A DNA stretch of 64,000 nucleotides from Allolobophora icterica (Eukaryota > Annelida > Clitellata > Crassiclitellata > Lumbricidae): assembly GCA_963556255.1 (NCBI GenBank), contig OY744613.1, forward strand, positions 38,390,234-38,454,233. The letters run 5' to 3'. The translations under genes and the position numbers were made by a program. This document shows, piece after piece, positions 1 to 64,000 of this stretch (positions within the stretch are counted from its first letter, which is position 1; each line of letters begins with the position of its first letter). The notes beneath the pieces were generated by a model. The model ran no database searches, was not told where the DNA came from, and saw only the letters and a program-made list of their open reading frames with translations.

Positions 1-939
1 GGGCTGTGTAGGACTCTGTTGCACTTTGGAACTTAGCCTACATCCTGAGACACTTTACATGGAGAGTGAGGGTCAACTCAGGGTCATGCCAATCTTCCAT
101 GTCCTGCCTATGTTGTCTGTCTCTCTACCCTCCCTACTACATACGTAAAGATAGACAGAACAACAATACTTGGGGAAGCACAGTTGAAATTAGACCTATC
201 CGGTGTCAATAGCGATGGGCGTTGTTTATTGGGGTTAAGAAAGTGGGGTACGATAAGCAAGTCCATTGCAAAAATTACGCCTATCACTATGGACATGGCT
301 TTAACTAAACCTCGGTCATGCCAGGCCCGTTCTGGCAGTCCACCATAACAGCCGGGTCTGGTCTGGAGGGGCGCCGTCAGACAACCAAGAGGGGCGCGGG
401 GGGGGGGCGAACCGCCCCCCGGGCCTATGGCTAAATCCGCCACTGTTAGGCGGCCTAGGCCTGTCGTTCGATCAGGAAAAACCCAGCCAAGCAGCAGCTA
501 CTATGAGCGCTTCTGACTCTCGCATCAAGATGACACATTGTTTGAAGAATGGCGTTTAGGCCTATTGGTAGCCGATGATGCATATTCGAAGCACTGCAGT
601 GTCCACTAAGACTGCGTCTGCGATATTCTTGTTGCTGGAATCTTTATAGTCAAGTTCTGAAGGCTTACAGGAGAAGCATTTGTAAATTCCGGATGGTTGG
701 TTTTCAGATGTTACCCGCCACGGTAACGATAAGTAGGCAATTATCACAAAGAGGCCAAAACGGTGCAATGAATCAGAGGGCTTTTATTGCCACGTGATCA
801 CTTATGATTTCCCTTGTAGGTTAAAATAGAAAGTATCATATGACTTCTCATCCTGGATACATGAACGTTTCTCGTATTTACTTTCTTTGACAACTATCGC
901 AGGACTGCGTAAATTATAATTCCATCAGACATTACAACA
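1..939. other. Upstream region of the TRIM-like gene; no supported gene
   Basis: No convincing coding sequence is present. Short open frames here depend on GTG or TTG starts and low-complexity G/C runs (about 390-425). The last 40 bases before 940 are the probable 5' UTR of the TRIM-like gene, ending in an AACAATGG start context. No clear TATA box was identified. Confidence 0.5.
365..445. mobile_element. One end of a hAT-like MITE (other end not seen)
   Basis: The segment ends in TAAATCCGCCACTG, which read on the other strand is CAGTGGCGGATTTA, a CAG-starting terminus of the kind seen on hAT elements, followed inward by a G-rich block. No matching opposite terminus or 8-bp duplication was found upstream, so it is truncated or its partner lies outside the window. 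Confidence 0.35.
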
Positions 940-2041
940 ATGGAAGAAATAAGCGACATAACGGAATGCTGTATTTGCGCTGAGATGTTTCGAGATCCTA
1001 GGATTCTGCCTTGCCTTCACACGTTCTGCCTCAGGTGTCTTGAGGAGACTTTATCAAAAGCAGACACAGAACCAAGATCTCAAGACACTATGCCTTGTCC
1101 ACTTTGTAGACAACACTTTACCATTCCACCGGAAGGACTCTGTGATACTAAGAAAAACTTCTTCATGGAGCGATTAATGGCAATAGCAAAGGTATCAAAA
1201 CCACTTAAGAACAAAGTTTCATGCGATGTATGTCTTGAAAACGTCGATGATACCAACACGTCAGAAGTTGCAGATGCTTCGAAATACTGCATAGAGTGCC
1301 GAGATAATTTATGCGATACTTGTTCCTTTCACCATAATCGACAGAAGCTAAGCAGAAGCCACCAAGTTGTACTTTACGGAAGCCAAGTGAGAGAAGACCT
1401 TGTCAAGAAGTTTGTAGCTCAGTTCTGTGATCAACATAAAACGGAACAACTGAAGACGTATTGCAATGACTGCAAGAAAGTGATTTGTATCGTCTGCTTT
1501 GCGGAAAGTCACCAGCTACACCAATGTGTAGACGTAAACAAAGTAGCCGAAATCTTAAAAAACGAACTCGAGATAGATCTTGAGAAAGTAGTTGAAGTTT
1601 TTAATGAAGGCGTTGCAGCACAAAAAGAATTAGAGATGGAAAAGAAAGAACTACTTGAAGAGCTATTACGTACAGAGAAGACTATAATTGACCGAGCAAC
1701 AACACTGAAGAAGCTTGTAGAAGAACACGCAAAGTGTTTGCTTGATGAATTGGCCGCGGTTAAGGCGAAACAACTGAAAGAGATCGAAACCAAACTGGAG
1801 GAGATTGGAAGTTATCTGGCTGCACTTAGAAGCTTTCAGACATATTGCACTGAAATGAAATCCAAAGGAACACCTAGCGACATCTGTTGTTCTGCCAATG
1901 ATTTACGCGCGAGAGGGAAAGACTTGAGAGGCATTCGTACGACTCAGATTCCTCTGCAGACTTCTTCGATCAAGATTTCTTTCGCAGCCTCAAAACTGGA
2001 GGAATCTTGGAAAATGGAAAACATCGTTGGAAGCATCAAAG
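940..2041 (+). CDS. TRIM-like RING/B-box/coiled-coil protein, exon 1
   Basis: First coding exon of a predicted E3 ubiquitin ligase of the TRIM family. Residues 10-56 form a C3HC4 RING (C10, C13 to C53, C56) that would recruit an E2 enzyme. Two B-box zinc modules follow at about 95-142 and 163-200, then a charged coiled coil at about 205-300 that would dimerise the protein. The open frame runs to 2178, but a strong 5' splice site (AAAG|GTAAG) at 2041/2042 and the loss of family character after residue 367 argue that the exon ends there. It joins in phase with 6394-6447 and 8915-9759, giving 666 residues. The start has a good context (AACAATGG). RING, B-boxes and coiled coil are read from sequence; ligase activity is inferred from the family. 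The substrate is unknown. Confidence 0.8.
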
Positions 2042-2625
2042 GTAAGAATTTCACAAACAGCCACGGGTCTTGGGCTCATGATGAGCTCGCAGTTTGCCAC
2101 TTGGCAAGCGATGGTCATGCATTGGCGCAGGGAACGCGGCCACCAGAGTTAAAAAATTCTGTCTTTCCGTTTACATAATTATGTTTGAAGACTATAGCGT
2201 TTACATACAGAATTGTCAGCCACTTGCCTCAGTAAATATTGACTAAGTTTGACAGAGATAAATCATGATTAGGCTATACTTACTACCCATATTCCTATCT
2301 ATCTGTCTATGTTTATCTACCTTCATCTTTTAGTACCTCTCTGTTTCTGTTATTTCGCCTATCATGTAGTCAAAGATTCACCTATTAGAATCTTCGTATG
2401 TGGCGACCGATCATGTTGTTGGCCGCTCTCGCGAAATGGTGCATGAATGTTAGGCATGCATAGCTGGCGTCTCTCCAGGCGGGTGGGTGAAATAGTCTGC
2501 CTCTGAGTGCATGCTTCCGATCAACCAATTAACGCAGAAGAAATCAACCCTACACACAATTTCACGAACTGTAGATGATAATGTTTTAAAACTGAAGTTA
2601 CATCAAGTGAAGGAAGGGACCAGAC

Positions 2626-4505
2626 CAGTGGTGGACTGGAATGTGTATAGCGGCCCGGGAAAAAAATCAAAAGCGGCCATATCCGACATTTCTTTTTCTT
2701 GGGGATTTGTTTTCAGCCAAAGTAACAGGTAACTTTACAACGGGATAGTCAACACAACGATGAATCGCAAGCCTAATTTACATCAGACATAAAATATTAA
2801 GAATGCATTTAAAGTTATAAATCGATTTATCATGACCACCCAAATGATGGTTATTGCATAAGCAACTTCTTTAAGCTGGGTGCCATTTCAGACACATGAT
2901 CTATAATTGTGTCATTATATAGTTCACTTAAAACATCGGTTTATACCGACACGAGCAAAAATGCATCAAGATTTGTAGAAGACAACGAGCTTAGCAAGCG
3001 ATTTTAATGTACTTCAGTTTTGAGAAAGATCTCTCACACGCTACTTGGGTATAGGGGGCCTACAGGACAGAGTCAGTAAGAGGCCATCCATATAGTACGT
3101 GCGCAAAGACCTGGAAAATTGGACCCTTCCACTCCCTGTACGCACACGTACTTTTTTCCACCCCACCTGCCTACGTACGCTTGACGCACCTCGCCCCCAA
3201 AGACCAGCTGCAGAATGTGTCAGTACGACAGGTCCAGGCAGCGGCTGTCTGCACTTTAGGCCAGATTGAAGGACGAGTGATCCATGGACTCACTGCTGAG
3301 CTGTGTGATAGTTTAAAAATAGTGTACAGAGGTAAGGACTGTAAGGTGGCATACATGTAACACCTCTACTTCCTCTGGTAGTAACTGATAGCTGAAAAGG
3401 CTGAACTCTGGCTCACTTGAAGGCCAATCAATTTGAAGGCCAATATAGACAAATTATAGGTTCTCTCGCCCCGTTTCCTATGCGTATGTACATTATTAGT
3501 AGACCCAAGCACATGCATTTGGGTTAACCCCCCCTCCACTCTCCATGCGTACGTGCTATATGGATGGCCCCTAAAAGTTATATGCACAAAACAGGTGCTG
3601 TAAGTCTGACCAAAGAAACTGGATTTATGTAACACAGAAAAGCAGCAAACAGGACTTTTTGCAAGATTTGCATTTCGTAAGTTCGTCACTCTTATGCCCA
3701 ACTTGGTCGTCCCAGAGTTCATGTGGAGAATCTTCATTGACGCTGTCCTCTACCTAATCGTCGAACATTTAGTGACGGTCTCTTTGCCTTGAGTAACTTT
3801 AAATAAATCTACTAGATTTTGGCACTTGGCTCCATCTTTAGCAAGAATTTTTAGTTTCTTGTCTCTTACCTTTCCGCACATCTTTACATTTACGTTTAAA
3901 ATTTAGATCACTCATAATCGTAAATTTTTTCATCAATTTATTAACCAATAATAATAAAAGAATCTTCGTCAACAACAAACTTAGCGGAAGTAGAACCTCG
4001 TTTTAAGATTCAACTGTTAATAATATAACAGGCCCGCCGAGAGGGGGCAGGGGGGCAAATGCCCAGGGGCCCGAAGAGTTTTAGGGGCCCGGCCGTCCGG
4101 GCCCGCAATCAACTTATAAAAATATTATAATAAGTTATTATAATGATTTATGCCTTTTTAAATATAATATTACTGAATAAAATCGTAGATGCATACAGAC
4201 AGAAGTTTCGTACGGTCGTACCCGCACTTTTTTTATTTCAATTTATTTTCTTTCAATTTTCTCATAAAACCTAAAGATAGTTTAGGGGCCCGTGACTGCT
4301 CTGCCTATGGGTCCGGAATTTCTGTCGTCAGCCCTGTGCCTTCTAGCGAATAAAAAATAACGCCGTCATAAATACCATCAAATTATAAATAACATAGCCG
4401 ATTTTTAGACATTGTGTCTAAGAACTTAGAAGCGGCCCAAATATCACCGACCTTGGCGGCCCACCGGGATTTTTCCCGGTGTCCCGGTGGGCCAGTCCAC
4501 CTCTG
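2626..4505. mobile_element. Nested hAT element, 8-bp duplication GACCAGAC
   Basis: Begins CAGTGGTGGACTGG and ends CCAGTCCACCTCTG, whose complement is CAGAGGTGGACTGG. GACCAGAC flanks it perfectly at 2618-2625 and 4506-4513. The duplication straddles the left edge of the outer element, so this 1880-bp insertion is the younger one. No transposase frame was recognised. It carries a Harbinger-like MITE (3080-3571) and a GC-rich segment with repeated GGGGCCCG near 4030-4110. Confidence 0.85.
3080..3571. mobile_element. Harbinger-like MITE copy A (TAA duplication)
   Basis: Inverted ends GAGGCCATCCATATAGTACG and TGCTATATGGATGGCCCC, with TAA on both sides (3077-3079, 3572-3574). A 3-bp TWA duplication fits PIF/Harbinger elements. 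The interior matches copy B at 5444-5890, for example CTGTCTGCACTTTAGGCCAG and CCAATATAGACAAATTATAG. Confidence 0.75.
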
Positions 4506-5443
4506 GACCAGACTTGTTGTCCTCGAGGCCAAGGTCTTGGTCTCGAGTGCACTCGAGTTCGTTTCTACAAGTCTTGGTCCTGGTCTTGGTCTTGAGACCA
4601 AAAGTCTTGGTCTTGGTCTTCACGTTCAAAGTCCTGGTCTTGGTCTTGAGGTTCAAAGTCTTGGTCTTGGTCTCGCAAGACCAAGACCGGCTGTCAATAT
4701 GAACAGTCATTTAACAAAACGCAAGAATTAAAAAATTTATCAAGCCTGTTTGCACCATAGCCTACGACAAATACTTAAGGACGGATGCAAGTCTTGTTGG
4801 TCAAGAAAACCCATCGGCAGCAGCAATTAAGTTATGCTGTGTCTGGAAGCCCTGCCGAGACTTTTCTGACGGTCTGATAAACTATGGGAGGATTTAAAAA
4901 AGACACGATTTGTACATTTACATCCAGTGCTTGAAAAGCTACTGTGTGTGCCAGCGACTTCAGCACATGTAGAACGTAGTTTTTTCACATGGCGGAATTT
5001 TTATGAGGCTCCACAAAGCACGTCTTGTTCAGAAAATTCTGAGCGAATTGGTTTTATAAAATACAAAAGGCATTTGGAATAACATTTTGCAAGAAGGACT
5101 TTTGCAAATACGAATTTGCAATTCTCTGCAGTCTGCATTTAAAGTTAATTTGCCTGAATAAAATAAAAGACTCGAGTTTTCATTAAAATAGCGAGTTAGT
5201 CCGACTTGACAATTTTTTGTAAGGAAAAGAAGTCTTGGGCTGAAAGTGATTTTTTTAGTCTTGGTCTTGGTCTTGAGGTTCAAAGTCTTGGTCTTGGTCT
5301 TGAGGTTCAAAGTCTTGGTCTTCGTCTCGAGGTTCAAAATCTTGGTCTTGGTCTCGATGTTCAAAGTCTTGGTCTTGGTCTTGAGGTTTAAGGTCTTGAC
5401 AACAAGACTGGAAGGGACATAGGTCATTGAGGAACAAGACTTA

Positions 5444-5890
5444 GGGGCCATCCATATATTACGTACACAAAAATCCGGGAAAATTGGACCCCCTCCCCCC
5501 CCCTGTTCGCAAGCGTACTTTCTTCCACCCCCCCTGAGTACGTACGTTTGACGCACCCCCCCCCCGATGACCAGCTGCAGAAAGTGTTTCCAGGCAGCCT
5601 GTCTGCACTTTAGGCCAGATTATTGAAGGGCCAATATAGACAAATTATAGGTGTCGTTCACAGCACAGAATAACTGCACGTGGCTTTTGTATAATGTAAT
5701 AAAATGCCATGGGACCACTATAGGATAATACAGAGTTATAAATAGGCTAATGTGGACGTCATAATTAGAAATTTATTTTTGGTACGTACACATTTTGTTA
5801 CCCCCTCCCCCCCGTTCGCACCCGTACGCAAAATCGCCAAAATCCGACCCCCTCCCCCCCTAAGTGCGTACGTAATATGTGGATGGCCCC
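5444..5890. mobile_element. Harbinger-like MITE copy B (TTA duplication)
   Basis: Inverted ends GGGGCCATCCATATATTACG and CGTAATATGTGGATGGCCCC with TTA on both sides (5441-5443, 5891-5893). It is the same family as 3080-3571. It lies 25 bp beyond the duplicated target of the outer hAT element. Confidence 0.8.
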
Positions 5891-6000
5891 TTATCTAAAT
5901 TTATAGAGGTTACTAAATATTAGGAAAACCTTAACTTAGAAATAATGATGGACTTCCTGCTGACCGTTGATCTATAAAAACCAGTGTTTTAGTTGTGGGG

Positions 6001-6050
6001 TTGGTGGTGGTGGTGGTGGTGGTGGTGGTGGTGGTGGTGGTGGTGGTGGT
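6001..6050. repeat. GGT trinucleotide microsatellite
   Basis: About sixteen uninterrupted GGT units inside intron 1 of the TRIM-like gene. Confidence 0.95.
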
Positions 6051-6393
6051 ATCGATGGAACACACCCAACAACCCCAACAACTGAAACACTGCTTAAACT
6101 TAATATAACGAGTGATAGCTGACTTGATCGAGAGGAACTGGAAGTACATTATTTGCAGCAAGTAGATATCATTCTGTAAAATGTGAATTCAAAAGTTATT
6201 TAATATCTTAGAACTACGATCAGTTCTGGTGGCAACTGTTACTATTATAGGCTAGGCCTAAAGGTTTACCAAGGTGAAGCAAAATCGAAGCCACAGAGTT
6301 AAGGTGGATATGATGCACATTAGGTCTAGGCCTATTCTTTGCCACTGCACATTATAGTAGCCCTGTGAGCGTTACAATTATTTTTTATTGCAG

Positions 6394-6447
6394 TGCAGAT
6401 GATTACAAAAGAAACAGAACTGAAGACAGAAGAAGAAAATCAACAAG
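6394..6447 (+). CDS. TRIM-like protein, exon 2 (54-nt micro-exon)
   Basis: A 54-nt segment bounded by a textbook acceptor (TTTTTTATTGCAG) and donor (CAAG|GTAAGAG). Its length is a multiple of three, so the phase left by exon 1 (one base over) passes unchanged into exon 3. It encodes a short charged linker rich in Glu, Lys and Gln between the coiled coil and the propeller. Evidence is splice-site quality plus frame consistency; because skipping keeps the frame, it could be an optional cassette exon. Confidence 0.65.
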
Positions 6448-6954
6448 GTAAGAGCAACAATTGCCTCTAGAATTGGTAGATTAACGATTTTAAGATTTCA
6501 GATGACTGTCTCAAAGAAACTATAGCATCATAGCCTACATTGATTTCGTTAAGAGTGACCCTCAATTACGCGTACCATTAATCGACTGAATAATTATACT
6601 CGGGAGACGTTATTAAATGCAAACAAAATACTGTTCAAGCCATTTGGCTTCTGTTAAAGGAGTGCCGGAGATGCGTATTTTCTGTTATAGGTGTGCGCGA
6701 ACATATTAGACGGAATAGTAGCCTAAAGTACTTGTTTTCTTAATGTCGCAATGATCTTTGATGACTGAACTATAGAATATTTTGTATGAGACTAAGGGCC
6801 TGTATACTGACGAAACACCCTCTCAGCATGCCAACATCGAGCCCCTATTATGTTAGGATATATTCCCACAGGCCAAGACCAAGACCAAGACCAAGACCCC
6901 TCAGATCTTGTCTGAGAGGTTGGGGGGGAGGACAAAGTCGGCATGGGTCTGGTT

Positions 6955-7460
6955 GATTACCTTTTTTACAAATTCGTCCCGAAAAAAAATTTCTCTTATA
7001 TAACTTGATGACTTTTAGACAAGTTCATCTCTTGAAAAAGTTGATGACTTTTTTAGTCATTCGCCTCTTTTACAACTTTTTAGGGTCTCGCACCAATATG
7101 CCGATATGATCCCCTTTTTTCGGACGTCGTCTTAATTTTTCTTCGACAACTTCATGACCTTTAAATGAATTCATCTCCTGAAAAAGTTGATGACTTTTTT
7201 TACTCATTCGCCTCTTTTACACCTTTTTTAGGGTCTCGCACCAATATACCGATATGCGATGCGATATGATCACCTTTTTCGGAACGTCGTGTCATCGCCC
7301 TTAACATTTTTGTCCTGTTTTTACTTTGTAGATATTCTTCTCAGAAAAAAAATTTTCTTAGGAATTTCTTCTTAAGTAGGCTACTTTCTACTTTTTGAGA
7401 TTTTTCGGGGGACACTTCTCCGTATTATAAATTTAATTTTTACCTCATCTCCTCAAAAAA
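6955..7460. repeat. TTGATGACTTTT repeat segment, two direct copies
   Basis: Two imperfect copies of roughly 145 bp (about 7000-7140 and 7145-7290) share AAAAAGTTGATGACTTTTTT, CATTCGCCTCTTTTACA and GGGTCTCGCACCAATAT. Inverted relatives with the same words occur at about 36280-36560, so this is a dispersed mobile family. Confidence 0.6.
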
Positions 7461-7644
7461 GGACGTGAAAACCATCACACGCAATTACATTTGTTGGCCT
7501 TTTTTGGTGTTCTTCAAAATTTTTTTTAGGGGGTCAAATGCATGGGGTGTCCCCCCAGTCTTAAAGGTGGGGGTCATGTCCACCGCGCCCCCTAGATCGC
7601 CGCCCATGCCCATGTATAGGGCACACATTGGTTCCATCCATAAT

Positions 7645-8759
7645 CAGTCTTGTTGTCAAGACTTTAAACCTCAAGACCAAGACCAAGACCTTGAACCTCG
7701 AGACCAAGATCAAGACTTTGAACCTCGAGGCCAAGACCAAGACCAAGACTTTGAACCTCAAGACCAAGACCAAGACTTTGAACCTCAAGACCAACACCGA
7801 GATCAAGACCCAACAAATCACATTTGCCCAAGACCTCTTTTCCTTAAAAAAGTAGTCAAATCGGACTACTCGCCAGTCTTGTTGTCAAGACCTTAAACCT
7901 CAAGACCAAGACCAAGACCTTGAACCTCGAGACCAAGACCAAGACCAAGACCAAGACTTTGAACCTCAAGACCAAGACCAAGACCAAGACTTTGAACCTC
8001 AAGACCAAGACCAAGACCAAGACCCAAAAAAATCACATTCAGGCCAAGACTTCTTTTTATACAAAAGAAATTGCGGAATCGATATTTTAATGAAAACGTG
8101 AGTCTTATTTTATTCAAGCAAATTAACTTTAAATGCAGACTTCAGAGAATTCCGAATTCGTATTTACAAAAGTCCTTCATGCAAAATGTTAATCCAAATG
8201 CCATTTGTATTTTATAAAAAAAAAATTCGCTCAGAATTTTCTGACCAAGACGTACGTGCCTTATAGGCCTCATAAAAATTCAGCCATGTGAAAAAACACT
8301 TTCTATAGCTATAGGTGCTGAAGTCGCTGGCACACACAGTAGCTTTTCAAGCACTGGATGTAAATGTACAAATCGTGAGCCTTTTGAAATCCTCACATGG
8401 TTTATCAGACCGTTTGGCTCAGAAAAAGGCTCAGCAAGGCTTCCAGACACAGCATAACTTAGTTGCTGCTGTCGATGGGTTTTCCTGACCAACAAGACTT
8501 GCATCCGTCCGTAGATATTTGTCGTAGGCTACGATGCAAACAGGCCTGATAAATTTTTTAATTCTTGCGTTTTGTTAAATGACTGCTCATATTGACAGCC
8601 GGTCTTAGTCTTGGTCTTGCGAGACCAAGACCAAGACTTTGAACCTCAAGACCAAGACAAAGACCAAGACTTTTGGTCTCAAGACCAAGACCAAGACTTT
8701 TGAAAACGAACTCTAGTGCACTCGAGACCTAGACCTTGGTCTCAAGGACAAAAAGTGTG
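7645..8759 (-). mobile_element. Second minisatellite-armed hAT copy, reversed
   Basis: Same family as 2621-5410 in opposite orientation. It starts CAGTCTTGTTGTCAAGAC and ends near AAAAAGTGTG; flanks TCCATAAT and TCTATAAT match at 7 of 8 positions. Arrays of CAAGACCAAGACCTTGAAC units lie at 7660-7800, 7890-8030 and 8600-8740. The first 229 bp of the terminus is present twice in tandem (7645-7873 and again from 7874). The hAT dimerisation remnant reads on the minus strand at about 8280-8420. Confidence 0.7.
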
Positions 8760-8914
8760 TCTATAATATCCATCGAAATGCTGGCAGCCTGGCAGGGTAT
8801 AGGCCCTACGTACAAACTATGCTATCTGAGCCTATCTCTTCCATTTTATAGTTTATATTTCGAATGCTTTAAACAGTCTTGGTAACAGTTATTTCGGTGG
8901 CTAATTTGTTTCAG

Positions 8915-9759
8915 TTGAAGTCAACCTAATCAAGAGACTCAGTTTTCTGTCTGCTATTCTGGGAATTACTAAGCTACAGAACAAAATCTATGTACTTTAT
9001 AGAGTTAACGATTCATATCGTTACATTAACACAATTGACGTTTTCGAAGATGAACTTCCTTTTCAGCTTGTGAAGAAAGTCGAGAGTAAAGATATTCGAA
9101 ATTGTCGTGACATCGTTTCGTCTGACAAATTGAATTGCCTCTTTGTTTCTGACACGTGGAACAGATGCATCCTAAAAGTTTCTGTAGATAACTATCGAAT
9201 GACTCGGTGGTTGTCCAGAGTCGGTGAGTCATTCACTCTGTCAATGTCCAGCGATGGTCATCTTCTGGTGTTAAAGGATAGTCAACCGTCGAGTAAATTG
9301 GAGATTTACGGTTTGGACGCCAAACTCATTCGAAGTGTTACATTGTGCACTGACATTGCTTCCCCCGTACATGTAACTCAATCACAAAGTGAACAGTTCG
9401 TCATCATTCACAGGTTAAGAGATGCAAATAACGGACCTTGGGTCGTTAGTCAAATTAGCAGCGATGGAATGGTTACTCATCAGTTTAACCCAACAGAAGA
9501 GTCTGGACAAACATTATGTCCCCGAGATTTGTCTGTGGATTCAGACAACCTGAGACTGTTTGTGGTTGACAGTGAAAGTCAGAATGTGATTGAATTGGAC
9601 TTGAATTCACTCAGATGTATTGGAATTCTTTTGACAAAGGAACAAGCATCGATCGGTAACCCGCAGAGATTGTGCTATGACGTGTGCAAGAAAATGCTGA
9701 TTATAGGACATTCAAATAAACTGGATATTTTCAAAGTTCATAGGTCTAACTTAATTTAA
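8915..9759 (+). CDS. TRIM-like protein, exon 3 (beta-propeller-like C terminus)
   Basis: Opens after acceptor TTTGTTTCAG and stays in frame with exons 1 and 2 to a stop at 9757-9759. The 280 or so residues contain regularly spaced beta-blade-like stretches of the kind found in NHL or similar propellers of TRIM2/3/71-type proteins, for example LFVSDTWNRCILKVSVD, LLVLKDSQPSSKLEIYGLD and LFVVDSESQNVIELDL. Such a propeller usually binds RNA or protein partners. An ATG-only reading would miss the first 50 residues of the exon, which are visible only through the splice model. The propeller assignment rests on pattern, not on a search. Confidence 0.75.
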
Positions 9760-11275
9760 TTACAGACGTAATTGAAACTACCACATCTTTTTACTGTATT
9801 CTGAAAGAAAAACACTTGCTGTATTATTTGCATTCAGTGCAAATGATGTCTGTGATATTTATAATTAACATTATTGTTTATTTGCTGTTAAATTATTTAT
9901 GAAGTTGATTAACAATATATAACAGTTATCAGCCATTTAAGTATTGTTATTGTTATCAATTAAAATGACTGCAACATGATTTACTGAAGATATACATTCC
10001 TGTAATATTATCTTAGTTTATGGTTTGTGCCCTTATTGTTTGTAGATATGAATTAGTTAAGGTTTTACTCGTATTTAAGTTCGGTTCTAGAGTTTGCTTG
10101 TATTTGTTGAAGACAAGATTTGCTGGAGTGCTGAGATTATTTTTTTTAATAGCTGCAAAGTTCAGCACAAATTGTACATGTGATTATATGTTATTGTTGG
10201 AGTTTGAAACCGTTGTGATAGATAGGATTACACCAGATAGCATCTTTCACAGCCTTTTGAAAAGTAAATAAAAGATTCGGAAAACTTCCATAAAATTTGG
10301 ATCACAGTTCTTGAGTTAGCAATCACATTTTTGGATAAAGAAATGCAAATGAAAGGCAAGATGACAACACTTACGCAAGCTACAAAACGATCAACATAAT
10401 CTACATTAAATCATGGCAAACTTGTGTGTCCTATCTAATTTCTTAATCAATTAATTTTATGAATTAATTGCTTCTGCATGAAGTGTCAAGTCATGTCATA
10501 TTCATGTCATGTTTTTGGTTAATTATAAGAATACATCCACAAATACGTGCAAACACACATGCGTATGTGCATGCATTCATACAATCATTCATGTAATAGT
10601 AATTGTAAATACATCAATTTCTAAAGAAACTGCATCAAGTCCAGGAGAAGAATAAATCTGGTTATGGAGGACCAAAGGAAAAGGAGCTGTTATGGTTATA
10701 GTTGTGTCTATGTTAATAAATTATAGGAAGGCGGCTGATGGACCATAAAAAGAGTTCCTGACACAGTGGAACGTTTGTTTTGAATGGAACGCCTGAGAAG
10801 TGAATACAATTTTTATTCAATTCCAACAAGGCAATCTTCACCCATTATTAATTCTGCTTCAATTCAATAAATATGTTATTTTAATAGCTCTACGTTTTTA
10901 CTATTTCCTGTGTATTGTTTGGAAAAGGATTGCACCCAATAGGGGGTGCATGGTTTCAAATTTGTTTAAGAAAACAGTGTCAGCTATCAGCTAATTTGGA
11001 TATGGTTAAGTAAGGACTATGTCAATATGATGAAGATTGACTTTAATGTTGCTACTATTTTTAACTTGAGTGCAGCTGTACTTACAATTTTTACAATGAA
11101 ATCTGTCATTTCAGATAAAATGCACACAAATTCAAACTACCTGCTGAACATTTCCCCCACTCTATTCTTTCCCCCGCATCACCTTCTGGAAGTGTTCATA
11201 AAAGATTTAAAATCAGAAGACGAAAAGACGGCTAAATCTAATTTGTTAATTACGAATATAATATAATATAAAATT
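9760..11275. other. 3' UTR and intergenic DNA; no supported gene
   Basis: AT-rich, with short frames lacking family character. The 5' part is the probable 3' UTR of the TRIM-like gene. Confidence 0.5.
10267..10272 (+). terminator. Candidate polyadenylation signal of the TRIM-like gene
   Basis: AATAAA about 510 bases after the stop codon at 9759. It is one of several possible signals in AT-rich DNA. Confidence 0.4.
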
Positions 11276-12084
11276 CAGTGTTGTATGCAAGACAGCAACC
11301 TTCAAGACCGAGACGAGACCGAGACAGTAGAGTTCCGAGACCGAGACGAGACAGAGACAGTAGAGTTCCAAGACCGAGACGAGACCAAGACAACGAGGTA
11401 CCAAGACCGAGACTGAGACCGAGACAGGAGGTTCAAGACAGCACAAGACAGCACAATACAATTTTGGCATTTATTACAGTGTTATCAAAGAAAAAGCGAT
11501 AAAAAACATGCATTACTTTCCAGCTATTCTGAACCACCATTACACTTTATAAACACAAGATCCTCAAGCATAGTGTCACCTAGACGTGCACGATGAGGAC
11601 GCATAAAAAGTCCACTATGGCTGAAAACCCTTTCAACAGGAGCTTCCAATTGCGTGAAAGCATACTTTACTATTTCTGGTTCTCTATGGGTCATTTTCCA
11701 TGCACTTTTGAGAAATAATAATAAGTCAAAATGATTTAACGTGGTGTCATGCGTTCACCAGATTTTCCAGAAAGACCGTATCTCAGAACTTCCGCTTACA
11801 TTAGCACTTCCGACTTCCGGGTTATCTATTCATATCGGCCGGCCCAGGACATTTTTATAGCGCACGATTTATAGACATTTGGCGCGAGACTTATCGAGAC
11901 TGCTTGTTCGAGACAGATCAAGACTTTCGTTTCAAGACAGCATCTAAAAATTCGAGAAACTGCCGCGAGACCGAGACGGAGACAAGACAATAGGTTCCCA
12001 AGACCGAGACGAGACTGAGACATTTAAAAACCTATCTCGAGACGTCTCGAGACCGAGACTGAGTCTCGAGACCATACAACTCTG
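11276..12084 (-). mobile_element. hAT remnant with GAGACCGAGAC arrays
   Basis: Inverted ends CAGTGTTGTATG and CATACAACTCTG. Arrays of GAGACGAGACCGAGACAG-type units lie at 11305-11440 and 11960-12065. Between them, on the minus strand at about 11520-11690, is a hAT dimerisation block with the motif APVERVFSHSGLFMRPHRAR. The layout matches the copies at 2.6-5.4 and 7.6-8.8 kb although the array unit has drifted. The AT-rich flanks do not give a clean duplication. Confidence 0.7.
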
Positions 12085-12129
12085 AATATAATGCAATGTA
12101 ATGTAATGTTATTCATGTAACGCAGGGTA

Positions 12130-12645
12130 ATAATTATAATATATTATATACTATACTATAATATAATATAATATAATGTAATATATAGTATAATATAATA
12201 TAATATAATTAATATAATATAATATAATATAATATAATATAATATAATATAATATAATATAATATAATATAATATAATAATATAAACGACGGCCTGGCCT
12301 TTATCTCGGCGCTTGGAAAGAGCCTGAGCACCATCTCCGGTGATGCACGAGAAACATCATACCTCTTCCAACGCCTGACGCTGACAATCCAACGCTTCAA
12401 TGCAGTAGCCTTCCGCAGCACTTTCTCTCTTTCGAATCCTGAGGAATAGAGGCCGTTCCAGATTATTTGCTTATTTTAATTAATATTTAAGTCCCCAAGG
12501 GATCATATGTACCTTGGGGCATGAAAAATATAATATAATATAAAATAATTAATATAATACAATTAATATAATATAATTTATATAATATAATTAATATAAT
12601 AAATATAATTAAATTAATATAATATAATTAATATAATATAACAAA
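12130..12645. repeat. AATAT/TATAA satellite with an embedded coding tail
   Basis: Runs of AATATAATATAAT (12135-12290 and 12525-12645) flank about 235 bp of complex sequence. On the + strand, 12296-12448 reads as an open tail (GDARETSYLFQRLTLTIQRF) ending in TAG, which looks like the C terminus of a mobile-element protein. The satellite may derive from its 3' tail. The family was not identified. Confidence 0.45.
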
Positions 12646-13099
12646 GGCTTTACACAGGGACCTTAAATGTCGTGGAATACATTCAGAGGGGCAGCGGGGT
12701 GAGGGATTTATTTAAATATGAACGTGGTCGAAGCCAAACGTTCGTTATAGAAATGCATGTGCATTTGCATTGCATACATGTATCAAACGACTGATCCCTG
12801 ACTGTTAATTCAGATTTCATTGGCTGGATGTCGAATCCTGATCATCGTAAGCAGCCCTACCATATCCTGACTAAAAAAGAGGCTATAATTCATACGAATT
12901 CACCGTAACTTAAAACTCATGATCCTACAAGTTTTCTGAAGCAAGGCCGTTGTATAAAACCTGTATCAGAATTATTGTGCTGCAACCTAATTAAGTATGA
13001 TACAAGGTTACTGGCTGGTGAAAATATGATGGACAGCTGGTATCCGTTAAAGGATTTAAACAAGCATACCATTTTCAAATTTATGCATCATTCTATACG
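12646..13099. other. No gene seen
   Basis: Unique-looking intergenic sequence; nothing supported. Confidence 0.4.
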
Positions 13100-13514
13100 T
13101 ACATTCGTGACCTTTGTCGACTGCGCCCAATACGTAAGTACAAGACTGCTTGCGTCATTGCCACCTCAGTTGTTCGTTCCAAACTCCGCTACTGTAATTC
13201 CCTTTCTACAGCAACGATCCTTCTAAATTAATGTAAAACCTCTGCAACTTGCAAGTAGTCTAAAACACTCGCCTGCGCAGTCACCAAAACTCCTAAACAT
13301 CACCACAATTCCTAAACATCACCACATAACCTCTGTTATCAAATCACTTCATTGGCTAAAAGTTCCTCAAATTTTGCATTCATTTGAATAACTTGTATAA
13401 GTTTATCAATTGCATCTCTTACCTACAACGCCCTTTAAATCTTTCAGCCATCTTACATTCGCCAACTGTTCACCATCCAACTGCCCAGGTCTACAGTCGC
13501 GCATCATCATTAGT
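13100..13514 (+). pseudogene. LINE C-terminal fragment, left part (CR1/L2-like)
   Basis: Translates, with breaks, to the region after a reverse transcriptase, including IKSLHWLKVPQ. That phrase is typical of the CR1/L2 group, where a HWL(P/K) motif follows the thumb. It is interrupted at 13515 by the fold-back element and appears to resume at 15595. Confidence 0.5.
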
Positions 13515-15594
13515 CCAAGAGCATTAGATCAAAATGTGATGAAAGGTGGAAATTTCTCATAACAAGCTGAATTTTTCAGGATAGGTCTAGGAATATGAGT
13601 AGAATAACATACTAAAAGTCCCCGATAATCCCCCTGGAGCTCTCTGAGAAATCCAAGATGGCGTCCAAAATGGCCGTCATTAGATCATAATGTGCTAAAA
13701 GATGAAGGTAGCTCCTCATAACAATCTGAATGTCTCAGGATAGGTAAAGAAATATGGGTAGAATAACATACTAAAAGTCCCCGATATACCCCCTGGAGCT
13801 CTTTCAGAAATCCAAGATGGCGTCCAAAATGGCCGTCATTAGATCATAATGTGCTAAAAGCTGAAAATAGCTCACAACAAGCTGAATTTTCCAGGATATG
13901 TCTAGGAGCATGAGTGGAATAACATACTAAAACTCCTTGACAATCCCTCTGAAGCTCTTTCCAAAATTCAAGATGGCGTCCAAAATGGCCGTCATTAGAT
14001 CATAACGTGTCAAAAGCTGAAAATAGCTCATAACAAGCTTAATTTTCCAGGATAGGTCTAGGAGCATGAGTGGAATAACATACTAAAAATCCCTGACAAT
14101 CCCCCTGAAGCTCTTTCAAAATCAAAGATGGCGTCCAAAATGGCCGTCATTAGATCATTATGTGCCAAAAGCATAGTTTGCTCTAAGGCTTCCATCTGTT
14201 GCAAGTGCAACCTGGCAGATTTGGCATACTTAAGATGTCCTGCAGCATGGAAAAGTGGAATCATTTGCCTGACACACCAGAGGTGTAGCTTCCAGTCTCC
14301 TGATTGTTCATTCATATAGAGAATTTATATAGCGCCTCTTCAGGGTTATCTACTCAGAAGCACGCTCGATTAAGCGCTGTATAAGGGCCACTTGCCGGTA
14401 CTTTGGGAGATGGTATATGCCAACGGATCCGTCATACACACACTATCTGGCAATGCCTTTTCTCGTGCTCTTCGTGCTCACATTCTGGCCTCATTTGGGC
14501 ATTGTTGGGTACACGTGGCACCTTGGATAGCTTAGACAAAGATCACTTAGCGAATCTTTATATAGTTCTTCTTCAAAGGACGAGAACGCCGCTGATGTAG
14601 GCGAGAATGAGTGTTTCAAGCAGTTATGCGACTTCATTTCACAACTCCTTGACCAGGGTGGAGTTCAGTGCAGAACTGGGAAGCTTTGGGTGCTGTATTT
14701 CCTCAATGTGCAGTCAAAGCAGTCGTCAAACTTGTAGCAACACGCCACCGATATTATTAGATGTCAACAATGACCAGATTAACACCTATGTGACACAGAA
14801 CTACTAAAGTGAACAAAGTTTTCAGCTATATAAAATTTGTTCTGGCTACTTCTAATTTTGAATACTATAGCTATATGCATCCTTGTGACTTAAAACGTGT
14901 GTTTAGACACTTCAATTGCAATTCTAACTTCTCGGGTTTCAAAATTATAATAATAATAGAAAATGCCGGCCATTTTGGACGCCATCTTTGATTTCGGAAA
15001 GAGCTCCAGGGAATTTTCAGGGACCTTTAGTATGTTATTCCTCTCATGCTCCTAGACCTAATCCGAAAAATTCAACTTATTATGAGCTATTTTCAGCTTT
15101 TGACACGTTATGATCTAATGACGGCCATTTTGGACGCCATGTTGGATTTCTGAAAGAGCTCCAGGGAATCAGGAAATTGTCAAGGACCTATAGTATGTTA
15201 TTCCACTCATGCTCCTAGACCTATCCTGAAAATTTCAGCTAGTTATGAGCTATTTTCAGCTTTTGGCACATTATGATCTAATGACGGCCATTTTGGACGC
15301 CATCTTGGATTTCTGAAAGAGCTCCAGAGGGATTGCCGGGAACTTTTAGTATGTTATTCTACCCATATTCCTTGACCTATCCTGAGACATTCAAATTGTT
15401 ATGAGGAGCTACCTTCAGCTTTTAGCACATTATGATCTAATGACGGCCATTTTGGACGCCATCTTGGATTTCTCAGAGAGCTCCAGGGGGATTATCGGGG
15501 ACTTTTAGTATGTTATTCTACTCATATTCCTAGACCTATCCTGAAAAATTCAGCTTGTTATGAAAAATTTCCACCTTAAACCTAATGCTCTTGG
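13515..15594. mobile_element. 2.08-kb fold-back element with tandem-unit arms
   Basis: The ends are CCAAGAGCATTAG and CTAATGCTCTTGG. Each arm (about 13515-14165 and 14955-15594) is made of roughly four tandem units of about 155 bp, each containing AAGATGGCGTCCAAAATGG, CCGTCATTAGATCATAA and ATAACATACTAAAA. The right arm is the reverse complement of the left. The middle 0.8 kb is unrelated cargo. Tandem-unit inverted arms and a free middle are the design of fold-back transposons (FB in Drosophila, TU in sea urchin). No target duplication was recognised. Confidence 0.75.
14160..14315 (-). pseudogene. Captured coding fragment in the fold-back middle
   Basis: On the minus strand the middle segment encodes about 50 residues with a distinctive pattern (GDWKLHLWCVRQMIPLFHAA, then a GHLKYAKSA stretch). 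It resembles a domain I have seen in uncharacterised animal proteins near mobile elements, but I cannot name it. The frame then runs into arm repeat sequence, so it is a fragment. Confidence 0.35.
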
Positions 15595-15870
15595 CCTACA
15601 TATCTTTCTCTATCTCAGCCTCCTTTCTGAAATTGTGCAACTGCTCGGCAGTCTATATATGCTGCACCGGCTCTTTGGAATGGACTCCTAAAAGATCTCC
15701 ACTTTGCTAATTCTCCTATCTGACCTGTTTATTTCACCTCTCATCAGCTTACAAGTCTTGTCTTCTGCTGGTTTCCACTCACGACTGAAAAACTAACTTT
15801 TCAAGCTATCATATCCTGATACTATTCCTGCGCCACCACACGACCACCATCATCACCTATTACTATCGAG
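15595..15870 (+). pseudogene. LINE C-terminal fragment, right part
   Basis: Carries a decayed version of the terminal region of CR1/L2-type proteins (ALWNGL, then a FPLTTEKLTFQA stretch). It appears to continue the fragment at 13100-13514, which implies the fold-back element inserted into the LINE. Confidence 0.4.
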
Positions 15871-16349
15871 GCACCACGCTGTCTCCTCGACTTGATCTCC
15901 CGGATTCTGACCTGGCACCGGAATGGCAAGGCAATCTGGCTATTGCGGACTTGATTCGATATAGCGCGGGTGTATAGGCTTGTCCCTGTAACACTCCTGT
16001 TGTTTGACGCTGAGAAATATCGAACATTTAAATTTACAATGTAGCTCCATTCTTTTATTAATTTCGATAATTAACGCTTGCCTGTTTTTGCAATTATAGG
16101 CTAAATCATAGCGAAATCTCGCATTCATTTTAAATACTTTTATTTTAATGTCTAGGCCTACTAGGGGTTTAAATTTAACCTTGGAATTCTGCAAAAAAAT
16201 ATTTTGGAATATAGGCCTAAGACTTTTATTCGATTTGTTCTTCCAACGTTTACTCCGGTCTGTATACTTCACTATTAAGTTAAAATCTAAACATAGTTTA
16301 GAATAAGGAAATAGCTTGCGGCGAAAACTGCGTAATATCTATTTCTATA

Positions 16350-17954
16350 GAATATACGGAAAATCTCTACAAGATCGATGACAGAGTGGAGGAAAACGAA
16401 GAAGCGATCACAACTGATTACGTCAAGGAACCAAAGATCATGGAAGCAGAGGTGGAATGGGCAATTACACAAATCAGAGATAACAAGACCCCAGGAGCAG
16501 ACGAAATCCCTATTGAGCTGATCAAAGCAGCTGGAGATGGAGTGATAAGAGAGATAACAATTCTGTGTAATCTGATTTGGGAGACTGAGGAGTGGCCGAA
16601 GGACTGGCAAACATCGATCTTTATACCCATCTTTAAAAAAGGAGATGCTAAGGAATGCGAGAACTACAGAACCATTGCGCTAATATCTCATACGAGCAAG
16701 ATACTCCTAAAGATTATCCACAAAAGGATGGAAGACACGATAGAGAGAGAGCTGCCGGCAAATCAAGCAGGATTTAGAAAAGGGAGAGGCACAAGAGACC
16801 ATATTGCAAACCTAAGATGGATAATGGAAAGGCAGAGGGAATATGGACAAGAGGTACATCTTTGTTTTATAGATTACAGCAAGGCATTCGACTGCGTTGA
16901 TCATGCTCTGCTGTGGAAAACACTGAGTGAAATGGGCATACCCATGCATCTGATAACTCTCCTCAAGAACCTGTATGGCAATCAGGTGGCGGTGGTCAGG
17001 ACAGAACATGGCGACACTTCAAGTTTTCGAATAAAGAAAGGGGTCAGACAGGGATGTATACTATCACCATACCTATTCATTCTATATGCAGAAAGGATAA
17101 TGAGGGAGGCAGGTTTTGATGATGAGGCGGAGGGTGTGAGGATAGCTGGAAGGATAGTGAACAATTTAAGGTATGCGGACGACACAACACTGCTGGCGGA
17201 AAAAAAGGAGAAACTGAAGGATAACATCAGAAGGCTAAAATGTGCTAGCGAGAAAGCAGGAATGTACTTTAATATAAAAAAGACGAAGATAATGACCACT
17301 GAGAAATGGAGTTATTTTGAGGTAGATGGAGAGGAGATAGAGGTGGTATCAAGCTTCTGTTTCTTGGGGGCCATGATGGAGAGTGAAGGTGGATGCGAAC
17401 GAGAAATACGACGGAGAATTACATTGGGGAAGACGGCAACGCAGGGACTGGAAAAAATATGGAAGGACAAATCAGTGAGTTTGGGAACGAAGACAAGAAT
17501 TGTTAAAGCAATGATCTTACCAGTGGTGCTTTACGGATGCGAAACATGGACAAAAACCAAGGCATTGGAGAAGAAAATTGAGGCATGTGAAATGTGGATC
17601 TGGAGGAAAATGTTGAGGGTTTCTTGGACTGAGAAGAGAACTAACGAGGATATCCTGGAAGAAATAGGACACTGGAGAGGGAGTTTGACGTTGGGGCAGA
17701 GAGCGTCCAGGCAGAAGATGTCATACTTTGGACACGTGATGCGTGCAGATGGGCTGGAAAAGGAGATGATGTTGGCGTGTGGGGAGGGCAGAAGGAGGAG
17801 AGGACGACCAAGGAGGAGATGGATGGACGAGATACAGGAGGCATTGAAGATGAACATCTCGGAGCTGAGAGAGGCAACGAGAAATCGGAGCACATGGAGA
17901 AGGTTGACCATGACAGTCGCTAGGATTCAACGAATCGACAGCACAAGGTGACAA
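16350..17954 (+). mobile_element. 5'-truncated RTE-like non-LTR retrotransposon, reverse transcriptase
   Basis: One uninterrupted frame of over 520 residues. It contains the finger/palm start (NKTPGADEIPIELIK), motif A (FIDYSKAFDCVDH), motif B (GVRQGCILSPYLF), the catalytic YADD (LRYADDTTLL) and a thumb/C-terminal tail with RPRRRWMDEIQEAL, a tail common in RTE-like elements. No endonuclease domain precedes it and no ATG fits the 5' end. It is therefore a 5'-truncated copy, the usual outcome of target-primed reverse transcription. The absence of stops suggests it is fairly young. It ends where the duplicated block starting at 17973 begins. Clade is by pattern only. Confidence 0.75.
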
Positions 17955-18417
17955 GGTGATAGAAAACTTTAATAAAACTTCGTACATTGATCGCGTATAG
18001 AAAGTGAGTGTTGGTTTCAATCGCCAGAGGACAAAAGTATCAGAAATCCAACTCCTATTTGTACTTTTATCCTTCATTCAATGCCATTTTTGAGCTGGTC
18101 GAAACAACTACGAGATTTAGTGCTTGCACAGGTTAATTATATTGGTTTAGGTATGTTCTGTTTGCTTCTATCAGCAATTTTCAATACAAGCACATTCCTG
18201 TAGTTATATTTTTGGTCGTGGAGGAAGTGATCCCAGACATGATCCTATACACGGGACTTGAATAATGCCCGCTACGTAGGCCTAATTGGTCAACGGCTGT
18301 AACGTGATTTTACGGTAGGCCTGCTAATATCAAATTTCACCCGAATTATATGAGAAATCCAGCTTTTTACTCGCACGAAATACATAGGCTGCACTCACCC
18401 TAACATTAAGTCCTTGT

Positions 18418-18814
18418 GGTTCCACGACAAATGGTTCACGACAAATGGTTCACGGACATTATGGTTCACGGACAAATGGTTCACGATCTTCTAGTTTGAG
18501 CTTATATTCAACGATATACAGCTCAAACTGGAAGCCGGATGAGCGGTGAAAATAGAGTTCAAACTAGAAGCTGGATTATCGTTGAATATATACTGGTAAC
18601 GGAAACTAGAATTTGGATGAAAGATGATTATTTATTGTATTAATATTTATTGTATCAAAACGTTTCAATAAAAATAATTTCGGACGCTAAAACCCAGGAT
18701 TACCAGAAGCTGGATTCCCGATGAAAATAGATCGTGAACCATTTGTCCGTGAACCATTTGTCGTGAACCATTTGTCGGTGAACCATTTGTCCGTGAACCA
18801 TTTGTCGTGATACC
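18418..18814. mobile_element. Modular fold-back element 'a' (ACAAATGGTTCACGG arms)
   Basis: Arms are short tandem 15-bp-type repeats of ACAAATGGTTCACGG on the left and the complement on the right. The core contains AACTAGAAGCTGGATTATCG and CTAAAACCCAGGATTACC, phrases shared with elements at 31.9 and 40.3-40.7 kb. The duplicated block at about 26880-26900 (AGTCCTAACCGAC) is an empty site, showing a discrete insertion. Confidence 0.75.
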
Positions 18815-19049
18815 GCCCTAACCGACACTCTCGACGCCTATCCTAAAACCTAACCGACATTCACGATGCAAGAATTAAATATATTCACCTGACATGGTTT
18901 CGCCAATAGCGTGACGGGCGTAAATTTAGTCTGTGGGTTCCGCTAACGTCCGGGGCGTGAGCGGATACACTTCGTATGTTTTTATATTATTCATTTTCCG
19001 GTATCTGTGAGAGCTTCTTAACTGCTCCACTGAATAGCCTACTCTTCCA

Positions 19050-19228
19050 CAGGGACGTAACTAGCGTTGGGCTTGGGGGGGCTTAAGCCCCCCCAAACGA
19101 AGTTGAAGCCCCCCCAAACAAGTCAAGCCGTTGTATGCTTACGGCTAAAATTCGTATGAACACTGTATAAATGTTGCCATGTTCAAGGTTTAAGCCCCCC
19201 CAAACGAAAAATCCTAGTTACGTGCCTG
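19050..19228. mobile_element. hAT MITE, 8-bp duplication CTCTTCCA
   Basis: Ends CAGGGACGTAACTAG and CTAGTTACGTGCCTG; CTCTTCCA flanks perfectly at 19042-19049 and 19229-19236. Copy 2 of the duplication has the unoccupied site near 28222-28240 (TACTCTTCCAAACTGAA). The interior carries repeated AAGCCCCCCCAAACGAA. Confidence 0.9.
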
Positions 19229-19880
19229 CTCTTCCATTTGAACTGAAAATCATGTTCAGTTCCTTTGACCATTTGGAGATTCTTTTTTTACCTCTAATTA
19301 GGCCTATACCTCCACTTCTTCTTCTTCTTCATCATTCACTGTTGTACCCCGTTTTCGATCGTTTGCACTCCTAGAAATTGCCATATTTGGATGGTTTTTC
19401 AAAACATAAGCTTATTGCTACCGTCTTCCATAGGCTATCGGTAATAAAACTTAAGGATATCCGTGGCCCAACACTTATCCATATTAATGCTAATCGAGGT
19501 AATAGATGCCTTATCGTGGATTGGACCTTCATGCAGTTATAATCTTTCATTAAAAATACGGCAGCTGAAGAAACTATTATAGTTAATTTTTTAGCCCCGG
19601 AGAATAAAAAAATCTGGAAAAACTAGAACTCATCAAGATCCGGAGGATTATTAGGCCTAAAACTATTAGGCCTATATTGTTGTTGTTGCTGATGTCGCTG
19701 ATTGATTGAATGCATGCATCAATGCAAACAAACATGACATAGGCCTACTGCTGCATAAAGCGAGGCATCTATGAAACCTAAGGTTTTCGTAATTCTGGCT
19801 CTTTCGAAAATTGTTCAATATAATATTTGGAATTTAAAATACAAGTTTTAAAGTATCTCTTATCACTTGAAGGTCTGAAA

Positions 19881-21251
19881 ATGCAAGCAAGAATCTCTGA
19901 AAAAGAAGAACGATTCAAGTGTGTGGTTTGTAACAAAACTTTTGAATCGGGTTTCAATCTAACAAACCATTTGAGAATTCACTCAGGAGAAAAACCATAC
20001 AATTGCAATTTCTGCCACAAAACATTTTCACAGAAGGTCAATTTGGATCGTCATACCAGAACGCACACTGGAGAAAAACAATACAAGTGCAATATTTGTC
20101 CCAAAGCATTCAAACAGAGGGAAGGGCTGGATTACCACACAACAACACACACAGGAGAAAAACCATACAAATACCAATTTTGTCACAAATCGTTCTCAGG
20201 AAAGGGTTATCTGAGAATCCATACAAGAACCCACACAGGAGAAAAACCATACAAATGCGAATTTTGTCACAAATCGTTCTCAGGGAAGTCTAATCTGGGA
20301 ATCCATACAAGAACCCACACAGGAGAAAAACCATACAAATGCAATTTATGTCACAAAGCATTTCCAAGGAGAGACGCACTCAAGAAACACATGATGGAAC
20401 ACACTGGAGAAAAACCGTACAAGTGCCAAATCTGTCCCAAAGCTTTCACGAAGAGGGATGTGCTGGATAACCACACAAGAACCCACACAGGAGAAAAACC
20501 ATACAAATGCACATTTTGTCACAAATCGTTCTCAGAGAAGGGTCATCTGGGAATCCATACAAGAACCCACACAGGAGAAAAACCATACAAATGCCAATTT
20601 TGTGACAAATCGTTCTCAGGGAAGTCTAATCTGGGAATCCATACAAGAACCCACACTGGAGAAAAACCACACAAATGCAATTTATGTCACAAAGCATTTT
20701 CAAGGAGAGAAGCACTCAAGAAGCACGTGAGTAATCACGCTGAAGAAAACCCGTACAAGTGTGAATTATGTGCAGAAGGAATTGAGCGAATTCGTTGGCT
20801 CAAAAACCATGTGAAAATACATGAGAGAGAAACATTTTTCAAGCCTGGATTATGTCAAAAGGCTGTGACGAACATTTCAGACAAATGCCGTGAAAGTACT
20901 ACTGGTGAGATGTGTTTTGATGGAAACGAGTTGTCAACACCAGAAATCATGCTAGGCTCTTCACCAAGGCAGGGAAGGAACCCAAGTCTACATAAACCGC
21001 GACTTTCTGGGGAGCAATTGACGAGTAGTACTGATATAAATGACTTAATTTTGATAACTTATGGCTGTGGAATATGTAACGAAGTATGTTTAATTGAGAA
21101 GGAATTTAAAGAACATTGTTGTGGCCACTATGATGCTTCACAGGAAGATACATTTGTTGATCTCTTTGAAGGTCATCTTTCAAGTTGCTCTTGTGTAGCA
21201 GAAACAAGTTCTTTCGAAAGTTTGGCATCTACTCCAGATCAGAAACTTTGA
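19881..21251 (+). CDS. C2H2 zinc-finger protein 1
   Basis: A 456-residue poly-zinc-finger protein, likely a nuclear DNA-binding regulator. Eleven tandem C2H2 units joined by TGEKPYKC linkers occupy residues 12-315; unit 4 has a Cys replaced by Tyr (YKYQFCHKSF) and unit 11 is atypical. A linker follows, then a C-terminal module with one more finger (YGCGICNEVCLIEKEFKEHC) and a DTFVDLFEGHLSS tail shared with the genes at 28887 and 60581. The start is the ATG of MQARISEK, conserved in the paralogue; the longer frame opens only from TTG. No KRAB, SCAN or BTB domain is visible, though an upstream exon cannot be excluded. It is the duplicate of 28887-30083 and two finger units longer. Confidence 0.8.
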   Translation: MQARISEKEERFKCVVCNKTFESGFNLTNHLRIHSGEKPYNCNFCHKTFSQKVNLDRHTRTHTGEKQYKCNICPKAFKQREGLDYHTTTHTGEKPYKYQFCHKSFSGKGYLRIHTRTHTGEKPYKCEFCHKSFSGKSNLGIHTRTHTGEKPYKCNLCHKAFPRRDALKKHMMEHTGEKPYKCQICPKAFTKRDVLDNHTRTHTGEKPYKCTFCHKSFSEKGHLGIHTRTHTGEKPYKCQFCDKSFSGKSNLGIHTRTHTGEKPHKCNLCHKAFSRREALKKHVSNHAEENPYKCELCAEGIERIRWLKNHVKIHERETFFKPGLCQKAVTNISDKCRESTTGEMCFDGNELSTPEIMLGSSPRQGRNPSLHKPRLSGEQLTSSTDINDLILITYGCGICNEVCLIEKEFKEHCCGHYDASQEDTFVDLFEGHLSSCSCVAETSSFESLASTPDQKL

Positions 21252-22848
21252 CACTAGAAGCAATATATTTATGGATTTGGTGACATTTGTTGCTCTATTT
21301 ACTGTTAAGTGTGGAGCTTTATATTGCCTGCGATCCGAAGTAATGCAAACTGCAAACGGAACATCTATTTTTACTACGCGACTATCATTTACAGATTTAC
21401 TTGTTGTTCTACATGAAGTGTTTGATGTTTTGCATTATTCATTCATGTTAAGAAACTAATGACAATGTTCCTTCATTGTCAATATTTTCTTAGATGTCAG
21501 TTTGCTATTAAACATTTGACCACCAGTAGCTGCAATGAAATGTGAGCACAGAAAGATCATCAGTAAAATGCAATGTTTTTATTGATTTATTTTTAGAGAA
21601 ATATTTTAAAACTTTGCCATTATACCTTGCATTTCCAAAAAGGGGAGTAAATAGCACCTGGGTAACAATTGCTAGGAATATTCTCAACACTTCTGGACAT
21701 TTCGGTAGCATAATTATGGTACTGAAATGTTTTAACAAGAATTGTAAGCATGATAAAGCCAGATAGATGTACATGACCCGTGATGACCGTACTTGTCTCT
21801 GAAGGCTGCTTATTCTTTGAGATTATAGGAGGCATTCAACCACAGGACATAACCTTTCTTTTTGCCGGTTTTGGCAGTGATGCGGGTCGAGAGCGCCGCT
21901 GATTTGAGTGGCGCTATAGAAATGTTCAAGTACAATTACAATTACAACCATGTCTCGAATTCTCGAGTTGCCAACTAGCAAGGTTGTATCGGGCAGTGAC
22001 TGTATAACATTTTCAGTAATTTTTAAAATAAGAAACAGAACTATTCACCAGCAATTTCTTACACGTTTACACCTACTTAGCACAAATTCGGTTATAGTAC
22101 CGCAGCAAGTAACAGTTTGGGACTCTCCAAACAATTCGATACTTGCATATTAATTCTGTTTGTCACTACTGTTAGGTGCGTGTATCACGCGCTAGCCAAA
22201 TGATGAACCGTTCAAAGTTTACTGACCTGATGTTGCTTGTTAAATGTAACAGTAGCATGTTATAAAGCAATTAAACCTGTTAAACGAACTGATTTAACTA
22301 GGGCGACTCTGTTAGCGGAACACCATGTTCCATTGGGCTTACCCATTGACACCAATGATTTTCTTGTTTTAATTTGTGTTGCTTGTTACATGGTGTTCAA
22401 TAAAGTGTGCTTGGATTTTCATTTGATTTGATTTTGACTTTAATTTATTTTAAGCTGATCGTTTTCATGTACGTTTATTGGACTGAGTCAGTCGTAATCT
22501 CTAAATTTTTACAGCGCCCAAAGAAGCAAAGGGGCGGGAACCAGCTTATTCACAGGTGCTTAGTCAAAACATAATTGATAGGAGGAGGGGTGAAAACTGT
22601 TCCAGGGCGACATCCAAAGGGACAGTCAGAAGGATAAGGTGGATGGTGTTTTTGAAGTTGAAACGGCGAGGGAGACAAGGGCAACAGAGGGAATCGGGAT
22701 AGGATTGGGGCATGGGCGTCCACATAAAATTTCGGGGGGCACAATTTTTGTAGGGGGCGGGGGTGGGGGTAAAATTGTTCTAGGTGGGAGCAGTGAGTTT
22801 CTGCATAGAATGAACACAGAACACATGACAGCTGTGAAATAAGGTTAA
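21252..22848. other. 3' region of zinc-finger gene 1; no further gene
   Basis: Homologous to 30084-30905. It includes a LINE-like 3' tail at about 21900-21945 (GAGTGGCGCTATAGAAATG then a CAATTA run) and a C-rich/G-rich segment at 22720-22790. Small open frames are not supported. Confidence 0.5.
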
Positions 22849-23040
22849 CCACGTTGAGTAGTTGTGTGATGGCGGTGGAAAAGAGCCTGGGGAGAAGGAT
22901 ATGAAGAGTTGGGTGTCATCTGCATAGAGATGGTGGTCGACAGAGGAGGTTTGTATGAGATGACTTAAAGGAGTGGTATAAAGGATGAAAAGGACGGAGC
23001 CTTGAGGAACACCACAGGAAAGAGGGAGGGGTTGTGAGCA
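22849..23040 (-). pseudogene. LINE reverse-transcriptase fragment (CR1/L2-like)
   Basis: The minus strand encodes the palm core GVPQGSVLFILYTTPLSHLI followed by HHLYADDTQLFISFSP, including the catalytic YADD. Only about 60 residues remain. Confidence 0.65.
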
Positions 23041-23479
23041 GTGTCGTAAATTGTATATACTCGGCTATTGTCAATTGCCCTGTATGCCTAATAACAGTTC
23101 ACGCACCTGTTGCCTATGCTTGCATAATCTAAATGATCTATCCAAGACTATTGCTTGCGTGGAGTGTTAAAACGATTGCCACATGTTATAGCCTATGGAG
23201 GAATGACAGTCATGTGCACCGGTTGCAACTTGGTTGTGTAAACACTGTTTAATTGATCTGTTTGCGTTTAGGCCCTAACTGTATTTTAAGTCAAAACGAT
23301 TTTTCTAAAGACTGTATGTGATAAAAAAAATACTAATTCTGATCACTTAACTGAGCTAGATGGTGGCGCGATGTTGCATATTTTTGCTGATGACTCTGAA
23401 GACCATCCTCTCCTAAATAATATATATATATATATAGTGACATAGCGCGGTAGCGCGAGCGTGAATGGTGACCATATAT
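23041..23479. other. No gene seen
   Basis: Intergenic DNA with a short TATATA run near 23420. Confidence 0.4.
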
Positions 23480-23770
23480 CAGGGGCGCCCGCAGGCGGAC
23501 GCACTGGACGCACGTGCGTCCACCCACCAAATCAAATCCACACAATAAATAGACATGGTATGGATATTTTTGGTAAACGACAATACGGCATGTTAAAGAT
23601 TTGGACGTTATCTAAATTGAATTTTTTCTTATGAGTCACTCCGAGTCATTTTCAGTGTATGACTACGAGCGGCGGACAGGGGGGGGGGGTAGATGGGAGG
23701 GGACGCAAGGGGTGTGCGTCCAATTTTTTGGGGTGTGCGTCCAATTTTTTTAAGCCTGCGGGCGCCCCTG
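23480..23770. mobile_element. hAT MITE, 8-bp duplication CCATATAT
   Basis: A 17-bp perfect terminal inverted repeat beginning CAGGGGCGCCCGCAGGC. CCATATAT flanks at 23472-23479 and 23771-23778. The 291-bp interior has no coding sequence. Confidence 0.9.
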
Positions 23771-24233
23771 CCATATATGATCGCGCTACCGTGCTTGCCA
23801 TAAATCGCCCCCATCGCTATTTTAAATATGTCTATAGTAAGGAGGTCAGATGGACGAAGCCCCCGGAAGTTGAACGCTTTGACATTGGTAAAGCAAATTT
23901 TAACATTCAGTGAATTAAGTGAATTTATATCTCAGGATATAACAAATATGCCCGAACAAATTCTGGACATGGCAAAAATTCTGGCAGGGCATCGACCATG
24001 GCAAAGGCTTTTTACCAGGGCAATTGCCCTGGCGCGCCCTGGTGTAGCGCCGCCTCTGCTGAGAGGAAGCTCGAGAGAGTGGCTGTGACACAGATGAAAG
24101 TCTTCTGAGCCACTTAATTAAAACCTTGTTATATGTTATGTTAGATTAATTTTTTGGAAACTCATCCTGGTATTTTCTTCGTCTTTGATGGGATAGGATT
24201 AACTTGGTCAGAACTAATGTCTTTCGACAAAAA

Positions 24234-24743
24234 CAGTGGCGTCTACCAATGGTGGAGTGTGGAGAACGATCTCCATCGAACTTCAAAAGTGGGGGGGTTT
24301 GACATATTTTGACTGAAAGTGGGGGTTGCATTTTTTCATGATAGCTCTTTTGTCCCGTGTGATAGCCTAATATAGCCAAATCCAACAAACCAAAAATATT
24401 TAAAATCCGAAAAGGTCACAGAAAATTTTTCCGCGCTACGCGCGATAATTGCTTTGACTCTCTTTGGGCACTGTCAGTCTAGACGTAAACTCGCACCTAT
24501 TTAGGCCTAAAGTAGAAAACATTCAGCTAAGTCATCCATTAATTAATTCATTAATCTGTAGGCCTAACTGTCTCAGAATGACTGATTAATTCGTTTATTT
24601 TACGAAGACGTCATATCAAAGACGATTGGCGTCTCTCCCACTGTAGAATCTCAGAAAACACCAAAATGTAGATTTCAGGGGGTAAATTTGGGGGGGTTGA
24701 TTCTCCACTTACTTTTGGGGGGGGGGGGGGTTAGACGCCACTG
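24234..24743. mobile_element. hAT MITE, 8-bp duplication GACAAAAA
   Basis: Ends CAGTGGCGTCTA and TAGACGCCACTG; GACAAAAA flanks at 24226-24233 and 24744-24751. The subterminal regions are inverted G-rich runs (AAGTGGGGGGGTTTGA and a matching end). Non-coding, 510 bp. Confidence 0.9.
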
Positions 24744-24984
24744 GACAAAAATCGGAGGCCTTACGGTCCTCACCCAGCGGACAGGTAAATCGATCATCAT
24801 CATCATCATTATCGCCATCGAAGACCTTGCCACTCGTAGAGCCCTTCTTTTCCTTCCCTTTCCCCCCCCCCCCCAAGGAAGCTGAACAGAGCCTTCGTCA
24901 TACGAAGGGGTGGGAGAGGGTATGAGATGAAGAAAGGGTCATTTTCGCCAAACTATCCAAAGTCGCACATAGGAATAGGCATAC

Positions 24985-25620
24985 TATTATTAATTATGGG
25001 TGACTTTAATGTTGATTTGCTTCGAGCAGAAGACCAGTTTGTTTCTGGATGGATTGTCTGATCATAATCTCTTACCCACGATTACAAGACCAACAAGAAT
25101 TAGGCCTACTGCTCATACGTCGACACTCGACACTGATCGATAACATATTTACAAATGTGTGGACTAATATTATTGAATCTAAGGTTATTATTTCTGATAT
25201 ATCGGACCTTTTACCTGTTTAACCAGCTTTGAACTAGAAACGTTTATTTGTAAGAATACTTTACGGGGGACGATCAGTTAATTAACGAAGAGAGAAAAAA
25301 GATCTTTAGTGCCTGTCTATCTGAAACCGATTGGACCCCAGTCCTCAAGGCCTGCCACAGTGAGGATGCTAATATGGCCTATGATCTGTTCATAAACTTG
25401 TAAATATAAATGTATTTAAAATAAAGCATTTCCAAATATCTCGTGCAAGAATAAAGGTAAATCTTTATTCAAACATCCTTGTATGACACGAAGGCTTCAA
25501 AGTCAAGGGAAAAGGCTCAACTATACATAAGATATGTAAAACGCCCTAGTCTTGTATAAGCTTATCAAAATAAATTTACGAATTATAGAAATAAATTTAA
25601 ACGATCAGAAATAATGCGGA
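24985..25620 (+). pseudogene. LINE endonuclease/ORF2 fragment
   Basis: Broken frames on the + strand contain the apurinic-endonuclease phrase MGDFNVDLL, then LPTITRPTRI and LIDNIFTNVW, then a spacer-like region (EERKKIFSACLSETDW, TPVLKA). These are typical of LINE ORF2 between the endonuclease and the reverse transcriptase. It has several stops and frameshifts. Confidence 0.65.
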
Positions 25621-26274
25621 TAGGAGTTAAAAGAGCTCAAACTAGAAGGTACGTGGATTGTCGTTTAATATAACTGAAACTAGAAGCGGATTCTCGATGA
25701 AAAGAGATCGTGAACCATTTGTCCGTGAACCATGATCACCAACCATTACAACGCAATGCGTTAAACCTGGGATTAAGATTACTAAAAGGGATATGAAGCG
25801 GCAACGCGTCAGCCAATGAGAGTTCGTCTTTTCTGATTCATCGCAGGCGATGTCTGTGGCCATCTATTTTTAGAAAAGTGACATCCGGGCTTTTTGGAGA
25901 GGGGCGACTTGGCTCAGAGCAGAAGTAAACACTCTCGGAATCGCTCTAGATTCTTTTAGCGATTTATTTATTAATAAGGACATAATTATGCGATTAAAGT
26001 AAATTACGGACAGTCTAAATAAATAAATAGTCTGAAACTAAGTAACAGACAGGATGCCAAAATCCTGCAGCTATTGATAAGTGTTTTTATTTAGTTAAGC
26101 CAGCTATAACCGACCCATGTTTGACTAGCCGGTGTTACTAAGGTCCCGGATGTGAGCCACACACATAGTCTAGATAAAAGATCCTATATTCATCGGCTTC
26201 ATATCCCTTAGTAATCTTAATCCCAGGTTAAACGGCTCCGCCGAGCACTTTTCTATGAAACATTAATTATAGAA
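25621..26274. other. No gene; contains fragments of the modular fold-back family
   Basis: At 25630-25735 are CTCAAACTAGAAGGT, GAAACTAGAAGCGGATTCTC and GTGAACCATTTGTCCGTGAA, matching the core and arm of the element at 18418-18814. The rest is unremarkable. Confidence 0.5.
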
Positions 26275-26505
26275 GTTCGTACATTGATCGCGTATAGAAA
26301 GTGAGTGTTGGTTTCAATCGCCAGAGGACAAATGTATCGGAAATCCAACTCCTATTTATACTTTTAGTTTACAATGAATGCCATTTTTGAGCTAGTCTAT
26401 TCAAATGTTCGAGATTTAGTGCTTGCATAAAATATACCAGTTTAGGTACGTTCTGTTTAGTTCTATCAGTATTTTTCAAAATAAGCATAATTCTGTAGTT
26501 TTAAT

Positions 26506-26691
26506 GGCGATCATCTAGAATCGGGGTGCCTATGTACTATCTGGGTGGGTGTCTTTGCATCGTGAGGGTCGGTTAGGGCTAGGGTCAGTGTAGCCTATGT
26601 AATTGTGCGACTAAAAAGCTATACCTGCGAGTGGAAGCTGGATTTTCAAATTCAGGGCTAGGGTTAGGCACCCTGATTGTACATGATCGCC
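26506..26691. mobile_element. Short element with TIR GGCGATCAT, duplication GTTTTAAT
   Basis: Inverted ends GGCGATCATCTAGAATC and, read inward from the right, GGCGATCATGTACAATC, flanked by GTTTTAAT at 26498-26505 and 26692-26699. It is absent from copy 1 at about 18200. The interior includes AAAAAGCTATACCTGCGAG and TGGAAGCTGGAT, phrases shared with the fold-back at 40.1-40.3 kb. Confidence 0.8.
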
Positions 26692-27060
26692 GTTTTAATT
26701 TTGGTCGTGGATACAGTGACGCCCGACGTGAGCCTATGCAGAGGACTCGAATAACGCCCGCTACGTAATAATTATTGGTCAACGCATGTCACGTGATTTA
26801 CGGTACTAGTGTCAAATTTCCACGAATTAAATAAAAAATCCAGGTTTTTAGTCGCACAAAATACATAGGCTGCACTCATCCTAACCCTCAGTCCTAACCG
26901 ACCCTCACGACGCCTATCCTGACCATGACCGACACTCACGATGCAAGGATTAAAATAATTTATTCACGTGACGTACTTTCGCCAATAGCGAATTTAGTCC
27001 CTGGATTTCCGTTAACGTCCGGGGCGTGAGCGGATACACTTCGTATAGGCCTATATATAT

Positions 27061-27777
27061 TAGGGTTGCCACCTCTCCCGGATTGGGCGGGAGTCTCCCG
27101 TATTTCGATATGATCTCCCGTCTCCAGGAATTAATTTGGAAAACTTTGAAATATCCCGGAATGCTGAAAGTCCTATTCCCTAGGACAACTGCACAATGTG
27201 TAACTGCTCGACATCGAGTCAGAGACTCAGAGTCTGAATGTCTGATCGAGATTGTATTTTTTAACTTTCAGCGGACACTTTTCAAATTCAATTTATATAT
27301 CTATGTATTTTTCTAACTTTCTGCGGACACTTTTCAATTGAGATAGGGCCTATCTGTGTTTATGACTGCGCGTGAAGTTCGCAATGGCGAATTCAAATGC
27401 TGACTCTGAGTCTGAGTCTAATCCAGAAAAATGTGTAGATAAGAAGAAAAAGAAGTATTACTGTTCATTCAACGATGAGTGGCTCAAAGAAGACGATTTT
27501 AAGGATTGGTTGGCTAAGAAAAACGAGTTGGAAGCAGAGTGCAAAATTTGCCAGCAAACATTATCAGTAAAATACGAGGGACGCAGATCGGTAGTACAGT
27601 ACGCCACATCGGAGAAACACACTAAAAATGTGAAGCAGATGAAGAAGAATACAATCGTGACGAGCTTACAAAATGCTTTAAAACGATACTTAGATTCTGT
27701 TCTATCAGTGCAATTGCAAATGTTAAAAAAATTTCTTGAATCTCCCGGATCCGTATCCTTAGGAGGTGGCAACCCTA
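27061..27777 (+). mobile_element. hAT element with TIR TAGGGTTGCCACCTC
   Basis: Ends TAGGGTTGCCACCTC and GAGGTGGCAACCCTA with ATATATAT on both sides; the duplication is low-complexity, so moderate weight. Copy 1 of the duplication lacks it. It encodes the N-terminal part of a transposase (27384-27777). Confidence 0.75.
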
Positions 27778-27788
27778 ATATATATTGA
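27384..27788 (+). pseudogene. Truncated hAT-type transposase N terminus
   Basis: From the ATG of MANSNADSESES, the frame encodes an acidic/lysine-rich leader, FNDEWLKEDDFKDWLAKK and a zinc-binding-like stretch with CKICQQ and EKHTKN. These resemble the N-terminal BED/TTF-type region of hAT transposases. After about 130 residues the frame runs into the terminal inverted repeat, so the catalytic and dimerisation parts are deleted. Confidence 0.6.
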
Positions 27789-28160
27789 TCTGGTACCCTG
27801 GAAATCGGACTTTGACCTCTTTTGGACTACTCTCTGGAACCCGCTCTGATTTGGTTTGGCCTTACGGAAATTGGACTCGGACCTCTTTTGGACTACTCTC
27901 TGGAAACCCCCACTGATTTGACGTAGCGTTCATGAATTTAAAATACCATATATTGGAAAATGTCAAGTGTTAGAGAGCAAGAAATACAAAACCCTTAGGT
28001 TTCATAGACATCTTTTATTAAGCAGTATGGATCATGTTTGTTTGCACGTGTGCATGCATTCAATCAATCAATCACAACAACAAAATAATACTTTCAATAA
28101 TCCTGGTGCCCTGCGCTTGGCCTTCGAGTGACGCTTTAGAAGTTTGGAGATTACGATTAC
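27786..28160. repeat. Duplicated 70-bp segment and flanking insertion DNA
   Basis: Two direct copies of about 70 bp (27790-27850 and 27858-27920) share GACCTCTTTTGGACTACTCT. The stretch to 28160 has no counterpart in copy 1. No gene is seen. Confidence 0.55.
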
Positions 28161-28886
28161 GAGTATATTTTTATATATTCGTGTTCTGGTATCTTTGAGA
28201 GCTTCTTAACTGCTCCACCAAATACTCTTCCAAACTGAAAATCATTTTCAACCCCTTTGACCATTCCAGGATTTTTTTTTTATCCTATAGTTATTCCAAA
28301 GATCTTAGAGTGATTATACCTCCACTTCTTCATCATCATCCACTGTTGTACCCCGTTTTGGATCACTTGCACTCTTAGAAATTATAGATTAATTTCCACC
28401 GTCACCTACGTCGCTAATAAAACTTTACAATATTAGTGGCCCGAATCTTATCCGTATGAATGCAGTACGAGGTAATAGATGCCTTCTCATGGATTGGACC
28501 TTCCTGCAGTAATAATCTTTTATTAAATATACGACACCTGAAAAAACTATTTTATAGTTAATTTGTTAGCCCCAAGGTGTACATGGATTCTTCAGGATTT
28601 AAAGAAATTGTCCGCATTGTCCGGAGAATAAAAAATCTGGAAAGCTAGAACTCTTCAAGATCCGGAGGATTATTAGAAGTATTATTATTTAGCTGTTGTA
28701 ACTGATTGATTGAATGCATGAACACATGCACTGAAAACACGACATACTGCTGGATAAAATGAGATGTCTATGAAACCTAAGGTTTTCTTATTTCTTACTC
28801 TCTCATGCTTGACATTTTTCCAATATATGGTATTTTAAATTTAAAATACAAGTTTTAGAATATCTCTAATCCGTTTAGGTCTGAAA

Positions 28887-30083
28887 ATGCAAGCAACAAT
28901 CTCTGAAAAAGAACAATTCAAATGTGATGTTAGTAACAAAACTTTTGAATCGGGTTTCAATCTAACAAACCATATGAGAACTCACACAGGAGAAAAACCA
29001 TACAAGTGCAATTTCTGCCACAAAGCATTTTCACTCAATGGCAATTTGGATCGCCATACAAGAACGCACACTGGACAAAAACCATACAAGTGCAATATCT
29101 GTCCCAAAGCATTCACACAGAGGAATGTGCTGGATTACCACACAAGAACCCACACAGGAGAAAAACCATACAAATGCCAGTTTTGTCACAAATCGTTCTC
29201 AGGAAAGGGTTATCTGGGAATCCATACAAGAACCCACACAGGAGAAAAACCATACAAATGCAAATTTTGTGACAAATCGTTCTCAGAGAAGTCTAATCTG
29301 GATATCCATACAAGAACCCACACTGGAGAAAAACCATACAAATGCAAATTTTGTCACAAATCGTTCTCAGGGAAGGGTTATCTGAGAAACCATACAAGAA
29401 CCCACACAGGAGAAAAACCATACAAATGCCAGTTTTGTCACAAATCGTTCTCAGAGAAGTCTAATCTGAGAATCCATACAAGAACCCACACAGGAGAAAA
29501 ACCATACAAATGCAATTTATGTCACAAAGCATATCAAAGGAGAGAAGCACTCAAGAAGCACATGAGAAATCACACTGAAGAAAAACCGTACAAGCATGAA
29601 TTATGTGCAAAAGGATTTAAGCGAATTCGTGGTCTCAAAAACCAAGTGAAAATTCATGACAGAGGAACATTTTTCCAGCCTGGATTATGTCAAAAGGCTG
29701 TGACGAACATTTCAGACAAATGCCGTGAAAATACTGTTGACACGTGTTTTGATGGAAACGAGTTGTCAACACCAGAAATCATGCTAGACTCTTCACCAAG
29801 GCAGGGAAGGATCCAAAGCCTACATAAACCACAACTTTCTGAGGAGCAATTGACGAGTAGTACTGATATAAATGACTTAATTTTGATAATTTATGGCTGT
29901 GGAATATGTAATGAAATATTTGTTATTGGGAAGGAATTTAGAGAACATTGTTCTGGTCATTGTGATACTTCACAGGAAGACACATTTGTTGATCTCTTCG
30001 AAGGACATCTTTCAAGTTGCTCTTGTTTAGCAGAAACAAGTTCTTTAGAAAGTTTGGCATCTACTCCAGATCTGAAACCTTGA
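28887..30083 (+). CDS. C2H2 zinc-finger protein 2
   Basis: A 398-residue paralogue of the protein at 19881-21251, starting at the equivalent ATG (MQATISEK). It has nine tandem finger units. Unit 1 has a Cys changed to Ser (FKCDVSNKTF) and unit 9 has lost a Cys and a His (YKHELCAKGF, KNQVKIH), so about seven look fully zinc-competent. The linker and C-terminal module (YGCGICNEIFVIGKEFREHC, then DTFVDLFEGHL) are well conserved. Differences in finger number and in fingertip residues between copies suggest the DNA specificity has diverged since duplication. Probably a nuclear DNA-binding protein; its target is unknown. Confidence 0.8.
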   Translation: MQATISEKEQFKCDVSNKTFESGFNLTNHMRTHTGEKPYKCNFCHKAFSLNGNLDRHTRTHTGQKPYKCNICPKAFTQRNVLDYHTRTHTGEKPYKCQFCHKSFSGKGYLGIHTRTHTGEKPYKCKFCDKSFSEKSNLDIHTRTHTGEKPYKCKFCHKSFSGKGYLRNHTRTHTGEKPYKCQFCHKSFSEKSNLRIHTRTHTGEKPYKCNLCHKAYQRREALKKHMRNHTEEKPYKHELCAKGFKRIRGLKNQVKIHDRGTFFQPGLCQKAVTNISDKCRENTVDTCFDGNELSTPEIMLDSSPRQGRIQSLHKPQLSEEQLTSSTDINDLILIIYGCGICNEIFVIGKEFREHCSGHCDTSQEDTFVDLFEGHLSSCSCLAETSSLESLASTPDLKP

Positions 30084-30905
30084 CACTAGAAACAATATAA
30101 CCTATTTATTTATTTAATGACATTTGTTGGTTTATTTATTGTTAAGTGTGGAGCTATATTGCCTGCGACCAGAAAGTAATGCATACTGCAACGACTATCA
30201 CTCACTTACAGATTTACTTGTTCTAAATGAAGTGTTTGATATTTTGCATTATTCACACATGCTAAGAAACTATTGACAATGTTCCTTCATTGTCAATAGT
30301 TTCTTAGATGGCAGTTTGCTGTTAAACATTTAAAATGCATTATTCTCATTTATTTTTTGAAATTTTCTGAAAAATTTTCTATTATGCCGTGTATTTTGCA
30401 AAAAGGGGAGTAGGCCTAAATATCATCTGGTAACAATAGCTATAAATATTGTCAACACTTTCGGATATTGCAGTAGCATATGTTACTGAAATGTTTTAAC
30501 AGCAGATTGTAAGCATGATAAAGCCAGATAGATGTACATATCTCTAGATTTGTACAGTGCCCAAAGAGGCAAAGTGGCGGGAACCAGCTTATTCACAGGT
30601 GCTTAGTCAAAACATAATCGATAGGAGGAGGGGTGAAAACTGTTCCAGAAAGAGATCCAAAATGATCAGGCTGGCAGACAGTCAGACGGATAAGGTGGAT
30701 GGTGTTTAAAGTTGAAACGGCGAGGGAAACAAAAGGAACAGATGGTATCGGGATAGGATTGGGGCTTGGGCGTCCACATACACTGTACATTTTTGTGGGG
30801 CACAATTTTTGTAGAGGGGGAGGGTAAAAATTTTCTAAGTGGAAGCAGTAGGTTTTTTCATAGAATGAACGCAGAACACATGAAAGCTTTAAGAAATAAA
30901 TAATG

Positions 30906-31776
30906 GTCAAAGACTTACCTAAGTAATTAGGTGTTTTTCAATAATCAAAAGATTTTATTTTTATAAAATTCTTGCAATATCGATGGTTGGGCAAATGCCC
31001 ATTTCCCGCCCCCTCCGGACGCCCATGGTTTTGTGAAAGAGCAACGTTTTCAATTTTGAGCGAAAGACCTGTGGAGAGATATAAAGAATTTTGAGGTTTG
31101 GTGAGCTCGTAGGATAAGAAAGTAATTTGTCATATTAGTGGGCGGGAGTTTTTCCAGAGAGGTTGAACAGCTATGGTTAAGGAGCGATTTGTAAATTTTA
31201 ATGATGAAGTGACGCATGGACGCCGCAGAAATTTTTTGCAAGAGGGCAACAACCTCATAGCAAGAAGTCATAATTGAGAGGGGCAAAACGTCCCCTTTAA
31301 CGGTTTTTGCTAATTTACAACGTGTGTAGGCCTAATAGGATTTCGTGCATGAAATCATTTTAATTTCTAGTATTGAATGTCCCAAATGAAGTGTAATTGT
31401 GCTCGATAAAATTCCGAAAAAGATTATTAAAAAAATAATTAAATACAAAATGCTTCAAAGGGGCGTTTTGCCCCATTCGTATTTTCGATGTCTCTGTGAC
31501 CTTTGCAGCCTACATGCACTACTTAATGTACTCTTTATTCCACCAGACCCCTTAACCTGAAAGGTTTCGTGCTTTCGACGCTCGATGATGTGGGCCGCCC
31601 ATTACCAAATTTCCCGGGCCGCTTTGGGAAGCCAGTCCAACCCTGGGTCCAAAGCACGAGAAAGCATGGTTTTCTCGCGCAGATGGACGGAGACAGAGAC
31701 CAGAAATTCTAACGGCTACTGGAGCATAGCGATTGCAGACGAGACTGACTCTAGACTGGAGCACATACTATGACTG
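30906..31776. other. No gene seen
   Basis: Intergenic DNA after the duplicated block. Only short frames without family character. Confidence 0.45.
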
Positions 31777-32059
31777 GTTCTAGGACTTTTCGCCCCCGGA
31801 AGATTCGCCCTCGGAAGATTCGCCCCCGACATTTCGCCCCCCGGAAGTTTCGCCCCCGTCGATCCAGCTTCTAGTCTTAGTTACATTTTCATCATAGATC
31901 CCGCTTCAAGTCTTCTTCTTACATTTTCATCGCTAATCCAGCTTCTAGTCTTAGTAACATTTTCATCATAGATCCCGGAGGCGAAACTGGGGGGGGGGGA
32001 AATCTTCCCGTGGCGAAATGTCGGGGGCGAATCTTCCGGGGGCGAAATTTCCGTATCCC
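31777..32059. mobile_element. Modular fold-back element 'b' (TTCGCCCCCGGAAGA arms)
   Basis: Both arms are tandem 15-bp units of TTCGCCCCCGGAAGA type, in opposite orientation. ACTATGACTG occurs just outside each end (31767-31776 and 32060-32069), a 9-10-bp target duplication. The core repeats GATCCAGCTTCTAGTCTTAG and ACATTTTCATCATAGATCCC, the reverse-strand version of the core in elements 'a' and 'c'. Confidence 0.8.
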
Positions 32060-33512
32060 ACTATGACTGCAGTGATGTGTGTCACTAAATGGCAATATGT
32101 AATCTAGGAAAATCTCCTGACATCGGGAAAAAGTGGGCGAATATTTGTTGATTCTTGTGATTGTTTGTATACTATAGTGAGGCAAAAGTTAGCTCCCTTT
32201 TATCGACACACGGTGTACTATATAGGCGAAGCCTACGATTAACCCCTCCCGTCCCTTATGACGTACGCCGTACGTCATGATTTGGACAGCCGCGCTACCT
32301 TATGACGTACGGCGTACGTCCTATACAAGGTTTGACAAGTGTAATGATCTCCCAAACCACACAATGATTCCCAGCTACACAACATGCTATAAGATGTTAT
32401 AGTGTAGAGAAGAATCTATTTAGATTATATAATGTAGGATAGTAGAGCTACATAAATGTAACTTAATTAAAATGCCAGCAGCTAAGCCAGCATTGTAGGG
32501 ATTAATTAATATTAGATAGAGGGGTTCATCATATCTAAGCAAAGGACAGCAGACGATGTGGACTCACCTCATTGGTCAGGACGAACAGCTGATCAAAACC
32601 GTTAAGGCGAAGCGGCTGACGACTCGGTAACCAAGCAACCGTGGTGACGTGGCGTGGAGATACGGCAGTTCGATTTTTGATTTCAACTGAACAAGACGTT
32701 CTAGAAATCTTGAGTGGATCGACTCGGTGGATGTTGGACTAAGTCGATGAGAGGGCATCGTTAGTCAATATGATCGGTTTTGCGAAACGATCGATGCAGT
32801 TGAGTTTATAAGTCGAGACGTTGGACAGCGAGGATCGAATAATTCGAGTGAAACGTTCTCGTAACAAACCGTTGCGAAGCGTGACTTTCCATCATAGGAA
32901 GTCGACATTTGCGAAGCGATCTTGTCAACGGACTTAAGGAGTTATTCCGCGAGTGAAGTGTACGTTACTCTGGAGTAGTAAAGCACACACTCGGGTTGTA
33001 ACGACGGTCTCTTTGGGAGAGACATCAAGCTACGAGAAGTCACGAGAACGGTGGACAGTCGAGCTTCGACGAGGGAGAAACAAGGCGATTTGCGAACTGA
33101 GCCGCGAACTCATCAGATGAACAAACGGATGAAAGACAGCTTTTCCACGAGGAACAAACTGTGAGAACATTCCGTGCTAAAGGGTCTTACTGGGAGGTAG
33201 CATTAGGCAATAAAATCTAGATAGCAAAGATGCTGGCTAGGTAGGGAATAAGGCAAAGTAGACATAGGATAACTAGACATTGAACTGTTACATGCTTTAA
33301 CTTTGATATACATTATATTCATATTCATTTAAATGCATACACAGGTGTTCAATGTTCTTTTCTCTAGTCAAATAGATAGGCCAATGCATTTCCTTGTCCA
33401 GTAAAGACAAGATGAAACAAAACTAAAGTAGTCGTGGGTGTAGAACATAATACTAAGCACTCTTGGTATAGGGTGGCGCTACAACAAGGTTCGTTGTCAT
33501 TGCCCAGACGAT

Positions 33513-33625
33513 TTGCGGACCATTGATCACAGGACTATTGATCATAGGACTATTGATCACAGGACGTTTGGTCCCACGGACCATTGATCATTAGGACCAT
33601 TGATCATAGGACTGTTGATCATGTA
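33513..33625. repeat. Tandem 15-bp repeat TTGATCATAGGACTA ('d')
   Basis: Five or more imperfect units of the TTGATCATAGGACTA type surround GGACGTTTGGTCCCACGGAC. It resembles one arm of the modular fold-back elements; no opposite arm was found beyond the adjacent TATG array. Confidence 0.6.
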
Positions 33626-34045
33626 TGTATGAATGTATGTATTTATGTTTGCATGAATATACAGACATACGTGCATACACACATGCATACATGCATACAT
33701 ACATGCATGTATACATACATACATGCATACATACATACATGCGTGTATGAATGTATGTCTGAATGTATGTATGTATGTATGTATGCATGTATGTATGCAT
33801 ACATGCATACATGTATGTATGCATGTATGTATGCATGTATGTATGTATGCATGTATGCATGTATGTATGCATGTATGTATACTTGTATGTATACTTGTAT
33901 GCATACATGTATGTATGCATGTATGTCTGTATGTATGGATGTATGTATGTATGTATGTAGGTATGTATGCATGCATACACGTATGTATGCATGTATATTT
34001 GTATGCATGTATGTATGCATGTACGTATGCATGTAGGTATGGCCA
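33622..34045. repeat. TATG/CATA microsatellite
   Basis: About 420 bp of TATG with interspersed CATG variants. It produces long Met/Tyr/Cys/His frames on all strands that are artefacts. Confidence 0.95.
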
Positions 34046-34280
34046 GAAATTCCCGGTAGCGCAGGACTAAAATGGCATGGGACGTAAAGGGTTAACCAAA
34101 AAAAGATAAAAACTGCTCCATTGCACTCCCGTGCCATGTGTGCAAAGCAATGCAAGTCCCAAGCCTAGATGAAGGAGAAGGGCAACGTTAATGATCTTTC
34201 TTATCACACAGCGTCGTTAAACATAAATTACTAGGCCTACTCGCTAATGCCACAACAATAACAACAACAAACAACAACAA

Positions 34281-34282
34281 CA

Positions 34283-34379
<97 letters not shown>

Positions 34380-34445
34380 ACTACTTCTACTACTACTACG
34401 ACTACTACGACTGCTACTAATACTACTACTACGTAACTACTACAT
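34281..34445. repeat. ACT trinucleotide microsatellite
   Basis: About 160 bp of ACT units with a few interruptions, immediately upstream of the LINE copy. Confidence 0.95.
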
Positions 34446-34455
34446 CACTACTACA

Positions 34456-36790
34456 GTAACTGAGGCTCCATCCTTCACCGCAGATGAGTTTCAGGAAATG
34501 CTTTCTACCAAGATTGACCGATTTCGTGCTTCGACAGCTGATGCTCCTCCTCCGATCTTCACATCTACATCCACCGTCTTCGATAGCTTTCATCCTATCT
34601 CAGAGTTCGACCTTCGTTAAGCATTAACGTCTGCTAATCTTAAATCATGTGAACTCGATCCGCTACCTCCTTTTGTTATTAGTGACATTTTAGATGACCT
34701 TGCTCCCTTTCTTGTTTATTTGTTTAACAGATCGCTTGCTGAAGGGTGTATTCCTCCATCGCAGAAGCGTGCCCTGGTCTTTCCCTCGCTAAAGAAGCCT
34801 AATCTTGATACTCATCTCTGCAATAATTACCGCCCTATCTCCAATTTATCTTTTCTATCCAAGACTCTTGAACTTCTTGTTTTCAGCTTCTACCTTATCT
34901 TGAGCAATCTGGACTCCTTCCTGCTAATCAGTCAGGGTTTAGGATTCATCATTCTACTGAGACTGCTCTCCTTTCTCTCCTCTCTGAAATCTACTCTGCT
35001 GTTGACAAGGCTGAACTTACCCTCTTGGCTCTTTTCGATGTTTCTGCAGCCTTTGATATGGTAGACCATAATATTCTCCTTCAGCGTTTTGAGACTTCAT
35101 ATGGGTTGCAGGGTTTCCCTCTTTGCTGGGTTCGATCATATCTCTCTGATCGAACCCACATGATAATATCGGGTGACTCTAGAACAAAATGGATCCACAT
35201 TAAGCGAGGTGTTCCTCAAGGCTCTGTACTTGGTCCTCTTTTTCTTGATTCTCTACACGGCTGACATTCCTTCTCTTTTCCCATTCTCGGGAGCTGCTGG
35301 TCATCTCTTTGCGGATGATGTGCAATCATTTGTCCATGGGTCTCCTTCATCCCAATTACACTTAATTGAGCGTATTGAGTCTCTATCGAAGTCTCTCCAT
35401 TCCTGGATGTCCTCAAATCGTCACTGTCTTAATGCCTCCAAAACCCAGTTCATTTGGTTTGGCTCCCCTCAACAGTTGCTGAAGATTGATTTTGCCCTCC
35501 TCTCGGAAATCTTTCCACACTACTCCTTTTCATCAAGTGTACGTGACCTGGGTGTTACGCTCGATAGCTCTCTCTCTCCTTCAAAGATCACATCTCTAAC
35601 CTCACACGTGTCTCCTACTTCCACTTAAGGCGTCTCAGGGCTGTTCGACGATCTGTCTCATCATCTGTTTTCACAACGCTGGTCCATGCTTTCATTTGCT
35701 CCCGAATTGACTACTGCAATTCGCTTCTAATTGGTCTTCCTAAGGTCCGTCTCATGCCTCTGCAGTCAGTCTTAAATGCAGCTGCGAGATTAATAGCACG
35801 TCTGCCACGCTACTCACGCATTTCATCCTTCATGTTTGAGCAACTGCACTGGCTTCCTCTCTCTGAACGTATTAAGTTTAAAATCCTTATTCTGGTATCC
35901 AAGACACAGCGGGGTCTTGCCCCCAAATATTTAATTGATGTAATTCACCGGCCTCTTTCTGTCTCCTCGCATCGTCCACTTTGCTCCTCAAACAGATTTG
36001 ATCTTGCAGTTCCTCATACTAGAACAGCTATGGCTAAGTCCCGATCTTTTGCCTCAATTGGTCCCTATCTCTGGAATACACAGTCTTCCAGGGCATATTT
36101 TAACTGTATAACTAGTGGGACAAATGTCCCAGTAGTGTTAGGATTTGTCCCAGTAGTTAGGCTGATTTGTCCCAGGCAATGTATGGTTAAAGTATAAGTA
36201 GTGGGACAAAATGTTGGAAGAGTTTTAAGATTCGCGCGCCCCAGTAGTAATTTTGCCAAAGAGGTCATGAACATTTTCGGGAGGTGACTTTTTTGGGAGA
36301 TGAGTTGCTAAAAAAGGTCATCAACTTTTTCTGGAGGTGAATTTGTAAAAAGAAGTCATCAATTGTTTTCGGGAGATGACTTTTTCGGGAGATCATTTCC
36401 TAAAAATAAGGTCATCAAGTTTTTTTTAAAGAAGAATTCAAAAGAAAGGTCATAAGCGGTTTTCGGGAGGTGACTTTTTTTGGGAGATGACTTCCTAAAC
36501 AAAGACATATATACTTTGTCGGGGGGGGGGGAGATGAATTCCCAGAAAAGTTTTTCAGAGACGATCGAGTTCCAAAATTTTGTCCCAGTAGTCAAAATTC
36601 CTTAAAATATGCACCGCTGTCTCCTTCTACTCGCTCTCAAATTTTAGTAGGTAACCCCTCGTCTTCTTTTGCTTTTTAATACTTATTTCTTTTCTCTTGG
36701 CCTTGCGCACTGGGAGCGCCTCTGAACGGTTCACCCTACTAAAGGCGCTTTATAAATGTTTACATGCAATACAATACAATATAGCGCTAC
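34456..36790 (+). pseudogene. CR1/L2-like LINE copy, frameshifted and interrupted
   Basis: Pieces in different frames give a reverse transcriptase in order: CELDPLPPFVISDIL, LCNNYRPISNLSFLSK, FDVSAAFDMVDHNILL, GVPQGSVLGPLFL, HLFADDVQSFVHG (FADD in place of YADD), CLNASKTQFIWFG, and the C-terminal HWLPLSERIKFKILIL stretch. At least three frameshifts and a stop at about 34618 disrupt it. A repeat (about 36093-36606) interrupts its tail. The end at about 36740-36782 (AAGGCGCTTTATAAATG, then ACAATACAAT) is a LINE-type 3' end. Confidence 0.75.
36093..36606. mobile_element. Inverted-repeat element with TGGGACAAA ends
   Basis: Ends GGCATATTTTAA and TTAAAATATGC, inside which lie GTGGGACAAATGTCCCAG and TTTTGTCCCAGTAGTC. 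The interior has four or more units of the AGGTCATCAACTTTTT / GGGAGATGAC type, relatives of 6955-7460. It interrupts the LINE tail. Confidence 0.6.
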
Positions 36791-37416
36791 GTAAAACGTT
36801 GTATGTCACAGGGCGACAACGGTGGTACACGGCGCAACTCGAGTCGTTGGTATCGGGTCGTGGACCGTAGCAATTTTCGACTACTGCCAACCGATTTACC
36901 CATCCGTCTACACACGCGTCAGCGCCTACTTGGGTTGGATCGCCGCTAACACTCCTTAGGAGACTCGCACCGGCAGAAGCTCCTCAAAGCCATGCAGACG
37001 CAAACAGAAGGAATCCAAGACGAAGGGGGGAGATATGGAGAGAAAGAATAAGCAGAGGAAAGGAGGCTCTGAGGAACGGCAACGACAGACTAAAAGAGAC
37101 AAGTTATCCAGAAGATTTCTCAGAGAATACCTACAGGAACGTTGTAATGAGAGTCAAGTTTCGAGATGCTGTAATGCGCTGTGTAGAATTTATCATCGCC
37201 TAATAATAAAATCGTAGAAGTAAACAAAAGTGTCGTTACTCAAGAGGTCGTCACGAACCCCGAAGTAGAGTGACACGGGGGCAAAATTTGACTCCATCCC
37301 CACTCCATTCCCGTGGGTCTATCCACTTCCACATCCCCACCCCATCTCCATCAGGTCTCTCTCCATCCCACCCATCCCCATTAGGTCTATCCCCGTCCCA
37401 CCCTATCCCCAGTAGG

Positions 37417-37976
37417 CAGTGATGGGCACTAAACTATTATTTTTTTTAGTTAAACTAAAACTATTTTCCAACTAAAAAAATTGTTTAACTAAAGTTGGAA
37501 ACTGATTTTTGAAATTAGTTAACTAAGCTAAAAAAAAGTAGTTAAACTTTTTCCAACTTTTTTCCAACTTTTTACGACAAACATTTTCACAATAAAAGAC
37601 GTTAAGTGAACTGTAATAATGCAAAGTGTCAATGACAATTTCACCTTCAAACTATGCAATGTGTAGGCTACTGTTCTGGCATACAGTTACATGTGTACTG
37701 CAGTAAGTAGTGTATGAATTTGAAAACACAAGCTGATAATGCTAAAACCATGCAGTGTTAAAATGTTTTTTTGCTGACCGTGTTCAATATTCACTGTGGA
37801 AAAATAGTTGCATATTGCTGATTTTGTAGTTAAAGTTTTTAGTTAGCAACTAAATTTTTTGAGTTAAACTATGGTTTTAATTAAACTTTTTTTTAAGTTA
37901 AACTTCTTCCTTAGCTAAATTTTTTTTAGTTAAACTAAAAGTTAGCAACTTTTTAGTTAACTATTGCCCATCACTG
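37417..37976. mobile_element. hAT MITE, 8-bp duplication CCAGTAGG
   Basis: Ends CAGTGATGGGCA and TGCCCATCACTG; CCAGTAGG flanks at 37409-37416 and 37977-37984. The interior is AT-rich with repeated TTTAGTTAAACTAAAA in both orientations. Non-coding, 560 bp. Confidence 0.9.
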
Positions 37977-37984
37977 CCAGTAGG

Positions 37985-39338
37985 TAGGCCCTATGTCCCG
38001 TCCCCGCTCAGTCCCCATTATAAGGTATGTTCTCGTCCTCATTCAGATTAAAGTTATGTTAAAATCTTAGGCTTTTAAATACAGAATACTCAGCTGAAGT
38101 TGAAAAGATGTCGAATATTCAAGGATTTCAATTAGGCCTATGCAGTGAGATAAGTTAACATTGCATGCGGACCCGGTTATCTAAACAGATAGGCCAGGTT
38201 AATTAGGCCTACTACAGTTGACAAAGTTACCACCGTTACCGCGGTAAATACCGCGCTTAGGCCTATATTTCCATCCGCACGGTAATACCACAGGCTTTGC
38301 TACCATCTTCACGGTATTACCGCAGCATCTGACACCATTACCACGGATTTTACCGCGGTGTTACCGCCTTCTCCATTACCGTGTCACTCTGTACCCCGAA
38401 GATTTCGAGACGCCTATGTAGTACCGCTGCCACTAAATAGCAGCTTCATCAGATGATTGGTCATAGATATTGAATACCACGACAATCATCTTTAAAAGCA
38501 TCAGACTTACACAATATTCCTAGATCAGGCTATATGGGAGCCGTATAGGTACCTTATGGGCCCCATTTAATGCACTTGGAATGCTGGCAAAGTTTATTGC
38601 AAAGGAAAATAACAAATAATATCAGATGAAAATTTGTGTTTACAAGTGGAAGATCTTTATAATTTAAATGGATTGAAATTCATAATCAACTGTCCGCTCA
38701 AGCCTCAAGGTCTTGTCACCTTAACGATGGATCGCCGCTAACAATCATTAGGAGACTCGCACTTCAGAACCCCTTTTTAATTATCCTACTACATGTATTT
38801 TGTCATTAGTCAGTTCCTCCTTTTTGTCATTTTGTCTAATCATTCCTTTAATTTGTGTTTCATTTTAGCTCTTTATTTTATTTCTTGCGATATTTTTCTT
38901 AACTTTTCTTTGTAGGCTACATATTGAACGGTTCCTTGTTTTATTGCAATTGTACGCTGTTGCGTTATGTCAACTATCTCTCTGAATAAACGAATATAAT
39001 ATTTTTATATAAGTTCCCAAAACATCAAATTCTTGTTCGTATTCATGTACTGAACGTAAACGACGTGGTCAATCGCAAGAGGGATAAGCGTAATAAGAAC
39101 TTAAAATCCAACTTCTTCTTATAGTATTTTTCAAGTATAATCTTAAACGCCATTTTGTAGAATATGACTAAAGCGTCAATGTCATAATAATATTCCAGTA
39201 TAAAGTATATTTGCTAAAGAGGCGATTTCCGACTGCTATAACATTGCTAAACTAGTAGTTGTGAGTTACTTCCGACTGCTTAATTAATTGACAAATTAAG
39301 CACAGCTGTATTTTTGTATATATTTAGGCCTACAGTTA
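37985..39338. other. No gene seen
   Basis: AT-rich intergenic DNA. A cluster of TTACCGCGGTAA-like repeats lies at 38225-38375. At about 38730-38760 it shares GGATCGCCGCTAACA and TTAGGAGACTCGCAC with 36940-36970, a further dispersed repeat. Confidence 0.45.
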
Positions 39339-40801
39339 ACTAATTCCCAAATCCCAACACGTATAGCAGTTCGAATGCCGGACAGTTACCCCCCTGGACA
39401 GTTTCCCCCCGGACATATTCCCCCGGACAGTTACCCCCCGGACACTTTCCCCCCGAATCTAGGTAGGTCATTTTCCCCCCCGGACAAATTCCCCCCTCTG
39501 TGGATTTATGTACGTATATATGTATGTAAGTATGTATGTAAGTATGTATGCATGTATGTATGTAAGTATGTGTGTAAGTATGTATGCATGTATGTAAGTA
39601 TGTGTGTAAGTATGTATGCATGTATGTAAGTATGTATGTAAGTATGTATGTATGCATGTATGCATGTATGCATGCATGTATGTAAGTATATATGTAAGTA
39701 TGTATGCATGTATGTAAGTATGCATGTAAGTATGTATGCATGCATGTATGTATGTAAGTATGTATGTATATATGTATGTATGTATGCATGCATGTATGTA
39801 TGTATGTAAGTATGTATGTATATATGTATGTATGTATGCATGTATGTAAGTATGTATGTAAGTATGTATGCATATATGCACGTATATGCACGTATGTATG
39901 TATGTGTGTATGTATGTTTTGATCACTAAAACAGAGTTTTTTATATGTTGCATTGAGGGGGGAAAATGTCCTAGTAGAGGGGGGAAAGTGTCCGGGGGGG
40001 TAACTGTCCGGGGGAATATGTCCGGGGGGAAACTGTCCAGGGGGTAACTGTCCGTTTACCTAGCAGTTCATACATACTTAGGGCTTAGGGTAAAGTGTAG
40101 GCTATGAATTTTGTGCGATTAAAAAGCTATACCTGTCAGTGGAAGCTGGATATTTTTGCGAGTAAAAGGCTATACTAGCGAGTGGAAGCTGAATAGTTTC
40201 ATTGAAGGAATTTAATTCGGGTGAGAAACGACTGAAAAGCTATACCTACGTGCGGAAGCTGGATATTTGCGCGACTAAAAAGCAATACGTACGAGTTCAA
40301 AATTTGGTAATCCTGGGTTTTAGCGTCGGAAATTATTTACATTGCATGAGCGATGAAAACATTTCACAGTTAAACTCAAACAAGAAGCAGGAAGATTGAT
40401 GAAAATATCAATGAAACTAGAAGCCGGATGAGCGATGAAAATATTACATAATAAAAGTCAGACTAGAAGTTGGAATTACGACGAAAATATATCGTTTTAG
40501 TGCCGATATTATTCCCGTGTATGAGCGATGAAAACATTTCATAGTAAAATTCGAACTAGAAGTTGGAAGATTGATGAAAATGTTCACAAAACTAGAAGCT
40601 GGATAATCGATTAAAATATAACTGAAACTAGAAGTTGGATGAACGATGATTATTTATTGTATTATTGTATTAGAACTTTTCAATGAAATAATTTCCGACG
40701 CTAAAACCCAGGATTACCCAAAATTTATTCTCAAGCAATAGCGGCAAGAAAAAAATTATGACTATTTATGAACTGCTATACGTGTTGGGATTTGGGTAAA
40801 T
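39339..40801. mobile_element. Outer inverted-repeat element hosting fold-back 'c'
   Basis: Inverted ends CCCAAATCCCAACACGTATA and TATACGTGTTGGGATTTGGG. GCCTACAGTTA occurs just outside both (39328-39338, 40802-40812), a 9-11-bp duplication. The right half repeats AAAAAGCTATACCTACG, GTGGAAGCTGGAT and AACTAGAAGCTGGATAATCG, the cores seen at 18.5, 26.6 and 31.9 kb. Confidence 0.7.
39373..40060. mobile_element. Modular fold-back element 'c' (GTTACCCCCCGGACA arms)
   Basis: Arms are tandem 15-16-bp units (CCCCCCGGACAGTTAC and variants) on the left and the complement on the right. TAGCAGTTC flanks both ends (39364-39372 and 40061-40069). The opposite arm of the outer element supplies an uninterrupted version of the target. 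The middle is a TATG microsatellite (about 39507-39925). Confidence 0.85.
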
Positions 40802-40812
40802 GCCTACAGTTA

Positions 40813-42670
40813 TAGGTCCATATAACTGAACTTGCATGTTTTATCGAATTTTGGTAAATATGGCTTAGGTTACGGTTTCTTAGCGCCAGTATAATGCTGC
40901 AGTGCAGCACTGGGCATCAGTCGATATCACTCCTAGAGAAATTCGCAGTCGGTCAAAAGAACGAAGGTCAGTATCTAGAAGGCAATGGTCAGTCCGACCA
41001 GACAGAGGCAGCCTAAAGAGGATGAGATCGCTCGAACAAAAACTAGATAACGACCTCCATGGCCACAACACGAGTATAGAACGTGTGCCACAAAGGGAAC
41101 TCAACAGTGTACAAACAGATTGTGGTTGTTTTACGAAACCTTGACCTACTCACATAGAAAAAGCTCTGTTGCCACTGGAGGCATAACAAGAAATGACGAT
41201 GCGAGGTCTACTTATTATTACTAATTATCAATTTCTGTGGCGCCAGTGTCCTGTGCACAAGGCATCAACTGATGGTGCACCAAATCAACCTGCAGTCATT
41301 ATTATTATCGTGCCTCTATTAAGTGTCACTATCTACTGAAGAAGATCAGTCTCTTAAACTGCAGCTACGGGTATGAAGTGTTACCGACTTCATTTTCTTA
41401 GCCTCGGCATAATAGTGTATGGTCAGTGTACTCATTATAGCTGAGTTGGCTAGGGGGCTCAGGTGGAACTTGAACCAAATTTCTGCCCTGGTGGGATTTG
41501 AACCCCGAACCTCTTGATTGACAGTCTCGTGCGCTAATCACTACACTATCGAGCACCACCATCTATTGACCAAAGATCAATCAATGGCACTGAGCAATTG
41601 TGAGTGAAAGACCTGCTCAAGGTATGTACACAGTCGTTTAATAAGCACGACGAGTATTGTTCGCTGCACTTAGCTCAGAAAATAGAATTTCCGAAACCCG
41701 ATATTGGTTGGCATCTAAAAACTCTAATAGATGCATGTCGTACACGCAGAGATTGTTCATTAAATTGCCTTGCGTGTCTTCACCAATAAATACCAAAAGC
41801 ATCAACCCAGTTTGTTTTATTATTACATAAAATGTTCCGATTATAACTACTTAAGCGTAGCGTTTATGGCCGGAAGCTACGACGGTGATTTGGCTCGGAT
41901 ATTTATCAAAGAGCATATAAAACAAATATATGATGAGTTAAAACCGTCTCAGAGGAACCTGTCAATGGCTGTATGAGCTTGGTTCAATTTAAAAATATGA
42001 AATTTCTTCCAGTTTGCTAAATATGTGCATATGTTCTACCTCAAAGTCTCTTATTCCAGAGTTAGTCTTCGATTCGCCGAAAAGAGTTTGCACTGTGTTG
42101 GACTATTTTTTGGAACTTTCAATCATCTCTGACTGCTACGGAGACAAGGAAAGGCCAGTCCCCGTCAACACCCAGGTGTGCTACATATGTCACCTATAGT
42201 CAGACCAGTTCGGACAATAACTGTTGGTTACAGAGAGGTTCTTGTTGCCTGGCTTTCTATGAACTGTTTGGGTAGCAAAGAATCAAGAAGGAAGGATCCA
42301 TGCATTCTTATCAACTGTTCACTTTTACATGATTGATAATTGAATGTCTTCGTGTACTGAAAGGGTTCATTTGACTAGGTATCATTCTTCATATGAGACA
42401 CAGATCTGAACAAGGGACTGTGAATGTACATCAACTGTCAACAATATAAAGTTTGATCGTAGAATACGAAAAATTATTCATGCAACAAATCATAGCAGGG
42501 CAATCCAGTGAATGTGAATTTTGAATAAAGATTTATGCACAGAAAAAGTGTCTCAGCTCCTTGTGTAAGAATAACTGCAAGATATTTCACAACACTTTTG
42601 CAGAAAACTGTCTGAAAGTATAATTATACAGAAACCAAGAGCAGAGAAAATCCATCAAATTACAGTTTAT
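40813..42670. other. Upstream of zinc-finger gene 3; no firm gene
   Basis: Holds a tRNA-derived SINE-like fragment (41445-41560) and AT-rich DNA. A 5' exon of zinc-finger gene 3 probably lies here, since its finger frame lacks a good ATG, but I could not choose one. Confidence 0.45.
41445..41560 (-). mobile_element. tRNA-derived SINE-like fragment
   Basis: The minus strand has an A-box-like TAGTGTAGTGATTAG and a B-box GGTTCAAATCC at tRNA-like spacing. The anticodon stem does not pair, so this is a SINE head or tRNA pseudogene, not a functional tRNA. Confidence 0.55.
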
Positions 42671-43501
42671 GTGAGAAAGCATCTGCAGAATTATGATTGC
42701 AAAATCACATGGGAAACCATATTGTGTAAAAACAAGTACAAATGTGATTTATGTGACAAAGCACTTCCAGACACTGATGAATTAAGAAGTCATTCAAGAA
42801 TGCATCCTGGAAAAAAACCATACAAATGCAATTTATGTCATGAATCATTTTCACAGAAGGGTCATCTAGACCTACATGGAAGGACCCACACTGGAGAAAA
42901 ACCATACAAATGCAATTTATGTTATAAATCATTTTCACAGAAATGTTATCTAGACCGACATGCAAGAACACACACTGGGGAAAAACCATACAAATGTAAT
43001 TTGTGTCATAAATCATTTTCACAGAAGCGTAGTCTAAACCTACATGGAAACACCCACAGTGGAGAAAAACCATACAAATGCAATTTGTGTCATAAATCAT
43101 TTTCACAGAAATGTTATCTAGTCGGACATGCAAGAACACACACTGGGGAAAAACCATACAAATGCAATTTGTGTCATAAATCATTTTCACAGAAGGGTAG
43201 TCTAAACCTACATGGAAACACACACAGTGGAGAAAAACCATACAAATGCAATTTGTGTCATAAATCATTTTCACACAAGGGTAGATTATGCCTACATGAA
43301 AGAACCCACACTGGAGAAAAAACACACAAATGCAATTTGTGTCATAAATCATTTTTACAGAAAGGTCATCTAGATAGACATGCAAGAACCCACACTGGGG
43401 AAAAGCCTTATCAGTGCATTGTTTGTAAGAGAGCGTTTGTAGATGGTTATGGTCTGAAATGCCATACAAGAACCCATACTGGAGAAAAACCATACAAATG
43501 C
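42671..43501 (+). CDS. C2H2 zinc-finger protein 3, 5' part (split by the Polinton)
   Basis: Nine complete C2H2 units with TGEKPYKC linkers, beginning with a divergent unit (YKCDLCDKALPDTDELRSH) and ending at the first Cys codon of a tenth. There the Polinton begins and the frame meets a TAG within its terminal repeat at 43508-43510. No ATG lies at the 5' edge of the frame, so an upstream exon is likely. The reading frame is the same as in the 3' part (60581-61807) across the AATGC target site, so one gene was interrupted. Units are more alike than in genes 1 and 2 (mostly YKCNLCHKSFSQK), suggesting recent tandem growth of the finger array. Confidence 0.75.
43497..43501. repeat. Polinton target-site duplication, left copy
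   Basis: AATGC, matching 60576-60580. A sixth base (A) is shared ambiguously with the first base of the element, so the duplication is 5 or 6 bp; Polintons typically give 6. Confidence 0.8.
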
Positions 43502-43730
43502 AGTAGATAGGAGATACAGGAACTGACGCAGTCGCTAGGTGTCGTTCTGAATGCTTTAAAACCGTTACAATGAGTGAATCTGAAACCGGAGTTGACGCAT
43601 TCGCCAGGCGGCGTTCTGAAAGCTTAAAAACCGTTACAAAGAGTGAATCTGAAACCCCAACCCGTTGGTGCTATCAAGGGCCTGCCAGAGGGGAATGGAA
43701 TGGTCATTCAGGGTAAAGAAATGAGATTAC
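43502..43730 (+). repeat. Polinton left terminal inverted repeat
   Basis: Begins AGTAGATAGGAGATACAGG and matches 60347-60575 in reverse complement over 229 bp without a difference found by eye. It contains two imperfect tandem copies of a roughly 68-bp unit, each with ACCGTTACAA and GAGTGAATCTGAAACC. Confidence 0.95.
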
Positions 43731-44654
43731 AAGCCTTCTCGTGACCAGCCAGCCCTTATAAACAGATCGGCTTTAAAAACAGTGCCTATGCTTATAACTC
43801 TCCCAGCCCTAAGTCTGCCACCTTCTCATCGTTCTCCTCCAGCACCAGGCAATTAAAATAACTCAATAGCACACACAACAACACACAGACACACACACAG
43901 ACACACACACAGACACACACACACACACACACCTACACACACATACATACACACATACACAAACACACATACACACATATACTGTCTGTGTCTGTCTGTC
44001 TGTCTGCAACGCACCGACAGACAAACAAACAGAAGAGACGCCCATATAGACAGGAACACACACACATACAGAGGCATAGACAGACCTACGCACAGACAGG
44101 CCTATACATAAAATTTTAAGTTAGAGAATCGGATAGAGGGTGAAAAATCCGGAATTTTGCGTACCTACACGGCATACTTTGCTTCATAAATAAAGAAACG
44201 CAGCGCTGGCCCATTTAAATCTTCAGCCATGAAGAACATACTGGGCCAAGCTGCCCATCTTAACGACTGCAGAACAAGCCACCTATCGAGTGTGGCGGAA
44301 TCATTTGATAATGCGATAGATATAACAAACTGAAATATGGTTCTTCTCGTAGATGGCACAGTAGCTACATTGGTAACGGCGTTAGGCATGATTGTTACGA
44401 CCCCAGTTCGCCTCCCGAAGACGGCACGACTTTTGTAAATACTTTAGTGATTTAAAATCTTGGTCTATCACGGTTGGTATCCTACACTGGGACCTTAAAT
44501 TGCGTCGTTCCGACCCATACGGACAGCGGTGATGAAGATTCTCATCCGATCAATGATCAAGGCCGAGACCATACAGTCGCTATATAAAACACGTACATTT
44601 GCATGTTCCCATTTCAGGTTACACGAGGGCTTAATTGATGCAGCCATCATTTGT

Positions 44655-44757
44655 GGGGCGTGGTGGCTCAGTGATAAGTTCAGCGCCTTGTGACAGGAGG
44701 GTTGCAGGTTCGAATCACACTCTAGCCGCTGCGTACGGACCTTGGGCAAGTCACCCC
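44655..44757 (+). mobile_element. tRNA-derived SINE head inside the Polinton
   Basis: GTGGTGGCTCAGTGATAAG fits a pol III A box and GGTTCGAATCA a B box at tRNA-like spacing. It is followed by GACCTTGGGCAAGTCAC, a phrase resembling conserved SINE core sequence. The 124-bp repeats start right after it. Confidence 0.6.
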
Positions 44758-45330
44758 GAAAGAAATTTTTCATTGTCAAAAATTCATCAGGTCAAAATCA
44801 ATATTTACACCTGAAACGTGCAGAAAAATCGTTTTTACGCTGTGTAAAATTTTTTCACCCATCCCCAAAAACTTTTACCCCGAAACAAATTTTTCATTGT
44901 CAAAAATTCATCAGGTCAAAATCAATATTTACACCTGAAACGTGCAGAAAAATCGTTTTTACGCTGTGTAAAATTTTTTCACCCATCCCCAAAAACTTTT
45001 ACCCCGAAACAAATTTTTCATTGTCAAAAATTCATCAGGTCAAAATCAATATTTACACCTGAAACGTGCAGAAAAATCGTTTTTACGCTGTGTAAATTTT
45101 TTCACCCATCCCCAAAAACTTTTACCCCGAAACAAATTTTTCATTGTCAAAAATTCATCAGGTCAAAATCAATATTTACACCTGAAACGTGCAGAAAAAT
45201 CGTTTTTACGCTGTGTAAAATTTTTTCACCCATCCCCAAAAACTTTTACCCCGAAACAAATTTTTCATTGTCAAAAATTCATCAGGCCAAAATCAATATT
45301 TCGAACGAAATCGTGCAGTGAACGCAAATC
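44752..45330. repeat. 124-bp tandem repeat, about 4.5 copies
   Basis: Units beginning CCCCGAAACAAATTTTTCAT recur with spacings of 124, 124, 123 and 124 bp. The last copy diverges after CAGGCCAAAATCAATATTT. The copies are almost identical, suggesting recent amplification. Confidence 0.9.
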
Positions 45331-45434
45331 TACGCTGAGTAAAATTTTCAGCCGGACTTTGAAATTTCAAAACGTGACACTTCTCGTCGTTTTCTGAATA
45401 CCATTTTTCGGTCACGTTTTTGGACTTGTGAATT

Positions 45435-45545
45435 ATGGAAATCGGGGAACTATGGAAATCGGGGAAATACGGAAATCTGGAACCACGGAAATCGGGGAAC
45501 TGCGGAAATCGGGGCACTACGGAAATCGGGGAACTGGGGAAATCG
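45435..45545. repeat. GGAAATCGGGGAACT short tandem repeat
   Basis: Seven or so imperfect units of about 16-18 bp (GGAAATCGGGGAACTA and variants), between the 124-bp array and the first gene. Confidence 0.8.
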
Positions 45546-45673
45546 TACGGCGGTGGCGCGGTGACCTGCGGAAACTTGAGCACATAAAAAATTATAAATC
45601 CGCTAATCGTATGGTGGTGGCGCGGTCGGAACAACAACAGATTCAACGTTCCAACCGCCTACGACGAAAATTT

Positions 45674-46279
45674 TTATATCGTGGTTCGCGGAGAAGACCC
45701 AGCGCTGGTTAGTTTCTTGATTAGTTCTGCCACCATCTGGTCTTTGCTTTGACTCGGCAACTCTTTTTTTCCATTCTTGCTTTGTATATCACGTTTCATC
45801 GTTCTATATTTCTCCTCCTCTCCCAGAATAAGCTTATACTCTTCATCACTAATTGCCGTGTCTTCCAACGCCTTAGAAATATGGTCATGAACAGTGTTTA
45901 GCTTACTCTCCGCCAAAATACAAATTTCATCGTGTTTTGAAGCTTTAGCAACAAAACTTCTACTAACAACATTTCCAATAATATCCAGAAGACTCGTCGC
46001 TATGGCTAAACTCTCTAGAACAATACCAGGAATAAAACCAATACCAGTGGCTAACATAGCTGCCCCACCCACCCCAGTTCCAAGACTAACCATAGCAAGG
46101 CCGGCCGAGGCCCCATTAGCCACATCTACAACCCTCTTATACTTTTTACACAGTTGTCCCCGACTTATCGCCTCAGACCTCAGGAATGCTTCTATTTCGC
46201 CGATTTTCTGCAAGCGAAATGTTTGCGACGTCGTGTCTGACGAAATTGTGGACTCCATAAGCGGTGGGTACAAAGACAT
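45674..46279 (-). CDS. Polinton protein with glycine-rich hydrophobic centre, 201 aa
   Basis: Function unknown. Residues 23-50 are a charged helix (QKIGEIEAFLRSEAISRG), residues about 58-105 a Gly/Ala-rich hydrophobic region that could form one or two membrane helices, and residues 115-170 a conserved-looking helical part with AESKLNTVHDHISKALED and DEEYKLILGEEEKYR. I recall near-identical phrases in unnamed proteins of other animal Polintons, so it is probably a real family member; this is memory, not a search. It is the last gene of the leftward block, 5 bp after the 181-aa gene. The hydrophobic centre suggests a membrane or virion-membrane role, as inference only. Confidence 0.75.
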   Translation of the reverse strand: MSLYPPLMESTISSDTTSQTFRLQKIGEIEAFLRSEAISRGQLCKKYKRVVDVANGASAGLAMVSLGTGVGGAAMLATGIGFIPGIVLESLAIATSLLDIIGNVVSRSFVAKASKHDEICILAESKLNTVHDHISKALEDTAISDEEYKLILGEEEKYRTMKRDIQSKNGKKELPSQSKDQMVAELIKKLTSAGSSPRTTI

Positions 46280-46284
46280 CCTTT

Positions 46285-46830
46285 TTATAGTTGCTCTATC
46301 AGTAACGTTACGTTTAACTCAATAGTTGAAGTACTTAAAACGCCTCTCTTTTTTCCTTCAATTCGAAAACTCGTTTGTCCTGGAATGAATATTGCCCTAG
46401 ATGCATCAAATTGTCCACTTTGAATGTCAACTGTACGATCGATGCTACCCGCGGCTGTAATAATGCGAACTGACGCATCACCGGTACTAACACCAAACAT
46501 TGTAAGCTTCCAGAACCCGCCCTCTAACGAAACCCCCTGATTGGTGGTTTGCAAAGTTATACACGGAAAACGCGCAGCGGTCAATGGAAGAGTTTGCCAC
46601 GCAGTCGTGGTTACCGTTCCGGCCGCTGTATAGATATCGCGGTTGTGGTAATCGTCAGACACGAAGTCGATGTGCTGTTGAGGCACCGCGGTCAATAGCT
46701 CTGCGGTTGGCTTCGGGATGTCGTACCCCCAGTGGCCTACATCACCTAGACTGTCTATGCTGTATTTGCACATGTCTATTTCTCCGTGTTGTCGGAGATA
46801 CCCCCGTATCTTGTAGTGTGAGTCGGCCAT
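46285..46830 (-). CDS. Polinton protein of unknown function, 181 aa
   Basis: No family recognised. The sequence is Thr/Ser/Gly-rich with alternating hydrophobic residues and aromatic turns (EGGFWKLTMFGVSTGDASVR), suggesting a compact beta-sandwich without signal peptide or membrane segment. It starts at an ATG directly preceded by TTAATA and lies 9 bp downstream of the fibre gene. Position suggests a fibre partner, a spike component or a fibre-assembly factor; that is inference. It could also be a small extra jelly-roll protein. Confidence 0.7.
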   Translation of the reverse strand: MADSHYKIRGYLRQHGEIDMCKYSIDSLGDVGHWGYDIPKPTAELLTAVPQQHIDFVSDDYHNRDIYTAAGTVTTTAWQTLPLTAARFPCITLQTTNQGVSLEGGFWKLTMFGVSTGDASVRIITAAGSIDRTVDIQSGQFDASRAIFIPGQTSFRIEGKKRGVLSTSTIELNVTLLIEQL

Positions 46831-46839
46831 TATTAAGTC

Positions 46840-49002
46840 TTATGTTTCCCCGTGTCTAAAATATGTATAGATCTGGAAGTGTGATATTCCAAAAGTTCCT
46901 TGTGTTGGGCTGGTGGCCAAGACCACCAGCATGAATTTTTTGTGTTCTGTGTCACAAGTGAAGGTGAACTCTTGTGCAGAATTAGTCAAAGCGACAGTGG
47001 AGGAAATGAGAGCAGGGACTCTCTGTGAATCGGTGGTTGGAACCCCATAAAACTTCCAGGACGTGATACGCGGAGCAGTAGGACTAGATCCCCCGGCCAG
47101 ACTAACCTTCCATATTCGCACAAGCGTCGGGCATTCAATCATTAAATAAGTCCCTGTAACCCGATCCCCAATCTGGGTTCTCGATGTGGACGCCGTCCTC
47201 CACTCACCTCTCACACCCGAGTTGAATGCCATATGGGGCGGGTTAGTGGGTAAAGATTCGTTGGCTGAGGCAATAAAACCCGTTTCGGAAACGTTTCTGG
47301 AAAGGGGCGGAATATGGCCGCTGTAGTTGAGAACCTTGATATTCTGCGCGTATCGCCTTTCTTTAGCTATCTCACTGTCCACATACCGCTTGTTAGTCAA
47401 GTACTTTGGTCCCGCAGGCGCCGTATCATTATTCGTAGCGGCATCAGTGATCAGCTGCGTAACTTGTTTCAAACTCACAGCGTCGCTATCGGATCCTGAA
47501 ATTTCCGTTGGGAGTCCAGTCACTCTTTTACCACCCATAGCCAGATCACCGGTCATGGTACTGCCGGATTTTAGCACGCAGGCGTTCCTAACGATAATAT
47601 CTTGCTCGTTGGCATATCTCTTAGCGGCGTCAGCTTTCTGGTCCGCATAGAGTCTAACGGAAGCTCCAATTTCAGCGTTTTTCACGTCAACGTATCGTTT
47701 ATTTGTCACATGCAACGGTTCTGTTGGTACTCTATCACTCTTTGTCATGTTGTCGGCGATCAGCTTCGATACTTGTGCCATACTCGACGCGTCGCTTTCG
47801 GACGTTGCTGCGCTCGTAGGGAGCCCAGTAACTCTTTTACCGCCCATGATTAAATCACCAGTCATTGCGTCGCCAGCTTTAAGCACGCATGCGCTCCTAA
47901 CGATAACATCTTGCTCGTTGGCGTACGTCTTAGCAGCTTCAGCTTTCTGGTCCGCATAGAGTCTAACTGAAGCTCCAATCTCAGCGTTTTTCGCGTCCAC
48001 ATACCGTTTGTTAGTCAAGTACTTTGGTCCCGCCGGCGCCGTATCATTATTCATAGTGGCGTTACTGATCAGCTGCGTCACCTGTTTCAAACTCGCGGCG
48101 TCGCTATCGGATCCTGGAATTTCTGTTGGCAGCCCAGTCACTCTTTTGCCGCCCATGGTCAAATCACCAGTCATAGAATCGCCGCTTTTGAGCACATGCC
48201 CGCCTCTTACGATAGCATGCTTCTCGTCCACATATCTTCTAGCGGTGGTGACCTTCTCATCCACGTACTGTCTGTAAGAAGCGTCGCGGGAATCTACATA
48301 CCGCTTATTCACCACATGCAACGACTCCGTTGGTACTCTATCGAGTTTTACTAGAGCGCCAGCGACCGCTGTTGACACTTGTTTCCAACTCGCTGCGTCG
48401 CTATCGGATCCTGAAATTTCTGTTGGGAGCCCAGTAACTCGGTGGCCACCCATAACTAAACTTCCAGTCATTACGCCGCCTGATTTGAGCACGCACGCAT
48501 TCCTGACGATAACATCTTGCTCGTTAACATAACTTTTAACAATAAGGTCCTTGTCATCTGCATACCGCCTAACAGAATCTCTCAGCCCCGCATTCTTCTC
48601 GTCCGCGTACTGCCTGGCATCGATAAGTTTTTGGTCTGCATGATTTTCGGCCGCGGTCGCCTTCTGGTCCGCGTATCGTACCACTTGTGCCCAACTCGCA
48701 GCGTCGCTATCGGACGTTGCTGTGTCTGTGGGCAGCCCAGTAACTTTGTGACCACCCATTTTTAGAACGCCAGACATCGTTCCACCGGTGAGTTGTAAGT
48801 TGTCCTGATCTACGATGTCTGCATAAGCCTTTGTCGCGGCGTCCGTTTCCATCGTCGGCGTTCCCACATTTGTCAGCCGAAAACCTCCAGCCGATAGAAT
48901 TCCCAACATGGTATCACCAGCCTTGTGGACGAGCCCAGCGGCGCTTATCTGCCCCCCTCCCACCCCACCTCCACCGTCTCTTCCAAATTTATCAACCGGC
49001 AT
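46840..49002 (-). CDS. Fibre/spike protein with phage-tail-type repeats, 720 aa
   Basis: Probable receptor-binding fibre. After a short N terminus (MPVDKFGRDGGGG, possibly the capsid anchor), six repeats follow, each with a core like GDSMTGDLTMGGKRVTGLPT and SDSDAASLKQV. They are separated by helical stretches (RRYVDEKHAIV, YADQKA, YANEQDVIVRNAC), giving a unit of about 80-100 residues. The MxGxLxMGGxxVxxLP ... DAAxxxxV pattern is that of bacteriophage tail-fibre shaft repeats, which form trimers. The last 170 residues form a distinct domain (ITSWKFYGVPTTD, then FTFTCDTEHKKFMLVVL and ISHFQIYTYF) resembling a discoidin/galactose-binding fold, a plausible head domain. The frame opens at a TTG; the ATG at 49002 follows TGTATATAAAA and is preferred. 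Length is unusually long for a Polinton protein. Confidence 0.75.
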   Translation of the reverse strand: MPVDKFGRDGGGGVGGGQISAAGLVHKAGDTMLGILSAGGFRLTNVGTPTMETDAATKAYADIVDQDNLQLTGGTMSGVLKMGGHKVTGLPTDTATSDSDAASWAQVVRYADQKATAAENHADQKLIDARQYADEKNAGLRDSVRRYADDKDLIVKSYVNEQDVIVRNACVLKSGGVMTGSLVMGGHRVTGLPTEISGSDSDAASWKQVSTAVAGALVKLDRVPTESLHVVNKRYVDSRDASYRQYVDEKVTTARRYVDEKHAIVRGGHVLKSGDSMTGDLTMGGKRVTGLPTEIPGSDSDAASLKQVTQLISNATMNNDTAPAGPKYLTNKRYVDAKNAEIGASVRLYADQKAEAAKTYANEQDVIVRSACVLKAGDAMTGDLIMGGKRVTGLPTSAATSESDASSMAQVSKLIADNMTKSDRVPTEPLHVTNKRYVDVKNAEIGASVRLYADQKADAAKRYANEQDIIVRNACVLKSGSTMTGDLAMGGKRVTGLPTEISGSDSDAVSLKQVTQLITDAATNNDTAPAGPKYLTNKRYVDSEIAKERRYAQNIKVLNYSGHIPPLSRNVSETGFIASANESLPTNPPHMAFNSGVRGEWRTASTSRTQIGDRVTGTYLMIECPTLVRIWKVSLAGGSSPTAPRITSWKFYGVPTTDSQRVPALISSTVALTNSAQEFTFTCDTEHKKFMLVVLATSPTQGTFGISHFQIYTYFRHGET

Positions 49003-49029
49003 TTTTATATACAAAAAGGTGACGGAAGT

Positions 49030-49452
49030 CTAACATAGGTCAAGAATGATATCTTCAAAATTCTTTCCAGCAGTGAGCTCTCTTAGCACGGTCAGGCAGA
49101 GATGACCACAGACCACATCATCGGGACCCTGCAGCTGGAACGTCTGTGTTCTTATAGGATTTTTTAAATATCTAGAAATTTCGAGAGGCGGATCCAGCCC
49201 ATAACTGTCAAAATAGACGGCTTTTGGTCCATCTATCCAATAGGCGACCCAGTGAGTACCATCACCAGAACCGGAATCCAGATTAACAACTCCACACTCC
49301 TTCTCACGAGCCACGGCTGGCAGACCATCTCGCATGAAAACACCGCGGAAATGCGGCAGCGCCCTGGCAACTTTCTCTATATCGAAGTTGCTAAGAGGTT
49401 TTAGTTTTTTTGTCCGATGTAGAGACCCGATCCTTTGCACATTGGGCAACAA
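49030..49452 (-). CDS. PRO: Adenovirus-type cysteine protease (maturation protease), 140 aa
   Basis: A Ulp1/adenain-type protease that would process capsid and core proteins during particle maturation. The catalytic set is visible: H67 in GTHWVAYW, D82 in VYFDSYG, Q108 in LQGPDDV and C115 in VVCGHLC. The N-terminal LSNFDIEKVARALPHFRGVF is the usual start of this family. It is about the length of other Polinton proteases and shorter than adenain. Its ATG lies 52 bp inside the 3' end of the preceding gene in another frame, and no later ATG preserves the N-terminal motif, so the overlap appears real. It is followed by the fibre gene after 27 bp. Confidence 0.9.
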   Translation of the reverse strand: MLPNVQRIGSLHRTKKLKPLSNFDIEKVARALPHFRGVFMRDGLPAVAREKECGVVNLDSGSGDGTHWVAYWIDGPKAVYFDSYGLDPPLEISRYLKNPIRTQTFQLQGPDDVVCGHLCLTVLRELTAGKNFEDIILDLC

Positions 49453-49892
49453 CCACCACGAGTCTCACGCCCGAGATATAAACCGGTCCCCCGCGCCTCG
49501 AGTGCGCGATTGTGACGCTCCGCCTCCGCCTGTGCGGCGTCGTTGGCCTGTTTGTTGTGCACGGCCTCAGTCACCCCAGCGGCAATACCACCCGCCGCGG
49601 ACAAACCGCCGAAAATCGCCGGAAGGAGAGCCAGTAGCGGAAGAAAGCCGCCCATTTTTGTCATCTTTTTCAGTTGCGTTTTGGTGAATCTCAGCTCCAT
49701 ACCAACGCCTTCCGAAATCTTCTTCACTATTCGGGCGGCTTGAACTTTTGTCAGCGCGAGCTTGTCGTCTCCGCGAAGCTGGCCATGAGTGAGCCGGATC
49801 GTGGCGCCAGTGCCGGCGCGCGCAGCTCTAGCTAATGTTTGCTTTTGCCCTTCGGTCAGTGAAAGGCCGAACGCAACGTATTGAGTTTTCAT
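49401..49892 (-). CDS. Polinton minor protein with GGFLP hydrophobic segment, 163 aa
   Basis: Function unknown. The N-terminal 75 residues are a small basic helix-rich domain (LTEGQKQTLARAARAGTG, ALTKVQAARIVKKI, FTKTQLKKM). Residues about 80-105 are a hydrophobic stretch (GGFLPLLALLPAIFGGL, then an Ala/Gly-rich run) that could insert in a membrane. The tail carries CCPMC and two GSGLYIG/GTGLYLG motifs. I recall this layout from other animal Polintons as a small basic, possibly DNA- or membrane-associated virion protein. It lies 57 bp downstream of the major capsid gene and overlaps the protease start. Confidence 0.7.
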   Translation of the reverse strand: MKTQYVAFGLSLTEGQKQTLARAARAGTGATIRLTHGQLRGDDKLALTKVQAARIVKKISEGVGMELRFTKTQLKKMTKMGGFLPLLALLPAIFGGLSAAGGIAAGVTEAVHNKQANDAAQAEAERHNRALEARGTGLYLGRETRGGCCPMCKGSGLYIGQKN

Positions 49893-49949
49893 TTTTGGAA
49901 AAAATATATCTAAAAGAGGGCCTTGTATCTAAATGTGAAAAACCGATTT

Positions 49950-51245
49950 CTAGTAGACGACGTTGAATTTGCTGCCATCCGATTCAAAATTCAGGAGTCG
50001 GTCGCTGATCAGGACGGCATATGCTGTCGTATTATTTGGTACCCCTTCGTTAAAGTCCACCTTGATTTGTATGTCCTGTACAGAGGTTTTAAGTCGTTCA
50101 GATTGCCTGCGCACGTCCAGGACGAAGATCGGAAACAAATCTACAAATTCGATTGGTGTCGGTTGGCATGACGATTCACGCGCGTCTATGCCGCAATATT
50201 CTTCCTTGAAGTCACGTAGGGCCTTGTAAGCGCGAGAGGTTGTCCTCTTGGTGAAGTCGAGATTCATGTCAACCACGGGGTAGCGATCGGTGTTGAGCAT
50301 AGCGAATATGTTGCGAACCTGTGCATGGTCAAACAGTGCCGGATTCTGGCCTTGATGTGCATTCTTTCCAGTCTGAAAAGCAACAAGAATCCAGCGTGGC
50401 TTTTCCGTGCCCGACTTAACGCTCAAACGCCAGGAAAAAGTCGTCGCTCGCGGCACCGCAATGTTGTCGCATTGCATGGCGCGGAATGCCACAGGTACCT
50501 TAACCTTGGCTTCAATCTGCTTCATAAGCATGCTTTTATACTCCAGAGCGGGTATTATATGCGGCATGAACCAGGAGAGTTTAGTCAGCGCGATCTGGCC
50601 ATTGGCCGCTGCGGCTTCCTTGAAGATCGCGTCTGCATCCCCCTGCCGGCTCAGCAGTAAAGAGTGTTTGATCCCGTATACGACCTTGTGATAATCATCG
50701 CAAAAACCGAATAGATGTCTTAAGGGAACGATGAATGAAAACGTTCCAATAGGGACGGGTTTTCCAATGATCATCAGTCGACGGGCCTCGAAGCCGATAT
50801 TCGCAGCCGCCGCCGCCGCACTCGTGTCCTTCTGCCAACACATGTTTAAACCTTCGCCTTTGGAAAAATCATCGCCGTATACCAGCATGCCTTTCATCGT
50901 CGTGGCTTGCCCAGGTGACATGACATTCTCTATCTCGGTATTGTTAGCCAGGTATCGAATTTGAGAAAACATGTACGGGATAGCATTGTTGATGAATGAC
51001 ACCAACGAGTCTGCGTTGTAAGCCGCGCCAGTTGATGTAATCCTGCCCTCCACAAGAAGGTAGCTCTTGGAAGGCTGTGTGAAAATGTCTTGGTTCTGGA
51101 TGTCTATCTGTATGGCCTGACCGTTGTTAATAGCCGCAGGGTTTTGTGACTCATACTCGCGGTATTCAAACGATTCAATGCTATTGTCATCGGGCACCGC
51201 CGAAGCGATGTCCAACATTTCACTCGGCACGTCAAATGCCGCCAT
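49950..51245 (-). CDS. MCP: Major capsid protein (double jelly-roll), 431 aa
   Basis: Probable Polinton major capsid protein, forming the hexons of an icosahedral shell. It starts with an acidic N-terminal arm (IESFEYREYESQNPAAINNG), then beta-rich sequence with signatures such as INNAIPYMFSQIRYLANNTEIE and VPLRHLFGFCDDY, a second half with EKPRWILVAFQTG and VDMNLDFTKRTTSRAYKAL, and a beta-rich C terminus. It is somewhat short for the fold but within what two jelly-rolls need. The ATG follows CTTATAATA. It sits between the pVI-like gene and the minor-protein gene, a normal position. Identification is by pattern and context; a structure prediction would be decisive. Confidence 0.85.
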   Translation of the reverse strand: MAAFDVPSEMLDIASAVPDDNSIESFEYREYESQNPAAINNGQAIQIDIQNQDIFTQPSKSYLLVEGRITSTGAAYNADSLVSFINNAIPYMFSQIRYLANNTEIENVMSPGQATTMKGMLVYGDDFSKGEGLNMCWQKDTSAAAAAANIGFEARRLMIIGKPVPIGTFSFIVPLRHLFGFCDDYHKVVYGIKHSLLLSRQGDADAIFKEAAAANGQIALTKLSWFMPHIIPALEYKSMLMKQIEAKVKVPVAFRAMQCDNIAVPRATTFSWRLSVKSGTEKPRWILVAFQTGKNAHQGQNPALFDHAQVRNIFAMLNTDRYPVVDMNLDFTKRTTSRAYKALRDFKEEYCGIDARESSCQPTPIEFVDLFPIFVLDVRRQSERLKTSVQDIQIKVDFNEGVPNNTTAYAVLISDRLLNFESDGSKFNVVY

Positions 51246-51338
51246 TATTATAAGTAAAAAAGTTCAAGCTTCAATTATTAATCATATGTGGTGGGTTAAA
51301 CATTTTTTTCCGTTTTGTGAATTAGTCGGAAATTTTTT

Positions 51339-51797
51339 TCATTTTGCAAGAAACAGACCCCTACCACAACGACTCGGCTTTATAGTCTTGAAACCGGATC
51401 CAGCAATGCGGCTGTTTATGTCAGCCATTGCCGGAACAACGGGTGGTGGACTCACAGCCAGTTGTTTTAAGTATTCGATGCTCTTGTCGCTGAGCGCCTT
51501 CTCCAAAGGTGCGGGAACAACAGGCGCGGCAGATGAATTTTCATTTCGTAAATGAGCTTCATTTGCGGCCGCAGCGCGTCTCGCTTTCACGGCATCAACA
51601 ATTTGCCTGACGGCAGATGCTGTTGTGGCGCCGGCTTTCGCGACATTACCAACCGCCTTGGCAACGTTTGTGATTGTGCCTCTATTCGCCGAAATGAAGG
51701 AGCCTGCACGGCCAAGGAAACCCGCGATTTTGGGTATCCAGTCGAAAAGTCCACCACCCACGACACGACGCCGCTTTTTAATTCCAAGAACCAACAT
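51339..51797 (-). CDS. pVI-like minor capsid/membrane-lytic protein, 152 aa
   Basis: Resembles the precursor of adenovirus protein VI in layout: a basic N terminus (GIKKRRRVVGGG), then an amphipathic helix (LFDWIPKIAGFLGRAGSF), a helical Ala-rich middle, a Pro-rich linker and a short basic tail. Two stretches fit maturation-protease cleavage consensus: VVGGG just before the amphipathic helix and IAGSG near the C terminus, which matches (M/I/L)xGx-G. That would release the helix, as in adenovirus, and free a C-terminal peptide. The frame opens from a GTG at 51827, but the ATG at 51797 fits better and leaves 22 bp after the minor capsid gene. Lytic function is inferred from the layout. Confidence 0.65.
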   Translation of the reverse strand: MLVLGIKKRRRVVGGGLFDWIPKIAGFLGRAGSFISANRGTITNVAKAVGNVAKAGATTASAVRQIVDAVKARRAAAANEAHLRNENSSAAPVVPAPLEKALSDKSIEYLKQLAVSPPPVVPAMADINSRIAGSGFKTIKPSRCGRGLFLAK

Positions 51798-51819
51798 TAG
51801 AATATTTAAGTGTGAACAT

Positions 51820-52620
51820 TTACGCACTGCGGATGTGAAACCTTATAGTTACTGTCTCACCGCGGAGGTTTAATTGTTCACCATTCTGGTCGGTCAGCCA
51901 CACACGAATGCCCTGTACGTTACCAGCCGGTGCAACTGGTAGGTACACCAGATTTTTCGGAGACTCGATTACCTTGTAGCCGGGCGACACATCCGGGAAA
52001 AAACTGTAGATTACTGGCAGCTGGCTACCATTTCGAAACGATCCAGAGATAATGTCACAATTTACCAGGATTGTGTCCACGCGGAGAATATCGACTGGAT
52101 TTTCTCCCTCTTTATAACCACTACCAAGCCTCTGAGGGTTAAAACCGAGCATTTGCCTGATGGTAGATTGAGCCATATTTACCTTATATAGGGCATTCGT
52201 AATTTTTATGAAGGCGCGTAGGGTAGATGCGTTAGCTCCTATGGTAATAGGAGAATTAAAGCCGAGTGGTGCCACACCCGTCGGAGAATTTTGCTTTTCT
52301 AACTGCCTACCGATTTCATCATTAATCTGTGCGATCTCGTAGCTTCCGTCGGGCAAAATGATCGTCTTCCACGTCACACCATTGTCGGTGCTGTAGACGA
52401 ACTTGTTATTTGTGCTATCGATGTTGGGAATCGAATTATAAGTTTCAAGATTGACCAAAGCAAGCTCAAAGCGTCTTTTTGGATCCAGGTACAGCGGTGG
52501 TGAGAAAGCCGTGGTCCACCCTGTAGTATCTGAGGAAACAACTATACTAAAATTTTCCTTAGGCTGTAAAAGTTCTCTAATTTCTTCGAGCAGTTTCTCC
52601 GAGCGTTCCATCTGAGCCAT
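51820..52620 (-). CDS. mCP: Minor capsid (penton) protein, single jelly-roll, 266 aa
   Basis: Probable vertex protein of the capsid. An N-terminal helical arm (ERSEKLLEEIRELLQP) precedes a beta-sandwich with the typical Polinton penton phrases: FELALVNLETYNSIPNID, NNKFVYSTDNG, DGSYEIAQINDEIGRQL, MLGFN, VDTILVNCDIISGSFRNG, PVIYSFFPDVSPGYKVIE. Size fits the family. It lies 18 bp after the 366-aa gene and 22 bp before the pVI-like gene. Confidence 0.85.
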   Translation of the reverse strand: MAQMERSEKLLEEIRELLQPKENFSIVVSSDTTGWTTAFSPPLYLDPKRRFELALVNLETYNSIPNIDSTNNKFVYSTDNGVTWKTIILPDGSYEIAQINDEIGRQLEKQNSPTGVAPLGFNSPITIGANASTLRAFIKITNALYKVNMAQSTIRQMLGFNPQRLGSGYKEGENPVDILRVDTILVNCDIISGSFRNGSQLPVIYSFFPDVSPGYKVIESPKNLVYLPVAPAGNVQGIRVWLTDQNGEQLNLRGETVTIRFHIRSA

Positions 52621-52638
52621 GAATTTTGTTTTCTATTT

Positions 52639-53739
52639 CTATTTTATGAGCATGTTTCTATTCAATTCGAGTGCCAGCTCTTTGGAGATCGCACCGGAAC
52701 GCAGTAACTCGTCGAGAATGGCGGAGATTTCGTTGCCGAGACCAGTGTTTCCCGCGGCCCTAGAGGCCACCAAAAGCTGCAACCTCTCTACCAGGGCGTT
52801 TGGATCGTTGTAAAATTGCACCGCGCCACCTCGAATCAGCTGGAACTTTTTACTTTTCCGGCCATGAATAGGCAGACCAGACATCTGTACGAGCTTTTTA
52901 AAAGTTTCAATTGCTTGAGGCGAATATTGTTTAGTCTTAACGAATCGTTTCGTTAGTAGATTGAACAACGACTCATCGGCCGGAGATTCGAGAACGAGGT
53001 TACCACCTTTAAACACTCTCAGTCTACCGGCAGACAACGCGACGGGGTCAACGGAGAGCTCACCCAAGGCGTTACCTTGTAATTTCAGAGGAACGGTTGG
53101 AACACTGAAACCCTTTCCCTTTTTGATGAGGGTGTGGCCCTCTATCAGTGTATCGATTCGCTTTTTATATTCCCTTAGGGCTTCGATATCTGCAGTCACC
53201 GCATCTACCTTTTCTTCGTCTTTTTGCTTTTTAGCCAGCTTTTTCTCTTTGCCCAGGGCGTGGCGATTATAGTGATTGACCTCACCGATTATCTTTTCAG
53301 CACCTGCCTTGTCGGCTAAATCGAGCTCGCTCGGAGGTCTGAAACCGTGCCTTATGATTGCCTCGACGTTGAGATATTTGTTTGGATCAACTAACAGTGC
53401 GGGGGGGATTCGGGATGCTGGAAGCGCTGGAAGCGCTGGAGCAGCTGTTCCTGCTGAATCGCCGAACAACGCCGCTATCGGGTTAAAATTAGCAGACTCT
53501 GAAATCTGCGCCGGCAAATCCTGTAAAGCGCTGGTAACTTTCTGCAACTCCTTAGACGTAGCCGCCTGGGATTCAGCCGTGGCTGTGGCGATTGGTTTGA
53601 AAAGCTTTGTCGCATCGTACTGAAGGTTGGCTTCACCGAGCTTCTCATCCACGAAACGCTGTCTCAATCGATTTCTCCGAGCTAAATAGTCCTGAGTCAA
53701 CGCGTCTCGCTCCTGTTTAGACGAAACTTTTGTCCACAT
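52639..53739 (-). CDS. Polinton virion-associated protein of unknown function, 366 aa
   Basis: No enzymatic motif. Residues 1-95 are charged helices, about 100-125 a Pro/Ala-rich hinge, 165-205 a Lys/Glu-rich coiled coil (GKEKKLAKKQKDEEKVDAV, then LREYKKRIDTLIEGH), and 220-320 a compact domain (GGNLVLESPADESLFNLLTK and FKKLVQMSGLPIHGRKSKKF). I recall proteins with this C-terminal domain in other animal Polintons directly next to the minor capsid gene. Placement between ATPase and penton suggests a structural, scaffold or packaging role, as inference. It starts at ATG 53739, 40 bp after the ATPase stop. Confidence 0.75.
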   Translation of the reverse strand: MWTKVSSKQERDALTQDYLARRNRLRQRFVDEKLGEANLQYDATKLFKPIATATAESQAATSKELQKVTSALQDLPAQISESANFNPIAALFGDSAGTAAPALPALPASRIPPALLVDPNKYLNVEAIIRHGFRPPSELDLADKAGAEKIIGEVNHYNRHALGKEKKLAKKQKDEEKVDAVTADIEALREYKKRIDTLIEGHTLIKKGKGFSVPTVPLKLQGNALGELSVDPVALSAGRLRVFKGGNLVLESPADESLFNLLTKRFVKTKQYSPQAIETFKKLVQMSGLPIHGRKSKKFQLIRGGAVQFYNDPNALVERLQLLVASRAAGNTGLGNEISAILDELLRSGAISKELALELNRNMLIK

Positions 53740-53779
53740 CGTGGTTGTATGTCGGCTATATGTTGCCTAAATCGTGTCT

Positions 53780-54466
53780 TTAAATACTTGCCTTGGGCTT
53801 ATAGAAGCGATCGAACCCGCAACGATATTTTCCATCGTACACTTTAGACGTCAAATCTATGACTGCGAATCCATATGGCTGGGCAGCACACTCGCTGAAG
53901 AACGTACGGAACTCATCGAAAGACATGTCGCCGCCTACGAACGTATCGTGAATGGCTCGCAAATTTTTACTGTCTTGGTTGAAGAGGACTATAAGATTAG
54001 CATTGTCACGGATCGCTTGCTTCGGAATTCGAAAATAATTCTGTGTTAAGTAGAAGCAGTCCGCGCCACCGTGTCGACCCATAGTGAAATACCTTTCGAT
54101 GGGCGACTGTTTTTCAAGCATGACGTCATCGAACACTAGAAGGCTTCTGGCATTCTTATTTAATGATTCAACTGGAACTATTTCATCTGAGCAAGAGTGA
54201 AAGGAAGCCACTTCCTTCCCGGCAACTTTTTCGAGTTCTGTTATCCAGTCCCGGAGGAACTGATATTTTTCCTGTCCCAGAGACTTCGAGTATAGATACA
54301 GCCGATCAAAACGCAGGTACCCCTTTTTCAGAAGGAGGTTGAGCAGCAGGTTTGTTTTCCCACATCCGCTAGGCCCACAGATTATACACCGTATGCTGGA
54401 TGGCAACAACCAATGGTGGTGTTTTTTCCCATCGTCGGCTTCGAGATCGAAATTTGTTATTTCCAT
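53780..54466 (-). CDS. ATP: A32-like (FtsK/HerA-type) genome-packaging ATPase, 228 aa
   Basis: Would power DNA loading into the capsid. Walker A is GPSGCGKT (residues 31-38), Walker B is SLLVFDDV (108-115) with the acidic DD pair, and the downstream Ser/Thr-Gln sensor motif FYLTQNYF plus an Arg-rich GRHGGAD segment fit the A32-like packaging ATPases of Polintons, adintoviruses and poxviruses. The frame extends upstream through GTG/other starts, but the ATG at 54466 gives the usual short N terminus (MEITNFDLEADDG). It is divergent to the PLA2-like gene with only 38 bp between start codons, which implies a shared promoter region. Confidence 0.9.
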   Translation of the reverse strand: MEITNFDLEADDGKKHHHWLLPSSIRCIICGPSGCGKTNLLLNLLLKKGYLRFDRLYLYSKSLGQEKYQFLRDWITELEKVAGKEVASFHSCSDEIVPVESLNKNARSLLVFDDVMLEKQSPIERYFTMGRHGGADCFYLTQNYFRIPKQAIRDNANLIVLFNQDSKNLRAIHDTFVGGDMSFDEFRTFFSECAAQPYGFAVIDLTSKVYDGKYRCGFDRFYKPKASI

Positions 54467-54504
54467 ATAGAGACAACGAGTTATGATTGTATTCAACGAA
54501 AACA
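54467..54504. promoter_or_regulatory. 38-bp divergent intergenic region (ATPase / PLA2-like)
   Basis: The only place in the element where two genes diverge. It must carry, or overlap, start signals for the leftward morphogenesis block and the rightward pair. No clear TATA box; the ATPase start is preceded by GTCTCTAT. Confidence 0.45.
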
Positions 54505-55074
54505 ATGTATTGCCTACGATGTAAGAAACATACTGAGACTTCAAATGAAACAATCGTCGAGTTACGAAACGGTCGGCCAGCCAAGAAGGGAACGTGTGCC
54601 GTCTGCGGTGCAAAGAAGAGCCAAATTTTGCCTTCTAAAGTGCGGAAGCATAAGTCTCGCGAGACTTATGGAGGCTCGCTACTGAATAGCGCTCTTAATG
54701 TTCTTCCTCTACCAGAAATGCATATGAGCCTTCCATCCGGTATGCCTTCGGAAGATAATCCGGGAGGTTCTTTCCAGAATACAGGAAAGTACTCTTACTG
54801 TGGGCCATTCACAAAACTCGATAAACGGCTGTCACAGCGCTATCACGGTGTTAATCAGCTCGACCGTGCGTGCCTCCACCATGATGTGGCTTACGCAGTT
54901 CATAAAGATACCCCAGGGCGTAACCACGCAGATGACATCCTCGCTGCAGCCGCGTCGAAGATCGCACTCACCGATGAAACTCCAGATTATGAGAAGAAGG
55001 ATGCCCGGCTCGTATCGGCCATTATGTCAGCAAAGTCGAGGCTAGGGATGGGTGTTGGACGGCGGCGCAAATGA
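54505..55074 (+). CDS. Zinc-ribbon plus phospholipase A2-like protein, 189 aa
   Basis: Two parts. Residues 1-40 hold two CxxC knuckles (CLRC at 3-6 and CAVC at 31-34), a small zinc ribbon. Residues about 94-185 resemble the phospholipase A2 domain of parvovirus capsids: a Ca-binding-like loop (YCGPFTKLD, 98-106), the catalytic His-Asp pair in LDRACLHHDVAY (H126, D127), and a later acidic helix start (NHADDILAAAA). Such a domain opens endosomal membranes during entry in parvoviruses. A Gly-rich basic tail follows. The frame opens from TTG; the ATG at 54505 is preferred. Its stop overlaps the first possible ATG of the integrase frame (ATGA at 55071). Confidence 0.75.
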   Translation: MYCLRCKKHTETSNETIVELRNGRPAKKGTCAVCGAKKSQILPSKVRKHKSRETYGGSLLNSALNVLPLPEMHMSLPSGMPSEDNPGGSFQNTGKYSYCGPFTKLDKRLSQRYHGVNQLDRACLHHDVAYAVHKDTPGRNHADDILAAAASKIALTDETPDYEKKDARLVSAIMSAKSRLGMGVGRRRK

Positions 55075-55124
55075 AAATCATTTGTGTATGTGTTTACCTG
55101 TTTGTTATATATAGTTTAACTGAA

Positions 55125-56156
55125 ATGTCTAAGCACCTTTCAACTGTCTATTACAGCCCTAGAGGTTACTGGCGAGGTAAGGCTGCGGTGAAGAAACTAG
55201 CCTCAGCCGCCAAAGTTTCCGAGGCGGAGGCTCGTGATTGGTTGAAGAAACAAGCTGTGTGGCAGATTTATCTTCCCGTTCCACGCCGCATACCGCGTCC
55301 AAAGTTCGATGAAAATCGACCAAACGCGGTACACCAAGCCGATCTCTTGTTTTTACCTCACGATAAAGTAGGCCGAAAGACTTATAAATACGCTCTCACT
55401 GTTGTTGATGTTGCCTCACGATACAAAGAAGCTGAACCGTTGATCAACAAAAGTGCGACCGAAGTCGCCGCCGCTTTAAGCCGGATCTATAAGAGGGGCC
55501 CATTAACTTGGCCTCGACTCTTTCAGGTCGATCCTGGACGCGAATTTATGGGTGATTTTACACCGTTGCTGACGAAGCACGACGTTCTTGTAAGACGCGG
55601 ACAGGCCGGAAATCATCGCCAACAGGGCATCGTTGAACGCTTTAACCGTACTCTAGCTGAGCGACTTTTCGGTGCCCAGTACGCTCAGGAATTGCTCCTG
55701 GCTGCAAGGGGTTCATCCGAACGGTCAGTGGAATGGGTTCGACGATTGCCCGAAGTTGTAGCTGCACTAAACGATGAGCCGACGCGCTTGCTCGACATGA
55801 AGCCGGTTGAAGCGATGAAAGCTGCTAAAGTGACACAGAAGCCCTCTCATTCACAAACTAAAAACGCAAATGAAATTCATTCGCGTTTGTGGGGCTTGGA
55901 TGAGCCTATTCTTGGACACGACGTTCTCGTCCGATATTTGTACGCTCCCGGCGAGCTCGAGGGTGGTAGCAAACGAGCCACCGACCCTAACTGGTCGCTC
56001 ACCATCCACGCTATTTTGGATGTTGTTCGGCGGGCTGGCCAACCGGCTTTATACCATCTAGTTGATGGGCCTGGCCGCGGTTTTGTCCGTGAGGAGCTGA
56101 TTCTGGTGCCTATGGGCACTGAGCTACCCCCCGATAGAATACTCAACCGTCGTTGA
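55125..56156 (+). CDS. INT: Retroviral-type (DDE) integrase, 343 aa
   Basis: Inserts the element's ends into target DNA. The catalytic core is clear: D73 in VHQADLLFLP, D136 in FQVDPGREFMGDF and E171 in QQGIVERFNRTLAERLF, with 34 residues between the second and third acids. Residues 1-60 form a helical N-terminal part without a clear HHCC zinc site. The C-terminal 100 residues end in an SH3/chromo-like barrel (HDVLVRYLYAPGELEGG, then YHLVDGPGRGFVREELIL). An upstream ATG at 55071 would add a hydrophobic leader; the ATG at 55125 preceded by TTATATATAG fits better. It converges on the polymerase gene, the two coding ends overlapping by 14 bp. Confidence 0.9.
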   Translation: MSKHLSTVYYSPRGYWRGKAAVKKLASAAKVSEAEARDWLKKQAVWQIYLPVPRRIPRPKFDENRPNAVHQADLLFLPHDKVGRKTYKYALTVVDVASRYKEAEPLINKSATEVAAALSRIYKRGPLTWPRLFQVDPGREFMGDFTPLLTKHDVLVRRGQAGNHRQQGIVERFNRTLAERLFGAQYAQELLLAARGSSERSVEWVRRLPEVVAALNDEPTRLLDMKPVEAMKAAKVTQKPSHSQTKNANEIHSRLWGLDEPILGHDVLVRYLYAPGELEGGSKRATDPNWSLTIHAILDVVRRAGQPALYHLVDGPGRGFVREELILVPMGTELPPDRILNRR

Positions 56157-59100
56157 TTTTGTAGTGCCCGTATGCCAGCGTTTTATTCCCGTCCGGAGAT
56201 ATCCACTTTTTTGTGTCTAATGGAGAGAGGCTGATCTTATTCTGCTCGTACACTCCGATCTGGTGGTCGTGGCTTCTAATCACGACTTGTGTGTGCCGCA
56301 TCTCTTCTCGTTCGAACAGGCACTCCTTGTATAGCTCGTGGTGCAGATCCTTCTTCACAACTGCTCTCTGAACGCCTTTTGCTTTCCTGATTTCTGAACC
56401 ACCCGATTTTAAGATCGAGTACATCTTCGGACGCAGTCCCACGAATTCGGCTATGGCCACTCCGTTACATTCATCTTTGAACTTGCCCACGACTTTCTTG
56501 TTCTCGACGTCGTAGTACGGGCTGTCTCTAGGAAACTCACTAAAGTCGTATGAGTGTTTTTTGTTCCACATATCGGCATAGGCGTCCGGAGTTTCCACCT
56601 GAAATAAGAGGCTATCTGTGTCTGTATATAGCAACTGGGCTCTTTCACCGTATTGATTTTTCACATCGTTGTACCAGAAGTCGTACATCAGATGCTTGCT
56701 GAGGTCGAGGACAGCCTGGCCGACATATACAGGTCTGTTTAACTTGAGCTTGTTCTTCAAACTGTGAATCGCGGCGAGTTGGTCGATGAAGATTTTGTGT
56801 GATATGTAGGCCGGGTCAGCAATTAGTTTACGAAGTTTGTCAACTTTTGAGGTCGGTACCAGGTTAACTCTGATTCTTTTTCTAAGATTTTCCATGGTTT
56901 TTCCGAAAACTGCATTATTAGCCAGTTTGAAGAAATCCTTCTCAAACTCCGACGTTGCCTTCGCCCTCAATTTTGTATTCATCTCGATATATGGAGCCAT
57001 CCACGCCTCCTGTCTAAACTTAATGACACGATGAATTTTAGAAACTCGTAGCCCTAACGAGTGGTAGAGTTTGAGATTTCTATAATGGACCACATACCGC
57101 TCCTTAGGTCGCAGGCTTGGTACTAACTTCACATGCTTTGTGAACTTGCCTCCCAACTCGTTCATAAGCACATTCTGATAGTCACTCAACCACTCCTCTT
57201 GGACTGTCAGGGTCTCCGGTGCTAAGCGATAGTCGCTATGTGATTCGTGGAGGTGCTCCGGGTACCCGAGATCGACTTCAAGTAGGAAGCCTTCAGGCGC
57301 GTCGTCTGGAGTTTCCAACACTTCATCGAGAGTTGGACTTTCCCAGCTAAATCCTCCAACTGGCAGTGGCTGTTGCATCGCCCAGCCGTAAAGATTATTC
57401 GCGTCGAGATACATGATCCAGTTGTCTGGCTTCGTAGTATCATGATCTGGGCATTGCGGGTTGTTGGCTTTTGCGAAGCGCTTAGATACCATCGAGATTC
57501 CACCTCGGAGACCTTTCTCTACGAACAAATGCATATCTATATCGGTTAAAAGTTCGAGTTCGATTTTCGTCTTTTTCAACAAAGCATCCCAGGCCATTCC
57601 TGGCAGGCTGAAGTAGTTAGCCGGGTCGAGACTGTAGTGTTTCATCGATGTGGATCTGAAGGTCTCGAAGACATCGGCTAGTAGAAGTACATCCGTGCGG
57701 AGATACAGGTCGTGATAGTCACCCAGAGTTCTACAATCGAATTCATTCCATACTCTTTGGGCGTGTTGATAATCCTCATCAGAAATGTTTTCTCGGGAGA
57801 GCCTGCTGTAGAACGCTTCTTTAGGTGGAAGTCGGTCTTCTTCGAAGCGGTGGTAATCGTCAATGTGCTCGTAACAATATACGCCCTTTCGCCTCAAAAG
57901 ATCTAGTTTTGTCCTATCATTGTGAACGAAATTTTCCTTTATATATGCCGTTGTGACTTTCAGATCGTGGAGGGACAGATTTCCTGATAATTTATCCAAC
58001 GAGCTGTTTAGAAACTGGAGACTATCGATGAACTGTAGTTGTCCAATGTTAAATGTCATGTATTTCTCCATATTGTTTGGGATGCAGTTAATTTCAGTTT
58101 GTTCATCCTGTGCGGCCTCACAGCCTCCGATCGCTTGCATGATGAGATGGCTGTCGTAACCTCGCAGATTGTGGAAGACCACTGGTACCTTACACTTATC
58201 GGGATATATTCTAAGTTTTAAGTTACACTCGCTGTGAGCGGCACCTCGGTACTTACCGGTAATGTGGCAGTGGTCGCGAACTCTATCCGCTTCGAGCGCT
58301 TCTCCGCAGATGTGACATTCAATAGCCTCGCGGAATAATTGGCGATCGGCCGCTGACATAACTATCTTAGCTGGGGTGGCCAGCCTTTGTTTGATAGAAG
58401 CCAGCTCGCCTTGTAGTCGTTTTAGGAACTCTTCAACGGCGTTCTCTCCACGATATAAAACTGGTTTCTTCGTGCGACCGTCGCATCGAACCACTATATA
58501 ACAGAAGCTGCATGGTTTCTGCTCAGCTATCTGTCTGGTGTTGCTCTCGCTGGGGTTCATGACTGCACCTTCGATTGGTATGTTTAGAGCCTCGAAGTCT
58601 GCGTAAACGATATACGGGGCTCGCATCTGTTTGTGATGGTTCTGGAATTTGAGGATATTTTCATCGTCTTTTGGCATCTCAATCCGCTGAGGCTTCTTAC
58701 TAATACCCTGGCAATCTTTGATATGGGCATCCAGCAAGTCTTGTCTACAGAATATGTGTAGGCAGCGACGACATGGGTGTTTCTTGTGCTTGTCTTTGCT
58801 ATTTTGATGAAGAATTCGGCCAAGGTCTTTAATCCAGACGTAGTGGTAATCCTCACCTTTAACTAATAGTAGAAGATCGATATTATAGTCTCTATTGGTC
58901 TGCTTTGAGACATAAATCGGGTACAGCCCTTCATTCCATCCGAAGACCGATACGGACACCATCGGGTTCTGACGCTCGAACTTGCCGACATCTGTGACCT
59001 TCACTGGAAATTCTATTCCGTCGAAGTTTAGCTCGAGGAGGTGGGCACGATACTTAGTTGGGCGTTGAGGGTCCTTATCTACTGGATACATTGCGCTTAG

Positions 59101-59883
59101 AATGGCCCACTCGAAGCACCGGTTGTCTTCATTCTTTACATTAACGACTGAATGATAGGGGATATACTTCGGTGTTGCAAAATAGCTCTTGCCTCGGAAA
59201 GGCTTATATCTTGCAAAACTGAGGTCTAGCGCCACGACCCGCCTCACCCTCCACCCCGACCCCTCATTGGTGTAATCCTCGAGGAGTTTTAGTATTTCGG
59301 CCTTGGCCTTCCGTATAGCCCCTTGGATTTTACCCGCATTGGTAACTGGTACTGCTTTGCTTCGAAAGTATGTTGTGGTGGTAATAATACCGGGAGCCGC
59401 GTTGCCATCGTACACGTTGTCAATAGTCGGCGCCAACTTTTCCAAATCAACAGTCAACACTTGAGAGTATTTCAGACCGTCCTGTTTCAACAACTCTTCG
59501 TTGAGTTGTGCCTCAATGCTGTGCTCCATTGCACTCAAGAAAGCCAATGCATCTCCTTCCAGCCTGTGGTTAAGAGGTACTTCTGCACGGAAGTCTCTCA
59601 GAAGCTTATTGGCGAGCTCTTTGTGTAGTAGAAAGGGTGGTGGTCCACCTCTATCCTTCTTAATTAGGAGTGGGTCGAATTGTGCCAGAAGGGCCTTACG
59701 ATTTGCCCCTCTATGCTTGCGCACTGGAGGAATTGGCCTTGGAAGCAGTGGCTGTAGTAAGCGCCTTTTGACCGCATCTGGGATAGGTTCGTCTAAGATA
59801 TTCTGTAGAACAGCTCGAAGAGCGGGGGGACCAGTAAACTCACCCAACAATTGTTCAATTTTTTCATTCGTAGACAATGCCAT
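56143..59883 (-). CDS. POLB: Protein-primed family B DNA polymerase, 1246 aa
   Basis: Replicates the element, with a terminal protein as primer. Exonuclease motifs: YADFEAL (427-433), FHNLRGYDSHLIM (570-582) and YLRTDVLLL (727-735). Polymerase motifs: A MYLDANNLYGWAM (824-836), B KLANNAVFGKTMENL (986-1000), C YTDTDS (1086-1091). The N-terminal 420 residues include a CRRCLHIFCRQDLLDAHIKDC zinc-finger-like unit (371-391). Inside the exonuclease domain lies CHICGEALEADRVRDHCH followed by TGKYRGAAHSECN (523-554), an endonuclease-VII-like zinc module common in animal Polinton polymerases. Full length, no stops. No separate terminal-protein gene is seen; the long N-terminal region may supply it. 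Confidence 0.95.
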   Translation of the reverse strand: MALSTNEKIEQLLGEFTGPPALRAVLQNILDEPIPDAVKRRLLQPLLPRPIPPVRKHRGANRKALLAQFDPLLIKKDRGGPPPFLLHKELANKLLRDFRAEVPLNHRLEGDALAFLSAMEHSIEAQLNEELLKQDGLKYSQVLTVDLEKLAPTIDNVYDGNAAPGIITTTTYFRSKAVPVTNAGKIQGAIRKAKAEILKLLEDYTNEGSGWRVRRVVALDLSFARYKPFRGKSYFATPKYIPYHSVVNVKNEDNRCFEWAILSAMYPVDKDPQRPTKYRAHLLELNFDGIEFPVKVTDVGKFERQNPMVSVSVFGWNEGLYPIYVSKQTNRDYNIDLLLLVKGEDYHYVWIKDLGRILHQNSKDKHKKHPCRRCLHIFCRQDLLDAHIKDCQGISKKPQRIEMPKDDENILKFQNHHKQMRAPYIVYADFEALNIPIEGAVMNPSESNTRQIAEQKPCSFCYIVVRCDGRTKKPVLYRGENAVEEFLKRLQGELASIKQRLATPAKIVMSAADRQLFREAIECHICGEALEADRVRDHCHITGKYRGAAHSECNLKLRIYPDKCKVPVVFHNLRGYDSHLIMQAIGGCEAAQDEQTEINCIPNNMEKYMTFNIGQLQFIDSLQFLNSSLDKLSGNLSLHDLKVTTAYIKENFVHNDRTKLDLLRRKGVYCYEHIDDYHRFEEDRLPPKEAFYSRLSRENISDEDYQHAQRVWNEFDCRTLGDYHDLYLRTDVLLLADVFETFRSTSMKHYSLDPANYFSLPGMAWDALLKKTKIELELLTDIDMHLFVEKGLRGGISMVSKRFAKANNPQCPDHDTTKPDNWIMYLDANNLYGWAMQQPLPVGGFSWESPTLDEVLETPDDAPEGFLLEVDLGYPEHLHESHSDYRLAPETLTVQEEWLSDYQNVLMNELGGKFTKHVKLVPSLRPKERYVVHYRNLKLYHSLGLRVSKIHRVIKFRQEAWMAPYIEMNTKLRAKATSEFEKDFFKLANNAVFGKTMENLRKRIRVNLVPTSKVDKLRKLIADPAYISHKIFIDQLAAIHSLKNKLKLNRPVYVGQAVLDLSKHLMYDFWYNDVKNQYGERAQLLYTDTDSLLFQVETPDAYADMWNKKHSYDFSEFPRDSPYYDVENKKVVGKFKDECNGVAIAEFVGLRPKMYSILKSGGSEIRKAKGVQRAVVKKDLHHELYKECLFEREEMRHTQVVIRSHDHQIGVYEQNKISLSPLDTKKWISPDGNKTLAYGHYKINDG

Positions 59884-59970
59884 AGTAATAAATTAGTTTA
59901 TATTACTGTGGCAAACTTTTCTCTAATATAATAAGTTTATCATTTCTTTAAATAGAAATTTTTTTATTAT

Positions 59971-60246
59971 CTAGTCTATTGAAATAGATGATAGACGTTT
60001 CCATTCTTTATTAAATTCGCGAACTAACCCACCTCGTCGAGCTCTCAAATATTTAGCGAAATAACCACATTTCATACACTCACCCACGTGTGTTTTTATA
60101 CCCCTTCCACATTTGGCACATGGTCTTGTCCCACAACCGTTTCGCAGTCGTGCCAAATGTTTGAAACAGTACTCCCCAATGCACCTGCGACAGCAGAGGG
60201 ATGTTTTACCTATACCGAGCCAAATGCAAAAGTTTTGTCCTAACAT
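59971..60246 (-). CDS. Small cysteine-rich zinc-ribbon protein, 91 aa
   Basis: A basic protein with ten cysteines, including CCRRC, CAKC and CMKC, arranged as two zinc ribbons, and a basic Arg/Lys-rich C terminus. It would be a nucleic-acid-binding protein, perhaps an early regulator or replication accessory factor, since it lies nearest the right repeat and upstream of the polymerase in the same direction. ATG at 60246 follows an AT-rich leader (CATAAAACATA). Family not identified. Confidence 0.65.
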   Translation of the reverse strand: MLGQNFCIWLGIGKTSLCCRRCIGEYCFKHLARLRNGCGTRPCAKCGRGIKTHVGECMKCGYFAKYLRARRGGLVREFNKEWKRLSSISID

Positions 60247-60346
60247 TATGTTTTATGTATACCACAACCTATTCATTTATTTAAATTGAAAAATGACCCG
60301 GTTTGGGCCGGCCTCGTGGGAGGTTCTCGGCCGGCAGCAAACGTTG

Positions 60347-60575
60347 GTAATCTCATTTCTTTACCCTGAATGACCATTCCATTCCCCTCTGGCAGGCCCT
60401 TGATAGCACCAACGGGTTGGGGTTTCAGATTCACTCTTTGTAACGGTTTTTAAGCTTTCAGAACGCCGCCTGGCGAATGCGTCAACTCCGGTTTCAGATT
60501 CACTCATTGTAACGGTTTTAAAGCATTCAGAACGACACCTAGCGACTGCGTCAGTTCCTGTATCTCCTATCTACT
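60347..60575 (-). repeat. Polinton right terminal inverted repeat
   Basis: Reverse complement of 43502-43730, ending CCTGTATCTCCTATCTACT. No difference from the left copy was found by eye. It includes the same internal pair of roughly 68-bp units. Confidence 0.95.
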
Positions 60576-60580
60576 AATGC
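60576..60580. repeat. Polinton target-site duplication, right copy
   Basis: AATGC, matching 43497-43501. The inferred unoccupied site, ACAAATGCAATTTATG, is a phrase repeated many times in the finger array, encoding Tyr-Lys-Cys-Asn-Leu-Cys. Confidence 0.8.
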
Positions 60581-61807
60581 AATTTATGTTATAAATCATT
60601 TTCACAGAAATGTTATCTAGACCGACATGCAAGAACACACACTGGGGAAAAACCATATCAGTGCAGTTTGTGTCATAAATCATTTTCACAAAAGAGCACT
60701 CTAAACAGCCACGCAAGAACCCACACTGGAGAAAAACCATACAAATGCAATTTATGTCATAAATTATTTTCACACCTGAATCATCTAGACAGACATGCAA
60801 GAACCCACACTGGAGAAAAACCATACAAATGCAATTTATGTCATAAATCATTTTCACAGAAGGGTAATCTATACCTACATGAAAGAACCCACACTGGAGA
60901 AAAACCATACAAATGCAATTTGTGTCATAAATCATTTTCACAGAAATGTTATCTAGACCGACATGCAAGAACACACACTGGAGAAAAACCATACAAATGC
61001 AATTTATGTCATAAATTATTTTCACAGAAGGGTTATCTAGACTTACACGGAAGAACCCACAATGGAGAAAAACGGCACAAGTGCAATTTATGCCAAAAAA
61101 GATTTGCTTATAAGTGTGTTCTGAACAGCCATATAAGGACTCACACTAGAGAAAAACCATACAAGTGCAGTTTGTGTCATAACTCATTTTCACAGATAGG
61201 TCATCTAGACCACCATGGAAGAACCCACACTGGAGAAAAACCATATCAGTGCATTGTTTGTCAGAGGTCATTTGCAGATTGTAATCATCTGAAATGCCAT
61301 ACAAGAACCCACACTCGAGAAAAGCCAATTCAGTGTGTTGCATGTCTCAGGGTATTTGCATGTAATGGCAGTCTCAAAAGGCAGATGACAAGGTGCCATG
61401 GAGATAATTCAAACAAATGCATGCCATGTCAAAATGTTGTTTCTACAAATGATTGTCAGTGCCAAGGGACTAGATCAGGTGAGAGATTCCTTATATTGAG
61501 TGAATATGACAACTGTCATGATGGGAAAGAGTTGTTCTTAACACAGACTACCGGCATGCAAGATTTCTCATCTAGGTTGAGCATAAAACCAGTTTCTGAT
61601 GAAAAACAACTTTCTGAAGATCGAGCGCATGTTGGTGTTAATTTTCAGCATTTTATTTTGAGACCTTATGGTTGTGGAATGTGTGATGAAATGTTTGAAA
61701 TAGAAAAGGAATTTATGGAACATTGTTGTCAACACTACGCTAATGCTCCTGGAAAAGATACTTTTCTTGAACTATTTGAAATGCACCTTTTGAGTTATTT
61801 TCCTTGA
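60581..61807 (+). CDS. C2H2 zinc-finger protein 3, 3' part (split by the Polinton)
   Basis: Continues in frame from the 5' part at 42671-43501: it completes the interrupted finger (NLCYKSFSQKCYLDRHARTH), then has eight further regular units and a divergent one (IQCVACLRVFACNGSLKRQM). It ends with a linker and the family C-terminal module (YGCGMCDEMFEIEKEFMEHC, DTFLELFEMHL) shared with genes 1 and 2. Removing the element would give one frame of about 685 codons with some 19 fingers. As it stands this half has no natural start and would need transcription from within or downstream of the Polinton. A candidate polyadenylation signal lies at 62089. Confidence 0.75.
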   Translation, partial: NLCYKSFSQKCYLDRHARTHTGEKPYQCSLCHKSFSQKSTLNSHARTHTGEKPYKCNLCHKLFSHLNHLDRHARTHTGEKPYKCNLCHKSFSQKGNLYLHERTHTGEKPYKCNLCHKSFSQKCYLDRHARTHTGEKPYKCNLCHKLFSQKGYLDLHGRTHNGEKRHKCNLCQKRFAYKCVLNSHIRTHTREKPYKCSLCHNSFSQIGHLDHHGRTHTGEKPYQCIVCQRSFADCNHLKCHTRTHTREKPIQCVACLRVFACNGSLKRQMTRCHGDNSNKCMPCQNVVSTNDCQCQGTRSGERFLILSEYDNCHDGKELFLTQTTGMQDFSSRLSIKPVSDEKQLSEDRAHVGVNFQHFILRPYGCGMCDEMFEIEKEFMEHCCQHYANAPGKDTFLELFEMHLLSYFP

Positions 61808-63379
61808 GTACAGGAGGCAGATTAATGCAAAAGTTTCTGGTTGTTTTGACACTGTAATCAACATTTGCTAGATGGTCACCTAACACACAGAAACCACTAC
61901 TTGACGTTACTACTGGTGGTCGATGTCATGTCTGTTTAGCTTTTGGTGTGCTTTGACCTCTTGGAGTTTGGACTATCCTTGCAACTGCCTTAGGTTTAGA
62001 GTGTTTTTTGGAGTCCTTCTGACAACCAGCTGCCAATTGGCATTCTTAAAGTGACTACCAAAATGCTTCACTTTCGTGTTGTTACCGTAATAAACTGGGC
62101 AGGTCAACCTTGCCATAATCTTAAATCAGAAAATGATGAAGTGTGCAAGAGCCAGCCAGTGGAACTGTTGCGGATTATCACACATGAACCAATCTATGAA
62201 CACACGGGTCTGTTGTTCTTAGTCTAAACTCTAAAAGCCGTTTTATCGTGCCACAGTGTGGTTTTGCAAGTGGTTTTAAGAAGGTACTGCTACACTCTGT
62301 ACAAATACGCATTGTGTTTTGTGTATCATGTATAGCTAAACATTGTAAAAATAACATTATGCATAAAAATTTGTAAAATTTATGTTTTGTACTTTGACTT
62401 ATTATAAAGGTAAGGTAAAGTAGTCCATGTCCGTGTGGGACGTAGGTGAGGCGCTCATCTCCTTTTCTAAGCCCTTGAGCCGGCAATGGACGAATCCCAA
62501 GGTCCTGGACACGGGGCTGACTTATTATACCACACGTTAAAGCATCAATTTATAAATCAGTTTGAATTTGGCATGTTGCCTCGAGTATAAGTGCCAAGTT
62601 TTATCTTTTTTCTGCATTGTTCATTTCAGTAGGTAAGTAATTACATGCACAACTGTTGCATTTCTCTTGCTCACACAGTTTAATTCCATACCAAATCAAT
62701 GTGACGCCTTGTGCGATAATGATGCTCTAATTAAACATATCACATAAACCTTTCAGATTTTTTCTTCAGCTTTTTTATGACTAATTAGTTTTTCTTCCTC
62801 CCCATTTATGTACCTTTCTCTACCGAGTCCTCTTATCTTTTTCAATGCAAATATTTGTGATTTGTTGACATTCGTTTTGAAGAAACATTGGCTGCAGAAC
62901 CAGTCTATGTTCTGGTATACTTGTGATTTGTTCTTTAAGTCCTCCACATATAATTCTAATTCTTTTCAGACAAGAAGCTTCTATTTCTGTAAATGAAAGC
63001 AACTGCTTTAAAATGAACATCAAGCATTCAGTCTGCATATAATAGTAAATCTAATTATATAAATAAAAGACCTTTTTTCATGAATTTGCCCCAGAAAATT
63101 TAGAAATGCAGATGCTAAGCCTACAGACATTATTACCATATTTTGTGCAAACATGACATTTTCTTTTAATTAAGGGGTCTAAAATGTGACTGAGATAGTG
63201 CTTGATAATAAAATATAGATTATATTTGAAAAGTAGGCCTAACATCTTTATCTAAACAAGCTGAAAGAGGCACAAACTTATCATAACCTCAATCTTCAAA
63301 TTTCTAAAGTGCCACTTGACAGTTAAGTGCAGGGCCCCACATTTTTAAAGTCAGAGGGGTCTTCTAAAGGGTAGTGAAA
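61808..63379. other. 3' UTR and intergenic DNA; no further gene
   Basis: AT-rich. A short complex segment at 62410-62520 (GGTAAAGTAGTCCATGTCCG, GGGACGTAGGTGAGGCGCTC) looks like a dispersed repeat, but its family was not identified. Confidence 0.5.
62089..62094 (+). terminator. Candidate polyadenylation signal of zinc-finger gene 3
   Basis: AATAAA about 280 bases after the stop codon at 61807. Confidence 0.4.
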
Positions 63380-64000
63380 AAGGTCCAAGTCCAGACTGTC
63401 CAGTTTCCAGGGTGCAGGTCAAGAGATGATGCAGAACAGTTGCTAATGCAGGTGGCGTTTAGGCTGAGAAGAATTAGAAGGTGGAGGATCAGATAAGTCA
63501 GGGTAGGAATCCTTGAAAAGGTGAGACTTTAGTTCTGAGTGGAAGCCAGGGGAGTGATAGATAGAGAAGCCAGAGGCAGATGATGGAAGGCGAGTGGCAA
63601 TGATGATAGAAGAACCAAATATCTGCAGAATTCAGGAGGGAGATTGTTCCAGAGTCGTGGTTCAGTGTTGGATATGGCTCAGTTGCAGAATTTGAGATGA
63701 GTAGTGACCGGGGTTGAGAAAGACTGAGTTAGGAGGATCGGGTGGAGCGGGCTGACTGTATGGTGATGAGTTCATGGAGACACTTGGGCTGGGAATATTG
63801 TAGTTATAGGACTTTGAAGTGGATTCACTCTGGGATTTTTAGCCAATGGAATGGTGTGAGGATGGGAGTGACATGATGATGTTCGGGAAGTCTAGTGACA
63901 GCAAAGGTTAGTGAGTTTTGGATAAGTCGCAGACGCTTAATTTTGGTGGAATCAAGGTTGAGAAAGAGCGAATTGCAGTAATCGAGCTTTGAGTGGACAA
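63380..64000 (-). pseudogene. Antisense LINE C-terminal fragment (CR1/L2-like), runs off the window
   Basis: The minus strand encodes, with several stops, the post-reverse-transcriptase region of a CR1/L2-like element: KLDYCNSLFLNLDSTKIKRL, then RLIQNSLTFAVTRLPEHHH and FHWLKIPE. The 5' part continues beyond 64000. Confidence 0.65.

What the first reader, a model, noticed from the sequence alone, without database searches (positions are those of the whole stretch)
43502..60575. Complete, apparently recent Polinton with a virion gene set
Terminal repeats of 229 bp look identical, the target duplication is intact, and all fourteen predicted genes are open and intronless. Many Polintons are decayed, so this one is a candidate for a currently active, possibly virion-forming element.
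Basis: partly seen in the sequence, partly recalled or inferred. Interest (0 to 1): 0.9.

Follow-up and report, generated by a model that had tools for sequence, protein, structure and literature searches.

The report
Intact young Polinton; protease likely frameshifted
A complete, undamaged virus-like transposon sits inside an animal zinc-finger gene, and its capsid-maturing protease lacks a start codon of its own and appears to be made by ribosomes slipping back one base, the way some retroviruses make theirs.

Summary
A 17,074-bp Polinton (43502-60575) has terminal repeats identical at 229 of 229 bp and interrupts a C2H2 zinc-finger ORF. The target duplication is 5 bp (AATGC); counted once, it restores an open 717-residue host frame that matches a neighbouring finger at the join. 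Capsid, packaging, integrase and polymerase genes are open, and CpG is undepleted relative to the host. 'Complete and recent' is well supported. 'Currently active' and 'virion-forming' could not be tested: the genome search did not complete.

The second correction: the adenain-like protease has no ATG outside its conserved domain. The upstream adenovirus-pX-like gene ends CAA AAA AAC TAA, a canonical -1 slippery heptamer (A_AAA_AAC) touching the stop, and the -1 frame runs straight into the protease. Metagenomic relatives agree: 18 of 25 pX-like proteins reaching the tail end in KN; 15 of 16 informative top-ranked proteases carry KK there; identity in that frame rises from 12% upstream of KK to 68% downstream.

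Best reading: a young intact Polinton whose clade makes a pX-protease fusion by retrovirus-style -1 frameshifting. Against: no significant RNA structure downstream, many relatives have an upstream methionine, and relatives' DNA could not be obtained.

The parts
43502..43730 (.). left terminal inverted repeat, 229 bp, with two diverged ~75-bp sub-repeats
   Evidence: identical to the right repeat at 229 of 229 positions; sub-repeats
60347..60575 (.). right terminal inverted repeat, 229 bp
43497..43501 (+). target duplication copy AATGC, left
60576..60580 (+). target duplication copy AATGC, right
42575..43501 (+). left half of the interrupted host C2H2 zinc-finger ORF (stop-to-stop start)
60576..61807 (+). 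right half of the interrupted host C2H2 zinc-finger ORF
43731..45673 (.). left non-coding region: CA-rich stretch, 124-bp tandem repeat (4.4 copies, 99% matches, 44753-45301) and 17-bp repeats (6.5 copies, 45437-45545)
45674..46279 (-). 201-aa ORF, function unknown
   Evidence: no Pfam match, no PHROGs match
46285..46830 (-). 181-aa ORF, function unknown
   Evidence: no Pfam match, no PHROGs match
46840..49002 (-). 720-aa repetitive protein, fibre-like by its repeats (inferred)
   Evidence: five MTGxLxMGGxxVTGLPT-type repeats; weak match to a phage tail fibre, E 0.019
49030..49464 (-). adenain-like protease, open stop to stop; conserved from about residue 21, only ATG at 49335 inside the domain
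49404..49410 (-). A_AAA_AAC slippery heptamer in the pX frame, directly before the TAA stop at 49403-49401
49401..49892 (-). pX-like core protein, 163 aa
   Evidence: Adeno_PX E 6e-4, 20 bits, below the family cut-off of 25; 4 of 96 relatives carry PF05829
49950..51245 (-). double jelly-roll major capsid protein, 431 aa
   Evidence: PF21738 E 4.4e-54; model and fold matches
51339..51797 (-). 152-aa ORF, function unknown
51820..52620 (-). 266-aa ORF, possible penton (inferred from position only)
   Evidence: no Pfam match above its cut-off; two weak PDB rows, E 0.13
52639..53739 (-). 366-aa ORF, function unknown
53780..54466 (-). packaging ATPase (A32-like), 228 aa
   Evidence: Pox_A32 E 2.7e-8
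54505..55074 (+). DUF5679 plus phospholipase A2-like protein, 189 aa
55071..56156 (+). rve integrase, 361 aa, with D, D and E motifs
   Evidence: rve E 4.4e-10; motifs
56143..59883 (-). family B DNA polymerase with OTU-like Cys and His motifs, 1246 aa
   Evidence: DNA_pol_B_2 E 7.1e-22; motifs
59971..60246 (-). 91-aa Cys-rich ORF, possible zinc ribbon
   Evidence: Zn_Ribbon_1 E 0.046, below cut-off

Best explanation
It is a complete, recently integrated Polinton (class Polintoviricetes, near the adintoviruses/Eupolintoviridae) that its integrase placed in a zinc-finger exon with a 5-bp target duplication. Shown: the anatomy and its intactness. Inferred: its polymerase copies the linear genome by protein priming, and its capsid, ATPase and protease genes could build and mature particles. 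The protease has no usable start codon. Most likely, ribosomes translating the pX-like core protein slip back one base at A_AAA_AAC just before its stop, and a minority make a pX-protease fusion. That would set the protease dose and carry it into the particle with the core protein, as Gag-Pro frameshifting does in MMTV and HTLV (recalled). The slippery site, its position and the protein-level trace of it in relatives are shown; frameshifting itself, its rate and the packaging role are inferred.
For: Element: repeats 229 of 229 identical, 5-bp duplication, host frame restored; open gene set with capsid, ATPase, integrase, polymerase; capsid model matches DJR capsids. Protease: profile hits adenovirus proteinase 1avp at E 1e-6; model matches adenovirus proteases at E 1e-6 to 2.6e-5 and adintovirus adenain best. 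Slip site: A_AAA_AAC in the pX frame abutting the stop, the only one of 12 slippery-type heptamers among 4,582 codon pairs of 13 coding sequences that touches a stop; the -1 frame is open for 124 codons, all of the protease. Relatives: 18 of 25 pX-like proteins that reach the tail end in KN; of the 19 top-ranked protease relatives 3 are uninformative, 15 have KK, 1 lacks it; xKN-stop with KKL in the -1 frame allows only A_AAA_AAC or A_AAA_AAT. Identity in the protease frame is 11.8% before KK and 67.8% after PLSN (11 sequences, 55 pairs). Residues 1-18 of the model are disordered and order begins at KK; the only ATG, residue 44, is at the end of a core strand.
Against: Downstream RNA does not fold better than shuffles (z 0.36, -1.07, -0.77, -1.06). 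13 of 16 KK relatives have a methionine upstream in the protease frame as annotated. P0130 lacks KK; 7 of 25 tail-reaching pX-like relatives do not end in KN. Relatives' DNA was not seen; pairs were matched only by equal contig length and source. No RNA, protein or read data; the homopolymer could not be checked against reads.
Confidence: 0.72

Rival explanations
1. The protease is translated from its own start within the part overlapping pX: an ATG in many relatives, a GTG here, reached by leaky scanning, reinitiation or a separate transcript.
For: 13 of 16 KK relatives have an upstream in-frame methionine; a GTG lies ten codons before KK in this element.
Against: No ATG upstream of residue 44 here. 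The upstream methionines vary in position and their surroundings are not conserved (11.8% identity); gene callers choose such starts by rule. It does not explain KK next to pX tails ending in KN.
Confidence: 0.13
2. RNA polymerase slips on the run of seven A, so that some mRNAs fuse pX and protease in frame.
For: The run 49405-49411 is 7 A on the coding strand; P0245 and P0259 tails read as if the run differed by one base.
Against: A_AAA_AAC in the exact codon phase and touching the stop is the expected form of a ribosomal slip site; only 6 A are implied in relatives. Four other runs of 7 A or T lie in 45674-60246 without such a joint.
Confidence: 0.07
3. The protease start has been lost, or the joint is misassembled: this copy is slightly decayed and its protease is not made.
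For: No ATG; more distant relatives do start with ATG at the domain (six listed rows begin MPLSNFD); homopolymers are error-prone.
Against: Close relatives from independent contigs show the same tail and KK; all other genes and both repeats are intact.
Confidence: 0.05
4. An intron joins part of pX, or another exon, to the protease.
For: A donor-like GTGAGA and an acceptor-like CTCTTAG are in the joint (sequence).
Against: That pair joins out of the protease frame and would remove conserved residues (checked by hand; other pairs not enumerated). Intact vertebrate Mavericks are described as having intronless ORFs (PMC8097293).
Confidence: 0.03

Closest known systems
Intact vertebrate Mavericks (PMC8097293: abstract and first part of Results seen)
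   Same: Size (12.7-24.6 kb there), inverted repeats (46-1,447 bp there), integrase, protein-primed polymerase, ATPase, capsid and protease genes, intact copies beside mostly decayed ones
   Different: 6-bp target duplications there, 5 bp here; fibre-like and phospholipase genes here; no frameshifted protease seen in the part I read
Adintoviruses / Eupolintoviridae (PMC11071296: passages and section 16 seen; taxonomy)
   Same: PolB with OTU-like motifs, rve integrase, DJR capsid, adenain; best viral fold match of the protease is Terrapene box turtle adintovirus adenain
   Different: That preprint predicts -1 slippery sites in Penton genes and a 'similar relationship' for Hexon-Adenain fusions; here the partner is the pX-like gene
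Retroviral gag-pro frameshifting in MMTV and HTLV (recalled, no call)
   Same: A_AAA_AAC near the end of a structural gene; the -1 frame leads into the protease
   Different: dsDNA virus-like element, cysteine protease, heptamer touches the stop, no significant downstream structure found
Polintons as viruses, Krupovic 2014 (PMC4028283: passages seen)
   Same: DJR capsid, penton, ATPase and adenovirus-like protease in one transposon
   Different: No mention of frameshift in the text (0 occurrences)

Membership tests
Polinton/Maverick (Polintoviricetes) | terminal inverted repeats and a short target duplication | tested here: met
   229 of 229 bp; duplication 5 bp, while 6 bp is reported for intact vertebrate Mavericks
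Polinton/Maverick (Polintoviricetes) | family B polymerase of the viral/organellar type | tested here: met
   DNA_pol_B_2 E 7.1e-22; protein priming not testable
Polinton/Maverick (Polintoviricetes) | rve-type integrase | tested here: met
   rve E 4.4e-10 with D, D, E motifs
Polinton/Maverick (Polintoviricetes) | packaging ATPase | tested here: met
   Pox_A32 E 2.7e-8
Polinton/Maverick (Polintoviricetes) | adenovirus-like cysteine protease | tested here: met
   profile to 1avp E 1e-6; fold matches; His71, Asp86, Gln112 and Cys119 invariant in 46 sequences
Polinton/Maverick (Polintoviricetes) | double jelly-roll major capsid protein | tested here: met
   PF21738 E 4.4e-54; Foldseek to PBCV-1, iridovirus, mavirus and Sputnik capsids
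Polinton/Maverick (Polintoviricetes) | single jelly-roll penton | tested here: inconclusive
   266-aa ORF without a Pfam match above cut-off; not modelled
Eupolintoviridae (adintoviruses) | PolB and hexon of the Alpha or Beta clade | not tested
   no tree with named reference sequences was built; only the protease fold points there
-1 programmed ribosomal frameshift site | X_XXY_YYZ heptamer in the zero frame with a long open -1 frame | tested here: met
   A_AAA_AAC, 124 codons open
-1 programmed ribosomal frameshift site | conservation in relatives | tested here: met
   protein level only: 18 of 25 tails, 15 of 16 informative proteases
-1 programmed ribosomal frameshift site | stimulatory RNA structure downstream | tested here: not met
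   four windows, best z -1.07; pseudoknots not modelled. Not every known site needs one (recalled)
-1 programmed ribosomal frameshift site | fusion product made | not testable with these tools
   no ribosome profiling, proteome or reporter

The most novel reading that the evidence does not exclude
A whole clade of Polintons makes its maturation protease only as a -1 frameshift extension of a core protein: a retrovirus-style gag-pro strategy that arose independently in adenovirus-like DNA viruses which also carry a retroviral-type integrase, with the switch from ATG-started to frameshifted protease visible between clades.
Probability: 0.6. Interest if true: 0.75.

Novelty: new variant of a known kind. 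Interest (0 to 1): 0.6.

Why it matters
Whether Polintons make particles is a standing question (particles not observed, PMC8097293 abstract). A young intact copy is a good place to ask it. If the protease is dosed by frameshifting within a core-protein fusion, relatives are keeping a virion-maturation device in working order, which itself argues for particle formation, and a one-site reporter test can check it. It also warns that annotation by ATG-started ORFs truncates this protease: database entries such as P0134, P0139 and P0144 start at the internal methionine.

Tried and rejected
Relatives' DNA: seven IMG/VR scans gave no relative; the two loci they returned, L001 and L020, are unrelated by translation. 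One GTDB scan gave 18 loci (L002-L019), judged unrelated by eye from their translations. INPHARED phages: no match to the capsid protein. Copy number, empty alleles and host: the genome search on the window's own genome did not complete. Host repeats in the left non-coding region: no blastn match to the rest of the window at E 1e-3. Rfam: nothing at gathering score in 43300-60800. PDB sequence searches: nothing for capsid, integrase or polymerase; the protease profile also listed three prolyl hydroxylase sequences near E 0.003, taken as chance. PHROGs, 8 proteins: two weak matches to families of unknown function (E 0.015 for the 366-aa ORF, 0.089 for the 91-aa ORF), none for the other six. The first codon enumeration had a slicing error; its zero solutions were discarded and one search is the corrected run. 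Pair P0263/P0140: only the last residues were solved; its initial M cannot come from that pX tail, so the pairing is doubtful. dN/dS was not possible without relatives' DNA.

Literature: searches listed no paper on a pX-protease frameshift in Polintons by title or abstract start; the nearest text is PMC11071296 (passages and section 16). Seen in passages only: PMC4028283, PMC11071308, PMC12567637, PMC2836005. PMC8097293: abstract and part 1 of Results. The founding adintovirus paper is not held.
Full report
What was claimed and what is there. The two terminal repeats are identical at 229 of 229 bp; the ends read AGTAGATAGG and CCTATCTACT. The flanking duplication is AATGC, 5 bp. Three facts fix that number: the bases next to each end, the reading frame (removing 5 bp keeps the C2H2 frame, removing 6 bp breaks it), and the paralogous finger at 42898, identical to the rebuilt junction over the 34 bases compared. 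The interrupted gene is one of three C2H2 ORFs of the window; joined, it has 717 residues and one terminal stop.

Age. No repeat difference in 229 bp bounds the insertion at about 0.65 to 6.5 million years for assumed rates of 1e-8 to 1e-9 per site per year (rates assumed). Both host halves are open. CpG observed/expected is 0.96-1.18 in 10 overlapping 3-kb windows of the element and 0.55-1.04 in 28 of the left flank, so the element has not taken on the host's CpG depletion, though viral sequence may have differed from the start. These fit a recent insertion; they do not show present activity.

Genes. Thirteen ORFs run from ATG to stop without internal stops. Pfam assigns the DJR capsid protein, A32-like ATPase, DUF5679-phospholipase A2, rve integrase and family B polymerase. 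The capsid model (28 sequences, pLDDT 75, pTM 0.79) matches PBCV-1, iridovirus, mavirus and Sputnik capsids, at TM-scores near 0.5. Of 456 capsid relatives, 120 were listed; the closest full-length five are 78-82% identical, from JGI or an unnamed source; one listed row names an organism, the mollusc Ylistrum balloti, at 51%. I aligned 27 of the 120 with the query. The host was not identified.

The protease. The stop-to-stop frame 49030-49464 is adenain-like: the family profile hits human adenovirus proteinase at E 1e-6, the model (46 sequences, pLDDT 86.5) matches adenovirus proteases at E 1e-6 to 2.6e-5, and the best viral fold match is the adenain of Terrapene box turtle adintovirus. Its first ATG is residue 44. 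The family is conserved from PLSNFDIE, residue 22 on; residues 26-33 form a helix and 39-44 a strand. A protein started at residue 44 would lose both.

The joint. On the minus strand the pX-like gene ends GGA CAA AAA AAC TAA while the protease frame reads ACA AAA AAA CTA AAA CCT CTT AGC. A_AAA_AAC (49410-49404) is in the pX frame and touches the stop. In 13 coding sequences 12 of 4,582 codon pairs make a heptamer of this type and only this one abuts a stop. From it the -1 frame stays open for 124 codons.

Relatives. Without DNA I used the two proteins. Of 96 pX-like relatives, 25 reach the tail motif and 18 end in KN; the other seven are P0245, P0253, P0255, P0257, P0263, P0268 and P0279. Of 137 protease relatives 120 were listed. 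I examined the 19 top-ranked, plus P0160, added by hand because it shows the motif. Of the 19, three start inside the domain (P0134, P0136, P0139), one lacks KK (P0130) and 15 have it. In the whole list, 59 have at least 4 residues before a recognised domain start and 15 of these have KK within 7 residues of it; six rows start MPLSNFD with an ATG at the domain. So the arrangement belongs to this clade. Enumerating codons, a tail ending xKN-stop whose -1 frame reads KKL can only be A_AAA_AAC or A_AAA_AAT plus any stop. This holds for the window and for two pairs sharing contig length and source (P0250/P0123, P0262/P0135); P0263/P0140 would give A_AAA_AAG but is doubtful. Identity in the protease frame is 11.8% in the ten residues before KK and 67.8% in thirty residues from PLSN (11 sequences including the window, 55 pairs), so constraint on that frame starts about at the slip site. 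The model's disorder ends at the same place (residues 1-18 below pLDDT 50).

Against it. The RNA downstream folds no better than shuffles in four windows (z 0.36, -1.07, -0.77, -1.06). In 13 of 16 KK relatives there is a methionine upstream in the protease frame, so an own start in the overlap remains possible for them; it is not conserved in position or surroundings and is absent here. A seven-A run can also make RNA polymerase slip. No RNA, protein or read evidence was available.

Mechanism. I judge the element's identity, completeness and youth at about 0.95, and -1 frameshifting to a pX-protease fusion at 0.72 with it. The expected consequence is a minor fusion that takes the enzyme into the particle with the core protein (inferred).

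What is known. The element is a new member of the Polintons. One preprint predicts -1 slippery sites in adintovirus Penton genes and says a similar relationship was seen for potential Hexon-Adenain fusions (PMC11071296, section 16). The listings of searches, which cover open-licence papers only, showed no report of a pX-protease frameshift; the founding adintovirus paper was not held.

Noticed in passing
46840-49002: 720-aa protein with five MTGxLxMGGxxVTGLPT-type repeats like phage tail fibres (PDB 23sh_r, tail fiber gp9, E 0.019; no PHROGs match); a possible receptor-binding fibre.
   Followed up: partly
44753-45301: 124-bp tandem repeat, 4.4 copies at 99% matches, in the element's left non-coding region; 17-bp repeats follow at 45437-45545.
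   Followed up: no
42575-43501 and 60576-61807: The zinc-finger exon halves are strongly CpG-poor (observed/expected 0.14 and 0.24), far below the left flank as a whole.
   Followed up: no
54505-55074: DUF5679 fused to a phospholipase A2-like domain of the parvovirus VP1 kind (resemblance recalled); its stop overlaps the integrase ATG as ATGA.
   Followed up: no
16302-17951 and 35167-36197: Two reverse-transcriptase ORF regions of host retroelements; the second is in two overlapping frames and its Pfam match is weak (E 0.1).
   Followed up: no
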